Below are positions 1 to 64,000 of a DNA stretch of 64,000 nt, one piece after another. The stretch lies in contig NC_088323.1 in the NCBI RefSeq assembly GCF_910592395.1, positions 7,442,001 to 7,506,000 on the forward strand, written 5' to 3'. Under the pieces are notes generated by a model. It worked only from the letters and a program-made list of their open reading frames with translations, did no database searches and was not told the origin of the DNA. A program made the position numbers and the translations under genes. Source of the DNA: Lineus longissimus. Its lineage: Eukaryota > Nemertea > Pilidiophora > Heteronemertea > Lineidae. Each line of letters begins with the position of its first letter. Within the stretch, counting starts at the first letter, position 1.

Positions 1-469
1 CACTTCTACTGCCCATAAAGAAATCCATAAAATGATCTGTGTGGACGTCCATTGGGTCAGCGTTCACAATATAACCCAATTTGTTCTGCACTCGCAAAAC
101 ATATGTCAAGAGCATCGTGATATCAGCTCGGAACACGGAGCCCCGCGGAGAGTGCTTGATGGACGCATGTTCTGGTCGACTGACTGAGACTATTATTAAC
201 ATGGTTGGAGTCTGCGTTCCTTAAAAGCTTAACCCATTATCGATACCAGACATAGTATTCAAGCATGTCCTCTCTACCATGTTGTGACGTCACTGACTGA
301 AAATGGCCGCGACCACAGATTCGTAACTACTTTGCGGATAAAACCACAAAATTGTATGTCGATTAAAACGACATTTTGTTTACGAAACTTTAATGACTGT
401 ATCATTTTAACCAGGTCACAAACTTACGCGTGACTGGAGCGCCTCAAAGTTGTATAAAAATAAAATAGC
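1..469. other. Unassigned non-coding sequence
   Basis: I see no gene, repeat or regulatory signal here that I can support. The stretch ends at the 9-bp target duplication of the transposon that follows. Confidence 0.5.
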
Positions 470-478
470 CTAGCCAGG

Positions 479-1423
479 GGGGAGATGCTAAATGCCATCA
501 CCTAGAGTACCCGCCTCGTTTTGAAAAGAGCTATAATGACGTCACAGATCTATTCTTGGACTAGGGGTTTCCGATGTGATAGGGTTTATTTTTAGCTTTT
601 AGACGTGTTATTTGTTTTGATTTGAACTTGGGATATTTTAGTGAAGTTGTGGGGTAAATTACAAATTATTACAATTTTATAACCTTTACCAGCATTCAAA
701 CAGCAAAAAAATGCTCGCAGGCCCAGAAAAACAAGGCAGAGTCAGGGCATGTGCGTGATGGAGGCTGATAGTCCTTCCCATGGTTAACTTCATAGCAGTT
801 TAACTATCCTCACTTATCACTCTGAATTTTCCTGGTTCTCCAAAGGGCTGGTCACTTGAGAGTTCAACACCTGATGAATTAGTGGTCTTTGTTTTGCAAT
901 GCTCAATGAACTGTTTGGGCCGTTCATGAAGGAAATGTGGCAGCTGGTCTTCCTTGTACAGCCTGTACTCTCTCTATGCCCTAGTCTTCTCACCAATGTA
1001 GCTGAAAATAGAATAGCAAAAAATGAATGAATCCTAGCTGATCGTGGAATTCATCATCCTACAGCTCCACCTTGATGTGCTTGAGCATTGGCGAGAGTAT
1101 CAGCAATTAGGGCGGAGCGTCTTCAAACATGCCAAAGACCTACAAAGTGATTTTTCTATGTGTACATATATGTCATCTTTAGATAATGGCAGAACATGCA
1201 GTTTTCAATTCAACTGTTTAAAAAACTTTGATACCATAAAGGGGTGGGGGGTAATATCTCTTTAGCTCTCTCCAATGAGTTTGCGATGCCGAAATGGCTA
1301 GAAAAAAACTCATCGAAGAGAGCCGCCACCTCTGAATTAAGCGCCATTTTTGTTTTAGAGAAATCCCCAATATCTAAATTCAAAACGAGGCGGGTACTGT
1401 AGGTGATTGCATTCAGCATCTAC
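479..1423. mobile_element. Non-autonomous DNA transposon with TIRs and 9-bp target duplication
   Basis: The first roughly 50 bases are an imperfect inverted copy of the last roughly 50; both arms share AGTACCCGCCTCGTTTTGAA. The element is flanked by the direct repeat CTAGCCAGG at 470-478 and 1424-1432. A 9-bp duplication is typical of Mutator-like elements (established knowledge), so MULE-like is the best class guess. No transposase is visible; the short reading frames inside are not credible genes. The left end has two extra G residues relative to the right, probably a slip in the G run. Confidence 0.75.
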
Positions 1424-1432
1424 CTAGCCAGG

Positions 1433-1839
1433 GCCATTCGGGGGGAAATGGCGGCCAATTCAAGCAGGAACGAAACCGTGCGGATAGAACACAACAAATT
1501 TTTCGACATTCTCCCAAAAGCCCAATTGCCTGATGTATTAAATTCTTGGAAGTTGAGAAATTATCCAGGTTTATATCTCGCAACTATGCATCATGATAAG
1601 AAAATGTAGCAGGTGCATTTAAGTCAGTAAAACAGGGAGCTTTTTCATGAACTTCTGGAAAATAACGTGAAACAGACATAGGCAAAATGCATTACAGCCC
1701 ATTTACTGGTCACAAAAAATTAATGTATGGTCTTATTAAGCGCTTTATGATGCACAGCATTCTCATCCTATCCTGAAGAAACCTCTTAGTAGATCTCAGA
1801 TGAGCTGGAGTGCTTCATCAAGGCCATAACCTGAAAATT
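1433..1839. other. Unassigned non-coding sequence
   Basis: There is a short open frame at 1403-1609, partly inside the preceding element, with no recognisable domain. I see nothing else supportable. Confidence 0.45.
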
Positions 1840-2035
1840 TCCGACCGGTTCTAATGTATACACCTGGGCACGTATGTATTAAAGGATTCTCAGCTATACT
1901 TGACCTGTGGGAGGAATAAGACATGTTAGGCAGATAGACCTGCCTAGAGTATCACGCTGTTGGTCGGGATTCAACCAGGGACCTCATGACCAAAAGCCGG
2001 AGACCCGAGCCACTACACCGCGGCAATATAGCCCA
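1840..2035 (-). mobile_element. tRNA-derived SINE, minus strand
   Basis: Read on the minus strand, the head resembles a tRNA gene: an A-box-like TAGTGGCTCGGG (complement of about 2003-2014) and a B-box-like GGTTGAATCC (complement of about 1967-1976). The body carries GACCGG and TACACCTGGGCA (plus strand, about 1842-1872), which recur in the SINE at 5.85-6.08 kb, so the two share a body. It is diverged and the 3' boundary is approximate. Confidence 0.65.
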
Positions 2036-2204
2036 TGATGCGGCACACAACAGCCAACAGAAGATTGGTTTTTCAATCAGGACAAGGAGTCCAAATTGGA
2101 TGATAAAGGTGTAGATTACGCGCGGCAGACGTCTGGTAAACGATCTGGTCGGGTTATCAAATATGACATAAAAGAAATAAAAAGAAGCACGTGTAATGTA
2201 GAAT

Positions 2205-2290
2205 ACAATTTAGCTAATGTAACACCTATAAGCCAAAGCGAGAGTGCAGAAAAACTGCTTTATTCCCACATGGAGGTGGGGCGAAATATG
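2205..2290. repeat. Dispersed degenerate repeat, copy 1 of 3
   Basis: The words GTAACACCTATAAGCC, GAGAGT, CAGAA and TATTCCC recur in the same order at about 2664-2745 (weaker) and 3308-3390. This looks like an old short repeat family, with no coding or mobile signature seen. Confidence 0.4.
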
Positions 2291-2364
2291 TCAGGATGAA
2301 GAATCACGTTTCGGAAGAAATACAGCACTCACTCGCTTTAATAGACCAACCACTTGTCTGGAAG

Positions 2365-2615
2365 CCAGGGTCCGGTGGTCCAAACCCTGGTTAGTTTAGC
2401 AACCACTAAGTTTTAGTGACCGCTACATAACTTAGCGGAACCCTTAACCGGGGTTCCGCTAAAACTTGGCAGCAGCCCATGACAAAACCCTTGAGGTACC
2501 GCTAACTTAGCGGTGGCATAACAGCCCCTAAGCTTAACGGACCAAACTTGGCGGCCTGCTTAGATAACGATGGTTTAGCAGCCGCCAAACAAGAAAGCAG
2601 AGCTTTAAACAACCA
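2365..2615. repeat. Palindrome-rich interspersed repeat, possible MITE
   Basis: The segment is rich in the words CTTAGCGG and CCGCTAA and in TTTAGCA/TGCTAAA in both orientations, giving several possible hairpins. The ends are not clean and I find no target duplication, so the class is uncertain. Confidence 0.35.
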
Positions 2616-3574
2616 GGTCCATGTAGCATATCACCTAATATAAACGTGAAAAAAGCGATGACAATAGACCTTAATGTAACGCCCATTAGTCAACCGCTCA
2701 GGTAACTAGCTTGTTCCCAGAGGGCAGGGATTGAAATAGGATGCTGTTATGAAACATGGACCATGAAAAATGGATCACGCTCATAGGACATCATCATCGT
2801 GTCTGGTCGATAACTTCTTATAAAAACAGAAACTCCGATATTTTCTGAATTAAACGAGATTCGGACTTCCAAGGATGCCAGAGTAACCATTTTTCTTATG
2901 AAACATTATTTTTCGTTCAATATTTATCATGCCGATCTATCAACTGTCACTTCGTTGTGCATATGTCCATCCTTAAAAGGAGGATACTTTAGGACTGATG
3001 TTCATCGCCTAAGTCGGCATGATATTTACAAATAAATAGGAAAAATGAACAGGAAAAATAAACCGACCCCATAGAACCGGAGGGCTGCGCTGGACCATTG
3101 AATCACAGTTTCCATTTTTAATAAGAGCCTCCGTTTTTAATAATCCGAGGGCGTGGGTAAAATTAAAGGAACCAGATGGTCATTGACTTAAAGGAAGACT
3201 CTAACAATCACAGAAAACTGTGATTCGATGTGAGAGAAAACTGTCGCTTTGTCTCTCTAACAGCTAAATTGTACCTAAACAAATTTACCCCAGAAGAACG
3301 CACCATATTGTAACACCTATAAGCCTTAATGAGAGTACAGAAGAAACTCGCCTATTCCCGCGAGACGAGGGGTCGAAATTGGATGCTAATGAAATACGAC
3401 TTGGCGAATTTTTTCTCATACACAAAGGGGCAAATTAGATTTGCTGAGCGCCGAGGGTGCATTCCGGCGAAGTAATGGTGTTACTGCGAGGGTTTTTCTC
3501 GAGGTTAGGACAACCATTTTGTGTGGTTAGTCTGCTCGATTCTCGCGGTAATAGAGTACAACGGTGCACAGCAT

Positions 3575-4240
3575 TCTCCATGCGCATGACCGGAACTCTA
3601 TTTCTTGATGACGTCGTTTCATCCCTGCTAGAATTGCCGAATGTGCTGGATCCACCCATTTCATTATTACAAGCCGTTCAATGCATATCTTGATGCGAAA
3701 CTTTGAGACATAATTAGACTAGTCTATTCAAATATTTTTATTGAAATGGTCTAACCCCACATATGTTTTCTGTAATTTTATTCCAAAAGCGAGGACGAAT
3801 CTATGGCCTAGACTACTTTCAGGCATATTACACTGCAAGAACAGTGACTTTCAAACAAGTGGATGCGAAATATTGACAGAGAGAAAGTGTTTGAATATTA
3901 TTCCTGCTTTGGAGAATGAGTGCTCAGATGTTGCCCCCTCAAGTATCTGAGATATTCGGATTAATGTTACTTCGTGTCAACACCAATACGGGTGCCTCAG
4001 TCAGCTTGAGGACCACGAACATGATGAAAAAAGCAATCCTAGGGTAATGTGTCAGTGAATGCTTTTTTTCAGTTGCACCGCAGATTACCATAGAGACGTC
4101 TTACAATTCCAAGGGAAAATTTATCGATTTATGTATCTCGTCGTCAAGATATGCATCATATATATTATCCTCCTTGCGCCCATGACCGGAACTCTATTTA
4201 TTGATGATCTCGTTCCGCCCCTGCTTGAATTGGCCGCGTT
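3575..4240. repeat. Diverged direct repeat of about 60 bp (3578-3645 and 4178-4240)
   Basis: Both copies contain CATGACCGGAACTCTATTT followed by TTGATGA and then related words (CCCTGCTNGAATTG). They are about 600 bases apart. The minus-strand reading of each gives a similar short peptide (NSSR.ET.SS.NRVPVM). They could be fragments of a dispersed repeat or of an unrecognised exon; I cannot tell. Confidence 0.45.
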
Positions 4241-5050
4241 TGCCTTTTGATTGCCTCAACTACACGGTGGGTAAATGTATCGGCTTGCCTAAGAAAAATA
4301 CGTGTTTAACTGGAGAGGAAATGACGACACAAACGATTAGTTCATTTTGAGGGGTGTAAGGCCCGCATTTATCATTTTTATCAGATTGTACCCCTCCAAC
4401 ACTGTAACGGGACGGCCTTGTTTCTATTGGGTTACAAAGGTAAACCAATACCTTTACCCACCGTACCATCAGGCTACTAGGTCCTCATACGAAGGTTTGT
4501 GACATGGTTGAAATAAAAAACTAAAAATGTTGAAACTGTTTCAATTTGACGACATTTGCTTTTGTAATTTCATCATTAAAGTGATCGCGAATCTGTGCTC
4601 GCGGCCCGTTTCATTCCGATTTCACTACGCGATGTACAGTTACTAACACAATTGTATGGATATGATGTCTGCGTTTGAGAATCGCATCATGAAATACTTC
4701 CTTCTGCATTGAAGGGGGACTATAGGCAGGAACTAGTGGACAATACGTCTTCAGGTCATTAGTAAGCGGGTTAGGGGCCTGGGTTGTGTTCGATTCAGTG
4801 ATAAACGTTTACAATCATCTTAATTAGCATCAATATCAGGTAAACACGTGCGTTTAGCTGAGTCTGTTTCACGATGCGAGCTTTAAAGGAAGCTATAATC
4901 TAAAGTGTCCATTTCACACAAAAACCACAAATATGAAATATACACCCCATTGTTATTATGGTTTCACTTTCATCGGTCATGTGGTAGCTAAACTTTCCGA
5001 CGATAATTGGTGAAACTACGTCTCCACGGAACAATTCTCAATCATATGGA
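4241..5050. other. Unassigned non-coding sequence
   Basis: There is no convincing gene; a short minus-strand open frame at 4260-4469 shows no domain. I see no repeat. Confidence 0.45.
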
Positions 5051-5057
5051 CGAACAC

Positions 5058-5405
5058 ATTCTGGCGAGGCTATCCACTAGGGTGTTATCACTAATAGTGT
5101 TAGCATCGAAATTGGCTATTTCAACTGATGGTGCTAAGTGCTAATGGATGAGTTGCACCTCTTTTTGAACAAGCTAAACGGTTAGCAGCTGAAGGAAGTT
5201 TGCACTTTCACTCATAACGTTAGTAAGAGAGAAGAAAACATGTTATCAGAAAAGTAGGTCACACCGACCATAACGCTAAATCAGCAATTCGCTGTGCGGA
5301 ATCAACCCTGGTGATCTCATTCACTGGGGTGTTATCACTAATTGTGTTAGCATCGAAAGTGGCCATTTCAGCTGATGGTTCGAAGTGCTTATGGAAGAGT
5401 TACAC
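5058..5405. repeat. Direct repeat, two copies about 240 bp apart
   Basis: The segments 5073-5160 and 5322-5405 share GGTGTTATCACTAAT, GTGTTAGCATCGAAA and CTGATGGT with few mismatches. It is a local tandem duplication with unique sequence between. Confidence 0.6.
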
Positions 5406-5849
5406 CGCTACTGCAGCTGAACTATTCTGACCTCCTCATGGAAGTCCGACATGCTCTGGGTAGAGTATAACCACTGATGGAGACCTAATATACATACTCA
5501 GGATTACATCGAGACTAAACCCCGCCTCGGTTTTTTGCGTACACTTTAGCTCCACCAGGCTCTCTCGATGTTCGGTGAGGCAGTCAATACCTCCCCGTTC
5601 GGTGTCAATTCCCTACGCCCGAGATGATCACAAACGTTGGTCAAGAAGCTACAGCAAGAGAGGCAATTTACACTTACCAGTCCTTTTCTCTCCAAATGAC
5701 TATAAATCCAACTCTGTTGCTCTTTCAATCAGGAGATGGATGGTCCTGAAAACGGTGAAAACAAATACGTCGCATTATTTAGTTCGCTCTATAATACAGG
5801 CAATAACTGATTTTGGTTTGTTTATAGTCTGATATCAAATAGGTTATCG

Positions 5850-6078
5850 TCCGACCTTACACTTTTACCCCTGTCTGTCCTGGAATCTTTCGGTAGACCT
5901 CACGATGTGCTGCTTGACCAGCACAACAATCTGAACATTTTGACCGGTACCCATGTTTACACCTGGGTGCAGAGAGGCAAGTAAGGCAAAGGCTCACGCC
6001 GACCATGGGGATCGAACCCGGGATCTCTTGACCGCTCTCGAGAGTCCCAGCCACTACGCCAAAGCTACTTTAACAACA
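5850..6078 (-). mobile_element. tRNA-derived SINE, minus strand
   Basis: On the minus strand the head reads GGCGTAGTGGCTGGGACTC (A-box region) then GGGTTCGATCCCC (B box, complement of about 6009-6021). The body contains the complements of TTTACACCTGGGTGCAGAG and GGCAAGTAAGGCAAAG, a conserved central segment like those of metazoan SINE superfamilies. It is better preserved than the copy near 1.9 kb. Confidence 0.8.
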
Positions 6079-9000
6079 TTCTTTTCTAGAAATCGTAAGG
6101 TTTTTCAATACAAGAATATCGTTAGATGAAATTTTGATATTTTTAGTTCAAACTTGACGAATCATTGTGACAATAGAAGCAAAAAAGCCGAAAATAACTT
6201 TAAACAAACGGTTAAAATGATTAATGGCGGTTTTGACAAACCCCTGGCGTCGATTGCATCCCATCATTTTACCTCGTCCATTATTCGAAACAGGAGTAGC
6301 AGATGCAAATATGGATCCCAACACTTAATCAACGCAGACAACTTAATGAACAACTAGAATAGTGAAGATTGCTGCCCTGGTAAATTCCCAAGTGAAAATG
6401 TTCCAAAAGTGTTTCCAGGAACTTTAAACGATTTAAAAAATTCTCGTTTATCGGCCTCATGTTCATTTCAACGAATTACACTTTTAAGTTTAATACATCT
6501 GTGTACCACTTTAAGAGGCAATTTTTAAAACATCAGCACATAATTGGAAACTATCCATCTCCGTATTTGTTTATATTTCACAGTTTTGAAGTGGTGTGGC
6601 TGGAATGAATTCCGATTAACCTCTTCCCTATGCGGGTATATCCGAGTGGGCCGCAACCTCTTTTTTGGGGTCATTTTACATGTTTTATAACCTTAGCATA
6701 TCGTTTGCATTTATTTTTGAGCAGAACTGTTAACCAATGGTTTTCACACTTGTGGGGCACTATCATGCCCAAGGTACCATCTGACACAATAAAAGTTATG
6801 GGCACATGCTTCTGTTGTAATTTCGCCGATTACAGTCAGTTCTTTAGCCCTCCGACTCGAGTGTCAAAATCGTATCCTTACTTATGCTCAACTCTGTAGT
6901 TGATTCCAGTGAGTGAAATGCGCCTCTCAAAAGCAAGTCAAATTACCTTCATAACACATTCGAACAATTTGATTTTCGTCGGCAATAAATGTCATTTTGG
7001 TCCGAAAATGTCATTAAGTCGGCTGTAAGGCAGGATGTCATGTCATCGTGATGGTGGTTGATAGGTTTTGAAGTCACATCGAGACCATAATTTGATTTTA
7101 GTGTCATATTGGACGGTTTGTCTTGATGATAATATGGCATGATGGCCTTCTATAAGGGGAGGAGGGGGGGGGGGGGGGAAGGGGTGGTAACATGGCTTGA
7201 TGGCGCCTAATGGCCCAGGAGGCTTCCCTGCGTTTACGAAAGACCATGGGGTAAATCATGTCAGGGACGTGGAGCTGGCCGACTTGGCGGGCAGGAGACT
7301 GGGGATTTTTTTGAGGCGACAAGATCAGACGGACTGTTACTGCTCATGACATTGGGTAGGTCATTAACCCGTCAGACACATGCAAAATTTAAGCTGTCGA
7401 TGTAATTTTGCTTCAAGTATTGTTGCTGATCTTATTTTACCCATGTGACCAAAGTGGGTTTAATGAGGACCTGTTTATTGAGGAGCTGTTTAACGAGGGC
7501 GAAGCCAGAGCTAGGTTAGTTCCAGTCATGTTCACCATATGACACCCAGAAGAGTATGATCATGATGATATGATGCGCAGAAGAGTATGGAACGGAGGGG
7601 TGGGGATGGGGGGGGGGGGGGACTCTCAATTACGTGTGTAGAGCCTCCTTGTACCTTAATTTCTGATACACATCCTCCAGCAGAAACGATAGCCTCAAAT
7701 CCCCAACCCCTTTTGCTGGCATATTTGTAATTACCACAACCTATAACTGGTATACATTCACAACCATAACCCCTAACTGTATTCATCTACCATCCACATC
7801 TCATGTTTGGGGAAATATGACTGGAATTTGGTATCAGGGTAACGGAGAGTAAAAAAGAGCCTACAGGGAGTGATAACAGGTATCATTTAAAGTATGCCCC
7901 TGGGCCTAGTGACTGAAAAATGGGGAACTATTTGCCCGCGCAAATCACGCTTCGTCGAGCAAAAATACTACCTGCTTTTTTGGTGAGGATGTCATCGGGG
8001 GCTGATCAAGGAGACGGAAAAAAGAGGGGGCGTGCATTGCATTTCTCACCAAAATTCCTGGTCTTTTCCCAAATTTTACGGTCAATTTCAAAGACGTTCA
8101 ATGAATAAGGGGGTGGAATGCGTCTGGTGCGCCCCCTTGAATCCGCGACTGCCCCACACTCTCAATCAGACGGCACCTTCGTGTTGCACACGAGGTTGCC
8201 CTGGTAACAGCCTCGTCTTCTGACGTCGTACTGACAGCAAGACGATCTTCGCAAACATGTTCAAGTCTCAATTTGTCGAAAGGTTATTACTCGATATGAA
8301 GTGTGGAATGATAAATGGAGAGTTATTTAATCTATTGGATTCGGTTTGTCGGGTTATTAAAAAGATCGAAAGAGATAGGTGTTATCTTGTCAAGCAGCAG
8401 AACAGGTGACATGGGACAGAGATTTCGCAGTATACTGTGTTAACACAATGCGATATCCCACAATGCACCCATTGCACATGGGCAGCAATAAATTGTCCAC
8501 GGTGGAAAGGTCAAGGACAAAGTCTTCTATGCATATTCTCTCAAACAAGCCAATCAGTTGCACGGTAATACAAAATACGCATTACTGCGAAAACACAGTA
8601 CGTTGCTCGTACTTGATATATGCAGTACAGCATGGTACTCCTGCAAATCAAACAACGACCAAAATGCTTTTTTGACTTTTGTATTTTTGGACCTTTTACG
8701 TATATTTTTTGCCTATTAACCATAACTGCTGATTTCAAAACGAGGCTTCGTCGGCGCATTTACACTGTTAATTGCGGTTTATTTTACATCAAGACTAACT
8801 ACCTCAAAATCTAGTGCATATGATGTCAAATTCTCAAAAATACCAGAAGGACAGGTTATTTTTTATTAGTAAATTTACCAGAGAGCGCACATATTGGTTC
8901 CTTTTCTTGCGATGCGCGCTTTTCTCGCGGTTTCGACATCGAGGCCAGTCGAGGCAAGGCAAACGTCGAGTTCTAGATCTTACCCTTCGAGTCAAAGCCT

Positions 9001-9300
9001 GATATGATTGAAAGCTTGATACACGTACCACCGTCAGGGTACATCACTTTCCCATCGCAATATGAGCAATCTTCTCGCACCATCGCTTCCAACAAAGGCC
9101 AGTAGCGTGAGAGTGATCACAAGACAAGTTGGTATTCATCCGTCGTTTGTCATTGAGATGAGTTCTGGCCAGAAGAAGTAGGCTCATAGATACTCAGAAG
9201 TAAACTTCCACGTTACTTTGGGATTTTAACCCATAGTGCATGGATCAGACGCATCAAGATTGATCAAACTTGGCCACTGATAACAGGATATTGGCGTATG
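6079..9300. other. Gene-poor sequence with two poly(G) tracts
   Basis: No supportable gene. Poly(G) runs lie near 7160-7180 and 7605-7621, the first beside GGAGG-type low-complexity sequence. All open frames here are short and featureless. Confidence 0.45.
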
Positions 9301-9317
9301 CAAGCGAAATCATTCAG

Positions 9318-9425
9318 TGTCACGCCAAGCTGGTGGTGTACTCTCTCAACGCCAGCAAGTGTAACTCGGAGCTGGTGGTTTACTCTCTCAAGCCACCCAG
9401 TGACACTCCAAGCTGGTGGTTCAAG
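9318..9425. repeat. Short tandem repeat, about 50-bp unit, 2-2.5 copies
   Basis: GAGCTGGTGGTTTACTCTCTC and its variants (CAAGCTGGTGGTGTACTCTC) occur at about 50-base spacing, followed by a third partial copy ending AGCTGGTGGTTCA. Confidence 0.6.
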
Positions 9426-10190
9426 GAATTGATACCGTACTGAAGGTTTTGGCTATCTCGATCACAGTTATGATTTACAGCCTGATAAACTCACCAAAAC
9501 ATCATTTCGGCCTAAGGAGTAGTTTTTTTTATATCATGACAATATTTTTGGGTCAGAGTAAAATGCCCTTATCGAGATAAGTAAGTAACTTATAACAAAA
9601 GTTGCCACAAAAGTTGTTGCTCCTAAACCAATGACATTGTACCAGAAAACTACTCTGAACAGAAAATGTGGGTTTAGTTCTTAAGTTGCATTCTAGGTGG
9701 CAGGACTGGAGGAAACAGTTTCAGTCACCTTGGAGGGTATTTGTGAACTAAAATACTATTGGCGTTGGATAGTCTTGTGATTAAATTCAGTATACATCCG
9801 GTTAATGTGCAACTTTTTTGCGGGGAAAAGTCGTCACGAATAAAGGCTTTGGGATTTGTTCCACGGTCTACAGTACAAACATTTAATAAAATTCGCCACC
9901 AACCTGCTACATGATGGAATGCTGCTTTTGATGGAATTACCAGCCATGCCAGCCGGCTTCCATGCCTCTGACCGCGCGGTAAATGGCCATAAGCGGATGA
10001 GAGCTATGCCTGATGTGATCACATGAACCATCTCAGGGTTTTTATGACTCGGCGCCCATCAAGAGTAATGAAATCGTCTGATCTGATCATAAGTACCGAG
10101 ATCCTCTTATCCTTGATCGCTGACAATCATCATTTTCCACTAAGTGATGCTTGTCACGTGATGGTTCTCACCCAACAACGATATGGACCT
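9426..10190. other. Unassigned non-coding sequence
   Basis: No gene, RNA or repeat that I can support. Confidence 0.4.
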
Positions 10191-10194
10191 TTTT

Positions 10195-10410
10195 GCTGAT
10201 TGTCGACTACTGGCCGAGTGATGGGCTGCTGCATGCTATCATCACCAGCGGTCTAACTGATTTAACCCTTCTTTCATAGTTGTAGACTATTGGTAGAGTG
10301 ATGGGCTGCACCACGTTATCATGCATGGACACCAGCTATGATCTGAAGTCGTCTGTTGGCGAGGCACCAGGCGTTACCTGAAGTCCTCTCTTGGCGAGGC
10401 ACCAAACACC
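10195..10410. repeat. Two local duplications
   Basis: GAGTGATGGGCTGC with flanking ACTA and TATCAT words occurs twice about 90 bases apart (10218 and 10298). Then CTGAAGTC.TCT.TTGGCGAGGCACCA occurs twice about 40 bases apart (10341-10367 and 10379-10405). Confidence 0.55.
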
Positions 10411-11166
10411 TGAGCAATTGATATTGGCGACATCAAATAATTCCAGTTGAATGAGTGAGATATTGCGATATAGAACCCAACATGCGATTAATCAAGCTAA
10501 TAATGTTGAAGTGTTTGTTAACCCTTGGCCAAGACCTTATTGCCAGTATATCAAATAGGTGTCATGTGGAAATATTCATTAATAGCGGTGCGGATGACAT
10601 GTAAAATGTTTTTTGCTTTTGTTTTTCGTGTTTATTTCTTAAGGGGGGGGGGGGCAATTTCAGATATCCCGCTGATATGTCCTGTTGTAACCTTACTACA
10701 GCAATATCCAATCCCATTGACCTGCAGCCAAAATTGGTTACATTTGCTCGTATGAAGGTGCCCAATAGTAGTTCTTAAATCAATGGAATTAATATTTCAT
10801 ATCCTTCTTTGACCACACGGTCACGATCAGTACTCAGCCGCTACTTGATGTGAAAGAAGCAGTGACGTTTCTGAGAATACCGCAGAACTTCGCCAAGGCA
10901 AACTCCTATATCATTGCAACCATTACTAACCTATTTGATATTCCCGTTCCACCTCAACGACGAGTTCAGCTTTTTCCAAACATCCCTTGTCTTTGTTTCT
11001 AATCGATTTGCAAAATCTACTTTCCACTAGAATGAGTTCACTTCGTCACATTCCAAATGTTGACATTGCGAATGATCAACTACAAAAAAGATAAGATGAA
11101 ACAAAAATCGTTTGATGAGTTTCACCAAAGTGTCGATAGCTTCGCTTTCCCAACTGTTTTTATTAA
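10411..11166. other. Unassigned non-coding sequence with a poly(G) run
   Basis: A G run lies near 10643-10654. I see no gene. Confidence 0.4.
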
Positions 11167-12865
11167 CTGAAGTAAAGCGCACATACTCCCTGACCCGGAA
11201 TACAATGGTGTTATCAATGCATTGACGATGACTGAAGCAAAGTGTACAGACTACATGACCGGGAATACAATGGTTTCGTCAATGCATTGATGATGACTGA
11301 AGTAAAGTGCACAGAGACGGCTTGTGGTATTCGACTCGATGACTCGACGACGCGATGACTCGATGACGCGATCAAGTTGGAATCTTTTTAAAGAATATCA
11401 CTGCCTGGACTGTAATTTATACATAGAATCATAAGTGGAGGAAAATAAAAAAGAACCGATCATTACCAACCCCTTTCCAGCTGTTTTCACCGTATCTAAT
11501 CCGACCATTTTTCGTTTCCTACAAGTTCGCATTTTTGATAAAACCATGCGCCATGTTGCTATGCAAGCTTACCGTCAATACAGCTGAATACACCTAAATA
11601 TAGCTGGTTCAGATCAACCTCCTACCCAGGTTCTTTACGAGCAGAAATTCCAATGTTAAAATGACACGCGAGTTCCTGGAGACAAGGTTGGCTCTGGATA
11701 TCCGTTCAGCACGGCAATATTAAATGTCCTATACACCTTTCCAGAAATGGGGCGCTGAGTGTCCGAAATAGTGATGTCATAAGGGGAAACTAGGCCGGTG
11801 GTGGAGGGACAAAGGAGATAGTCATGGTTGACCAACACACTTGGATGCCTTTAATGACGGACAAGGGGGAAAAAGTTAGTTCCAATGCAAGCCACCAATT
11901 TCGGAAAGCATGTATAGGGGCTGATGTATTGGGGGGGGGGGGGGGGGGGGCAATGTCAAGGGGCGGAAGAGGGACTGAGTGACTGAGTCTAAAAAACTGC
12001 ACATATGCGAAATTCCGATTGTTGACAGACTACCACATGACATCTGACATTGGCCACTAGAAGCTTGTTTGTCAATTAAATCTCCGGTCATTTTGCATGC
12101 TATGAAACTTCCGCGAGTCCTTTAAATATCAAAATCAATCGCGGGGACCAATCTTCAGTGGCCATGGCTGGGGGGGGGGGGGGGGGGGGCACATCCTTCT
12201 ACATACCGTAGCTGGGTATGGGAAGGCCGAGCTAAAACCTCTGCTGTTGCAGCGGTAGCCCGGAGACCAGGATCATGGGATTCCGTATTTTAGCAAAGTC
12301 CATAGCAACGATCGCGTCATCGAGCCATCGCGTCGTCGAGTCATCGAGTCGAATACCACAAGCCCACAGAGGCTTACCTGACCCGGAATACAATGGTTTC
12401 ATTATGCATTGATGTTGACTGAAGTAAAGCGCACAGACTCCTTGACCCGGAATACAATGGCTTCGTCAATGCATTGATGATGATTGAAGTTAAGCGCACA
12501 GAGACTACCTGACCCGGAATACAATGGTTTCATTATGCATTGATGCTGACTGAAGTAAAGCGCACAGACTCCTTGACCCGGAATACAATGGCTACGTCAA
12601 TGCATTGATGATGACTAAAGAAAAGCACACAGACTCCTTGACCCTTAATACAATGGTTTCATCAATGCATTGATGTTGACTGAAGTAAAGCGCACAGACT
12701 ACCTGACCCGGAATACAATGGTTTCGTCAATGCATTGATAATGACTGAAGTAACGTGCACAGAGGCCACCTGACCCGGAATACAATGGTTTCATTATGCA
12801 TTGATTTTGACTGAAATAAAGTGCATTACTCCTTCCCCCGGAATACAATCCGGTGTCATTTCTGA
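11167..12865. repeat. Satellite array of about 62-65-bp units, split by a transposon
   Basis: Units contain CTGAAGTAAAGCGCACAGA, CTGACCCGGAATACAATGG and TCAATGCATTGATGATGA. Unit starts at 11167, 11232 and 11297 give a 65-base period. The array breaks after CACAGAG at about 11316 and resumes at about 12366 in the corresponding part of the unit, running as about eight degenerate copies to 12865. It shows no coding potential. Confidence 0.85.
11317..12365. mobile_element. Inverted-repeat DNA element inserted in the satellite array
   Basis: The left end (about 11319-11372) and right end (about 12309-12363) are inverted copies of about 54 bases with one mismatch seen; both contain CTTGTGGTATTCGACTCGAT. 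ACAGAG flanks both sides (11311-11316 and 12366-12371), consistent with a target duplication of 6-8 bases in the satellite unit. The interior has two long poly(G) runs (about 11931-11950 and 12171-12189) and no transposase. It is a MITE-like element of uncertain superfamily. Confidence 0.75.
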
Positions 12866-14897
12866 TTGAAGTTAATCTAGTTAGCGAAGCAATCCAGTCT
12901 GACACGTTTGATTAGCAGCAAGAGAACTGGGGGTTGGTTGCAGCGCCTGAATCTGATTGGCATTCAAGGCAGTGGCGCGTCATGTTACATTCTGTGCATC
13001 GGTAATTTGGTGCTATTGATCTTTACAGAACTAATTTGAGGAGAAAAGAACTCGCTGCGTTTAATGGAGCAGCCAACTTAAAGAGATCCAGTCGAGGCAC
13101 AAAATCTTTATTAGCTGAACTAGCTGAACGTAGTAAAAATAACTAAATTGGTGATTACCTCTTATGCATTTCATTGACTGGAGTCAGCAATGTTATGCAG
13201 TGTTACCAGATGCCCAGCTCACATAATCAACTACCAGAGGGGAACTCGACACTGCCAAGATTTATCAATGGAAGCTTATTCCCGCCTTAGGTTTTAACCG
13301 GGCCGTTCAAAACTCCTAATTTTTATAATAGCGTTTCATGAAAGGTTTCCTAAACTCAGAAACGAAATGCAAACAGTCTGCTTATGAGACAAGATCGTCG
13401 CTCGGAGGCCTAATCCATTGAACGCCCTCCTTTTGATTTAGAGACAAACGCACGTAATAGACTCATAATGAAGTAGCCGCCAATGTATTAGGTGGAAAGT
13501 GATGGTGAAGACTCCTTCATTTGATCTAACGTGGCCTGCAGACAGCGGAACATCGAAGGACAGACAGCGCGATGGAGTGGTGAGGTGCAAGACGAGATGA
13601 GAATCGATACGGCGCCTAGTTCACTTTGTGAACGCATTTAGTTGGACGATTGCTGCATGGCACGGGACCTGTGAGGTTCATTGGTTCTGCTCATCCCGGG
13701 GAAACTGATATTAATCGCAGCTTTTAGCAAGCGTGAACTAGTTAATCATTGTTCGCTCGGGTGGCAGTTTGGGATAATGGGCGAAATTTGATAAGTATAA
13801 AATAGCTAACGACCTAAACGTTTGATAACTTTTAATCAAATGGAGACAGTGGAGCTAATGCATATTTTCACGAGCGTGCTATTTACGCGAATTAATCCAC
13901 CAAAATGAAAATTGTAAATTTTCATATCTTTAGGGAAATTCTCGCGAATTGTAAAACAGAGGCGCGAAAAATGGGCTGTTAGCATGTCTCAGTGTCAAAT
14001 GTAACGATGTTCAATTGATAAAGTGACTAATTACTTGCCATTCCAACCAACGAAAGATGAGGGGCGGTGTCGATGTAGAAAATGTCCCCCTAGAAAAAGT
14101 GTTCGGCCCTATTGTAATCTGACAGATTATGTACATGGTTCTATAGAGGCCACGACCGTCAATAGCTCAACGATTAAAGCGCATAATAGAATCCTTTGTT
14201 TCCCGGACATTCTATCCTAGGACGCTCAATACTTCTTCACTCGCTCACTTGTTCCGTGAACATGATTTTACTTGGAAGACCGAGACATGGATTGCGGCCA
14301 AGGATAAACCCAGTGACAATAATTCCCTTAACCTTAATCCTCCTTCACCGAGGATAGGAGCATGCTGCAGCTGTATTGAGATATATAATCGACTTCCGAT
14401 AAGCCGTGGCACTCCGGGTCGATTCATTGCCGCGTGATCGGTGAGTGAAATGCTGATTGGCTTTTCATGTCCACAGTAAGCATTGGCGCCAGTGACGTCA
14501 TTTGGTGGCGTCAGGTCAATTTTTTAACCAGTTTTCAATGTTCACGGTGGTAGGATAATGTCTAAATGGTGTTATTTGTATATAATTAGCTCATATGTTG
14601 TTTGATAGGTCAGTAACAGGGTTTCGTTGCTTTTTATCTGCTTGAGCTCCGCGAAGGGTTATAAACTGTTAAGGTCCTCGTACAATGTATATATTTTGGT
14701 GTTGGGTTTTGCGGCGGACTGATGAAATGATATCATCAAGGATTGCCCTATTTTGCATAAAAAAATTGAGACCTTTAACCGGCAATTCCTGGGGCTTTAC
14801 TGACTGCCCGAATCGACTTCCTATAAAATGTGACGCAGGATCAATAACCATGTTATCGGTGAGCGAAATAATGATTGAGATGGACACGGCGGAGGCC
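12866..14897. other. Unassigned non-coding sequence
   Basis: Open frames at 14023-14220, 14249-14437 and 14685-14912 are short, overlap frames on the other strand and show no domain. I see no gene, RNA or clear repeat. Confidence 0.4.
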
Positions 14898-16150
14898 GAG
14901 TATCTAGAGTGACTTCAGATATGTTAGGTTGAGTATCTAGAGTTGCTTCAGATATGTTAGGTTGAGTATCTAGAGTTGCTTCAGATATGTTAGGTTGAGT
15001 ATCTAGAGTGGCTTCAGATATGTTAGGTTGAGTATCTAGAGTTGCTTCAGATATGTTAGGTTGAGTATCTAGAGTTGCTTCATATATGTTAGGTTGAGTA
15101 TCTAGAGTGGCTTCAGATATGTTAGGTTGAGTATCTAGGGTTGCTTCAGATATGTTAGGTTGAGTATCTAGAGTTGCTTCAGATATGTTAGGTTGAGTAT
15201 CTAGAGTTGCTTCATATATGTTAGGTTGAGTATCTAGAGTGGCTTCAGATATGTTAGGTTGAGTATCTAGAGTGGCTTCAGATATGTTAGGTTGAGTATC
15301 TAGAGTGGCTTCAGATATGTTAGGTTGAGTATCTAGAGTTGATTCAGATATGTTAGGTTGAGTATCTATAGTGGCTTTGGATATGTTAGGTTGAGTATCT
15401 AGAGTTGCTTCAGATATGTTAGGTTGAGTATCTAGAGTTGCTTAAGATATGTTAGGTTGAGTATCTAGAGTGGCTTAAGATATGTGAGGTTGAGTATCTA
15501 GAGTTGCTTCAGACATGCTAGGTTGAGTATCTAGAGTTGCTTCATATATGTTAGGTTGAGTATCTAGAGTGGCTTCAGATATGTTAGGTTGAGTCTCTAG
15601 AGTTGCTTCAGATATGTTAGGTTGAGTATCTAGAGTTGCTTTAGTTATGCTAGTTTGAGTATCTAGAGTTGCTTCATATATGTTAGGTTGAGTATCTAGA
15701 GTGGCTTAAGATATGTGAGGTTGAGTATCTAGAGTTGCTTCATTTATGTTAGGTTGAGTATCTAGAGTGGCTTCAGTTATGTTAGGTTGAGTATCTAGAG
15801 TTGCTTCGGATATGTGAGGTTGAGTATCTAGAGTTGCTTCAGATATGTTAGGCTGAGTGTTAGACCGAGTATATCGAGTTGCATTAAATACGTTTGTATC
15901 AGCTCTAGTATCTAGAGTTGCTTCAGATATGATAGGCTGAGTATATCATGATATAGAGTAGCTTCAGATATTTTAGGCTGGGTTGCTTCGGATGTGTTAG
16001 GCCGAATATCTAAATTTGCTACAGATATGTTAGGCCGAGTGTATCGAGTTGATTTAAGTATGTTGTTTGGTTGGGTATCTAGACTCTGCTCAGATATGTT
16101 AAGCTAAGCTTCTATACTTGCTTCAGATATGTTACACTAAGTATCTCAAG
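14898..16150. repeat. 33-bp minisatellite, about 29 regular copies plus a decayed tail
   Basis: The unit begins GAGTATCTAGAGTTGCTTCA and continues GATATGTTAGGTT; successive starts at 14898 and 14931 give a 33-base period. Copies are nearly uniform to about 15860 and then decay progressively to about 16150 through substitutions and indels. A homogeneous core with a degraded edge is what unequal crossing-over produces. The unit contains stops in several frames and is not coding. Confidence 0.9.
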
Positions 16151-16586
16151 TAAATGTAAAAAAACAATTGAAAAAATAAACATATTTGAAATTTTTCATG
16201 ACATGTACCGGGATATATCTATCGTTTGCATCAGACTGATGCGAGTTCTATCGAGTTTTGACCTCAGTCTCCGTTAATTCCCGCCAATTCCGCCGCATGT
16301 TCGGATATGGGGAAGAAAAAAGGAGACTAATGCCCATGAGAAGCTTTGATGACTCGGAATACGATCGCCGGCCTATATTTTCCAAGGAAAGTTCCCTCCG
16401 AGTAACCTTGACATCCCAAGCCGCCTTCCGCAGCTATCTATTGCGGGATCGATAGCCGCCAATCGACAAGTATGATCAAAAATCCTGATGGACTTTCCAC
16501 AAGTGGGGATATGGTAGACGGCTTAATTTCCTCTCCGCTGGCATTTTGGACCGATGCTTTAGATTGTGATCATCTAATGGGTGTGA

Positions 16587-16747
16587 TCAAAATGTAAGGT
16601 AATCATCGTATTTTGTGTAGGGTACGACACCGGTGGTTTCATTCCAACGGTCATTAACGCAGTAGCCTTCTCCAACGACGCTGCTGGAATTAATGACAAA
16701 TCGGAAACGTGGCTCCGCAGTGATTTCAAAAAGACGCACCATGTCAT
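16587..16747 (-). CDS. Candidate terminal exon of an unrecognised extracellular-type protein
   Basis: On the minus strand a TGATCATTTCAG acceptor is followed by 161 bases open in one frame to a TGA at 16587-16589. The two leading bases give a phase-1 entry. The peptide has a readable, non-repetitive composition with FRFVINSS, then GEGYC and DRWNETTG, including two potential N-glycosylation sites and one Cys. I do not recognise the family. No upstream exon was identified, so it may be chance. Confidence 0.22.
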
Positions 16748-17739
16748 CTGAAATGATCAGTTTCGTTTGAATTGCAAATAATTAAGCTTATTCTGACAGT
16801 ATACGGTAATTAGTATAAAGGAATACCAGTGGCATTTTTAAATCGAATTTGCCTAGGGCTTTGACACATCGGCTCTCTCACCTAAGACCTAATTTGATGT
16901 ATAATATCTAAATATCCTCCCTATTGGTAGTTTGAAGGCCGGCGGAAGGCACGATCAGGCTGGTAAGAGGTCAAAGCCCAGGTCCCTTGAGGCTTTTTCA
17001 TGAGTAAATGTCACTGTCCTTTTTGCCCGCTGTGCGAAAACTACCGGCCCGATTTCGTCAAAGATACGATTTTCTTACATCAAATCTTAGTCTTCGTAAG
17101 TTCTTTGTAGCGCTACGCTGTCCTTTCGCGGCCCGTCTTGTTGGTACGGATCCCATGGTACCCGGTCGTTTGACATCACCCCTTTTTGCAGCTCGGCGAT
17201 CGGAAGATCAAACAACGAGATAAAACTCAGCTGAAGGGAGGAAAGACTGTTTAGATTTTCCTGATACCAAGGTACCAAGTCGTTTGACGACAGTTCGATC
17301 AGCAGGATGATTGAAGAGAATAATTATGCGAAAGATCGACTGATATTCGATGGTGACCAAGGTGTGATGCAAGAAGAAAGGGGGACTGAATCTAATCACC
17401 TCACATACATGTATCTAGGAATTGCCAATGTCCCCTGTATGGCCTCGGCAATGATAATATCAGGGAAGACCCAGTATGATGTAGGCTATCAAAATAGGAA
17501 AGACGCAAGGCGATGCACACAGGAAAGATGCAAGCTATTAGATGCCACAGATGTTTGCTGCATTAAAGTTGCATTAGGCTTCATTTTACACCCACATTGT
17601 AATGAAAAACTTACAGTTTTAACTTTCTCTAACATGTAATCGAGTGATAAGAGGATTTCAACGAGTTTCATTACACCGGGGAGGTCTGTTTTTTTCTTCA
17701 AATAAGTCCGTGTGATTTAATTATCTTTAAGTACGTGAT
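16748..17739. other. Unassigned sequence
   Basis: The longest open frame (17307-17639, plus, 110 codons) has no recognisable domain or splice context. No repeat seen. Confidence 0.35.
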
Positions 17740-17749
17740 GTTCAGTGTA

Positions 17750-17980
17750 TAGGACTTGGGAGCACCTGGGGTTTATTGCTTTGTATGAGTTGTTAAAGGG
17801 AACATACCACCTGGGTATTTTGGTTGGGGCGGGTTGTTAAAAGGACCATACCACCAAAGAGGCGGCCTGGGTTTATTGTTTAGGTGGATTGTTAAAGGAC
17901 CTATACCACCAGGGAGACAGACTTAGGATGGGTAGTTCAAGAGGGTATGCTACCAGGGAGACGCCCTGGTTTTATTTACT
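17750..17980. repeat. Degenerate tandem repeat of about 55-65 bp
   Basis: GGGTTTATTGT, GTTGTTAAAGG and ACATACCACC recur in order about four times with indels. Confidence 0.6.
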
Positions 17981-18114
17981 GAACTTATTTACAGAAAGTT
18001 CCTCAAACACCGGTGTAACCCAACACCGAGCAGGGTGGTCATTTTTTGGTGTAGTGATAGTGTCACCTTGGGTACGGTGTTACACCAACACTCTACACTT
18101 TCCCAACCCCAAGA

Positions 18115-18545
18115 CTCGACCTGACCCACTGCCCACTATGGTTACCACAGCGCTAACAGACTACAATTTATAACAAATTTGAAAACTCAGGCCGATTCGA
18201 CAGCGAATAATTCCTGTTCTATATCACACGACGTAGATTTACTTGTGAATATTTCTAGATGATAACTTGAACACATCTGTTAATAGGTTGATATAAGTAT
18301 AGCTGTCCTGAATAAATAAATAAAGCAGTGTTTTTGCTGCCCTATGTCTTTAGGGTACCAATTGCGTTTATTTCTGCCATGTCTCCTAAGTTGTGAAGAT
18401 TATTGCATGTGCTGTGTTGTGTAGCATGCACACCAGGACAGGCAGATGTGATAACAAGCACTTGGCTCAAAGTGTTCTTAAAATGCAATAGACGGCAGAC
18501 TGTCCGGTATCGTTACACTTGTGGTGAATGTAAATGACTAGCAAT
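18115..18545 (+). mobile_element. Single arm of the foldback family seen complete at 29.8-30.7 kb
   Basis: It shares with 29.83-30.24 kb CACTATGGTTACCACAGCGC-type sequence, GAATAATTCCTGT, TGAATAAATA-type sequence, TTGTGAAGATTATTGCATG, GCTGTGTTGTGTAGCATG and AACAAGCACTTGGCTCAAAG, in the same order. The opposite arm is missing; low-complexity arrays follow instead. Confidence 0.75.
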
Positions 18546-18599
18546 CATCAAACCATTCACTACATGTGTAACCATGGCGGACAGTCATGTCAGTGGGGT

Positions 18600-18975
18600 G
18601 TCTGCCCATTCCGCCTCAACCTTATTCGCCTTATCCAATTTTGCCTTCTCCCATTTAGCCTTCTCCTAACTTGCCTTTTCTCAATTCGCCTTCGTCTTAT
18701 CTCACCTTTGTTCCAATTGGCCTTCTTCCTAACTCGCCTTCCTCTCATCTTGCCTCATCCTAGTTTGCCTTTTCTTATTTCGCCTTTGTCCTATTCTGCC
18801 TTGGTTTCATCCTGCCTTATCTCATCTTGCCTTTTCTTGATTGACCTTTGTGTCAATTCGCCTTCTTCCCATTTTGCCTTCTCCCGTTTCGCCATATCTC
18901 ACCTCGCCTTTTATCAATCCGCCTTTGCTTATCTTGCCTTTGTTCTATTTTGCCTTGTTGTCTTGAGAGCTAACT
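18600..18975. repeat. Degenerate 15-16-bp array rich in TTCGCC/TTGCC (left arm)
   Basis: Units such as TTGCCTTCTCCCATTT repeat with a period near 16. The 154-codon leucine-, serine- and phenylalanine-rich open frame here only reflects the pyrimidine-rich strand. The complementary array lies in inverted orientation at 19.63-20.0 kb. Confidence 0.8.
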
Positions 18976-19624
18976 CGTTCTGTAAGAAGGCCTCATAATT
19001 CCCCAATGATCAAAGGAATACATCTTCCAGATTGCTGGATTTGAGTAGGCCTATTGACCATAGTTCATAATAAAGAACTTCAGAAGCACTCACACTTTGA
19101 ATGATCAATAAAATACTTAGCACCCCCATCCCTCCTATATAGTACCAGGTCACAAGTCTTACTCATCAAAGAATGCCAAAACACTATGCCAAAATATTTC
19201 TATGAAAGACTTGGAAAACTCTAAGATTTGACAAACATGGGTAAAGATACTAAGTTGGTTTTGGAGATACATGTAAGCTTACATGTAGATGGTTCAGAAG
19301 TTTTGAAGATTTGAAAACATTGGTAATTAAACAACAGCCTTTGGGTAGGGTACCAAAACATAATTCGTGGAAACACTCTTATATGAAAGATTGGCCCCAC
19401 AAACATGGGTAAAAGAGACAAAAGTCGTTTGTAATATGGTATGTAATGTAATATGACTATAATGGCTGAGAAGTTATCTACACTTGTAATTTTGGCAATG
19501 TCCACCGGGTTTTGGTTGGGGGTACCCCCGAATGGACCCTAGAAGCCCTTCAACACTGTTGAAGACACTTTCATATGAAAGATTGACTCAACAAACCTGG
19601 GTAAAGACACCAAGTTTGTTGCAA
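18976..19624. other. Spacer between two inverted low-complexity arrays
   Basis: The spacer contains an internal near-repeat (CATATGAAAGATTG and AAACATGGGTAAA words at about 19382, 19573, 19232 and 19403). No gene is supported. Confidence 0.4.
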
Positions 19625-19995
19625 AGTAGGAAGAAGGCGAAATGGGAAGAAGGCGAAATAATACAAAGGCGGGGTGGGTAAAGGCGAGATAGGATGAAGG
19701 TAAATTAGGACAAAGGTAAATTAGGACAAGGTGAAATAGGAGAAGGCAGATTAAGACAATGGCAAACTGAGACGAAGGCAAGAATGGATAAGGCAACTTG
19801 TGATAAGGCAAGATAAAACAGAGGCAAAATAGCATAAGGCGAAAAATGAAAAGGCGAAAAAAGACAAAGGCGAGATAGAATAAGGCGGATTGGGAAGAGG
19901 CAAAATTGGAAAAGGCAAAATAGGAGAAGGCGAAATGTATATTTTTTAAAGGCAAAATGGGAAAAGGCGAAAAAAGACAAGGCGAAATGGGCATG
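19625..19995. repeat. Degenerate 15-16-bp array rich in AAGGCGAAA (right arm, inverted)
   Basis: Units such as AAAGGCGAAATAGGA are the reverse complement of the 18.6-19.0 kb array, so the two can pair into a stem of about 370 bases with a loop of about 650 bases. Minus-strand open frames of 101-151 codons here are compositional artefacts. Confidence 0.8.
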
Positions 19996-21095
19996 AACCG
20001 CCAGTGGCACAGGTAACCCTAGCGGTCAGTTCCTTTATAACCCTGAAGATGGCGTTTGTGTTGTTTTAGCGTTGCAAAAAGTAATAAGCGGCGGGGGGAT
20101 ATTTTTAGTCAGCGAAGTGACTAATCCCGGCCTTCCATGCGACAGTTCTGGCGGGGTTTGTGTTGTCTTATAAAAGCTGCTCCCTGGAGCTCTGTCCGTA
20201 ATTTTGGTTGAATTTGAAAGGATATTTTGGGCATTTTTTAAAGGTTTTCGTGGTCTTGTCTGCCCGCGGATCACTTCACTCAGGGTATATGATAAAGTCC
20301 CCTCCTTAAGGGTTTGGCACATTTGCTGGTGTGCGTTTGCGCCTCTGCAAACAAAAGGACCGAGCCAGATGGTTTTCTTCCATGAAACCAAGTTTTGAAA
20401 CAAAAGAAAACCTCGTTTTCGAATGCGCGGCTGTAACCAAAAGGACCGAGCTAGATGAAAACTTTCCTCTGTGTTAAATTGATAATAAATGAATTACTTG
20501 CGGTAAATCTGCACATGGGAAGCTTTCAGCGATACAACTTTGTCTTCATGCTGAGTTTTGTTTATGACCCTGACAATGCCAGCGGGGAGAAGGCGGTTGA
20601 GTAATCTTACGCAATCTGCCTTTGGTCTAGGAGGGTGTGACGTTGCTGCATGCTACGTTGGCACTGTCACGATGATATCATCTACCTTGATCAACAGACC
20701 ACATGCCGACAACTTCGCGAAATAAGTGGAGATTTGTAGGATCTAAGCTCTCCAGCACATATATGCGATATGTTGATAGAATTAATCATCGTAATGGTTT
20801 CGACCCAGGTTTATGTGGCATCTTGCTGCGTTGGTCATTGTTGTGCTTCTCTATCAGCAAGGTGGCAAAATTAGAGTGTCCCTTAGCTGAACCTGAACTT
20901 AGCTCATTGCTTAGTTTATATAGTTACAGAACTTAATAATCAAAATCAGCATGACCCAGCACCTTAAATGAATTACTTAATGGGTACCTAGCGTTTTTGT
21001 CATTGAAATATGATTTTTATTCGTTAACAAGAGACACATCCTGCCAATTTTGTTATTTTGATTACGTTGTCACTCAACTTTCAACCCAAGAAAAC
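19996..21095. other. Intergenic sequence upstream of the GPCR gene
   Basis: AAAAGGACCGAGC.AGATG occurs twice, about 70-90 bases apart (20355 and 20438). No gene is supported. A two-codon upstream reading frame (ATG at 21096, stop ending 21104) precedes the GPCR start. Confidence 0.4.
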
Positions 21096-21174
21096 ATGAA
21101 TTAAAACACTTCTTTCGGAGACGGTGCAGATTCTTCTGATAGACGACGAGAAGGCATCAGGGGGAAACCTCGTC

Positions 21175-22959
21175 ATGAAGGTTCCTACGGTAATGCTTCA
21201 GGTTGTAGCCATGATATCATGTCATGCTGGACCCTTAGTTGGTCTTCCAACGGGGCCAACTATCAAACCACAAGATACCTTCAACAGTCGAACGATATAC
21301 GAGGATCCTAGTCGGGGGACTTCCGCCGAATTCGTCAATCGAGCTGAAGACTCGGTTGTAACTGATGGTTTGAAGCAAAAGGGGACTTGGAAAGATGAAC
21401 CGTGGACCGCAGCAACTGAGGATGCAACAAAAACCGCAACAACATTGGCTGTGATTGCGACATCCCACCGTTTTAGAAGGAAAATGGGTTCTAGGAAAGG
21501 TGGAGAATGGACTGCAGATACACCATTTGCGACAATGCACGCAACAGTCCTTGTTGATACTGAGATCAGTACTTATAAAAGGCGGACGAGGACCACGAAA
21601 GATGAAAACTGGACTACAGACACTCACGCTGTGAAAACCATTCCTGCGTCGGTTTTTCCTGATGTAACAGCGTCAGAACACTCGATATTTTTAGGTCTGG
21701 CAAAATGGAACGCTAAACGATGGACTGGTGACATTTCTAAAATGACCAACCCTTTGAATGTCCTTTCCGACAAGACTGGGTCAGCACCTGAAAGTAATTT
21801 CAGTCAGCCAACTGCAGCGAAGGGAAACGCTGGGCGAGAGACTACAGAAACAATTTTGGCATCGACCCCTGCAAGTGTCTTCATCGAGACCTCCGAGAAC
21901 ATCAATACTGAAACCTCAAGTCAGCCCCGTTTACCGAATTCGACATCGTACTTAGATTTCACCGATACCAACTTTAGTGGAACCGTAAAATCTGACAGTG
22001 ATTATAACCTAACAGAGGAGGAGTTTGCTTTTTTGGAGAACATCGAAGGGACAAGCAAGAAAGTGACTATGTACGTCATGCCCATAATATTTGCCATGTG
22101 TGTGATTGGGAATGTGCTTTCTTTCATAGTGATGACGAAGGAACATAACCGTAATAACAGTACCTGTGTCCTCATGGCTATCCTGAGCGTCGTGGATCTT
22201 CTCGCAGGAATCGCAACTTTTACGTTCAACTGGCTGTCGGCGGTCATTGGGGAAAGTGTAAGAACGACTGCATTTTGTAAAGGAGGTATCTTCTTCATGG
22301 GCACGTTGACATTATCAAGCAATATGGTCCTTACCTACATGACGTCGCAGAGAGTGATTTGTGTCTATCATCCATTGAAAGCGAGGACGACGATGAGCAA
22401 TGTAAAACGCACCAAACGGGTTGCCTTCGGGCTTCTCACGTGCGCAGCGCTGTGGCATGTACCAGGTGTGCTCACCATAGAGAAGCTTGAGCTACTAAAT
22501 ATGCTAAATATGAATCGTGTGGACCAGGTGTGTATCTTCCAGTATGATACCCTCAAGCTAATATACCTTTTTGCAAACGTCCTGATATCTGCAGTCGTTC
22601 CTTTCATCGTTATTCTTGGATCTAATGTAGCCATTTTGATCAAGATGAGATCAGCCGCCAGGGAACGAGCCAGACTACAGCAATCGACCGAAGAAGACCA
22701 TGCAACGACCAGAACAAAAATGCTCCTGCTGGTTTCCTTTTCGTTTTTGTTATTAGTTGCACCAAGACGCATGGGTGTGATTCTCAAGCAAGCAGCAAAC
22801 CGGAATACACCAGTTCGTTGCGCACAGCTTGGTCTAGTCAGCGTGATTGGCGAACACTTTTCGTTTTTGAGCAATGCCATCAACTTCTACCTCTACGTTC
22901 TCGGCGGAGGGCAGAAGTTTAGAAAAGAGTTGAAAAACCTTTGTGCGCGCAGTCATTAA
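21175..22959 (+). CDS. Intronless rhodopsin-type (class A) GPCR with long Thr/Ser-rich ectodomain
   Basis: A 594-residue seven-helix receptor of the peptide-receptor-like type, acting at the plasma membrane; the ligand is unknown. I start at the ATG at 21175 because it begins a hydrophobic, signal-like stretch; the frame is open upstream only by a GTG at 21124. Residues about 25-295 form an extracellular region with N-glycosylation sites (NFS 208, NST 255, NFS 266, NLT 278) and four Trp-Thr repeats (Trp 77, 112, 146, 183). Helices are near 297-320 (GN motif), 329-354 (LSVVDLL), 369-395, 416-434, 461-489, 514-538 and 551-575. Cys368 and Cys453 are the expected disulfide pair. The DRY position reads SQR (392-393 = QR), helix 6 keeps Pro530 but lacks CWxP, and NPxxY reads NFYLY (570-574). 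The C-tail is very short. A FMRFamide-receptor-like orphan is possible; the exact subfamily is unresolved. Confidence 0.9.
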   Translation: MKVPTVMLQVVAMISCHAGPLVGLPTGPTIKPQDTFNSRTIYEDPSRGTSAEFVNRAEDSVVTDGLKQKGTWKDEPWTAATEDATKTATTLAVIATSHRFRRKMGSRKGGEWTADTPFATMHATVLVDTEISTYKRRTRTTKDENWTTDTHAVKTIPASVFPDVTASEHSIFLGLAKWNAKRWTGDISKMTNPLNVLSDKTGSAPESNFSQPTAAKGNAGRETTETILASTPASVFIETSENINTETSSQPRLPNSTSYLDFTDTNFSGTVKSDSDYNLTEEEFAFLENIEGTSKKVTMYVMPIIFAMCVIGNVLSFIVMTKEHNRNNSTCVLMAILSVVDLLAGIATFTFNWLSAVIGESVRTTAFCKGGIFFMGTLTLSSNMVLTYMTSQRVICVYHPLKARTTMSNVKRTKRVAFGLLTCAALWHVPGVLTIEKLELLNMLNMNRVDQVCIFQYDTLKLIYLFANVLISAVVPFIVILGSNVAILIKMRSAARERARLQQSTEEDHATTRTKMLLLVSFSFLLLVAPRRMGVILKQAANRNTPVRCAQLGLVSVIGEHFSFLSNAINFYLYVLGGGQKFRKELKNLCARSH

Positions 22960-23117
22960 ATAGATGATATGCACATTCGGACAACAAAGTGACTTTTAAA
23001 TGTCAAACACGTTGGGGTCAAGATGCAAGAATCAATTTCATGGAAATCGACGAAGAACCTTTGAGCAAAACGATTCTGCTAACACATTTCTTCAAAAAAT
23101 ACGATTCAAGCGATTAG

Positions 23118-23123
23118 AATAAA
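23118..23123 (+). promoter_or_regulatory. Candidate polyadenylation signal of the GPCR gene
   Basis: AATAAA about 160 bases after the GPCR stop. A second AATAAA at 23460-23465 is an alternative. Confidence 0.4.
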
Positions 23124-25315
23124 ATACAATGTACAAACAGCATTAAATTACTGACTTATAGATTACATAGGGTACCAGTACGATCTTATTATAAATACCA
23201 ACGATATGACCTACATGTATAATATCTTATTACTAAAATACGTGACAAGTTTCGACGCAGCTTGCACAGCGTTGTTATGAATGATGTTATCCACTTGTTG
23301 TTCACCAATTAAGAAAAGTCCACAAAATACGTTTTTATTTCAGAAAAAATGCCACAGAATCACGAGCGTTGTAACAAAGTAAGTGGTAGGACTATATGAG
23401 TTGTTTATGTGTATGTTGATATCACCTGATATCACATCTTTTGAAAAATTAAAACATGCAATAAAGAGTCTGTCAATTGATTTTTGATCATCCCCCTCCA
23501 CCTCGAAAAAAATCTATGTCGTATCTATTAAGCCATATAGCCAAAGTAATATTTTATGCACTCAGTTTTAAGTTAATGAGTACTTTAATGTTATTACTGC
23601 ACAACAGATACTATTCTTTCAAGAGAGGGAAAGTCGAGATATAACTATCCAATTCATGATAAGTTTAATTTGGTTATACTCGACACCGAAATGTAACTAT
23701 TGCCATGTCAAATGGACGAGAAAAATCGCCAGTAATAAAATCAGATGCTCACAAAAATATAGAACAGGAGAGAAGTGAATGCTGTACACCAGAGTGATCT
23801 ACACATTGCACAGACACAGTACAAACAGTACATACATAACAGTGGTTATTACTGTACATTGTTTAAGACAACAAGAATAGCAGTTGGAACTCCGTATGGG
23901 ACACACGTGTCAATAAAATCCGACCATAAACAAATGCCTTGGTCATGAACCTACAGCATCCTAGGTAAAGAAGTGTGTTTTCTCTGTTGGACATCTTTGA
24001 AATCGCTGTTTGAAGTGCAAACGTTGCAGTACCGAATCCGCCTACTAGTCTTGTAAAAATGAAATTGATTAATCGAGGCCATTTGGAGGCAATGGATGCC
24101 AATTCAAGCAGGGCAAATAAATGACTTCTGGGATTTTAGGATATATATATTATTTCAAAACCGATTTAATCTAAGAATCTGACGGACACAAAACGACAGT
24201 CAGAAAACAATATTAACATATCAGATCGGACTGCACCGGTGTCCACTCGTAATGTTAGGACTCTGGAGTGCGAACTACCGGTTGGTTTTCTTAGAATTTT
24301 GCTAATTCTTGACCCAACATGATTTTAGGGCAGAAATAAAAATGATTTTTCAGCGAACATCACAGGTCATTTTTTTGCTTCATGTGCGTGACCTGAAGAT
24401 ATTCACAAAGCTTGGAAAGCAAACTCTAACACTTTGAATTTAAGGCGCTGTTGGACCGAGAGCCTAAAAAGGCGATATTGATCAACTGTAAAATCACCGT
24501 AGAGGAATGAAACCACCAATAAAACTAAGATTCCCGCATGAGTGCTAATGTGATTCAGATCAAAATACGTTCACAGAAACAATGCTGGTGCAGAAGCTTA
24601 ATTTCCATCTAACATACGTTTTCAAGAGGTATCAAGAATCAATGAAACCTTTCAGCATTTTGCCGGTCGCGCCGGGAAATGTTAGGCAAAGTGGGTGCGT
24701 TTTACTTCAAGAAAAAATTGACATCCTTGACAACCTTGGAAGGTGGTGGTGTAGGAAATGGTGTCCCAGTGATCGATGACAGCCACGAGAGAAGTAATCT
24801 GCACACAACGTCAACATTTAGACCGACGATGTAAACGTTTTCATAAATCTTTGCATATTTAGGGATTTCTATTTGTTGCACCGAGAATCTATATCTTCGA
24901 CTTGTAGCTGATTGTTATTTGTCATCAGAGATCGATCACTATTTCGTGTTATTTCATTATTCGTATATGTCGATACCCATCCGTATATGACACCAATTTG
25001 GATGGAAACTCTTCCACGGGTGATGCCCATACGGATATTTCAATGTTTTGCCATTTTATTGGATGTTGAAAACCGTCATCAATATTCATTCATTTAGTTT
25101 TTCACATCGCATTATATTGTTACTACCATGTAGACGCTATTCATCTGCTTGAAGGGCGCCTTTACAAAAAGGCTTAGATTGCCTGTAACAGGCCTATGTG
25201 AGACAGACGCACCAAACCCGGCTAAATAGTGTCTACACAATGTATATAATATCATTTGTATATAGTATCATAAGTCCTTTGTTGAAACATTTCGCATCTT
25301 TTTAATAGGACGGAG
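23124..25315. other. 3' flank of the GPCR and unassigned sequence
   Basis: AT-rich sequence. Short open frames at 23863-24102 (minus), 24582-24779 and 24912-25097 show no domain. No RNA gene or clear repeat seen. Confidence 0.4.
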
Positions 25316-25324
25316 ATATAAAGG

Positions 25325-25440
25325 CCATTTACTAGGGACCAAACCAATCCAGATCGATCCGGATCGGTCTAGATTAGTCTGCCGTGTAAACGCCCGCGAA
25401 TGTGATCTAGTCTGGTCTGCCCTGGTTCGATGTACATGCT
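25325..25440. repeat. Inverted-repeat-rich interspersed segment
   Basis: GATCGATCCGGATCGGTCTAG and GATCTAGTCTGGTCTGC surround GCCGTGTAAACGC, giving several small palindromes. It looks like a fragment of a short DNA-type repeat; no clean ends. Confidence 0.35.
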
Positions 25441-25984
25441 TACGTGCTTCACCTAATGCCTCCAGCCAACTGTATCGTGTATAACGTGAATCTCCTGCGA
25501 ACGAGCATTTGTTTGGAAACGGCGCCTGCGCTGTATATCAAAACTAAATCCTCGTTTGTTTCATTCATCCGTTCTGCAACTAAAGTTTATGGCAGAACTC
25601 GATACCTTCTGAACGATATCAGCACTTGGTAACAACATTTCACAGGTTTATTTTACTCGGCAGCACATCATCATTTGCATAAAATTGTCAATAAGAACTC
25701 ACCAGATCAACACGTCAACATGCCTCAGCGGAAATAGATGCGGATGGAGTAAATGAATGATCGGCTTCTGATGAGACTGCACAGAGAAAACGGAAAAAGT
25801 TGTCACGCAATTCTACAAAACAACATACCTAAATAAAGGATACCGATAAAGGGTGAATGGCCGTCTTCGATCTGTGTGCAGCAATGTGTTTGCCAGTATT
25901 GTAACCCAGCACCTTTTCAATAGGCAAGTACTTAGTCGGACGTAGTGAAGGCTCCTTGGTGATGGAAATGTCATCTTGAGATCC

Positions 25985-26205
25985 TTTGTTTTCCAATCAG
26001 AAATTTCGACATAGACCTTTGATCTTTACTCGTGCCCTATTTTGGGAAGCCCTGGTATTTTTTCACTGACAGTTGTTTTTAGAAATCTGACCTTCAGAGA
26101 AAAGTCGCGCAATGTCGCGCTATTGTTGGATAAATCAGGATAAAGTTAGAGAAACCGTTAAGAAATCGGAAAAAAACCTCCTACCAGTGCGTGGAATCGC
26201 ATTGT
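25985..26205 (+). mobile_element. Half copy of inverted-repeat family F1
   Basis: It carries the family's right half in order: CATAGACCTTTGATCTTTAC, CCCTATTTTGGGAAGCCC, TAGAAATCTGACCTT, GGATAAATCAGGATAAAG, GAGAAACCGTTAAGAAATC, CCTCCTACCAGTG. The complete reference copy is at 51628-52060. Confidence 0.75.
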
Positions 26206-26735
26206 GCAAATCTGAGTGTGCAAAGAGTGCAAATACGCCGTTGATGACGTCGCTGGCGCGAAAAAGTATGCAGTTTGACCTCGGCCCATCCAATCAGTAA
26301 AATCAACTACAAACATTCTTTATCAATTCACTGATCTATATCAATACCACTTGGAATATCAATTCCCCTGTTTCCCGAGAATCTTATCTAATCGTGTATA
26401 AGGCAAGGCAGGCTCCGTCCAACACAGCGAGCAGTGGTGACTGGAAGATGCCTGGGAAAAGCTCTGCATCACAAAAAAACATAGCGAAAATGAGCGCTCT
26501 CAGCAAATTTACCAAAACTTAGACACTTCGATATCATATGCATTAAAACCACCTAGTTCGTTAAATCGGTTTATGCATAATTTGCTATTTACACGCTATC
26601 TGCGTACATGGCGAACCTGCTGTGCATTTTCCTCTGTTTGCGATGCCATGCTTAAAGAACATCATGACAAGATGAATACAGCCATCGGGGCGAATTCTCA
26701 GCCCCGACCGAGGCGATAGGATATACATGTACTTT
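26206..26735. other. Unassigned sequence
   Basis: No gene or repeat supported. Confidence 0.4.
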
Positions 26736-26737
26736 CT

Positions 26738-27518
26738 TCCCCGTTTGCAAGATAAAAGCCAACGGCATCTCCCGTTGGTAAGATAACAAACCAATGGCAT
26801 CTCCCGTTGGCAAGATTACAGCCAATGGCATCTCCCGGTGGTAAGATAAAAACCAATGGCATCTCCCGTTGCAAGATAAAAGCCAATGGCATCTCCCGGT
26901 GGTAAGATAAAAACCAATGGCATCTCCCGTTGCAAGATAAAAGCCAATGGCATCTCCCGGTGGTAAGATAAAAACCAATGGCATCTCCCGTTGCAAGATA
27001 AAAGCCAATAACATCTCCCGTTGGTAAGATAAAAACCAATGGCAACTCCCGTTGGTAAGATAAAAGCCAATGGTCTCCTGTTGGTAAGATAAAAACCAAT
27101 GGCATCTCCCGTTGCAAGATAAAAGCCAATAGCATCTCCCGTTGGTAAGATAAAAACCAATGGCAACTCCCGTTGGTAAGATAAAAGCTAATGGTCTCCC
27201 GTTGGTAAGATAAAAACCAATGGTATCTCCCGTTGCAAGATAAAAGCCAATGGCATCTCCCGTTGGTAAGATAAAAACCAATGGCAACTCCCGTTGGTAA
27301 GATAAAAGCCAATGGTCTCCCGTTGGTAAGATAAAAACCAATGGTATCTCCCGTAGCAAGATAAAAGCCAATGGCATCTCCCGTTGGTAAGATAAAAACC
27401 AATGGCAACTCCCGTTGGTAAGATAAAAGCCAATGGTCTCCCGTTGGTAAGATAAAAACCAATGGCATCTCCCGTTGGTAAGATAAAAGCCAATGGTCTC
27501 CCGTTGGAAAGATAAAAT
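26738..27518. repeat. Minisatellite of 29-31-bp units, about 26 copies
   Basis: Units read AAGATAAAAGCCAATGGCAT then CTCCCGTTGGT, with 29-, 30- and 31-base variants. Larger groups of variants repeat in order (higher-order structure), for example the 29-base variant recurs after every two to four longer units. The minus strand is stop-free in all three frames, which yields open frames of up to 302 codons. Because unit length varies by single bases, the frame is not maintained and I treat it as non-coding. Confidence 0.9.
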
Positions 27519-29804
27519 TCTAAAACACCCGAGTGAGAATATTTCATTGGTAAACCCCACTTTTAATGATGTATTCCGGACGTTCAGGGGCTCTTTATTT
27601 TTACTTGCTTACTGCGAGCTTAGACGGTTAAATACTGAATTGACATTCACGAGTCATTGCATGGGAAGTCTGCATCCGAATGCACGACTATTCCATATAT
27701 AAAACAGCCTATTAAGGCAGGCTGGCGTGCTACCTATCTAAACCTCACTGACTCGCACCTCCCGAACATTAGTATCAGCGCCAGTAAGCCGTCATGTTGT
27801 CTCTCACAGGACATTGATATCTCCAGGGCGCGGCCGCTACAATGTATCTGAAGGGTACCGTTTTTCACCAGCGGTTTCAAATATTGAGAGCAGGATATGG
27901 TGCGGAGGACCCCCGACCCCCGATATGCGAGAATGGTGAGACGAGAACCGCACTTTCACAGCGGCCTAATCATAATTCCGGAGTAACGATTTATAAACTG
28001 CAATATATTTCAATATCGGCTTGTGTTCGTGCTCAAGGTAACGCTAATTCCTTTCGTTGCTTTCCATTAGTCTCGGTCAAAGAGCCGATAAGCCCATCAT
28101 AGCGGTTTCCTGTTTTGTCCTCGAGTGCACCTGCGTGTGTAATTGTTGGTTAATGCGACAATATTAGGACATGGATGAATGGAACTTCGGACCTGTTTAA
28201 GCTTTATTTGTTGCTAAGAGCGTAAAAAGATGCAAAATATTGCTCAGGGTTAAAGGACAACCGCTCGAATTGTACGCGCATCATTATTACTATGCTCTGC
28301 GCCGTGAAATCACGACATCTCTTGTAATGAACATTTTCCCTTGAATGACACTTTCTAAAGCTTTATAAAAATCCGAAAAAAATCGGGGGTCAACCATTGT
28401 GTTTTGAGACATATTGAATTATGTACAAATAAGCGAAAAAAGCATCAACTGCCACTGAACGGCACTCTTATACGCGGCCGACGGACATCCCGTATTCAGT
28501 GTACACATTCGTCGTCATCAGCAGTAACATGCGTAGTTTCTAGTTATCAATCTATTCAGCAGTGCCCATGGATTCAGAAGCTACCCATAGCATGACACAA
28601 AAAAAGCTTAAACTAAATGATCAATGGGTTATATCATCATATACGGTGGATTACACTACTATCAACTTGCACACGTCTACACTTCTATCAACTTCCACAC
28701 GTCTTGCCCTAATTGTTGCTGGACTCAAATATTTACTGCAGCAGCCCACGAAACCAAGAATCGAATGACTACCCAATCGTCTTGACACATCAATTAAACC
28801 ACGTTAACAAGTCGTGATGACTATTCCACTGAACAAACGAGTATCGGGCAACCAATTATATAGCATTGCTTGGGTTACCATGGATTAAAAGCCGGAACGA
28901 CATTCTTTACACCCGCGGTAAATCTAAAGCTTGCATTTTATTGGCCAGTGGGTAGAAAATCGAAAGTGTTGGAAAAAAATGTTATAAGCGACACAGACGT
29001 CTATACTATGAGCGATTGAAAGGTTGAAAGTGTAATTGAAAATATCAATATTTTTCTGTGTGTGGCTTTGGGTCACTGGTCACGCATTTGCTTCATGCGT
29101 TACTGATCAGAACTGTTCTGCATTCTTGGCGTCAGCTTCATTTGATCGAGCGCAGGTCCGAGTTGGCGTCGTAATATGACATTTTCAAGTTTCAATTTTC
29201 TTGTAAGCATATTCTGTGATAACTTTAATATACAACATATTTTTTTAGCAAATCAAAGTCGATGCTGAAGAGGTATATTCATTTGAATTGTCGTGGTGCG
29301 GTCGGATATTCGTATTTTTATTAGCGCTTTTATTAGGATACTTTTGCACATGGGCGGATGATTCTTCTGAAGCTACTTTGTGAGATTGAAAGTTTAGCAT
29401 GAAGGCCTGTTCTCGTTATGTGTAGAAATTTGCATTACTTTGTCAAGTGCAGGACGGGTGTTAAACTTGGATTACTTATGATAACATTATAATATGCGTG
29501 TACACGATTACACCTACTCAGCATCACTGGAACAACTAATGTACGAAATCTTTCCGTGCCTGATAATACAACAATGGATTTTGGTTTCGCTTCATATGCA
29601 TTCGAATGAAAATAACAAATAACATATATTCATTTTATGCCTGCTACGCTTACAATACTAAATTACTTACAATGCAAGGAAAGTGTTTTGTACTTTTATT
29701 TGTGTGACCATTAAAAGTAGAGTTAACACGGGATCAGTTTTGTCAGAAACAGGATTACTGGAATATCGCTCGGACACTATGCATAAAAACCTAACATCAA
29801 ATCT
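27519..29804. other. Unassigned non-coding sequence
   Basis: Several short open frames (27493-28102, 28404-28768) lack domains and splice context. No repeat seen. Confidence 0.4.
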
Positions 29805-30734
29805 CCAGTGTGGGGATTCGGACAGTGTCAGCAAATCACTGTCAACTATGGTTACAACAGCGCTAACAAACGACAATAGCAAATCTGATAACTCCCGCAG
29901 ATTAAACACAAAATAATTCCTGTCCTATGGCACTCGACGTGGATTTGCTGGTAGACATTTCTAGGTGATAACTCAAAGACATCTGTTTGTAGGTTTATAT
30001 TGATGTAGCTGTCTTGAATAAGTAGAAAGCTGTATATTTGTAGACCAATGCCTAATTCAGGGTCCAAAATGCGCTTATTTCTACCATATCTACCTAAGTT
30101 GTGAATATTATTGCATTTGCTGTGTTGTGTAGCATGTACATCAGAATAGGCAGATATGATAACAAGCACTCGGCTCAAAGTGTTCTATGAAGTTTCTTAA
30201 AATGCAATAAAAATGCAAACTGTGCGCTATGGTTACCTGTGTCACAGTCATTACTGTACAAGTGTAACAATAGCGGACAGTCATGGCAGTGCATGAATGT
30301 AACCATAGCGGACAGTCTGTCGTCTTATATTGCATTTTAAGTCACTTTATAAAACACTTTAAGCCAAGTGCTTGTGATCATATCTGCCTATTCTGATGTA
30401 CATGCTACACAACACAGCACATGCAATAATCTTCACAACTAATGCAGATCGGGTAGAAATCAGCGCAATTTGTACCCTGAATTAGGATATAGGACTACAA
30501 AAACACTATTTTCTCTATTTATTCAGAAAGGCTACACCGATACAAACCTATTAAAATATGTGTTAAAGTTATCATCTAGAAATATCCACAAAGAAATCCA
30601 CGTCGAGTGCCATAGAACAGGAATTATTCGCAGTTGAATCGGTCTGAGTTTTCAAATTTGTTATTGTCGTCCGCTAGCGCTGTAATCATGTAGTGGGCCG
30701 TGACTTGCTGACACTGTCCGAATCCCCACACCGA
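29805..30734. mobile_element. Foldback element with arms of about 430 bp
   Basis: The left arm runs from CCAGTGTGGGGATTCGGACA through ACTCGACGTGGATTTG, TGTAGCTGTCTTGAATAA and GCTGTGTTGTGTAGCATG to about 30235. The right arm (about 30300-30734) is its reverse complement and ends TGTCCGAATCCCCACAC. A short centre repeats GTAAC.ATAGCGGACAGTC. No transposase is present. A transcript across it would form a hairpin of more than 400 base pairs. Single arms lie at 18.1-18.5, 41.1-41.25 and 55.66-56.22 kb. Confidence 0.85.
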
Positions 30735-31383
30735 TCTCGTTCAACAGAAAACGCGCAAGATATTACATGACTTGACTGATAACTGCCCAATCCCATTTCG
30801 TATCGTCTTAACTTTCACAGTATTTTCAATATTTTTGAGCCCCGTCTATCTTGTATCTAGTTTCCGCATATTCCGGATCTCGAAGACCTGAATTGATAAG
30901 GAATACATAGCAATTACGGAAAACACAATCGAAGGCTTTGTAAATGTGAAAAATAAGACGAAACATAAGCGTTTTGTGAACTTTTCCATGATGCATTCGG
31001 TATAGGACTTAGATATTTTCAAGCAAACTTTTCCGATTGATATAATACACTTACATGTCAAAGGGCTATTCCGTGTATTTTCAAGCTATTTCAAGGCATT
31101 CGATTACTGGAAATGATAAACCGAGAAACGAAATACTGAACAATCATTTTTCTATTCTTACGGGGAGTTTCGAGTAATGTAAAGTTCCGGAAAATATTCG
31201 AACGTATCGTGACTAATTTCTTTACAACATTTCGAGCAACGTATATAGTAGGAATATTCAGAGCAACGCAGTACTTAAAAACTACATCCGGGCACTTATA
31301 ATTACCGTGCTCGATATCCATTATTCCAAGAACGGATTCTCAAACAAATTTTCATCTTCTTCGAGATAGTCTCGGCAATAAAC
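30735..31383. other. Putative promoter region and 5' flank of the lectin/Ig gene
   Basis: AT-rich sequence with no gene. TATAATT lies near 31297, about 85 bases before the predicted start codon. It is a weak TATA-like candidate only. Confidence 0.3.
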
Positions 31384-31450
31384 ATGGCTATTATCGACAA
31401 TGTAGTGATCTACACGTTATTGTTTTCATGGATTTCAAGGCCATTATTAG
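31384..31450 (+). CDS. Exon 1: signal peptide
   Basis: The ATG at 31384 opens 22 codons plus one base ending at AG|GTAAGT. The peptide begins MAIIDNVV and has the hydrophobic core VVIYTLLFSWI, typical of a signal sequence. It ends in phase 1, and joining to the phase-1 acceptor at 35551 restores an Ala codon before the first lectin cysteine. The intron of about 4.1 kb is filled with transposons. The assignment rests on frame, hydrophobicity and a strong donor; no other candidate first exon was found nearer, but a different one is possible. Confidence 0.5.
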
Positions 31451-31484
31451 GTAAGTTATATACAATGCTATAATATTATAATAT

Positions 31485-32028
31485 AGGAAGTGACTATTTG
31501 GCAAGCCCGGCTCACCAAACAGCACCTTTTTTCTGCCCTAGATGGAGAGCCGAACTCATGCATATTCAACCATCCAGGAGCTCATTATCATTCGTGGCAA
31601 CACGGTCAGCAACACTGGAGTTACAGTGAAACGCCTTTAGAAATGCACACTAATGCATTTAACATGCTTATCAGTTAAATCACGTTTATGACTTTTTTTG
31701 TAAATCCATACAGTCATGTACATGTACATGCTTCTTCATGGATTATTGACCAAAACCCGAGTTTAGTAACAGAAATTGAATCGAGAGCGGGAAGTCGGCC
31801 ATTGTTAAATATGCGCATATAAATTCGAATATGACGTCACTGCTCTCTGATTGGCCAACATGTTGTAACCTCTCCGGCTCGCCAAAGAGGGTAGTATTTT
31901 TGCCCTGTTTGGCAAGCCCGGCTTGCCGAACAGGGTGGCTTTTTGGTGCTGTTTGGCGAGCGGCTCTCCAAACAGGACAAAAAAAGATGCCTGTTCGGCG
32001 AGCGGCTTGCCAAATAGACCCGGCCTAT
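31485..32028. mobile_element. Inverted-repeat element in intron 1
   Basis: The left end (TATAGG..CTATTTGGCAAGCC, then CACCAAACAGCACC) and the right end (complement: TATAGG..CTATTTGGCAAGCC, then CCAAACAGCACC) are inverted copies over about 80 bases. The right part also repeats GGCAAGCCCGGCTTGCC palindromes. It begins 35 bases after the donor of exon 1. The target duplication is obscured by surrounding TATA-rich sequence. Confidence 0.65.
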
Positions 32029-32036
32029 AATATATA

Positions 32037-32212
32037 CAATTGAACCTCCCTTAGCGGACTCCTTTCTATGAAGACTAGACACTTGTTTGGTTCTTTTAAT
32101 TTGTTATCTCGATTTAATTTGACCTCTCTAATCAAAACACCTCCCTATTAAAGACATCACTCGTCAGTCCCGAGAGTGTCTTTAATCATGTTAATAGAGG
32201 GAGGTTTTCCTG
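32037..32212. mobile_element. Short pogo/Tigger-like MITE, copy 1
   Basis: A 176-base element with ends CAATTGAACCTCCC and GAGGGAGGTTTTCCTG flanked by TA dinucleotides. The interior repeats CTCCCTATTAA. Termini of the CAGT.GAACCTCC type and TA target sites are characteristic of pogo/Tigger-like Tc1-mariner elements. Confidence 0.7.
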
Positions 32213-32541
32213 TACCTGGTGCAAAAAAGCACATACTTGATCGTTTAAACTTGGCCCATCTCTGAACTGTTTCATTTGCAAAGAAAACAAAAACAAACGA
32301 ACAAACGAACAAACACAACGCGCAGGAGTGAAAAGAGTTGAACCCAACGGATGTGAAAGCGTTTTCGGAAGGTTCTGATAAAGCGTTCGTCTACTGTTAC
32401 GTAGCTAATAGTTAAAATGTACTACACGATGTACAGACGAGGCTGTGTTTAATTCAGCAGCCTCCGAACGTTACTCTTCTGTGTAAGGTAGCCAGAGACT
32501 ACAAAGAACTGCTTTTGTCAATTCATCAATGTAACTTAGTA

Positions 32542-32690
32542 CAGTTTACCTCTCTATTAAGGACACCCTCCGGACTGACAAATGATGTCTTTAATAGGGA
32601 GGTGTCCTGATAAGAGAGGTCAACTTGAAAGGAAACATCCAATTTGGGACCAAAACGAGTGTCCTTAAGAGAGAGGCTGGCCTTAAATCA
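32542..32690. mobile_element. Pogo/Tigger-like MITE, copy 2 (degraded right end)
   Basis: It begins TA|CAGTTTACCTCTCTATTAAG and contains TGTCTTTAATAGGGAGGTGT and TCCTTAAGAGAGAGG. The right terminus is eroded. Confidence 0.6.
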
Positions 32691-33065
32691 ACCGATACAA
32701 TAATTATTTCATGGAACAAAAATACATACAGACTACAATAAATACAATAAAACAGTATTTACATCTTCGGTAATGGTGACCTGATACAAATTCATTGTTG
32801 CGTAATCAAGGCGACGGGTCACCTGGCCATGAAAGCGAGATTGGCAATACCAATAAAGGACATTAATTCACAAGTTTGTGTCAAGAAATTTCATTGGCCA
32901 TCTACTTATGATGGCGCGTCTGACAAATTTCCCGCTGGATCGGATCGGCGGTGAAGACGCAGACTTCAGGATTGTCGCAAACCGCCGATAAATGGAAATG
33001 GAAATCGCGTAATATAGCAGTCATCGTCAAATTTCGGAAGAGTTTTGATTTTCGATGTTATGATA

Positions 33066-33070
33066 ACGAC

Positions 33071-33112
<42 letters not shown>
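33066..33112. repeat. (TAA)n microsatellite, probable LINE tail
   Basis: About 14-15 TAA repeats. On the minus strand they directly follow the 3' end of a LINE fragment, as in many LINEs with microsatellite tails. Confidence 0.85.
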
Positions 33113-33115
<3 letters not shown>

Positions 33116-33385
33116 TGTTATTTGTAAAGCGCCTGTATCACTTGAAACAAATGTTCACCGGCGCTGGTGAGCTCTATTGAAAAGAAGGGTCTTGAGTTCT
33201 TTGCGAAAGGTTGAGACATCCGATGTAGCTCTCAGGGTGGGGGAAAGAGAGTTCCACGGTTGAGGTGCTAAAGTGGCGAATGCTCGACCTCCAAATGTTT
33301 TCAGTCTATATTTCCTGCAAGTGAGAAGGTCCTGAGATTCAGAGCGAAGGTAACGAGGTGGCACGTAATGTTGGATGAGATCGTT
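33113..33385 (-). pseudogene. 5'-truncated LINE fragment, reverse transcriptase C-terminal end
   Basis: The minus-strand frame (33155-33364) encodes a typical C-terminal tail of non-LTR retrotransposon polyproteins. It reads PPRYLRSESQDLLTCRKYRL, then KTFGGRAFATLAPQPWNSLS, then LRATSDVSTFRKELKTLLF. The motif R.K..G.RAF...AP..WN.LP..LR....F...LK..LF is widespread in CR1/L2/RTE-like LINEs. A 3' UTR with AAAGCGCC and a (TTA)n tail follows at 33.07-33.15 kb. It is a dead-on-arrival insertion in intron 1. Confidence 0.85.
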
Positions 33386-33489
33386 CAGGTAAATTGGTGC
33401 AAGCCGGTGGTATGCTTTTGTTGTCCCGTTTTAACAGTAAATCTGTTGTTCAGTGGTCAACGGTCGTCATCGTGCCGTTTTTACACATA

Positions 33490-33667
33490 CAGTGGAACCT
33501 CCCTTAGTAGACACCTCTTTATTAAGGACAACCTCCCTATTAAGGACACTAGTTTTGGTTTCAAATTGGTTGTTTCCATTCAATTTGACCTCTCTAATCA
33601 GGACACCTCTCTATTAAGGACAGCATTTGTCAGTCCCGAGGGTGTCCTTAATAGAGAGGTTCTAGTG
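33490..33667. mobile_element. Pogo/Tigger-like MITE, copy 3
   Basis: 178 bases from CAGTGGAACCTCCCTTAG to TAATAGAGAGGTTCTAGTG, flanked by TA on both sides (33488-33489 and 33668-33669). The interior repeats CTCCCTATTAAGGACA. Confidence 0.8.
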
Positions 33668-34169
33668 TAGTTTAAAATGTGTGTACAGGAAATAACAGTC
33701 AGCGTTACTACCATTAACAGAAATACTAGGGGGGGAAATTGACAAGGTCATAGTTGTCATTCTCCTCTATTAAAGGGAAATCTTAATTCTTTTCAATACA
33801 ACACCGTCTTGGCGAAGAACATTATCATTCATACATATTAGTAGAAAATCATTGCTTAAATCTGGGAACATGATTAATTTCCGCACGCAGCCACCAATAC
33901 CATTCAGCATGTTGTCAATGCGCTTTTCTTTTCTGGGGTAATAAGAAACTGTCAGGTCAAGATGAAATGTAACAAAATATCGCCTAACCAGGGGACCCTC
34001 CAAATTGGACTTCGCTGTAGCATTTCTTTTATTTCTGCCTTGAGATTGCTGAATCTCTATAATCATGTTTGGTTTTGAGGCAAGGATCAATAAAAACCGA
34101 ACTTCAGAGAAATTCGACCAGTAGTTCGTCCTCAAGAGCCCCGAAGGATGCGGACATGACATTTATGAA

Positions 34170-34765
34170 TGGATTTTAGTGGGCGACTTTTCTATTTTTT
34201 CCTGATTTATCCGGCAAAAGTCCGACATTGTTCGACTTTTTCCTGAATGGTCGGATTTCTAGAAAATCTGTGAAAAATACTCGGACTTCCCAAATTAAGG
34301 AAAATGAGGGAGAGCAGGCGATGGGAGGTTGTACTGAGCACGATACCGTGGGAGAATTTGTCCGATTTGTTGTTGCCAAAGAAAACGGTGAAAAATCATT
34401 ATAGGCCAGGGAAAATAACAGCTTTTAACCATAAATGTAAGAGATAATGAAGAATAGATCCGAATAAATGATTCATCAATTACTTGACGAGTTCTACTGA
34501 TCGGACTGGTTTACAGGGCCCAAATATACAAGGTGACCTGATTGAGTGAGCTTATTAGTATTCACACTTAGGCTCACTTTGAGTGTTTGGCTCACACGTC
34601 ATTAACAGCATTCAACATAGGCCTTTGATCTTTATTGCCTTATTTTGGGAAGCCCAGGAAATTCTATCTTTTAGAGAAAGTCCGACAATGTAGGTCTTTT
34701 GTCGAATAAATCAGGAAAAAGTTATAGAAACCGTTAGAAAGTTGACGAAAACCTCCGGCTGGTGT
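34170..34765. mobile_element. Inverted-repeat family F1 copy, expanded centre
   Basis: The left half has TTTTTCCTGATTTATCCGGC, then GGTCGGATTTCTAGAAAAT. The right half starts near 34600 with CATTCAACATAGGCCTTTGA, then TTATTTTGGGAAGCCC and GAAACCGTTAGAAAG. The halves are complementary. Confidence 0.7.
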
Positions 34766-35174
34766 ATTTCATTTTGAAATCATTTCGTTGCCTTTGCTGA
34801 TTTTTATACCATAAAGCATGGCATTGGCTCTGAAATCAGCCAACCTTCGATTCCAATCTATACACTGATACGACTCAATAGGGTGTTGATGGTAGAATTC
34901 AATGCACTAAGAGGTCCTATGCATTCCACAGTATAAGATAGACAATGGTTAGGGATGTGTAATTTGCATTTTCTATTTTGGGAGGGTTATCCTCGGGGCC
35001 TGATGGTTGGTTGAAAACTGCGAGGGAATATTCGGAGATGTCCAATAAGGTAAAATTAATTCAGTTTGATGATCATTTATACTTGTTTTACCTTTCCTGT
35101 GCTTTCACATACTCTGTAGTGTATCAGACAGAGTTAGCCCTTCATTATGAGGGGAACTCAAATGAAAGGCTTTT

Positions 35175-35505
35175 CAGACATCTCAACTGTTCCTTTAAGA
35201 TTTTCCTGATTTATCCGACAAATGTCCGATATTATCCAATTTTTTTCCTGAAAGGTCAGACTTCTAGAAAATACTAGGGGTTCCCAAGACAGGGCATCAC
35301 AGATCGAAGGCTTTTTTTTGACCCCATTATCCCCGTTCATCTTTATTGCCCTATTTTGGGAATCCCTAGTATTTTTCACAGTTTAAAAAAAACCACGCCC
35401 TTCAGGGAAAAGTCGAACGATGTCAGACTTTTGTCGAATAAATTTGGAACAAGTTAGGGAAACCGTTAAGAAGTCGGAAAAATCCTCCTGCTAGTGCACA
35501 GTCGG
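35175..35505. mobile_element. Inverted-repeat family F1 copy just upstream of lectin exon A
   Basis: Both halves are present: TTTTCCTGATTTATCCGACA...CCTGAAAGGTCAGACTTCTAG on the left, and CCCTATTTTGGGAATCCCTA...GGAAACCGTTAAGAAGTCGG on the right. Its right half begins the 5.7-kb block duplicated at 41.42 kb. Confidence 0.75.
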
Positions 35506-35550
35506 AATTAAAAGTTTGCCTCATATTTGCCCACATGTGTTTGTTTTTAG

Positions 35551-35746
35551 CTGCAACTACTTGCCCTTCCGATACTTCAACCTACGTTGTTGGTGGCGCC
35601 AAGCGGTGTTTTCACGTCAGCAATATGAAAGGAAATTTCAACGACTACAAAAAGAAATGTACTGATAAAGGCGGAACGACACTGACAGTTGATTCTAAGG
35701 GTGTGGCAGACTTCTTCAAGAATAGCTTCAGCCAGAGTAAATTAAA
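35551..35746 (+). CDS. Exon: CTLD-A1, N-terminal half
   Basis: A TTTGTTTTTAG acceptor and a GTAGGT donor bound 196 bases, entering in phase 1 and leaving in phase 2. The peptide has TTCPSDTSTYVVGG, RCFHVSN and KKCTDKGGTTLTVDS. These correspond to the extra N-terminal Cys pair of long-form C-type lectin domains plus the first conserved Cys and the second-helix region. It joins to 36795 to complete the fold. Confidence 0.85.
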
Positions 35747-35798
35747 GTAGGTTTTTGCTTTGTCCTGTCATAATTTCCTTAACAAAATATAACATGTT

Positions 35799-35960
35799 GG
35801 AAGCGCAGTGGCACGGTGAGAGAGTGTCTTACTAGCGATCGGAAGGTCATTGGTTCGAGGCTTGGTAAGTTGTATTTGGTACTTTGAACCTGGCTGAAAT
35901 GGCAAGATTGATTCTTGGTCTCTGCAAAAAGAAGCCCGGAGAAGACTAGGGAATGCATAC
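35799..35960 (+). mobile_element. tRNA-derived SINE in the CTLD-A1 intron
   Basis: The head reads GAAGCGCAGTGGCACGGTG (A-box region) and GGTTCGAGGCT (B box, 35852-35862), at tRNA-like spacing. In the duplicated block only GGAAGCGCAGTGGC of its start survives at about 41899, next to a deletion junction. The 3' limit is approximate. Confidence 0.65.
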
Positions 35961-36794
35961 AAAGCGATTTGTCCTAAAAACGTTATTTTTCAGTGAAATT
36001 TTAAAATCAAAAAGCTTCACCGATATTTCAAGACATAACATTTATTTGCATGCCAACTGTATAGTTCCCAAAAGCATCGCAGCAGGACAATTTCAAGATA
36101 CTAGTACACACACTGAACGACTAATCCCAAAGGCTATCAGGCAATCTCGATATCATCGACCCCTATGAAACACAATTCGTGGGAGTCGGGAGGCCTAAGC
36201 TAGCAATGGCAAATACATGTACATGCAATGATGATGCTCATAACTTCATCAGTCCGCCAGTTGCTATTAATGTTATGGCTCAAAGGGGCTTTCTCGTGGC
36301 ATCATTCAATTTCTAAATGCTGGTTGAGTGATTCTCAAGGGTGATCGTTACTCTACAGAAATAACGAATTGAAAAACCATGTGCTAGTCATAAATTTTCG
36401 ATTCCTCCTTTTCTCCTATGACATCATGGCGTATATCAGCACATCTTGGACAAAGAAAACGTTCACTGCGCGGTACTTCAATCAATACAAAATCGCGAAT
36501 CATTTTATAATTAATACTGGACGGCTCCTGATAAAACAAAAGCTAGTTCGATATTAATTAAGTGCTGACAATATTATTCAAGTTGGTAATATGCATTGAC
36601 GGCCAAGCATCCTCACACAGGTCATTAGCGTCTAATAATTCAATCAAATTTAGTCGGTTATATGCTCTAAAAACTTTGACGATGGTGATGTATTTCGCCG
36701 GAGTTTGAATTTGCATTAGCCCTAGAGTTTTGAAAAGTTACATAGGAAATATAACGTGGTTTTCTTTCTCATTAAGTGACATTTCATCTTACAG

Positions 36795-36988
36795 TGACTA
36801 TTGGATAGGATTGGAGATGACTACGGGCTTTACCTGGACTGCTACTAATGAGGCGGTGAAGGAAGATCTCTGGAAAAAAAACAAAGACGGATCAGAGTGC
36901 GTGTTTTTAAAGCACGACAAATGGGAGTCAACAGGATGCTCGAATAACGGAGTGCACTATTATGTTTGCGAGAAAAGTACAACTGCAG
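36795..36988 (+). CDS. Exon: CTLD-A1, C-terminal half
   Basis: A CATCTTACAG acceptor (phase 2) and a GCAG|GTTTGT donor (phase 1) bound 194 bases. The peptide starts DYWIGLEMTTG, the canonical WIGL of C-type lectins. It continues WTATNEAV, ECVFLKHDKW, STGCSNNG and YYVCEKS, giving the conserved cysteines and the C-terminal YxCE. Neither EPN/QPD nor WND is present, so classical calcium-dependent sugar binding is not expected. Confidence 0.9.
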
Positions 36989-37119
36989 GTTTGTATAGCG
37001 TTTAATTCGCATTTGATGATGCGTTCATGAATATATTGTTATATAGCAATGAGATTTTTTGGAAATGCCGAAATCCAAATGCCAAAAGGCCTATTTTTGG
37101 AAAATATCCCCTGCTTGAA

Positions 37120-37258
37120 CATGAATAGGGCCTATTTTGGGAAGCCTTAGTATTTTTCACAGGTTTTCTAGAAATCCGACCTTTCAGGAAAAGACGGTCT
37201 TTTGTCGGATAAATCAGGGTAGGTTGGAGCAACTGTTAAGAAGCGGGAAAAGCCTGAT
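37120..37258 (+). mobile_element. Inverted-repeat family F1, right-half fragment
   Basis: GGGCCTATTTTGGGAAGCC, TTTCTAGAAATCCGACCTTT, TGTCGGATAAATCAGG and ACTGTTAAGAAGCGG occur in family order. The matching position at 42.27 kb in the other block lacks it. Confidence 0.7.
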
Positions 37259-37753
37259 AGTAGTTCTAGTTTTATATACTATGAATACTGTCTTTGCATC
37301 TCGCCACATACTTTTCAAAGCTTTTTAAGTTTAATTATTATACAGATACATTTGATGCAAGAAGGAGTGAAAGCGATCGTGTATTAGGGCAGGGTGTAGT
37401 ACGAAATTGTCCAGCAAAACACTTGTTTCTTCACTTTTAATTTTGGGGTCTGACAAAGTTTCAAGGTTAGAGGTTTTCAAATCAGTGAAATACTTTGATC
37501 ATTGGAGCCGTTTGATTGTTCTTGGCGTCTTAATCGGTTTTCTTTATGGATATGTTTGTATGCAGCCTGGCGCATTTTAATTGATACATGTATCACACCA
37601 ATTATGCCAGATTTCATATGAATAAAGATTCCACGAATGTAAAAATTTCATCGAAATTCATACACATGTAGAAGTAAGCCGTAGCCTGCAGAGTAGAAAA
37701 CGTCAAAATGAATGCAGTACGGCAATGTACAAGAATGCAGCAAAAGATTATAT

Positions 37754-38662
37754 GAGGGGTTCAGGCGCAAAACCCAGTAAGTCCACAATACCCCTATTGT
37801 TTTAAAACAAGAATTTTTGTTTGGGAGTAGGTTCATTGGTTACTGGTTTACTCTCATTGTATTCAAATAGTGTTTTGGTTGGTAAACAAAAGGCCAGAAT
37901 TTCAAAAATTAACCTTTATTATGAAAACTAGTTATTAAGCAATTTTGATTGATATTGGTGGCAAAACTCTGTAAGTCCAAATGCGTTATTTTTGCAAAAT
38001 TCAGTAAGTCCAAAAAATCTGTGTTTGCAAAACCTATCACTGGAAAAATATGCATGAAAATGTAACAGAACACAACACAGTTAGCAATGTACTCAAATTG
38101 GATTAATAAAAGAGCAAATTCCTGTCTGTGAATAGTTTTGAATGTTAGTATTTTTTGCCAGGAGTCTATAGACCAGAAACTACCGACTGTCCGTCACTTG
38201 GGAGGCCAAGCCATCCTGCTGTGATAAGTGAATGAAATCAGTACTGGGTACCTCAGAAAATTTCTGCACAATTTAATTCAATGCCTCCCATAAAGCCAAA
38301 CTTTTAAAATCCAATTTATTCATCTTAATTTTGCGTAAATTCAGCAGAAATTGACAAAAAAACACTATTCTACAGCGAAAGCCTTGCGAACGGGGGCGCC
38401 GCCATTTTGTGCGTCATGTGACATGCAGTTCATCAGTGATTGGCTTTCAGGGACTTACGTGTTTCTGCACCAATATGGTGGTGGCGTTTACTGGGTTTTG
38501 CAAACAAACTGGGTTTAAGGTAGGCATTTACGATGGGACTTACGGGATTTTGCAACAATATGATTTGACTTACGTCATCTACATGCCAAAAGCTGTACAT
38601 TGGCACAGCTATCTCATTTTTCATAGGAATGGCGTTTACGGGGTTTTGCGCCTGAACCCCTC
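37754..38662. mobile_element. 909-bp TIR element upstream of CTLD-B1; empty site preserved in block 2
   Basis: The ends are GAGGGGTTCAGGCGCAAAAC and its inverse (GTTTTGCGCCTGAACCCCTC), flanked by ATAT at 37750-37753 and 38663-38666. The duplicated block at about 42773-42781 reads ATTATATGTGTATTTC with no insert, so ATAT is the target duplication. The interior repeats AAGTCCA and CTTACG words and has no transposase. Confidence 0.85.
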
Positions 38663-38678
38663 ATATGTGTATTTCTAG

Positions 38679-38832
38679 GTTGCAGTGGTGCCACCGTTGA
38701 TGGGAATTGTTATGAAGTCTCAGGAAAGATAAACAATATAGATCGAGCAACAGCCGACAGTGCTTGTAAAGCTTCAGGAGGTCATCTGGCACGGATCGAC
38801 ACGGATGCAAAGGCGAAGTTAAAAATCTTCGA
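38679..38832 (+). CDS. Exon: CTLD-B1, N-terminal half
   Basis: A GTATTTCTAG acceptor (phase 1) and a GTAAGT donor (phase 2) bound 154 bases. The peptide has CSGATVDGNCYEVSG, ATADSACKASGGHLARIDTD and KLKIF. The NCY and GGHLA motifs are standard for C-type lectin domains. Confidence 0.88.
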
Positions 38833-39422
38833 GTAAGTTTCTAAACTATAAACCTGGTTGTTAAGCTCACGTTTTTTGTCTTTAAGGCTGCCTGTAACTT
38901 AACAAGGTGCTACACAATGTATGAGTTCATAAACTAAGAGGAGGTTGTTCCAATTTATAAACGGTTTCTCTAACTTTTCCCTGATTTCTCCGACAGTGTT
39001 CGACAAGTCGAACACTGTCGGTACAGAGCAGAAAATGTCCGAATTCAATGCTCTACGTCATTGTACACAAATGCACACAAAAAAGTTATTTTGTTGTCGT
39101 GGTTACTAAAATGAAGTGTCGTGTTTGGTTTTGAGCTGAAGACCAATAAAAACCAAATTTCAAAGCAAAACAATCATTAGTTCACCCTCCGAAAATCTAA
39201 GTTTAGTGCGTACGTACTTTATGGACGGTCCCTATTTAAAATTCTACCAAGAAATTTCGCGCCATGACGGGATGTCGTAACATTGAAAGCTTGTGTGACG
39301 TAGCCAACGGACACCACCTGTAGAAACATTCTCTCTTCTGGTTGCTGTTATCATACCGAGGGTCGTTGTTTTTCCGTAATTTTGTATCAAACCCGAGTAT
39401 TGATCATACAGGTTTTTTTCAG

Positions 39423-39634
39423 CAACGCTCATAAGTATTGGATAGGAATGAGGAAAATCAGCGGCACTGCCACTTGGCACTGGACGGCGACAGGCAATAC
39501 ATTGTCATACGAGAACTGGAAAGATGCCCCTTCTGATGATCAAAAGAAGTGCGCCTTTGCGAAACGAGGCGATAACGATGCATGGTTTTCTGAGTCTTGC
39601 ACGGCGGAGTACATTTTCGTATGTGAAATAAAAG
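39423..39634 (+). CDS. Exon: CTLD-B1, C-terminal half
   Basis: A GTTTTTTTCAG acceptor (phase 2) and an AAAAG|GTATGT donor (phase 1) bound 212 bases. The peptide has YWIGMRKISG, WHWTATGNTLSYENWKDAP, KKCAFAKRGDNDAWF and SCTAEYIFVCE, a complete C-type lectin second half. The site usually holding EPN/QPD reads APSDDQ, and WND is replaced by DAW. Confidence 0.9.
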
Positions 39635-39925
39635 GTATGTGAGTCATAATGGTATAACATGTGGTCATTGGAAGTTAGAAATATCAATGTTTTCATTAAC
39701 TGATCTGAATGTTCAAATTTACCCTGTTTGTTTTCGGAACTAAGACTAATATTATTCACTGGTTAGGGGCTGTAGCAAAATTAAAGTGAAGCAAATAAAA
39801 ACGAAAAACTTTCGTTTTGGGCGGGAGGGGGTCATATATAACATATTAAGATAAATTTAGTTCACTCAATAGAGTCGGGCTTTATTATCTTTTTACACCA
39901 TTGCATCTCAACACCATTTTAACAG

Positions 39926-40099
39926 CAACAGTTGCGCAGGCGCCGGACAAACCATCCATCGCGGACGCAAATAATGCAATTGTCACCAGGGCGTCGGTCA
40001 ATACAGGAGCGGTGTTTACGTTCACGTGTAAGAAGGGAGCCAGCGGATTAGAGCCGGATGCCTTGGAATGGTACAAAGACAACAGCAAACTTACCTCAG
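39926..40099 (+). CDS. Exon: Ig1, N-terminal half
   Basis: An ATTTTAACAG acceptor and a CTCAG|GTTAGC donor bound 174 bases, phase 1 to phase 1. The peptide has APDKPSIAD, GAVFTFTCKKGASG and PDALEWYKDNSKLTSG: the B-strand Cys and the C-strand Trp of an Ig fold. The second Cys is in the exon at 40515. Relative to its duplicate at 45171 it has two extra codons (Gln-Ala at the APDKP start). Confidence 0.85.
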
Positions 40100-40514
40100 G
40101 TTAGCAATTACCGAATAAATATACTTCAAGATTTTCAATTAGATGACCTCAGAGTTTGCAAAAAGTTGGTCTAGCTTTTCGCTCCAACCGAGCGGTTTTG
40201 GGGAAACAACCAATACCTACAGGTCGGTATCAATTCCTTAAAACAAACACGTAACGGAGCGCTGGGAAAGCTTACCTTGAAGCTTCAGGTTCGCCTGTCA
40301 CGTGACAGATACGTATAAGAACAGGCCTGTAGCGTCTTGACCGACTTCACCTCAAATAGATCTCGAAAATATAAAGTCGTGACTGAGATGATGTGTTGGC
40401 AATGTGCGACACTCTGCAAGATACTGTTACTCAGCGACCTCTAACAGATTATGCGGAGGCTTTGCTTATTGTATTCACTTTTATAGCAATGAAACTCTGT
40501 GTTGTGTCTTGCAG

Positions 40515-40646
40515 GTGTGTCGGGTGCCAAGTTTCAGAAGACGGCATCGTCAAGTGATGACGGGTCCTACACGTGCAAGGCTTTGAAAAATGGAATAGAA
40601 AGCTCGGCTTCTGATACGCTAGTATTATCGGTAAACATGGTAAACG
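40515..40646 (+). CDS. Exon: Ig1, C-terminal half
   Basis: A TGTCTTGCAG acceptor and an AACG|GTAAGT donor bound 132 bases, phase 1 to phase 1. The peptide has VSGAKFQKTASSSDDGSYTC then KALKNGIESS and LVLSV. The DxGSYxC motif is the F strand of an Ig domain. The intron falls in the same place in Ig2; the other Ig exons in this gene lack it. Confidence 0.85.
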
Positions 40647-40712
40647 GTAAGTATTACACAGACACTGACAATTTGAAATGGAAGTTTCTCGAAATAATGG
40701 CCTAGCTTGCAG

Positions 40713-40802
40713 AAGCTGGTGATACTGGATCTTATACCTGCAAGGCTATAAAGAGTGGGTTAGAAAGCTTATCGCCAGATACAATAGCATTAACAGTTAA
40801 CG
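40713..40802 (+). pseudogene. Half Ig exon (C-terminal strands only), block 1
   Basis: 90 bases after CTAGCTTGCAG and before AACG|GTAGGA are open and phase 1 to phase 1. They encode AGDTGSYTCKAIKSGLESLS then DTIALTV, matching the second half of the tandem Ig units. The part with the first Cys and Trp is missing. It could be a relic or a frame-neutral optional exon. The preceding intron would be only 66 bases. Confidence 0.5.
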
Positions 40803-41084
40803 GTAGGAGTGACCTGATACAAGTCGTACTTGACAAATTATCTGAATTTGTGTTGGTTGTTTTAAAACAGAGCGATCGAAGATTTAAAACTTCAATCAAA
40901 TTGCTTTAATTTTGCATGTACATCTTCAGTTATTTGTTCCTAATCAAGTACGACCTGAGAACTACTGCATGATGGAATACTGTGGATTGGGATAAAAATC
41001 CAGGTCCTACTGAAATGAAGAACAAAGTACTAATACATTCTGAGCTGTCGATATGTCTATATGGTTTTACAGGGCCAACTTACT

Positions 41085-41252
41085 GTTATACGGAACAGTG
41101 TGTGGATTCAGAGAGTGTCAGGAAGTCACTGTCCACTATGGTTACTACATGTGCCAGAAGAGGACAACAACAAATTTGAAAACTCAGGCGATTTAACGGC
41201 GAATAATTCCTATTCTATGACACTCGACGTGGATTTCTTGGTAGATAAGTCA
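41085..41252 (+). mobile_element. Truncated arm of the foldback family
   Basis: GTGTGGATTCAGAGAGTGTC, CACTGTCCACTATGGTTAC, GAATAATTCCTATTCTATG and CACTCGACGTGGATTTC match the start of the 29.8-kb element. It is cut off where F1 sequence begins. Confidence 0.7.
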
Positions 41253-41615
41253 AATTTTTTCCTGAATGGTTAGGTTTCTAGAAATATACTGGGTGTTCCC
41301 AAAAGAGTGCATTAAAGATCAAAGGCCAATGTTGAATGGGGTTAACCAATGTGTTAGCTAAATACTCAGAGCGACTTTTTTGAGTGAGCTAATTCGTATT
41401 TACGTTTACGGTCAAACCTCGTTATCTCCATTCATCTTTATTGCCCTATTTTGGGAATCCCTAGTATTTTTTCACAAGTTTTAAAATAAAATCCGACCTT
41501 TCAGGGAAAAAGCGGACGATGTCAGACTTTTGTCGGATAAATTTGGAAAAAGTTAGGGAAAACGTTAAGAAGTCGGAAAAATCCTCCTGCTGGTGCACAG
41601 TCGGAATTTAAAGTT
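41253..41615. mobile_element. Inverted-repeat family F1 copy upstream of CTLD-A2
   Basis: The left half (TTTTTTCCTGAATGGTTAGG) and right half (CCCTATTTTGGGAATCCCTA to GTTAAGAAGTCGGAAAAATC) are present. The right half is the duplicate of that at 35.33-35.50 kb. Confidence 0.75.
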
Positions 41616-41649
41616 TGCCTCACATTTGCCCACACTTGTTTGATTTTAG

Positions 41650-41845
41650 CTGCAACTACTTGCCCTTCCGATACTTCAACCTACGTTGTTGGTGGCGCCA
41701 AGCGGTGTTTTCACGTCAGCAATATGAAAGGAAATTTCAACGCCTACAAAAAGAAATGTACTGATAAAGGCGGAACGACACTGACGGTTGATTCTAACGG
41801 TGTGGCAGACTTCCTCAAGAATAGCTTCAGCCAGAGTAAATTAAG
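41650..41845 (+). CDS. Exon: CTLD-A2, N-terminal half
   Basis: 196 bases with the same boundaries and phases as 35551-35746 (acceptor TTGATTTTAG, donor GTAGGC). The protein differs from A1 at few positions (for example NAYKKK for NDYKKK and DFLKN for DFFKN). The reading frame is intact, so the duplicate appears functional. Confidence 0.85.
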
Positions 41846-41950
41846 GTAGGCTGTTGATTCGTTCTGTCATAATTTCCTAAAGTCATATAACACGTGGGAA
41901 GCGCAGTGGCTGTGGTTGTTTTTCTCATTAAGTGACATTTCATCTTACAG

Positions 41951-42144
41951 TGACTATTGGATAGGATTGGAGATGACTACGGGCTATACCTGGACTACTA
42001 CTAATGAGGCAGTGAAGGAAGATCTCTGGAAAAAAAACAAAGACGGATCAGAGTGCGTGTTTTTAAAGCACGACAAATGGGAGTCGACAGGATGCTCGAA
42101 TAATGGAGTGCACTATTATGTTTGCGAGAAAAGTACAACTGCAG
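41951..42144 (+). CDS. Exon: CTLD-A2, C-terminal half
   Basis: 194 bases, near-identical to 36795-36988, with DYWIGLEMTTGYTW and YYVCEKS. The intron before it is 105 bases, against 1048 in the first block, because about 0.94 kb has been lost. Confidence 0.88.
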
Positions 42145-42792
42145 GTTTGTAAGCGTTTAATTCGCATTTGTTGATGCGTTCATGAATATATGGTTATACA
42201 GTAATGGGCTTTTTGGGAAATACCGAAATCCAAATGCCAAAAGGACTATTTTTGCAAAAATCTCCACTGCTTGAACATGAAGTGAGGAAAAACCCGGTAG
42301 AAGTTATAGTTTCACATACTATGAATACTTTCTTTGCATCTCGCCACATACTTTTCAAAGCTTTTTAAGTTTAAAAATTATACAGATACATCTGATGCAA
42401 GAAGGAGTGAAAGCGATCGTGTATTAGGGCATGCAGGGTGTAGTACAAAAGCGTCCAGCAAAAGACTTCATTCTTCATTTCTAATTTTGGGGTCTGACAA
42501 AGTTTCAAGGTTAGGGGTTTTCAAATCAGCGAAATACTTTGATCATTGGAGCCGTTTGAATGTTCTTGGAGTCTTAAGAGCGTCGATCTTCTTAATGGAT
42601 ATGTTTGTATGAAGCCTGGCGCGTTTCAAGTGATACATGTATCACACCAAATTTGCCAGATTTCATATGAATAAAAATCAAAATTCATATACGTGTAGAA
42701 GTAAGCCGTAGCCTGCAGAGTGGAAAACGTCAAAATGAATGCACTACGGCAATGTACAAGAATACATCTAAAAATTATATGTGTATTTCTAG

Positions 42793-42946
42793 GTTGCAGT
42801 GGTGCCACCGTTGATGGGAATTGTTATGAAGTCTCAGGAAAGAAAAACAATATAGACCGAGCAACAGCCGACAGTGCTTGTAAAGCTTCAGGAGGTCATC
42901 TGGCACGGATCGACACGGATGCAAAGGCGAAGCTCAAAATCTTCGA
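42793..42946 (+). CDS. Exon: CTLD-B2, N-terminal half
   Basis: 154 bases, duplicate of 38679-38832, with identical splice sites and only a Lys/Ile difference in the peptide that I could see (SGKKNN versus SGKINN). Confidence 0.88.
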
Positions 42947-43054
42947 GTAAGTTTCTAAACTATAAATCTGGCTGTTAAGCTCACGTTTTGTTTTTTCTTT
43001 CAGGCTGGCGGTAACTTAACAAGGTGTTAGACAATGTATGAGTTCATTCACTAG

Positions 43055-43400
43055 TTGGAGGTTTTTCCGAGTTATAAACGGTTTCTCTAACTTTTCCCTG
43101 ATTTCTCCGGCAGTGTCCGACTTTGTCGAAAAGGTCGGATTTCTAGAAAACCTAGAGTCTGACAATGTCGGAGAAATGTCGGATAAATTAGGAAATATTA
43201 AAGAAACCGTTAATAAGTCGGAAAAAGCATCTGAGACTCAACGCCATAAACTCCCAGAGTGTCCGACTTTTCTCCAACCTTGTCAAAAATGCCGAATTTC
43301 TAGAAAACCTAGTGTCTGACAATGTCGGAGAAATGTCGGATAAATCAGGAAATATTAAAGAAACCGTTAATAAGCCGGAAAAAGCCTCTCACTAGTAATG
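43055..43400. mobile_element. Inverted-repeat family F1, rearranged copy
   Basis: ACGGTTTCTCTAACTTTTCC, TGTCGGAGAAATGTCGGATA and AAAGAAACCGTTAATAAG recur; the block from TTTCTAGAAAACCTAG to GTTAATAAG is tandemly doubled. The related position in block 1 (38.94-39.02 kb) holds only a short fragment. Confidence 0.65.
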
Positions 43401-44242
43401 AGACTCAATGCCAAAGATTACAATATAGAATTACAAATTTCGTGAAACCTGTATCATTAATTACACTGTAAAACAGTGCATTGGCAACGACCTAATAAAT
43501 TTCTTTTGAGCTGCTACAAACCTCGAAAAAGTGGAAAAATGGTGGAAATTAAAGGGTTTTCAAAATTTTAAATTCAATATCACAGTGAAACTGGATTAAA
43601 TGCTATGGTCAGATTTCTTTAAATTTTTTATTTGTTCCTTGCCTCAAAATCAAACAGGATTCTAGAGGTTCAGCAATCTCAAGGGAGAAATAAAAAAATT
43701 CTTCAGGGAAGTCCTATGGCTGTTTGGGTGACCCCTGGATAGGCCAAATTTTATTTCTGGATAATTATTATTCATTCTTGGCACATGAGTAGATGGACAC
43801 ATAACCTGAACATTTTATCCAGATTAGTCGAGAATTAAAAAGTACAGAGTAGAAGATGTCCGAATTCAATGCACTACGTCATTGTACACAAATGCACACA
43901 AAAACGTTATTTCGTTACCGTGGTTACTAAAATGAAGTGTCCTGTTTGGTTTTGAGGTTAAGTCCAATAAAAACCAAATTTCAAAGTAAAACAATCATTA
44001 GTTTACCCTCCGAAAATCCAAGTTTAGTGCGTACGTACTTTATGGACGGTCCCTATTTAAAATTCTACCGAGAAATTTCGCGCCATGACGGGATGTCGTA
44101 ACATTGAAAGCTTGTGTGACGTAGCCAACGGACACCACCTGTAGAAACATTCTCTCTTCTGGTTGCTGTTATCATACCGAGGGTCGTTGTTTTCTCGTAA
44201 TTTTGTATCAAACCCGAGTATTGATCATACAGGTTTTTTCAG

Positions 44243-44454
44243 CAACGCTCATAAGTATTGGATAGGAATGAGGAAAATCAGCGGCACGGCCAACTGGCAC
44301 TGGACGGCGACAGGCAATACATTATCATACGAGAACTGGAAAGATGCCCCCTCTGATGCTCAAAAGAAGTGCGCCTTTGCGAAACGAGGCGATAACGATG
44401 CATGGTTTCCTGAGTCTTGCACGGCGGAGTACGTTTTTGTATGTGAAATGAAAG
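44243..44454 (+). CDS. Exon: CTLD-B2, C-terminal half
   Basis: 212 bases, duplicate of 39423-39634 with intact frame. YWIGMRKISG, NWHWTATGN and SCTAEYVFVCEMK are present. Differences include NWHW for TWHW, SDAQ for SDDQ and WFPES for WFSES. Confidence 0.88.
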
Positions 44455-45170
44455 GTATGCGAGTCATAATGGTCTAACATGTGGTCGTTGGAACCAAGAA
44501 ATAAATGTATCAATGTTTTCATTGACTGATCTGAATGTTCAAACTAACCCCGTTTAGGTTACCTATTCTGTATTCCAGCATAACATAAAATCCATCACCC
44601 TCGTTCCGGGTACCATCCGGAACTAAGACAAATATCACTCACTGATTAGTAGGAGGCACTTAATTGAAATTTAAACCTACGTGTCGGGTCGATGTTGAAA
44701 TGCCGAACCTTCTTTGCGTTGCTGGAATTCCTCCAAAGCCTTCACCTACGGCTTGGAACTTTTACTACATTTTTGGACCAAGCTGCCGGCGGGGTGAAGG
44801 GATATCTCAACCTCGACTCTCCGCCCCTGGTTCAGTTCCTCAAAGTGTAAAATGCGCAATCGACCCCTTTTTTTCGAGTGGGAATATATGATTTCTGTTG
44901 ATTTTGATATTATTTTGTTTGCTTAATAATAATGCAAGTTCCGGCATGCAGTTCAATCTCACCCGAGCTTTCTCCACACAGACCCTGTCTCAAAATATAT
45001 TTGTAAGCCGACACAAAAAACCTCCAAAATATCAATTTGCTACAAATCGTATCAGTTTTCCTGGATTGTCACAAGACCAGATATTTCAAACTAATATAAA
45101 TTTAGTTCACTTGATAGAGTCAGGATTTATAAATTTTTTACACCGTTGCATCTCAACACCATTTTAACAG

Positions 45171-45338
45171 CATCAGTTGCTCCGGACAAGCCATCCATCG
45201 CGGACACAAATGATGCGATTGTCACCAGGGCGTCGGTCAATACAGGAGCGGTGTTTACGTTCACGTGTAAGAAGGGAGCGAGTGGATTAGAACCGGATGC
45301 CTTGGAATGGTACAAAGACAACAGCAAACTTACGTCAG
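45171..45338 (+). CDS. Exon: Ig2, N-terminal half
   Basis: 168 bases, duplicate of 39926-40099 without its two extra codons. It has APDKPSIADTNDAIV, FTFTCKKGASG and LEWYKDNSKLTSG. Acceptor ATTTTAACAG, donor GTCAG|GTCAGT, phase 1 to phase 1. A 716-base intron before it carries an unrecognised insertion (about 44.56-45.10 kb) absent from block 1. Confidence 0.85.
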
Positions 45339-45624
45339 GTCAGTTATAATACCGAATATTTCAAGATTCTCAATTAGATGACCTCAGAATTTGCGAAAAT
45401 ATTGCAAAACATGCCGAAACGAACAATTTATGTAATTGTTTTCTAGGTGACCATAGTGGATTTTCTTTGGTTCTCGGATCCGTGTTTGGGAATAGTACGT
45501 AACGATCCGGTTATTTTATCGGTCCACGCAATTTGTTATATCATACTCTGGGGAAAGTCACGAAAGCATGTGTTTTAAGGTGAAATAATGTAACTGGGCG
45601 AAAATAATGTATGCAAAATTTGCC

Positions 45625-45785
45625 TTTGATCTTTAATGCCCTATTTTGGAAACCTTTAAGTTTTCTCAGGTTTTCTAGAAATCCGACCTTTCTCGGAAAA
45701 GTCGGAAAATATCGGCCTTTTGTCGGATAAATCAGGAAAAATTGAGAAACCGTTAAGAACTCGGAAAAAGCCTCCTTTACTAGTG
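45625..45785 (+). mobile_element. Inverted-repeat family F1, right-half fragment inside the Ig2 intron
   Basis: CTTTGATCTTTAATGCCCTA, TTTTCTAGAAATCCGACCTT, TTGTCGGATAAATCAGG and AACCGTTAAGAACTCGG. The Ig1 intron in block 1 lacks it. Confidence 0.75.
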
Positions 45786-45872
45786 TTTCTTCGCGCGACC
45801 TCTTACAGATTATGCGGATGGTTTGCATAGTGTATTTATTCATAACAATGGAACTCTTGCTGTGTCATGCAG

Positions 45873-45995
45873 GTGTGTCGGGTGCCAAGTTTCAGAAGGC
45901 GGCATCGTCAAGTGATGATGGGTCTTACACGTGCAAGGCATCGAAAAATGGAATAGAAAGTTCGGCTTCTGATACGCTAGTGTTATCGGTAAACA
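45873..45995 (+). CDS. Exon: Ig2, C-terminal half
   Basis: 123 bases, duplicate of 40515-40646 but three codons shorter at the end because the donor is AACA|GTAAGT. It has VSGAKFQKAASSSDDGSYTC and a phase-1 exit. Confidence 0.85.
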
Positions 45996-46338
45996 GTAAG
46001 TATTACATAGACGCTGACAATTTGAAATGGAAGTTTCCCGAAAGTTATGTTCAGTTTTCAACTTTCATGTTTCTTGATGGATTGACGAATAATTCGATTT
46101 TATTTGTGGACTCCAAACAGAAGAATATCGACACGATCAATAAGTGTTAACAATATAAGTAATCCTACGGTTAACTTGAAGGCCCTGCACCTGCCAACGC
46201 ATGGCATGCAGCGCAGGATACGCCCCCGCCGCCAGCGAACGTCCCACGTGTGTTATGACTAAACACTGCTGAGAGATGAAGCACACGTCTCATAACCACT
46301 GGAGTCACTGCATGGAGCTACTTTTACAAAGCTTGCAG

Positions 46339-46428
46339 AAGCTGGCGATACTGGATCTTATAACTGCAAGGCTATTAAGAGTGGGTTAGAAAGCTTATCC
46401 TCAGATGCACTAGCATTAAGAGTAAACA
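46339..46428 (+). pseudogene. Half Ig exon (C-terminal strands only), block 2
   Basis: 90 bases after GCTTGCAG and before AACA|GTAAGT, phase 1 to phase 1, encoding AGDTGSY-type sequence (AGDTGSYNCKAIKSGLESLS). Homology to the array unit extends upstream to about 46287 (CGTCTCATAACCACTGGAGT), after which unrelated sequence begins. It has the same length and phase as the half exon at 40713-40802. Confidence 0.5.
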
Positions 46429-46522
46429 GTAAGTGTGTCCTGAGAAGTTGTGCTAGACAAATTATCTGAATTTGTTTTGGTTGTTTTAAAACAGTGGAAG
46501 ATTTAAAAACTCAATCAAATTA

Positions 46523-47326
46523 CAGTAGAACCTCCCTCAGCGGACACCTCTGCCAGGCGGACACCTCTACATTACGGACACGTCCGGCCAGTCCCGATTT
46601 TTTCTAAGTCATTTCCAATAACAAAAACCTCTGTACGGCGGACACCTCTCTATTCCGAATTGCGGACAGGGCGATAGCCAATTTTTGGTCCAATTCCCTC
46701 CCAATTACGGACAGTAGGCAAAAACAATGGTTTCCCGCGTGCGCTTGGAGAGTCAAGTAGGCCCGACAGGTGTGATATTTGCGTAATTAATCAACGTAAT
46801 TACCCCATGGCATTGTGTTTTGTATCCTAATTAAGCCGTGGCATTTGTTTACTCATCTTTTCAACTAATCACATAGGCCTATTGCATGTATTGTGTCAAC
46901 GGACACTCATAAATCCACGCGGTTTTGTCAGTGTTGCGGCGAATATGCGTTAGTAGAGAAATAAGAAAAAATTAATTATTAATCAAAGGTGCTGATGGAC
47001 AGAAATTATGGTGTTTTTTCACACATTATGACATTTCGAGGAGATTTTGCAATACAAGGGGCACCTTTTACTAGAGAGATTATTCACGCTCTGAGTTCCA
47101 AAGTAGCTCACGTCATTCAACGCAACATCACAAGCAAATACCGATCAGCCAACAGGTTTAAAGTTTCTACGCTAGATGTCGACACAGAGAAAACCAAGAC
47201 CTGCAAGGCGGGAACTTCAAATCCACCTCTCGTACGATTTGGCATAACCTCTCTAGGGCGGACACCTCTCTATTGCGGACACCTTGGCCCAGTCCCATGG
47301 GTGTCCGCAATAGAGAGGTTGTACTG
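46523..47326. mobile_element. 804-bp pogo/Tigger-like element; empty site preserved in sister units
   Basis: The termini are CAGTAGAACCTCCCTCAGCG and TGCGG..CAATAGAGAGGTTGTACTG, flanked by TA (46521-46522 and 47327-47328). The other array units read ATCAAATTACTTTAATTTTG at this point, with one TA and no insert. That establishes the insertion and its TA duplication. The 121-codon open frame inside has no transposase motif, so it looks non-autonomous. Confidence 0.9.
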
Positions 47327-47663
47327 TACTTTAATTTTGCATTTGCATCCTTAATTATTTGTTTCTTTCAAGTAAAAACTGAGTACTACTGCATGTACCG
47401 AATGCTGTGGATTGGGATAAAAACCCAGCTACTATAGAAATAAAAAAAACAGCTTGTGTCCGCCTTCTGCGCAATCAACCGGTGATGGTCAGGATGTGCC
47501 CTTTCTTAGATTCTCGGGTTACCAGCGCAAGATTCCTACATTGCAATAACAAAACGTGCAGAGCAAGCTGTAGTGATATTGGAGCCGCGTGGACTAGGAT
47601 TGGGTAAAAAAAACAATCCCCGGCACCAAGCTGAGATTGAAAACATGATCATCTCTATTGCAG

Positions 47664-47945
47664 CCGCTCCTATCAAGCCAATTATAATGGAAGGTGGAAC
47701 CGCAAAGACAGATCTCACAGTTAACAGCGGCGCCTCTTTCACACTGACATGCACCAAGGGCACTGGCGGATCAATCCCTGATGCGTGGAAATGGTATAAC
47801 GGCAAACGTCTCATAACCACTGGAGTTACTGGAGCTACTTTTACAAAGCTTGCAGAAACTGGTGATACTGGATCTTATACCTGCAAGGCTATTAAGAGTG
47901 GGTTAGAAAGCTCATCCTCAGATGCACTAGCATTAACTATTAACA
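47664..47945 (+). CDS. Exon: Ig3 (array unit 1)
   Basis: A TCTCTATTGCAG acceptor and an AACA|GTAAGT donor bound 282 bases, phase 1 to phase 1. It is a complete Ig domain in one exon: SFTLTCTKGTGG (Cys), DAWKWYNGKR (Trp) and TGDTGSYTCKAIKSG (Tyr-x-Cys). This unit has ESSSS where the others have ESLSS. Confidence 0.9.
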
Positions 47946-48372
47946 GTAAGTGTGTCCTGAGAAGATGTGCGAGACAAATTATCTGAATTTGTTTTGGTTG
48001 TTTTAAAACAGTGGAAGTTTAAAACTCAATCAAATTTCATTTATTTTACATTTGCATCCTTAATTATTTGTTTCGTTCAAGTAAAAACTGAGTACTACTG
48101 CATGTACCGAATGCTGTGGATTGGGATAACAATCCAGGTACTATAGAAATAAAAAAGACAGCTTGTGTCCGCCTTCTGCGCAATCAACCGGTGATGGTCA
48201 GGATGTGCCCTTTCTTAGATTCTCGGGTTACCAGCTGCAAGATTCCTACATTGCAATAACAAAACGTGCAGAGCAAGCTGTAGTGATATTGGAGCCGCGT
48301 GGACTAGGATTGGGTAAAAACACAATCCCCGGCACCAAGCTGAGATTGAAAACATGATCATTTCTATTGCAG

Positions 48373-48654
48373 CCGCTCCTATCAAGCCAATTATAATGGA
48401 AGGTGGAACCGCAAAGACAGATCTCACAGTTAACAGCGGCGCCTCTTTCACACTGACATGCACCAAGGGCACTGGCGGATCAATCCCTGATGCGTGGAAA
48501 TGGTATAACGGCAAACGTCTCATAACCACTGGAGTTACTGGAGCTACTTTTACAAAGCTTGCAGAAACTGGTGATACTGGATCTTATACCTGCAAGGCTA
48601 TTAAGAGTGGGTTAGAAAGCTTATCCTCAGATGCACTAGCATTAACTATTAACA
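48373..48654 (+). CDS. Exon: Ig4 (array unit 2)
   Basis: 282 bases with the same splice sites and phase. The protein is identical to unit 5 over the exon as far as I can read. Confidence 0.9.
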
Positions 48655-49070
48655 GTAAGTGTGTCCTGAGAAGTTGTGCGAGACAAATTATCTGAATTTG
48701 TTTTGGTTGTTTTAAAAGAGTGGAAGATTTAAAACTCAATCAAATTTCATTTATTTTGCATTTGCATCCTTAATTATTTGTTTCGTTCAAGTAAAAACTG
48801 AGTACTACTGCATGTACCGAATGCTGTGGATTGGGATAAAAATCCAGGTACTATAGAAATAAAAAAGACAGCTTGTGTCCGCCTTCTGCGCAATCAACCG
48901 GTGATGGTCAGGATGTGCCCTTTCTAAGATTCTCGGGTTACCAGCTGCAAGATTCCTACATTGCAATAACAAAACGTGCAGAGCAAGCTGTAGTGATATT
49001 GGAGCCATTGGGTAAAAAAACAATCCCCGGCACCAAGCTGAGATTGAAAACATGATCATTTCTATTGCAG

Positions 49071-49352
49071 CCGCTCCTATCAAGCCAATTATAATGGAAG
49101 GTGGAACTGCAAAGACAGATCTCACAGTTAAAAGCGGCGCCTCTTTCACACTGACATGCACCAAGGGCACTGGCGGATCAATCCCTGATGCGTGGAAATG
49201 GTATAACGGCAAACGTTTCATAACCACTGGAGTTACTGGAGCTACTTTTACAAAGCTTGCAGAAGCTGGTGATACTGGATCTTATACCTGCAAGGCTATT
49301 AAGAGTGGGTTAGAAAGCTTATCCTCAGATGCACTAGCATTAACTATTAACA
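49071..49352 (+). CDS. Exon: Ig5 (array unit 3)
   Basis: 282 bases with the same boundaries. It carries its own substitutions: TVKSG for TVNSG, KRFITT for KRLITT and AEAGD for AETGD. The framework Cys and Trp residues are kept. Confidence 0.9.
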
Positions 49353-49781
49353 GTAAGTGTGTCCTGAGAAGTTGTGCGAGACAAATTATCTGAATTTGTT
49401 TTGGTTGTTTTAAAACAGTGGAAGATTTAAAAACTCAATCAAATTACTTTAATTTTGCATTTGCATCCTTAATTATTTGTTTCTTTCAAGTAAAAACTGA
49501 GTACTACTGCATGTACCGAATGCTGTGGATTGGGATAAAAACCCAGCTACTATAGAAATAAAAAAGACAGCTTGTGTCCGCCTTCTGCGCAATCAACAGG
49601 CGATGGTCAGGATGTGCCCTTTCTTCGATTTTCGGGTTACCAGCTGCAAGATTCCTACATTGCAATAACAAAACGTGCAGAGCAAGCTGTAGTGATATTG
49701 GAGCCGCGTGGACTAGGAGTGCGTAAAAAAACAATCCCCGGCACCAAGCTGAGATTGAAAACATGATCATTTCTATTGCAG

Positions 49782-50063
49782 CCGCTCCTATCAAGCCAAT
49801 TATAATGGAAGGTGGAACCGCAAAGACAGATCTCACAGTTAACAGCGGCGCCTCTTTCACACTGACATGCACCAAGGGCACTGGCGGATCAATCCCTGAT
49901 GCGTGGAAATGGTATAACGGCAAACGTCTCATAACCACTGGAGTTACTGGAGCTACTTTTACAAAGCTTGCAGAAGCTGGTGATTCTGGATCTTATACCT
50001 GCAAGGCTATTAAGAGTGGGTTAGAAAGCTTATCCTCAGATGCACTAGCATTAACTATTAACA
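49782..50063 (+). CDS. Exon: Ig6 (array unit 4)
   Basis: 282 bases with the same boundaries. It has AEAGDSGSYTC where the other units have GDTGSYTC. Confidence 0.9.
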
Positions 50064-50490
50064 GTAAGTGTGTCCTGAGAAGTTGTGCGAGACAAATTAT
50101 TTGAATTTGTTTTGGTTGTTTTAAAACAGTGGAAGTTTAAAACTCAATCAAATTTCATTTATTTTGCATTTGCATCCTTAATTATTTGTTTCGTTCAAGT
50201 AAAAACTGAGTACTACTGCATGTACCGAATGCTGTGGATTGGGATAAAAACCCAGCTACTATAGAAATAAAAAAGACAGCTTGTGTCCGCCTTCTGTGCA
50301 ATCAACAGGCGATGGTCAGGATGTGCCCTTTCTTCGATTTTCGGGTTACCAGCTGCAAGATTCCTACATTGCAATAACAAAACGGTCAGAGCAAGCTGTA
50401 GTGATATTGGAGCCGCGTGGACTAGGATTGGGTAAAAAAACAATCCCCGGCACCAAGCTGAGATTGAAAACATGATCATTTCTATTGCAG

Positions 50491-50772
50491 CCGCTCCTAT
50501 CAAGCCAATTATAATGGAAGGTGGAACCGCAAAGACAGATCTCACAGTTAACAGCGGCGCCTCTTTCACACTGACATGCACCAAGGGCACTGGCGGATCA
50601 ATCCCTGATGCGTGGAAATGGTATAACGGCAAACGTCTCATAACCACTGGAGTTACTGGAGCTACTTTTACAAAGCTTGCAGAAACTGGTGATACTGGAT
50701 CTTATACCTGCAAGGCTATTAAGAGTGGGTTAGAAAGCTTATCCTCAGATGCACTAGCATTAACTATTAACA
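50491..50772 (+). CDS. Exon: Ig7 (array unit 5)
   Basis: 282 bases with the same boundaries, matching unit 2 in protein. It is the last full unit; the next repeat is truncated in the intron. Confidence 0.9.
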
Positions 50773-51221
50773 GTAAGTGTGTCCTGAGAAGTTGTGCGAG
50801 ACAAATTATCTGAATTTGTTTTGGTTGTTTTAAAACAGTGGAAGATTTAAAAACTCAATCAAATTACTTTAATTTTGCATTTGCATCCTTAATTATTTGT
50901 TTCTTTCAAGTAAAAACTGAGTACTACTGCATGTACCGAATGCTGTGGATTGGGATAAAAACCCAGCTGCTATAGAAATAAAAAAGACAGCTTGTGTCCG
51001 CCTTCTGCGCAATCAACCGGTGATGGTCAGGATGTGCCCTTTCTTAGATTCTCGGGTTACCAGCTGCAAGATTCCTACATTGCAATAACAAATCGTGCAG
51101 AGCAAGCTGTAGTGATATTGGAGCCGCGTGGATTAGGATTGTATATATATAGCCTGTTTTTCCATTTTAACTCGAGCTATTGATTTCTCCGTCTCTTGAA
51201 CCGGTTTTGTGACTGTTTCAG

Positions 51222-51497
51222 TCCCTCCAAACAAACCCGTACTCTTTGAGAATGGTGTACCGAAGGCAGCCACTTCGGTTAACCAAGGGACAACCTTTGT
51301 ATTAAAGTGTGCCAAAGCACCAGGAGGGTCAATTCCCGATTCGTGGAAGTGGTACCAAGACCGGACGCTGAAGGGTGTTACGGGAAATACCTTTACAAAG
51401 ACTGCCGAACCTGGTGATACTGGTACATACAAATGCCAGGCTCTCAAAGGCGATTTGTCAAGCCCCTTGTCAGAAGCTTTAACTCTCACAGTTAACG
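51222..51497 (+). CDS. Exon: Ig8 (diverged)
   Basis: A GACTGTTTCAG acceptor and an AACG|GTAAAT donor bound 276 bases, phase 1 to phase 1. It has PPNKPVLFENG, FVLKCAKAPGG, DSWKWYQDR and PGDTGTYKCQALKGD. The Ig layout is the same as in the array but clearly older. Confidence 0.88.
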
Positions 51498-51627
51498 GTA
51501 AATTTATGCTTAATTGATTGCAATGACAAGGCCATTTGAATATGAACATTTTTGTTGCGTTGTTCTGTGATTGCTTCCTTTATCAAATAGTTACAACAAT
51601 AATGTCGTTAAACATATTATTGTTTAT

Positions 51628-52060
51628 CACCAGTAGGAGGCTTTTTCCGACTGCCTAACGGTTTCTCTAACTTTTTCCTGATTTATCCGACTAATGTCGG
51701 ATAGTGCGACTTTTTCCTCAAAGGTCGGATCTCTAAGAAACCTGCGAATAATACCAGGGCTTCCCGAAATGGGGCAGTGAGGATCAAAAGTCTATATTGA
51801 ATGGGGTTATTGAGGTGGGAGTCGATTACTCAGAGTGACCCTAAGTGGGAATACTTATAAGTTCACCCAATTAGGTCACTTCATTAACTCCATTCAACAT
51901 AGGCCAGTGATCATAATGCCCTATTTTGGGAAGCCCTCAGTATTATTCAGGTTTTCTAGAAAACGTTATCCGACATTTTTGGGAAAGGTCGGACAATGTC
52001 GGACTTAAGTAGTTTAAAGTATGAAAAGTTAAGAAGTCGAAATAAGCCTCCTCATCAGTG
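51628..52060. mobile_element. Complete reference copy of inverted-repeat family F1
   Basis: It starts CACCAGTAGGAGGCTTTTTC and ends with the inverse form AAGCCTCCTCATCAGTG. The halves mirror each other through TTTTTCCTGATTTATCCGAC, TTCCCGAAATGGGGCA / TGCCCTATTTTGGGAA and ATTGAATGGGGTTA / TAACTCCATTCAA. About 433 bases, no coding capacity. Confidence 0.85.
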
Positions 52061-52808
52061 TATGTTGTTTAGGGTTGTTTGCAGATTCCAATCATCCCAT
52101 CCCCTTCCAAAAGAAATAACGTCGTCAAAGCTTCTATCACCAAAAGTTGATGACCGACTTGATATATAAGATAAGGTCCATATAATTTATCAAGAGGGTC
52201 TTTGTTTATTATCATTGGTCAATAACTGCATACTAGTGGGGCTTCGCTATCCCGCTCCGAGAACCAATTCACCGAGAGTGGTTCTCGCAAATTTGTCATC
52301 ATCCATGAAAACTTCAAATAAAATGGAACTCAAGCTTATTTTTGCGAGCAAATTTCATAGTTTCTCGCTGACCAGTTAATCATGACCATCAGCTCTGGCA
52401 GCGAAATACTGGTCCTTTAATTTTAGTGACACTGGAATAAACGAAACCAATCATTTTACTACGCAATTAATTCTCTGTCGGCAAAGCGCCCCACCTGCTG
52501 ATGTAATTAAGAACATTTGATAATTAACTGCTAACAACGCTGAAGTCTGACATTGCATTGGATTCTATTAGACACAATAGCAGAGCCAGATTAGAGGCAG
52601 TATTGTAATAGGTAACTTTTCATTCATTCTTATGGAAAAATACCGAATTTTTGCTGCACAGTATTTTAGCGAGCATGACCTATCAGCAAAAGGCGCGAGA
52701 ATTCGTGAAATGTTGCGGTTCTACGGTAATCAACAGAGAATATCATAATATGCTAACGGGGGCAAAATAGGATCAGCATAATACATGACTTGTTATGTTA
52801 TTTTGCAG
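52061..52808. other. Intron between Ig8 and Ig9, unique sequence
   Basis: No exon or repeat recognised. Confidence 0.4.
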
Positions 52809-53096
52809 TGGCTCCGGACAAACCGTTAATCGATGACACTGACGGTATCATCGACACTTCCAGTAACACAGCAACAGTTAGCCTAGGAAGAAAGTTTTCT
52901 TTCTCCTGTAAAAAGGCACAAAGTGGGGAGACTCCAGACGGCTGGGAATGGTACAAAGATGGCATTAAGTTTACTGCTGGGGTCTCAGGCGCTGTGTTCA
53001 GCACGGCAGCCGCTTCAGATGAAAATGGGTCTTATCAGTGCAAGGCCATGAAAAATGGTTTAGGCAGTACCTTTTCTAGCGCTGTTACGTTAAAAG
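52809..53096 (+). CDS. Exon: Ig9 (diverged)
   Basis: A GTTATTTTGCAG acceptor and an AAAAG|GTAAGT donor bound 288 bases, phase 1 to phase 1. It has APDKPLIDD, FSFSCKKAQSG, DGWEWYKDGIKFTAG and DENGSYQCKAMKNG. It is closest in wording to Ig1 and Ig2 but without their internal intron. Confidence 0.88.
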
Positions 53097-53637
53097 GTAA
53101 GTAGCAATTGATTTTTACCACGGTCCCTTATAAGATTCAATATAGGTTAATTTCCCCGTGGTAATATAGATTATGACATAGTAAATCTTTTAAGACGATA
53201 GTCCAAAGTTGAAAAATATGGATATGATTCTTATAGGAATGCTTAAGTTAAGAATGTGTTTTTCTATTTCGTATGCATTTTTAGGTACAATCTTTACAAG
53301 ATTATCATTAGATTCTTATTCAACCTCTTAATAAACTTAGAATCTTACAAGAATCTTTGAAGAATATGTACAGTCCTACCAGAAAGTAAATGTCAACCGT
53401 TTTTAAAAAACATTGACTATACAGTGTAGTCTTGTCCACTATAGGACACCTGATGTGAGTTGATTTCATTGTAATTGCATGACCCTTGGCCAACTCGAGC
53501 TCAAACATGAAGGATAAGGGGTCTTTAACAAAGGTCCATGGAAGAGATTGAAATTATAACATAAAAATGTCTTAACGTGTCATCCCTGTTAAAAGTCAGT
53601 AATATTATTATCATGAGAAAAACCTCTCTATTTTCAG

Positions 53638-53903
53638 TCCAATGTAAAATCGATATTTACGGTCGACAATACGACAGACTAAAAGACAAAAAGCTTGCAG
53701 GCAGCAGTGTTACAAGGATTTACCTTAACTCCCGGAGTGTACTTCACTGTGTCACATCGTGTTTGATTCTACATCAATGTGACTGCACGGCTGTGGAATA
53801 CAATGTCAGCAACAAAGCCTGCACAATGGTCAAAGCTGCAGCCTACTCGGCGATACAGTCTCAAACGAAAGCGCCAGGAGTCGATCTCCTTATACTGAAA
53901 TGA
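53638..53903 (+). CDS. Terminal exon: cysteine-rich PAN/apple-like module and stop
   Basis: A CTCTATTTTCAG acceptor (phase 1) leads into 88 codons ending TGA at 53901-53903. Six cysteines lie in VQCKIDIYG, LHCVTSC, HQCDCTAVEYN and KACTM. The spacing S..C...C......C.A..YN.....C resembles PAN/apple modules, which mediate protein or sugar contacts. No transmembrane or GPI signal follows. The PAN call is by pattern only. Confidence 0.65.
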
Positions 53904-54077
53904 ATATATTAGATGAAAAGCGACTATTTGGCAACGAATGTGATCGAGTAATTTTAGTAACTTACCTTTTTAACTATACGTGACTATTTGTTGACTTGTT
54001 GCTTCGTAACAATTGGAGTAGCGTGCCACTTATATGACTATGTAGATAACGTCGCACTATAATTGATGGGCGAAGGG

Positions 54078-54922
54078 CTTTTAAACGGCTTACTGGACTT
54101 TGCGCAACGAAACGAAACGAGCGAAATGGGGGAGCGACCATTATGTTTTACCCCGGTACTCTAGCCTGAAAATTTGTTCGGACCTCGATCGAAGAAGGTA
54201 CGACAAACAATTAATTAATCAAACCCTTATGAGGTTCATTCATTTGAAGCAGAGAGGGTTACGTACATTGTATACACAAATCAAACACACACGCAGTGCT
54301 TACATGCATTGCAGAGAACGACTTTTGAGTGATGACCCACACCCACCCAGGCAGCTGAAACACATGTCTTGTTGGACATGCCTACCGATTTTTACTAAAT
54401 AAAAGCATAACTTCATCACACTTTTCGGGGTTGAAAATGTACTCACGTAAATTACCAAAATTACATGCCAAATTCGCACATGACCTGTTATTTCTCAAAG
54501 CTTGGAAGCTCCAATGTCTGAATGTAATGTATGCGCGTAATGTATACTCTCAGCAAGCGAATAGTTGTGATCGTCGGTTTTTGATACGAATCGTTTCCTG
54601 TATGGCCGTTACAAGCCGTTGTCTGAATATGGTGTGAACCTGTTTACCGTTCGATGCTGCTCCCTGTGACGCTGTACCCGCAAATGTTCAATGAAAAAAA
54701 TGCTGGATAATGACTTACACGGCTTGTTCGCATCGTAAACATAGTGGTATTCGGGTAAACAGTCTTTGCGTTTGGCCTAATTTTACAACGATTACTCCCC
54801 ATGTAACCACGATCTAGGATGGACAGACTGTGTATTATGAATAGGAAAAGTCACCTAGGGACCGTTGCGTAGAATACTTTTTTGGCGAAATATTGCGCAA
54901 AGTCCAGTAAGCCCTTTTAAAC
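54078..54922. mobile_element. MULE-like non-autonomous transposon, copy 1 (element 54087-54913)
   Basis: The element is 827 bases with 21-base perfect TIRs beginning GGCTTACTGGACTTTGCGCA. CTTTTAAAC flanks both sides (54078-54086 and 54914-54922), a perfect 9-base target duplication. The internal half near 54.5-54.9 kb is the reverse complement of 56.42-56.73 kb in copy 2. The interior AATAAA at 54398-54403 is the first such signal after the lectin/Ig stop codon. Confidence 0.92.
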
Positions 54923-55655
54923 TAGGTTAATAACATAAATGATTATTCAAGTGACTGCTGCAACTATTACAGAAGCTGGTCACTCGACTATGTGAGTGAG
55001 GTACACTGTAAATAATGTAGCAACAAACTAACGACTAATGAAACTTACATTTACGTGATGAAACGTAATGATGACAACACTAACGGGGACTTCAGACAGT
55101 CAAGCTGTTGTACATATGATTTTAACTGGGGTGATAAATCACAGCCTGTAGACGTGTGAATAATTCTGAAATGGTCAGAAATGAGAAAACTAATCGGCGA
55201 CTTCGTGGAACTTAATCTGATTCAACTGACCGTGCCAGGTATATATAGTCTTCACTGTAAGTGCTTTTTTAAAACTGCTTGTTACTGAGATTTCGCTATC
55301 TCGTTCCAAGAAACACTTAACCGGAATGACCACTTTTTGTGTATAATGACGACATTAGCTTTCCGTGACGGAAAGCGGATACCTCGAATCAGGCCGCAGT
55401 GGAACACGGTTGCTATATCGGGAAACAATATGTGGGACATTTTGGCGGTAAATTATTTTTCACATTTAATTCACCAGGTACTGATTATAAAGTGTTTTGA
55501 CAAGTCGAGACGTAGTCTTATCGTATTCCTAGAAGAACACAACACTATTCCGTTGGAGGACTTCAACAAGAACAGTTGTTGGTACTAGCGCCGGCTTCAT
55601 CTCGCGCCAGTTTGAGGTGAGCGACCCTCGGGGGGGGGGGGGTTACTTCGGTATA
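54923..55655. other. Unassigned sequence with a poly(G) run
   Basis: A G run lies near 55630-55642. The open frame at 55337-55588 shows no domain. Confidence 0.4.
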
Positions 55656-55659
55656 TAAT

Positions 55660-56225
55660 GGCCAAGTGCTTGTAATCACATCTTCCTATTCTGGTGTACA
55701 AGCTACACAACACAGCCCGTGCAATAATCGCCACAACTCAGGCAATTATGGTAGAAATAAGCGCAAATTGTGCCATTAATTTGCCATATAGAGCTACAAA
55801 AACACCGATTATCTACTTATTCAGGACAGCTTCATCAATAAAAACCTACTAACAGGTATGTTTGAGCTATCGTCTAGAAATACAAACCGACAAATCGACG
55901 TCGAGTGCCATAGGACAGGAAATATATGCGGTTGAATCTGCCTGTGCTTTCAATATACTCTAGTTTCTCACTCCTAACGTCCAGCCAGATCTTTACATAG
56001 TGCACATTGGGATAATTTTTAGGCCTTCTATTCAAGCCACTATTGCCATTGACGCTGCTAGTCAATCACCCGTCGTGGGCCTACCAAAATGTACACATAC
56101 ACTGGCTTACTACAGTGGTTGTTAGGCGTGCGAAACTCGAGTATTTGGTGTCGTCTGCTAGCCGCTTCGGTAATCATAGCGGACAGTGATTTGCTGACAC
56201 CGTCCGAATCCCCACACTGGTAACT
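55660..56225 (-). mobile_element. Foldback-family arm, minus orientation, with an internal insertion
   Basis: It matches the right arm at 30.34-30.73 kb: GCCAAGTGCTTGTAATCACA, CTACACAACACAGC, GTCGAGTGCCATAGGACAGG and CACCGTCCGAATCCCCACAC. Between about 55965 and 56130 unrelated sequence interrupts the match. Confidence 0.75.
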
Positions 56226-56405
56226 TTAGTGAAAAGAGGAGCATACAACTGACTCTGGGTCTATGGACATCGATCAGTGCATTGATAAATAGAAGGATTC
56301 AATCAGACAGCAAGGTTTTCCTGATCCTCTGTGTCCCCGTTTTCCTCCAAGAGTACATTGTATTCCGCAAATCATTTCGTTTATGGAGTTGATTATTTCC
56401 TAGTT

Positions 56406-57387
56406 GACGTCCAGGGCTTACTGGACTTTGCGCAATATTTCGCCAAAAAAGTATTCTACGCAACGGTCCCTAGGTGACTTTTCCTATTCATAATACACAG
56501 CCTGTCCATCCTAGATCGTGGTTACATGGGGAGTGATCGTTGTAAAATTAGGCCAAACGCAAAGACAGTTAACCCGGGTACCACTATGTTTACGATGCGA
56601 ACAAGCCGTGTAAGTCATTATCAGCATTTTTTTCATTGAACATTTGCGGGTACAGCCTCACAGGGAGCAGCATTGAACGGTAAACAGGTTCACATCATAT
56701 TCAGACAACGGCTTGTAACGGCCATACAGGATACGATTCGTATCAACAAAACTACGGGCCGTATCGTCTGTTTCATGTTTTTTTTCCATTACGCCCCCTG
56801 TTGCCAAACAAAGAATAATTTTGAAACGAAATTTGGTGTGAATTTGTAAACAAAGTTTTAAGTCCAGACCTCAAGCGGTTACGGGTACACACTACATTTA
56901 TTATCAAATTGCTAATGCATTAAAAAGTTGAATTGGTCAAGTTTAGCGCCCCATAGATTTTTCCCAGACGTGCCGATGAAAATCAATTTCCGGCAGATAA
57001 TACAGCCCGGGGTTAGATCTTCAAACCATAGAAATTTTGTTGTGGGCTGACCGTGATAATTACGAGGTTGGGGGTCTGAAGTTTTGGGGGTCATTTTCGA
57101 CCATTTGTGACCGGTGAATCGACTTTTCAGCCAACGAGGGGTTAATTTGGCCATTGGGACCACAAAACTTAGGCTCCTAAACTGAAACGTCGTCATCGTT
57201 TTCTTCTGATGGAAAGGAAATTTATGATGTTGATTTTTAAAAAACACGTATTCATAATGGAAAACACATCTATACTGGTGACTGACACCATGTATCGAAC
57301 TTGACGTACCGGGGTAAAACATAATGGTCGCTCCCCCATTTCGCTCGTTTCGTTTCGTTGCGCAAAGTCCAGTAAGCCGACGTCCAG
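56406..57387. mobile_element. MULE-like non-autonomous transposon, copy 2 (element 56415-57378)
   Basis: 964 bases with the same TIRs as copy 1 and inverted relative to it. GACGTCCAG flanks both sides (56406-56414 and 57379-57387), again a perfect 9-base duplication. The 175-codon minus-strand open frame in it is not recognisable as a transposase. Confidence 0.92.
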
Positions 57388-58148
57388 GACGCAAATCGAT
57401 ATTTTTCGTGAACATGTAACTCTGGATGACATTATGCATTACACTATTTGGTGTGTAGTATCATGTTCATGCATGGTGGGTTTTCCCACTAAACTCGGCA
57501 TTCAAACAGAATGTATCTACAGTGGGTAGTTCTTATCCGACAATAATGTTAACATTGAGATATGTCGGTGATACATTCAGAAATAAAGAGCACTTTTCTA
57601 AACTGCTTGGCATTATTATTTTTTTACTTCAACTTATCTATCAGTGATTTAGTTAACGCAGCAAAACATTGTCACCTACCACTTCCCGAACTTATGATAA
57701 ATGATAATAAAACGTATATTTCTACGGCGCCTTTTCGTGGGGTATACCAAGCCCAAGGTGCCACCACTGCATATACCCGTTCGAATAGAAATGTCTTCAA
57801 CTCTGCCTAGAATTTGTCCATGTCTGTGTTCTGTTCGCAATGAACAGGGTAACGCGTTCCATTGTCTTGGACCACAGATGGGAAACGCTGTCTTCCTTCA
57901 AATTAACACCGAACATATCATTGAATTTTAGATTTATTGCATTTATTACCTTAAGGGGTGAATTTGTGTTTCTCGCTCTTGGCGTGATAACCGAGAATGC
58001 GACTGCTGTGGTATATTACTCGAGCTAAAATCCGTAAATCCATAATGTATCATTTTTGCTGAGAGCATCATTTCTTTAATACAAGTTTATCTTACGAAAA
58101 TATGGCGTGTATGAGTACTTAGTATACTGTAACTCAACTCATTAAGCA
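57388..58148. other. Unassigned sequence
   Basis: Open frames at 57562-57810 and neighbours are unrecognised. No repeat seen. Confidence 0.35.
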
Positions 58149-58373
58149 TTAAGGCACAAATCGATATTGAGAAATCGCTGATGATGTTACAGGAGAATAG
58201 CGTGGGCAATGGTTAAACGGCACGAAGTCACACGTTCTGGAATTACTGTTAAACACTAATGCCTGATACTGGAAAAGCTTTACTGGCTGATTTCCAAGAA
58301 GCACAGAACTCATACTACCACATTCGAGCTTTGAACGGATTTCAGTACCGGTATGTGCATACTTTTCCATCAC
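58149..58373 (-). pseudogene. Possible decayed PAN-like terminal exon
   Basis: The minus-strand peptide contains RSKLECGSMSSV, KLFQYQALVFNSNSRTCDF and HCPRYSPVTSSA then a stop at 58149-58151. The order S..EC......FQY....N...TC.F resembles a PAN module, but the cysteines expected after ECGSM and before FQY are missing. I found no convincing acceptor. It lies downstream of the LamG exon on the same strand and may belong to that gene or be a relic. Confidence 0.25.
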
Positions 58374-58514
58374 AAAATAGTTACTCTCTCTATATAAATT
58401 GACTTTCCTTTCGTCTCCATTGATAGCCGAACGTCGGGTAATTTGAAATAAGGGTCCTAAGGAAAATTAACCCAAAAATTCAGTATAAGTATAAGTATCA
58501 TACATAAGAAGTAT

Positions 58515-59290
58515 TGATCGGCCGATAAAATACCGACTACATCGAATTAATCGGCCGATATAATACTGACCGAATCGAATTAATCGACCGATAAAATACC
58601 GACCGCATAAATACCACCGCAATGATCAGGAGCAGAGGTCGTTATGTTCTCTTTATTTTTACGGCGGTTGTTACTTTAACCTACCGCATATTTACAAGTA
58701 GCCATAGTAACAGATGTTCTTCCGGCCGTCAAATTGAACTTTTAACTGTGAGCAATAGATGCCGATAAATGTTTCCAACGTGCTCCGTCGAGTCCATTTT
58801 TCAAATGGCGAGAGGAGACGGTTGACATTGCCGTGTTCGACGGTCAGCTATACATGAATGGTCTCACACGAAATCTCTCTACTCAATTTTTTACGATCAA
58901 ATCTATAACAGAGTTGCTTATCTCGTTACGTATCCCCATCTACTGGCAGTATCACATAAGCGAAATATTATTGTTGAAAAATGAACTTTTTCATGTACTA
59001 ATCTCCGCGCACAGATGCATATAACACTGCGCTGAGTATTTTACGATCGGAAGTACATTTGTCACTATGGCTACTTGCAGGTATGCAGCAGGAATAAGAA
59101 GTAAGGATGTCTCTGTTTGCTTTAAAAATTATACCTCCCGCAGCGCCGTAAAATCCACACCCAAAAATGAAAATAACATACCGTCCTCATACCGTTCCTG
59201 ATTAGCTAGGGAGGTTTATGCGATAGGTAGGCTATTATATCGGCCGATGAAATCGATGCGGTCGGTATTTAATCGGCTGATTCAATCTGG
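58515..59290. mobile_element. Probable inverted-repeat element
   Basis: At 58515-58612 three tandem copies of AATTAATCGGCCGATAAAAT followed by ACCGACCGCAT-type sequence occur (period about 36). One inverted copy (ATCGGCCGATGAAATCGATG, then CGGTCGGTATTTAATCGGC) lies at 59238-59282. The ends are not exact and no target duplication was found. Confidence 0.55.
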
Positions 59291-59512
59291 TTTTTGTCTC
59301 CTCCTGATTACCATACACGTGACACTTCCGCTCTGCCCTCGAGTCCCAGAAGACCTCGGCCAAGGTGGCAAATTTCGACACAACAGGACATATTTGATGG
59401 TTCAGTGTAATTCTTAGTGCTTCGGCGCTCAAGCACCATTTCACACCAAATTTTGGAATCGTACGCGGAACGCTAACAATACGTCTAGTAACCGAAACCA
59501 TGAATGGCCTAC

Positions 59513-60109
59513 CTTCCTCGTATAACTGACGTATGGTACGGTTATCCAGCAATCTGTCATACAGCACGAAGGATGAAATCTCTCCAAAGTGTTTGTCACC
59601 TATACTAATGAAGCTGTCCCCTTGGCCCTTCATAGTCCAAAAGTCAGTGGTTGTTCTCTGCCAAACGGCGTTGATAAACAGTTCGCGCTGTCTACCTAAA
59701 CCACGCAGGGCGTAAAAATACCAGATATTTGCCCTTATTGTTGCTTTAGATTTATTATTTTGCATTATTGTTAAGTCCCCCCGTTGCTCGAAGCTCATTC
59801 GTAGCTCGATGATATTATTTTCCTGATTTTTTGAGACGAACACAATTCCTATATAAAGGTATCCCCCTTTCAACTTCTGCCAGGTGTTCAGAAAAAAAAT
59901 TCCACCATGGCATTTTATCCGTGCGTAAAAGACTATAGAGAATGTATCCTGCAATGGCCTTGCAAAGTTGTTGTCGGATAAGGTCTGGCAACTTTGCCCA
60001 AACGACATGACAGTACCGAACAGTTGTGATCCCACGTAATTGAATCCATGCTTCTGCGTCCTGGAATACGGCGAATCGCCCAGCATACGAGAGATTTTAA
60101 CGCAGTGGC
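59513..60109 (-). CDS. LamG/concanavalin-like domain exon, minus strand
   Basis: The minus-strand acceptor ATATGATTGCAG (60112-60110) and the donor GAAG|GTAGGC (GT at 59512-59511) bound 597 bases, phase 1 to phase 1, 199 residues. Features of a LamG-like jellyroll are DTFSIVFYARI, GGIFFLNTW, WYFYALRGLGRQRELFIN, GDKHFGEISSFVLYDRLLDN and RTIRQLYEE at the end. Such domains bind glycans or matrix proteins. The rest of the gene was not found; the open frame runs on past the donor to 59235, but that part has no LamG character and ends in repeat sequence. Confidence 0.75.
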
Positions 60110-60209
60110 CTGCAATCATATCGTAGCAATGAACGAGAAAAAGATCGCTTGTCTGTGGCTGATACTGGGCATCACTGGGTTCAATTTTCCCCGGTCACTG
60201 CAATGGCTA

Positions 60210-61164
60210 ATGCTAGTCCAAGGAGGATACCGCGGTGACGTCACGGCGTTTCCAAGATGGCGCTGCATATTGTAAACAAACTCGATCCACGGCCGAGGGA
60301 AAATCAAGTCATCAAATAAAGTTAGATTTTTCGCATCAAATCAGAGTTATTAGTACTTTTCTGCTATGAAATAATTCTTCAGACAATAAGTTATCATTTG
60401 AATAATGAAAAGTGCTGTTTTGATGGGGAAAAATAGGGTTTTTAAAACCAAATAGCCGGGCACCGATCTTCCAAAATTAGCGATGGTTTCAAAACCCTCC
60501 GAGATATGGGGCAATCTCTTCATTATCATAATGGGATTCGGAGGCATGTTTGCAGATTTTACAAGTTCGAGACCTGTAGGACCTAAAACTCGCATAGATC
60601 CCCATCGATCCCCTCTATTTGTCGAGTTAGCGCCCCTGTAAGATCATGCATTTTCGGACACTAGAACGAAATCTTCCTGCGGATATCGCGGTTTCGGTGA
60701 TGATTTAAGGCGAAATTGTCTGTTCTTAGAGTTGTATGCGACAGAAATGAGTTCATACTTCATAAAGACATGAATATTATGATATGGGCGGGCTTCTAAG
60801 TCAAAACAATAACAAACTCAACTGCATCTCTACCGTGTATCGCGTAGTTGTATTGCCTAGTGTATTTCGTAGTGTATTTTAGCGGAGAATTCATTTCCGC
60901 ATTTTGGCCACGCCAAACGTCTTTTTTATTCGTGGAAGTTAATCTGCTCTGTAAATTTTATTTTACACAGGAAGAATCCATACTAGGTATTGCAATATTT
61001 CATGTCTATTGGTGTTTTTGTGTACAGGAGCGCATCAGACTGTGAGACGTGGAGGTGTGTTCAGTGCTGGTACTGTGAGTAGAATCTGATTGGCCATAGC
61101 GATCAGTAATATGGGTCGTGATCACGTGATGTGACGTCACCGCGGTATCCTCCTTGATGCTAGT
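60210..61164. mobile_element. TIR transposon with 8-bp target duplication (element 60218/60219-61156)
   Basis: The left end CAAGGAGGATACCGCGGTGA continuing CGTCAC is exactly inverted at the right end (GTGACGTCACCGCGGTATCC then TCCTTG), 26 bases. ATGCTAGT flanks both sides (60210-60217 and 61157-61164). Eight-base duplications suit hAT-like elements; the TIR itself is not diagnostic. On the minus strand it lies just upstream of the LamG exon, inside the putative intron. Confidence 0.85.
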
Positions 61165-62535
61165 AGTTGGTTCCTGTGTTGAAGGCCTGTGAAAATTCTT
61201 TAACATGCGATAATTGTCGCAGTTTACATGATATCTCTTATTGCAGGGTAACTTCGATAAAAAGATCTCCCGTATGCGAGCGCTTCGGATGGCCTTCTAT
61301 TGACAGAGACAAAACTGTTAAAATAGTTAACTTTTTTTCTGTTTGGCGTTTTTCCAATTTTTTTAAGCTCTTATAATTCGGCCCTCGAATAACCACTGGC
61401 ATCGGCTTATTCCAGGGTCGGTAACGTGTGTGAGGGGAGGAGAATACGACTGACTCAGGATTTTCGAGAATGCCACCACCTCGTCCATTTACTTGATTAA
61501 TTGCGAATGCGACGACCGCGATTAGTTATGCATGATTAATATCGCACACGAAAGAACGACATCGGTGTTCGAATGGGGAGCGAGGGAAAAAAAACTCTGC
61601 GGGGCTCCAAGTCTGTTATTATGAGATGAGTAAGAAAAAGAACAGTTCCTACCAGTGTAGTGCGAATCCCTAAAATTGCCGCGTCGGCCGCTCCGATTAT
61701 CGGTGGAAATCAGTTTCAAACTGATTTTAGTGCGATTATCTGCACGATTTATATAATCCAACGAAACCAAACCCAAAAGCTTTTTGAGAAGGCCCCTCCT
61801 GGTTGCCATGGTTGTAGCTCTGAAGCATATTGTGGAGGACGCAGGTTGCGATTTCACTCGAGATATCCCGAATTCTTTGGAACTGTAAATCGACAAAATC
61901 CTCTTGATAATCGCACCGTCGGTCACATCAGTTTTGGTGGAAATAGCCCTTTATTCTGTCGTAGGACTTACTTGTTATCGATGTTGTCATCAGTTCCATC
62001 CAAGTTGACAGTTAAAACTGCTGCAAAGAGTTGATTAAAATACTAAATCGAGCTATGGGATCAATGCTGAAAAAAACACGTTTCTTCGTTGATGTCCTAT
62101 TGTCGATATCATTTCCTTAAAGGGGCCTTTATGCTGGAAACTGGTGGCGGGGGGGGGGGGGGGGGCCTTGCAATCTTCCCCGGGAATCGAGGAAGAATAC
62201 TGAGAATACGTTACGTTTACAGGCCCCTTAAAACCAAATTCGAACAATTCAGGTTCTCCCAAGATTGGGCCTATTGTTCCTGGAGCCTAAACCCTGAACA
62301 GATAGTCGAGCATTCCAATGGAGTATCAGCCAGCTCTCGGACAATGGGCGGGTTAGATCGAACGATGGACAGCGCGCGATATTACCATCACTGGTCAAAC
62401 TGAAAAGTTATCACCTCGTTATTTTTCAGTAAATTTTAAATTTTTAAGAAAAGCCATTTGTAAAAAAAAATTGTAGGCGAACTGTCTAGTTTCCGAAAGC
62501 ATCGCAAAATGTTTTACCGTTTATTTTTCTTTCGT
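61165..62535. other. Unassigned sequence with overlapping open frames and a poly(G) run
   Basis: Overlapping frames at 61660-62034 (plus) and 61522-61926 (minus) exceed 120 codons but neither shows a domain. A G run lies at about 62149-62165. No gene is asserted. Confidence 0.35.
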
Positions 62536-62559
62536 GACAAGGCGATCGCACAACTGATT

Positions 62560-63045
62560 TCCATATCGGAGGATTTTAAACAAAATCCTACTCCCAGGTT
62601 TTTGGGTCTGCCGAAATCGAGGCTAGGTGGCCGACATATTGGATTTCAAGATGGCCGCCCCAAAATAAGTTTTAACCTATATCTCGAGTATTATGATAGA
62701 TAAATTCTCGATTTCAATGCCTGTACCCGGCTTTCTGAAACCAACCAATCAAATGCCGCCTTCAAAATATTGGCAGTAATCTTGAATTTCAAAATGTCCG
62801 CCAAAATTGACACGTTTTTGCCTATATCTCGAAATCTACAACAGTTACGAATCTAATTCTTAAGCCTATCCCTAGGTGTTTGGGTCTGACCAATCGAATG
62901 AAACAATCGAAATCGAGGCCAAATGGCCACCATATTGGATTTCACGATGGCCGCCAAAAAGGTCTGTTTCTCGAGTAGTAGAGCAGATAATTGATGGATT
63001 TCAGCGCCTATACCCAACTTTATGAACCACCAATCAAATGCCACA
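62560..63045. repeat. Diverged tandem repeat with the AAGATGGCCGCC word
   Basis: CATATTGGATTTCAAGATGG then CCGCC occurs at about 62635 and 62932, with a decayed middle copy (TTGAATTTCAAAATGTCCGCC, 62782). Each is followed by CCTATATCTCGA-like and ATTTCAATGCCTGTACCC-like words. Units of roughly 150 bases. Confidence 0.65.
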
Positions 63046-63059
63046 ATGTCACAAAGTGA

Positions 63060-64000
63060 AGTGGTGTGTGTGTGTGTGTATTGGTTTTGGTGAATAGTTT
63101 AGTGTGATTGTGATAGATGGTGTGGTATGATTAGTTTGCATGATTGGTGTGTGTGGCGCTGGGGAGGTATTTCCTGTGAGTTGTACTTCCTGTGAGGAAT
63201 GTATGGTGTTGAGAGGAATGTATATAATTTTAAACTTTGTTTTATTCTGTGTGACTACGTTATTGTTGCTTGGGGCAAGCTTATATTGTACTAAGAGGTT
63301 TAGTGTGTTCTAATCGTGATAGGAGTGCAAAGAGGTAGATTTAGGAAGGCATTTTGGCCCTTGGTGGCCTGTGACCTAGATGCGATCTGTGTGTTGGAAA
63401 GGTTGGCAATGTATGATGAGTGCACAATGCATCGTGTACAAGTGTGTTTTGTGGCCTGTGTAGTGTAAGACCTGGTGTCTTGGCAGGCATGGCAGGCGTA
63501 ATTTCTATTTGTGATACTGGTCAATGGTATTGTGGCTTGGTCAAGCCTTTTCTGCTGATTAAGGAGTTCTAGTTTGTAACTTTGGTTACTTGTAATTTTG
63601 CTCTATGTACTTTCCAGTTCCTCGGTTGAGACTATAAATATACAACGAAGTCAAAAAGAGTCATGAAAATAAATAAATAAATAAATAAATAACTAAATAA
63701 CTGAATAATAAATAATCTATATCATCTTTTATCTTTGTTCGGTTGTCGACTTTGTATTAGACAGTAGCTGCTGTTTTGCTACTGCGTTGCTTCCATGTTT
63801 TTTCCTTGAGAAAACATGTGGTAGTATAATTGTCAAAGGTCACCCTAACACCATCATATTCCTTTGACTTGCTAGCCCATTAAAATAGGCTACGATCCGC
63901 TACGCTGTACATCGAGCCTATGTACGCACTCGAAAAAGGCCAGGAATTCCAGCTGTACGCAATTTAGCCTGCTGCACAGACAGAAACCCTGGCTCGGTTA
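63060..64000. other. GT-rich sequence, (AAAT)n microsatellite and unassigned end
   Basis: A short (GT)n run near 63065-63078 precedes a G/T-rich stretch. An AAATAAATAAAT run lies at about 63669-63692. I see no gene to the end of the window. Confidence 0.5.

Follow-up and report, generated by a model that had tools for sequence, protein, structure and literature searches.

A predicted Lineus longissimus gene for an extracellular lectin–immunoglobulin mosaic protein with a PAN-like end, apparently enlarged by copying of phase-1 modules

A long series of lectin-like and immunoglobulin (Ig) exons in the genome of Lineus longissimus raises the question of whether it forms a single gene and, if so, how its domain order arose and what its product might do. 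The window analyzed in this study is a 64,000-nt stretch of the forward strand (GCF_910592395.1, NC_088323.1, positions 7,442,001-7,506,000), and all positions are given relative to it. The gene model spans 31384..53903 on the + strand, and all 21 of its exons were found and joined by script (Table 1). The spliced sequence of 4416 nt corresponds to 1472 codons including a single stop at the end, reproducing exactly the count given in a first-pass annotation of this DNA, and its conceptual translation is 1471 residues long. All 20 acceptors have AG and all 20 donors have GT, and the exons contain no frameshifts and no stops other than the terminal one. Scans of the whole window against Rfam and for tRNAs gave no matches. 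The modules follow the order signal peptide-like segment, two units of CTLD-A, CTLD-B and Ig (units a and b), seven further Ig domains and a PAN-like end. The locus is probably a single animal gene whose product is a mosaic protein of this composition, secreted or in some other way extracellular.

Table 1. Features of the predicted gene and associated sequences within the window
Feature	Position	Strand	Basis
Exon 1, start codon and signal-peptide-like segment, ends in phase 1	31384..31450	+	Splice model, hydrophobic-core screen
CTLD type A exon 1, unit a	35551..35746	+	Splice model, Pfam
CTLD type A exon 2, unit a	36795..36988	+	Splice model, Pfam
CTLD type B exon 1, unit a	38679..38832	+	Splice model, Pfam
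CTLD type B exon 2, unit a	39423..39634	+	Splice model, Pfam
Ig1 first half exon	39926..40099	+	Splice model, Pfam
Ig1 second half exon	40515..40646	+	Splice model, Pfam
Relic, 3' part of Ig-array exon and following intron, 84% identical to array, outside exon model	40704..41016	+	Sequence comparison
CTLD type A exon 1, unit b	41650..41845	+	Splice model, Pfam, unit comparison
CTLD type A exon 2, unit b	41951..42144	+	Splice model, Pfam, unit comparison
CTLD type B exon 1, unit b	42793..42946	+	Splice model, Pfam, unit comparison
CTLD type B exon 2, unit b	44243..44454	+	Splice model, Pfam, unit comparison
Ig2 first half exon	45171..45338	+	Splice model, unit comparison
Ig2 second half exon	45873..45995	+	Splice model, unit comparison
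Relic, 5'-truncated Ig-array unit, 94% identical to array, outside exon model	46281..46523	+	Sequence comparison
Transposon-like insert, 804 bp, inverted ends and flanking TA duplication	46523..47326		Sequence inspection
Ig3 exon (array)	47664..47945	+	Splice model, Pfam, array comparison
Ig4 exon (array)	48373..48654	+	Splice model, array comparison
Ig5 exon (array)	49071..49352	+	Splice model, array comparison
Ig6 exon (array)	49782..50063	+	Splice model, array comparison
Ig7 exon (array)	50491..50772	+	Splice model, array comparison
Ig8 exon	51222..51497	+	Splice model, Pfam
Ig9 exon	52809..53096	+	Splice model, Pfam
Terminal exon, PAN-like domain and stop codon	53638..53903	+	Splice model, Pfam

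The C-type lectin, Ig and PAN-like domains proposed earlier were recovered above the Pfam cutoff wherever they were scanned: Lectin_C in all four CTLDs, Ig_2 in the four Ig domains submitted (Ig1, Ig3, Ig8 and Ig9 of nine; Ig2 and Ig4-Ig7 are near-copies of these) and PAN_1 on the terminal exon (25.0 bits against a cutoff of 21.4). The protein contains 48 cysteines, matching six in each of the four CTLDs, two in each of the nine Ig domains and a further six. The assignment of the terminal exon as PAN-like is profile-based; an AlphaFold prediction of this exon alone, made without an alignment, was poor (pLDDT 44.6), and a sequence search against solved structures returned no match at E up to 1. 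The canonical sugar and calcium motifs of C-type lectins are EPN or QPD plus WND, none of which occurs anywhere in the 1471 residues; the protein is therefore not predicted to bind sugars in the canonical calcium-dependent way. Judged from the sequence, the missing motifs weaken a claim of classical sugar binding and leave that of a CTLD fold untouched.

Every junction between modules is in phase 1, while the junction between exons 1 and 2 inside each CTLD is in phase 2, so the phase-1 rule applies to modules and not to exons. The first-pass annotation had extended it to every exon and had concluded that any cassette could be skipped without a frameshift, which is true of Ig domains encoded by one exon and of CTLD modules removed as a whole but not of individual CTLD exons (196, 194, 154 and 212 nt), where loss of any one shifts the frame. 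Loss of one half exon of Ig1 or Ig2 would keep the frame and break the fold.

Comparison of units a and b indicates that both have been under coding constraint (purifying selection) since they were duplicated. The pooled units differ at 24.5 of 220.3 synonymous sites (about 11%) and at 20.5 of 814.7 non-synonymous sites, giving a pN/pS of 0.23 (binomial p 5e-7). The ratio depends on the reading frame, being 0.25 when the true frame is read and 1.10 and 1.08 when the frame is shifted. Differences at codon positions 1, 2 and 3 number 8, 7 and 24. Distances between the units ranged from 0.026 to 0.060 in exons (6 segments) and from 0.045 to 0.141 in introns (10 segments); counting against constraint, the 3' part of the B1-B2 intron (0.045) is conserved as much as exons. 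Together with the splice model and the Pfam matches, the pN/pS and its frame specificity support the earlier proposal of one phase-1 modular gene of this order and length. Downstream of the units, the Ig array is a repeat of approximately 709 bp, exon plus intron, with five complete near-identical copies (Ig3-Ig7) whose exons differ from each other at 0-5 of 282 positions. Variable columns are less frequent in the array exon (6 of 282) than in its intron (23 of 415; Fisher p 0.032); however, constraint within the array is weak, since five of the six variable exon columns, as read from the column list, change the amino acid.

These patterns point to growth of the gene by an intragenic tandem duplication of roughly 5-6 kb, followed by a younger array of the approximately 709-bp Ig exon and intron. 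The ancestral gene may have consisted of a signal peptide, CTLD-A, CTLD-B, one Ig domain, a variable number of further Ig domains and the PAN-like end. Unequal crossing over between the intron preceding CTLD-A and an Ig-array intron would then have left an Ig relic at the end of each of two lectin-Ig units, and truncated Ig relics are found at both of these places. In a later step, the Ig exon and its intron would have multiplied to the five complete copies now present. The locus appears to display, in one DNA stretch, how symmetric phase-1 modules permit an extracellular protein to be enlarged, with two layers of growth visible: an older unit duplication with Ig relics at the seams and a young, nearly identical exon-intron array. 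The exon structure, the symmetric modules, the constraint on both units and the growth by copying can all be regarded as established at the level of sequence.

There are several other potential explanations for these observations. The locus could represent at least two tandem genes, with unit a transcribed separately from unit b and the array, since the units are tandem copies and the interval between them contains a TATAAA (40747) and two poly(A)-like sites (41311 and 41485). Such motifs carry no weight, however, because they are about as frequent as chance predicts: TATAWA occurs 51 times on the + strand of the window, and the gene contains 41 poly(A)-like sites compared to 38.1 expected. 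For the same reason, a TATA-like box at 31242 and an AATAAA at 54398 were dropped as marks of the gene boundaries. Signal peptides were called from a hydrophobic core and a phase-1 donor only. Across the whole window, the + strand has eleven short phase-1 ATG exons with a GTRAG donor, of which exon 1 alone has a hydrophobic core, bearing out the annotated upstream signal-peptide-like exon ending in phase 1; none with such a core was found on the - strand. In Markov-resampled regions of 5.55 kb, candidates of this kind occurred at a mean of 0.13, with at least one in 9 of 100 regions. No signal-peptide-like exon of the GTRAG type was found in 40646-41650, between the units, and the only other PAN-like match in the window was insignificant (E 0.93). 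The finding of a single signal-peptide-like exon and a single PAN exon makes one gene likely, and splice phases are continuous across both units; separate tandem genes are accordingly considered improbable.

It is also conceivable that false tandem copies, arising from haplotypes or repeat mis-assembly, account for the two units, the five Ig copies or both, and near-identical repeats such as the array units are prone to be miscounted in assemblies. Against this, units a and b show synonymous divergence with frame-specific constraint and differ from each other in large insertions, and the array copies show private intron changes, so that an assembly artefact is very improbable. Part of the locus might instead be decaying and no longer coding, as its two truncated Ig relics and the transposon-like insert in the array's first intron, after the truncated Ig unit, could suggest. 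The intact reading frame across the 21 exons and the purifying selection on both units since duplication argue against decay, which is the most remote of these explanations.

If the locus is a single gene, the CTLDs at one end of the protein would bind a target, more likely through protein-type contacts than through canonical calcium-dependent sugar binding, the Ig array would form a long stalk that also offers a second binding surface, and the PAN-like end would bind or join other proteins, so that the whole molecule might bridge a target and a cell or the matrix. A recognition or opsonin-like role comes close to an even chance, and some other role is rather unlikely; an immune function is, as the first-pass annotation stated, an inference. 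It is quite possible that the protein is instead a structural adhesion or matrix protein similar to the invertebrate contactin-type proteins with CTLD and Ig domains. Contactin-type proteins of Drosophila have a CTLD on the N-terminal side, several Ig domains, then fibronectin type III domains and membrane anchoring. The order of CTLDs followed by many Ig domains, the lack of the canonical sugar-binding motifs and the long, regular Ig stalk are all compatible with adhesion. However, the Pfam scans of its domains reported no fibronectin type III domain, no membrane-spanning segment was seen (no 19-residue hydrophobic stretch above 1.30 beyond residue 40), and this protein has two CTLD types and a PAN-like end. 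In addition, rapid recent repeat growth is more usual in recognition genes.

The first-pass annotation also described the protein as diversified, which is supported as far as repeat growth within one sequence. A stronger version, on the unlikely side, is that the protein is a germline-variable recognition molecule, with individuals differing in how many Ig repeats, and perhaps also how many CTLD-CTLD-Ig units, they carry. Such differences would arise through unequal crossing over of near-identical symmetric modules, with splicing adding further length variation, yielding a population of lectin-like receptors of varied reach and valency without the risk of frameshifts. If copy number varies among individuals, the locus would allow germline diversification of a lectin-Ig protein to be tested directly in an animal that lacks antibodies; if it is fixed, the locus would still be a clear case of domain accretion under coding constraint.

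The domain types themselves are ordinary, while their order and recent growth are unusual. Searches of open-licence PMC papers for the same architecture yielded none whose title and abstract identified it as a report of this order. Lancelet APEC proteins carry fucolectin, two C-type lectin domains, CUB and APEC, whereas here an Ig array and PAN are found instead of fucolectin, CUB and APEC. The expectation that the order differs from that of molluscan CREPs (which form the VIgL group with FREPs) is borne out by their description as having one or two IgSF domains and a C-type lectin domain at the 3' end (PMC10875847); in the present model, four CTLDs lie 5' and precede most of nine Ig domains, and the 3' end is PAN-like. 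Botryllus BSCLT shares the CTLD-before-Ig order, with an N-terminal CTLD and a C-terminal Ig domain, but is described with one of each and no mention of repeats or PAN (PMC4944128). The crayfish PcLec3, a secreted-type lectin with reported effects on binding and phagocytosis, likewise combines a CTLD with Ig, but as one of each domain in 252 residues (PMC4944128).

Exons were placed by means of their flanking sequence and then spliced computationally, giving a model of 21 exons (31384 to 53903) that totals 4416 nt and reproduces the 1472 codons and single terminal stop of the first-pass annotation. The first exon (67 nt) carries the start and a predicted signal peptide, followed by two rounds of a four-exon pair of C-type lectin domains (CTLD-A and CTLD-B) plus a two-exon Ig domain (units a and b), then by seven single-exon Ig domains and the terminal exon. 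All 20 acceptors carry AG and all 20 donors carry GT. The earlier phase-1 statement holds between modules, and the junctions within Ig1 and Ig2, the Ig domains of units a and b, are also in phase 1; within each CTLD, the exon junction is in phase 2.

The lone signal-peptide exon, together with the lack of further PAN or CTLD copies in the window, favours a single transcription unit, though this reading of the sequence is not proof. On the + strand of the whole window, one of 11 short ATG exons with a GTRAG phase-1 donor had a hydrophobic core, and this was the signal-peptide exon; none of this kind was found on the - strand or between units a and b (chance expectation: a mean of 0.13 per resampled 5.55 kb). 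A translated search of the window with all exons recovered no second PAN exon (best stray E 0.93) and no extra CTLD copy of note, the only additional significant matches being two truncated Ig exons, or relics. TATA-like and poly(A)-like motifs say nothing either way on one gene versus several, because they occur within the locus at about chance frequency.

Constraint between units a and b is specific to the reading frame, and both have therefore been retained as protein since their duplication. Pooled over CTLD-A, CTLD-B and both Ig halves, synonymous divergence was 0.111 (24.5 differences in 220.3 sites) and non-synonymous divergence 0.025 (20.5 in 814.7), a ratio of 0.23. In gap-free exons the ratio was 0.25 in the true frame versus 1.10 and 1.08 in the two alternative frames, with 8, 7 and 24 differences at codon positions 1, 2 and 3 (1029 sites). 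Divergence was 0.045-0.141 in ten intron segments, one of them conserved to exon level, versus 0.026-0.060 in six exon segments. Column comparison within the Ig array (Ig3-Ig7) offers weaker evidence of coding: 6 of 282 exon columns vary versus 23 of 415 in the intron (Fisher p 0.032), and most of the six change an amino acid.

Aligned piecewise, units a and b share 86-97% identity; their start-to-start spacing goes from 6099 down to ~4100 and up again to ~5600 because of insertions. At the end of each lies a 3' fragment of an Ig-array exon with the start of its intron, and the second of these relics forms a single continuous series with the array, broken by an 804-bp element whose empty site lies in a sister array intron at 49436. 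The simplest history we infer is that the intron preceding CTLD-A recombined with an Ig-array intron by unequal crossing over, producing the two units, and that the array would have expanded and homogenised recently, after that event. The end sequence of the 804-bp element resembles repeats near 32122 and 33588. The long inverted repeat is likely a dispersed element, and one copy lies close to where units a and b meet.

Coordinates of units, repeats and open frames in the window
Feature	Position	Strand	Remarks
Unit a	~35321 to 41016		
Ig relic, end of unit a	40704-41016		84% identity to array
Unit b	~41416 to 46523		
Ig relic, end of unit b	46281-46523		94% identity to array
Transposon-like element, 804 bp	46523-47326		inverted ends (TACAGTA...AACCTC), TA each side; in Ig-array intron
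Ig array	47327 to ~51141		units 698-711 bp, ~97% identity; younger than unit duplication
Imperfect inverted repeat, 80%	29808-30731		relatives 18127-18483, 41080-41247, 55661-55953
Tandem repeat, 33 bp, 29 copies	14898-15864		minus-strand open frame, 11-residue repeat; Pfam matches weak, below cutoff
Tandem array	26740-27517		periods 31, 61, 121 bp
Open frame, 619 aa	21100-22959		7tm_1 (rhodopsin-type), 76.2 bits, after long N-terminal part
Open frame, 319 aa	59235-60194	-	weak Laminin_G_3, 19.2 bits, under 27.6 cutoff

Pfam was run on seven pieces of the predicted protein (unit a CTLDs together, unit b CTLDs singly). Lectin_C matched all four CTLDs, Ig_2 exceeded its cutoff in the four scanned of nine Ig domains (Ig1, Ig3, Ig8, Ig9), and PAN_1 matched the terminal exon (25.0 bits, cutoff 21.4); no solved chain matched this exon at E up to 1, and its single-sequence structure model was poor. 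Among solved structures, 17 sequences matched CTLD-A at E<=0.001 (best 6.5e-11), CD69 and NK-type receptors being the closest; 48 matched CTLD-B, which is closest to mannose-receptor-type proteins with multiple CTLDs. The top matches of Ig3, from the array (47664-50772), are entries named as tail proteins and as an immunoglobulin-like domain protein, which rank ahead of animal Ig proteins such as JAM and neuronal ones (24 sequences); Ig8 best matches Fc receptor-like protein 5 and an immunoglobulin-like protein also matched by Ig3 (6 sequences). The predicted protein has 48 cysteines (4x6 + 9x2 + 6) and two N-glycosylation sequons, with no EPN, QPD or WND motif and, past the signal peptide, no hydrophobic stretch averaging >1.30 over 19 residues.

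Protein-type contacts by the CTLDs are favoured, given that the sugar motifs are absent and that CTLD-A is related to NK-type domains. With its lectin-like heads, long Ig stalk and protein-binding end, a secreted mosaic of this kind would link a target to a cell or matrix. An immune role is plausible by analogy with crayfish PcLec3 (one Ig, one CTLD), reported to bind microbes and haemocytes (PMC4944128); adhesion is nearly as plausible, since CTLD-Ig adhesion proteins exist. Lineage-specific CTLD combinations, including those with immunoglobulins, are described as common in bivalves and other invertebrates (PMC10140915; PMC11797021; PMC8242945), and the domain order seen here was not found in one open-access library searched mostly at title and abstract level. 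Upstream of the lectin-Ig gene, the 619-aa frame is probably a single-exon GPCR gene.
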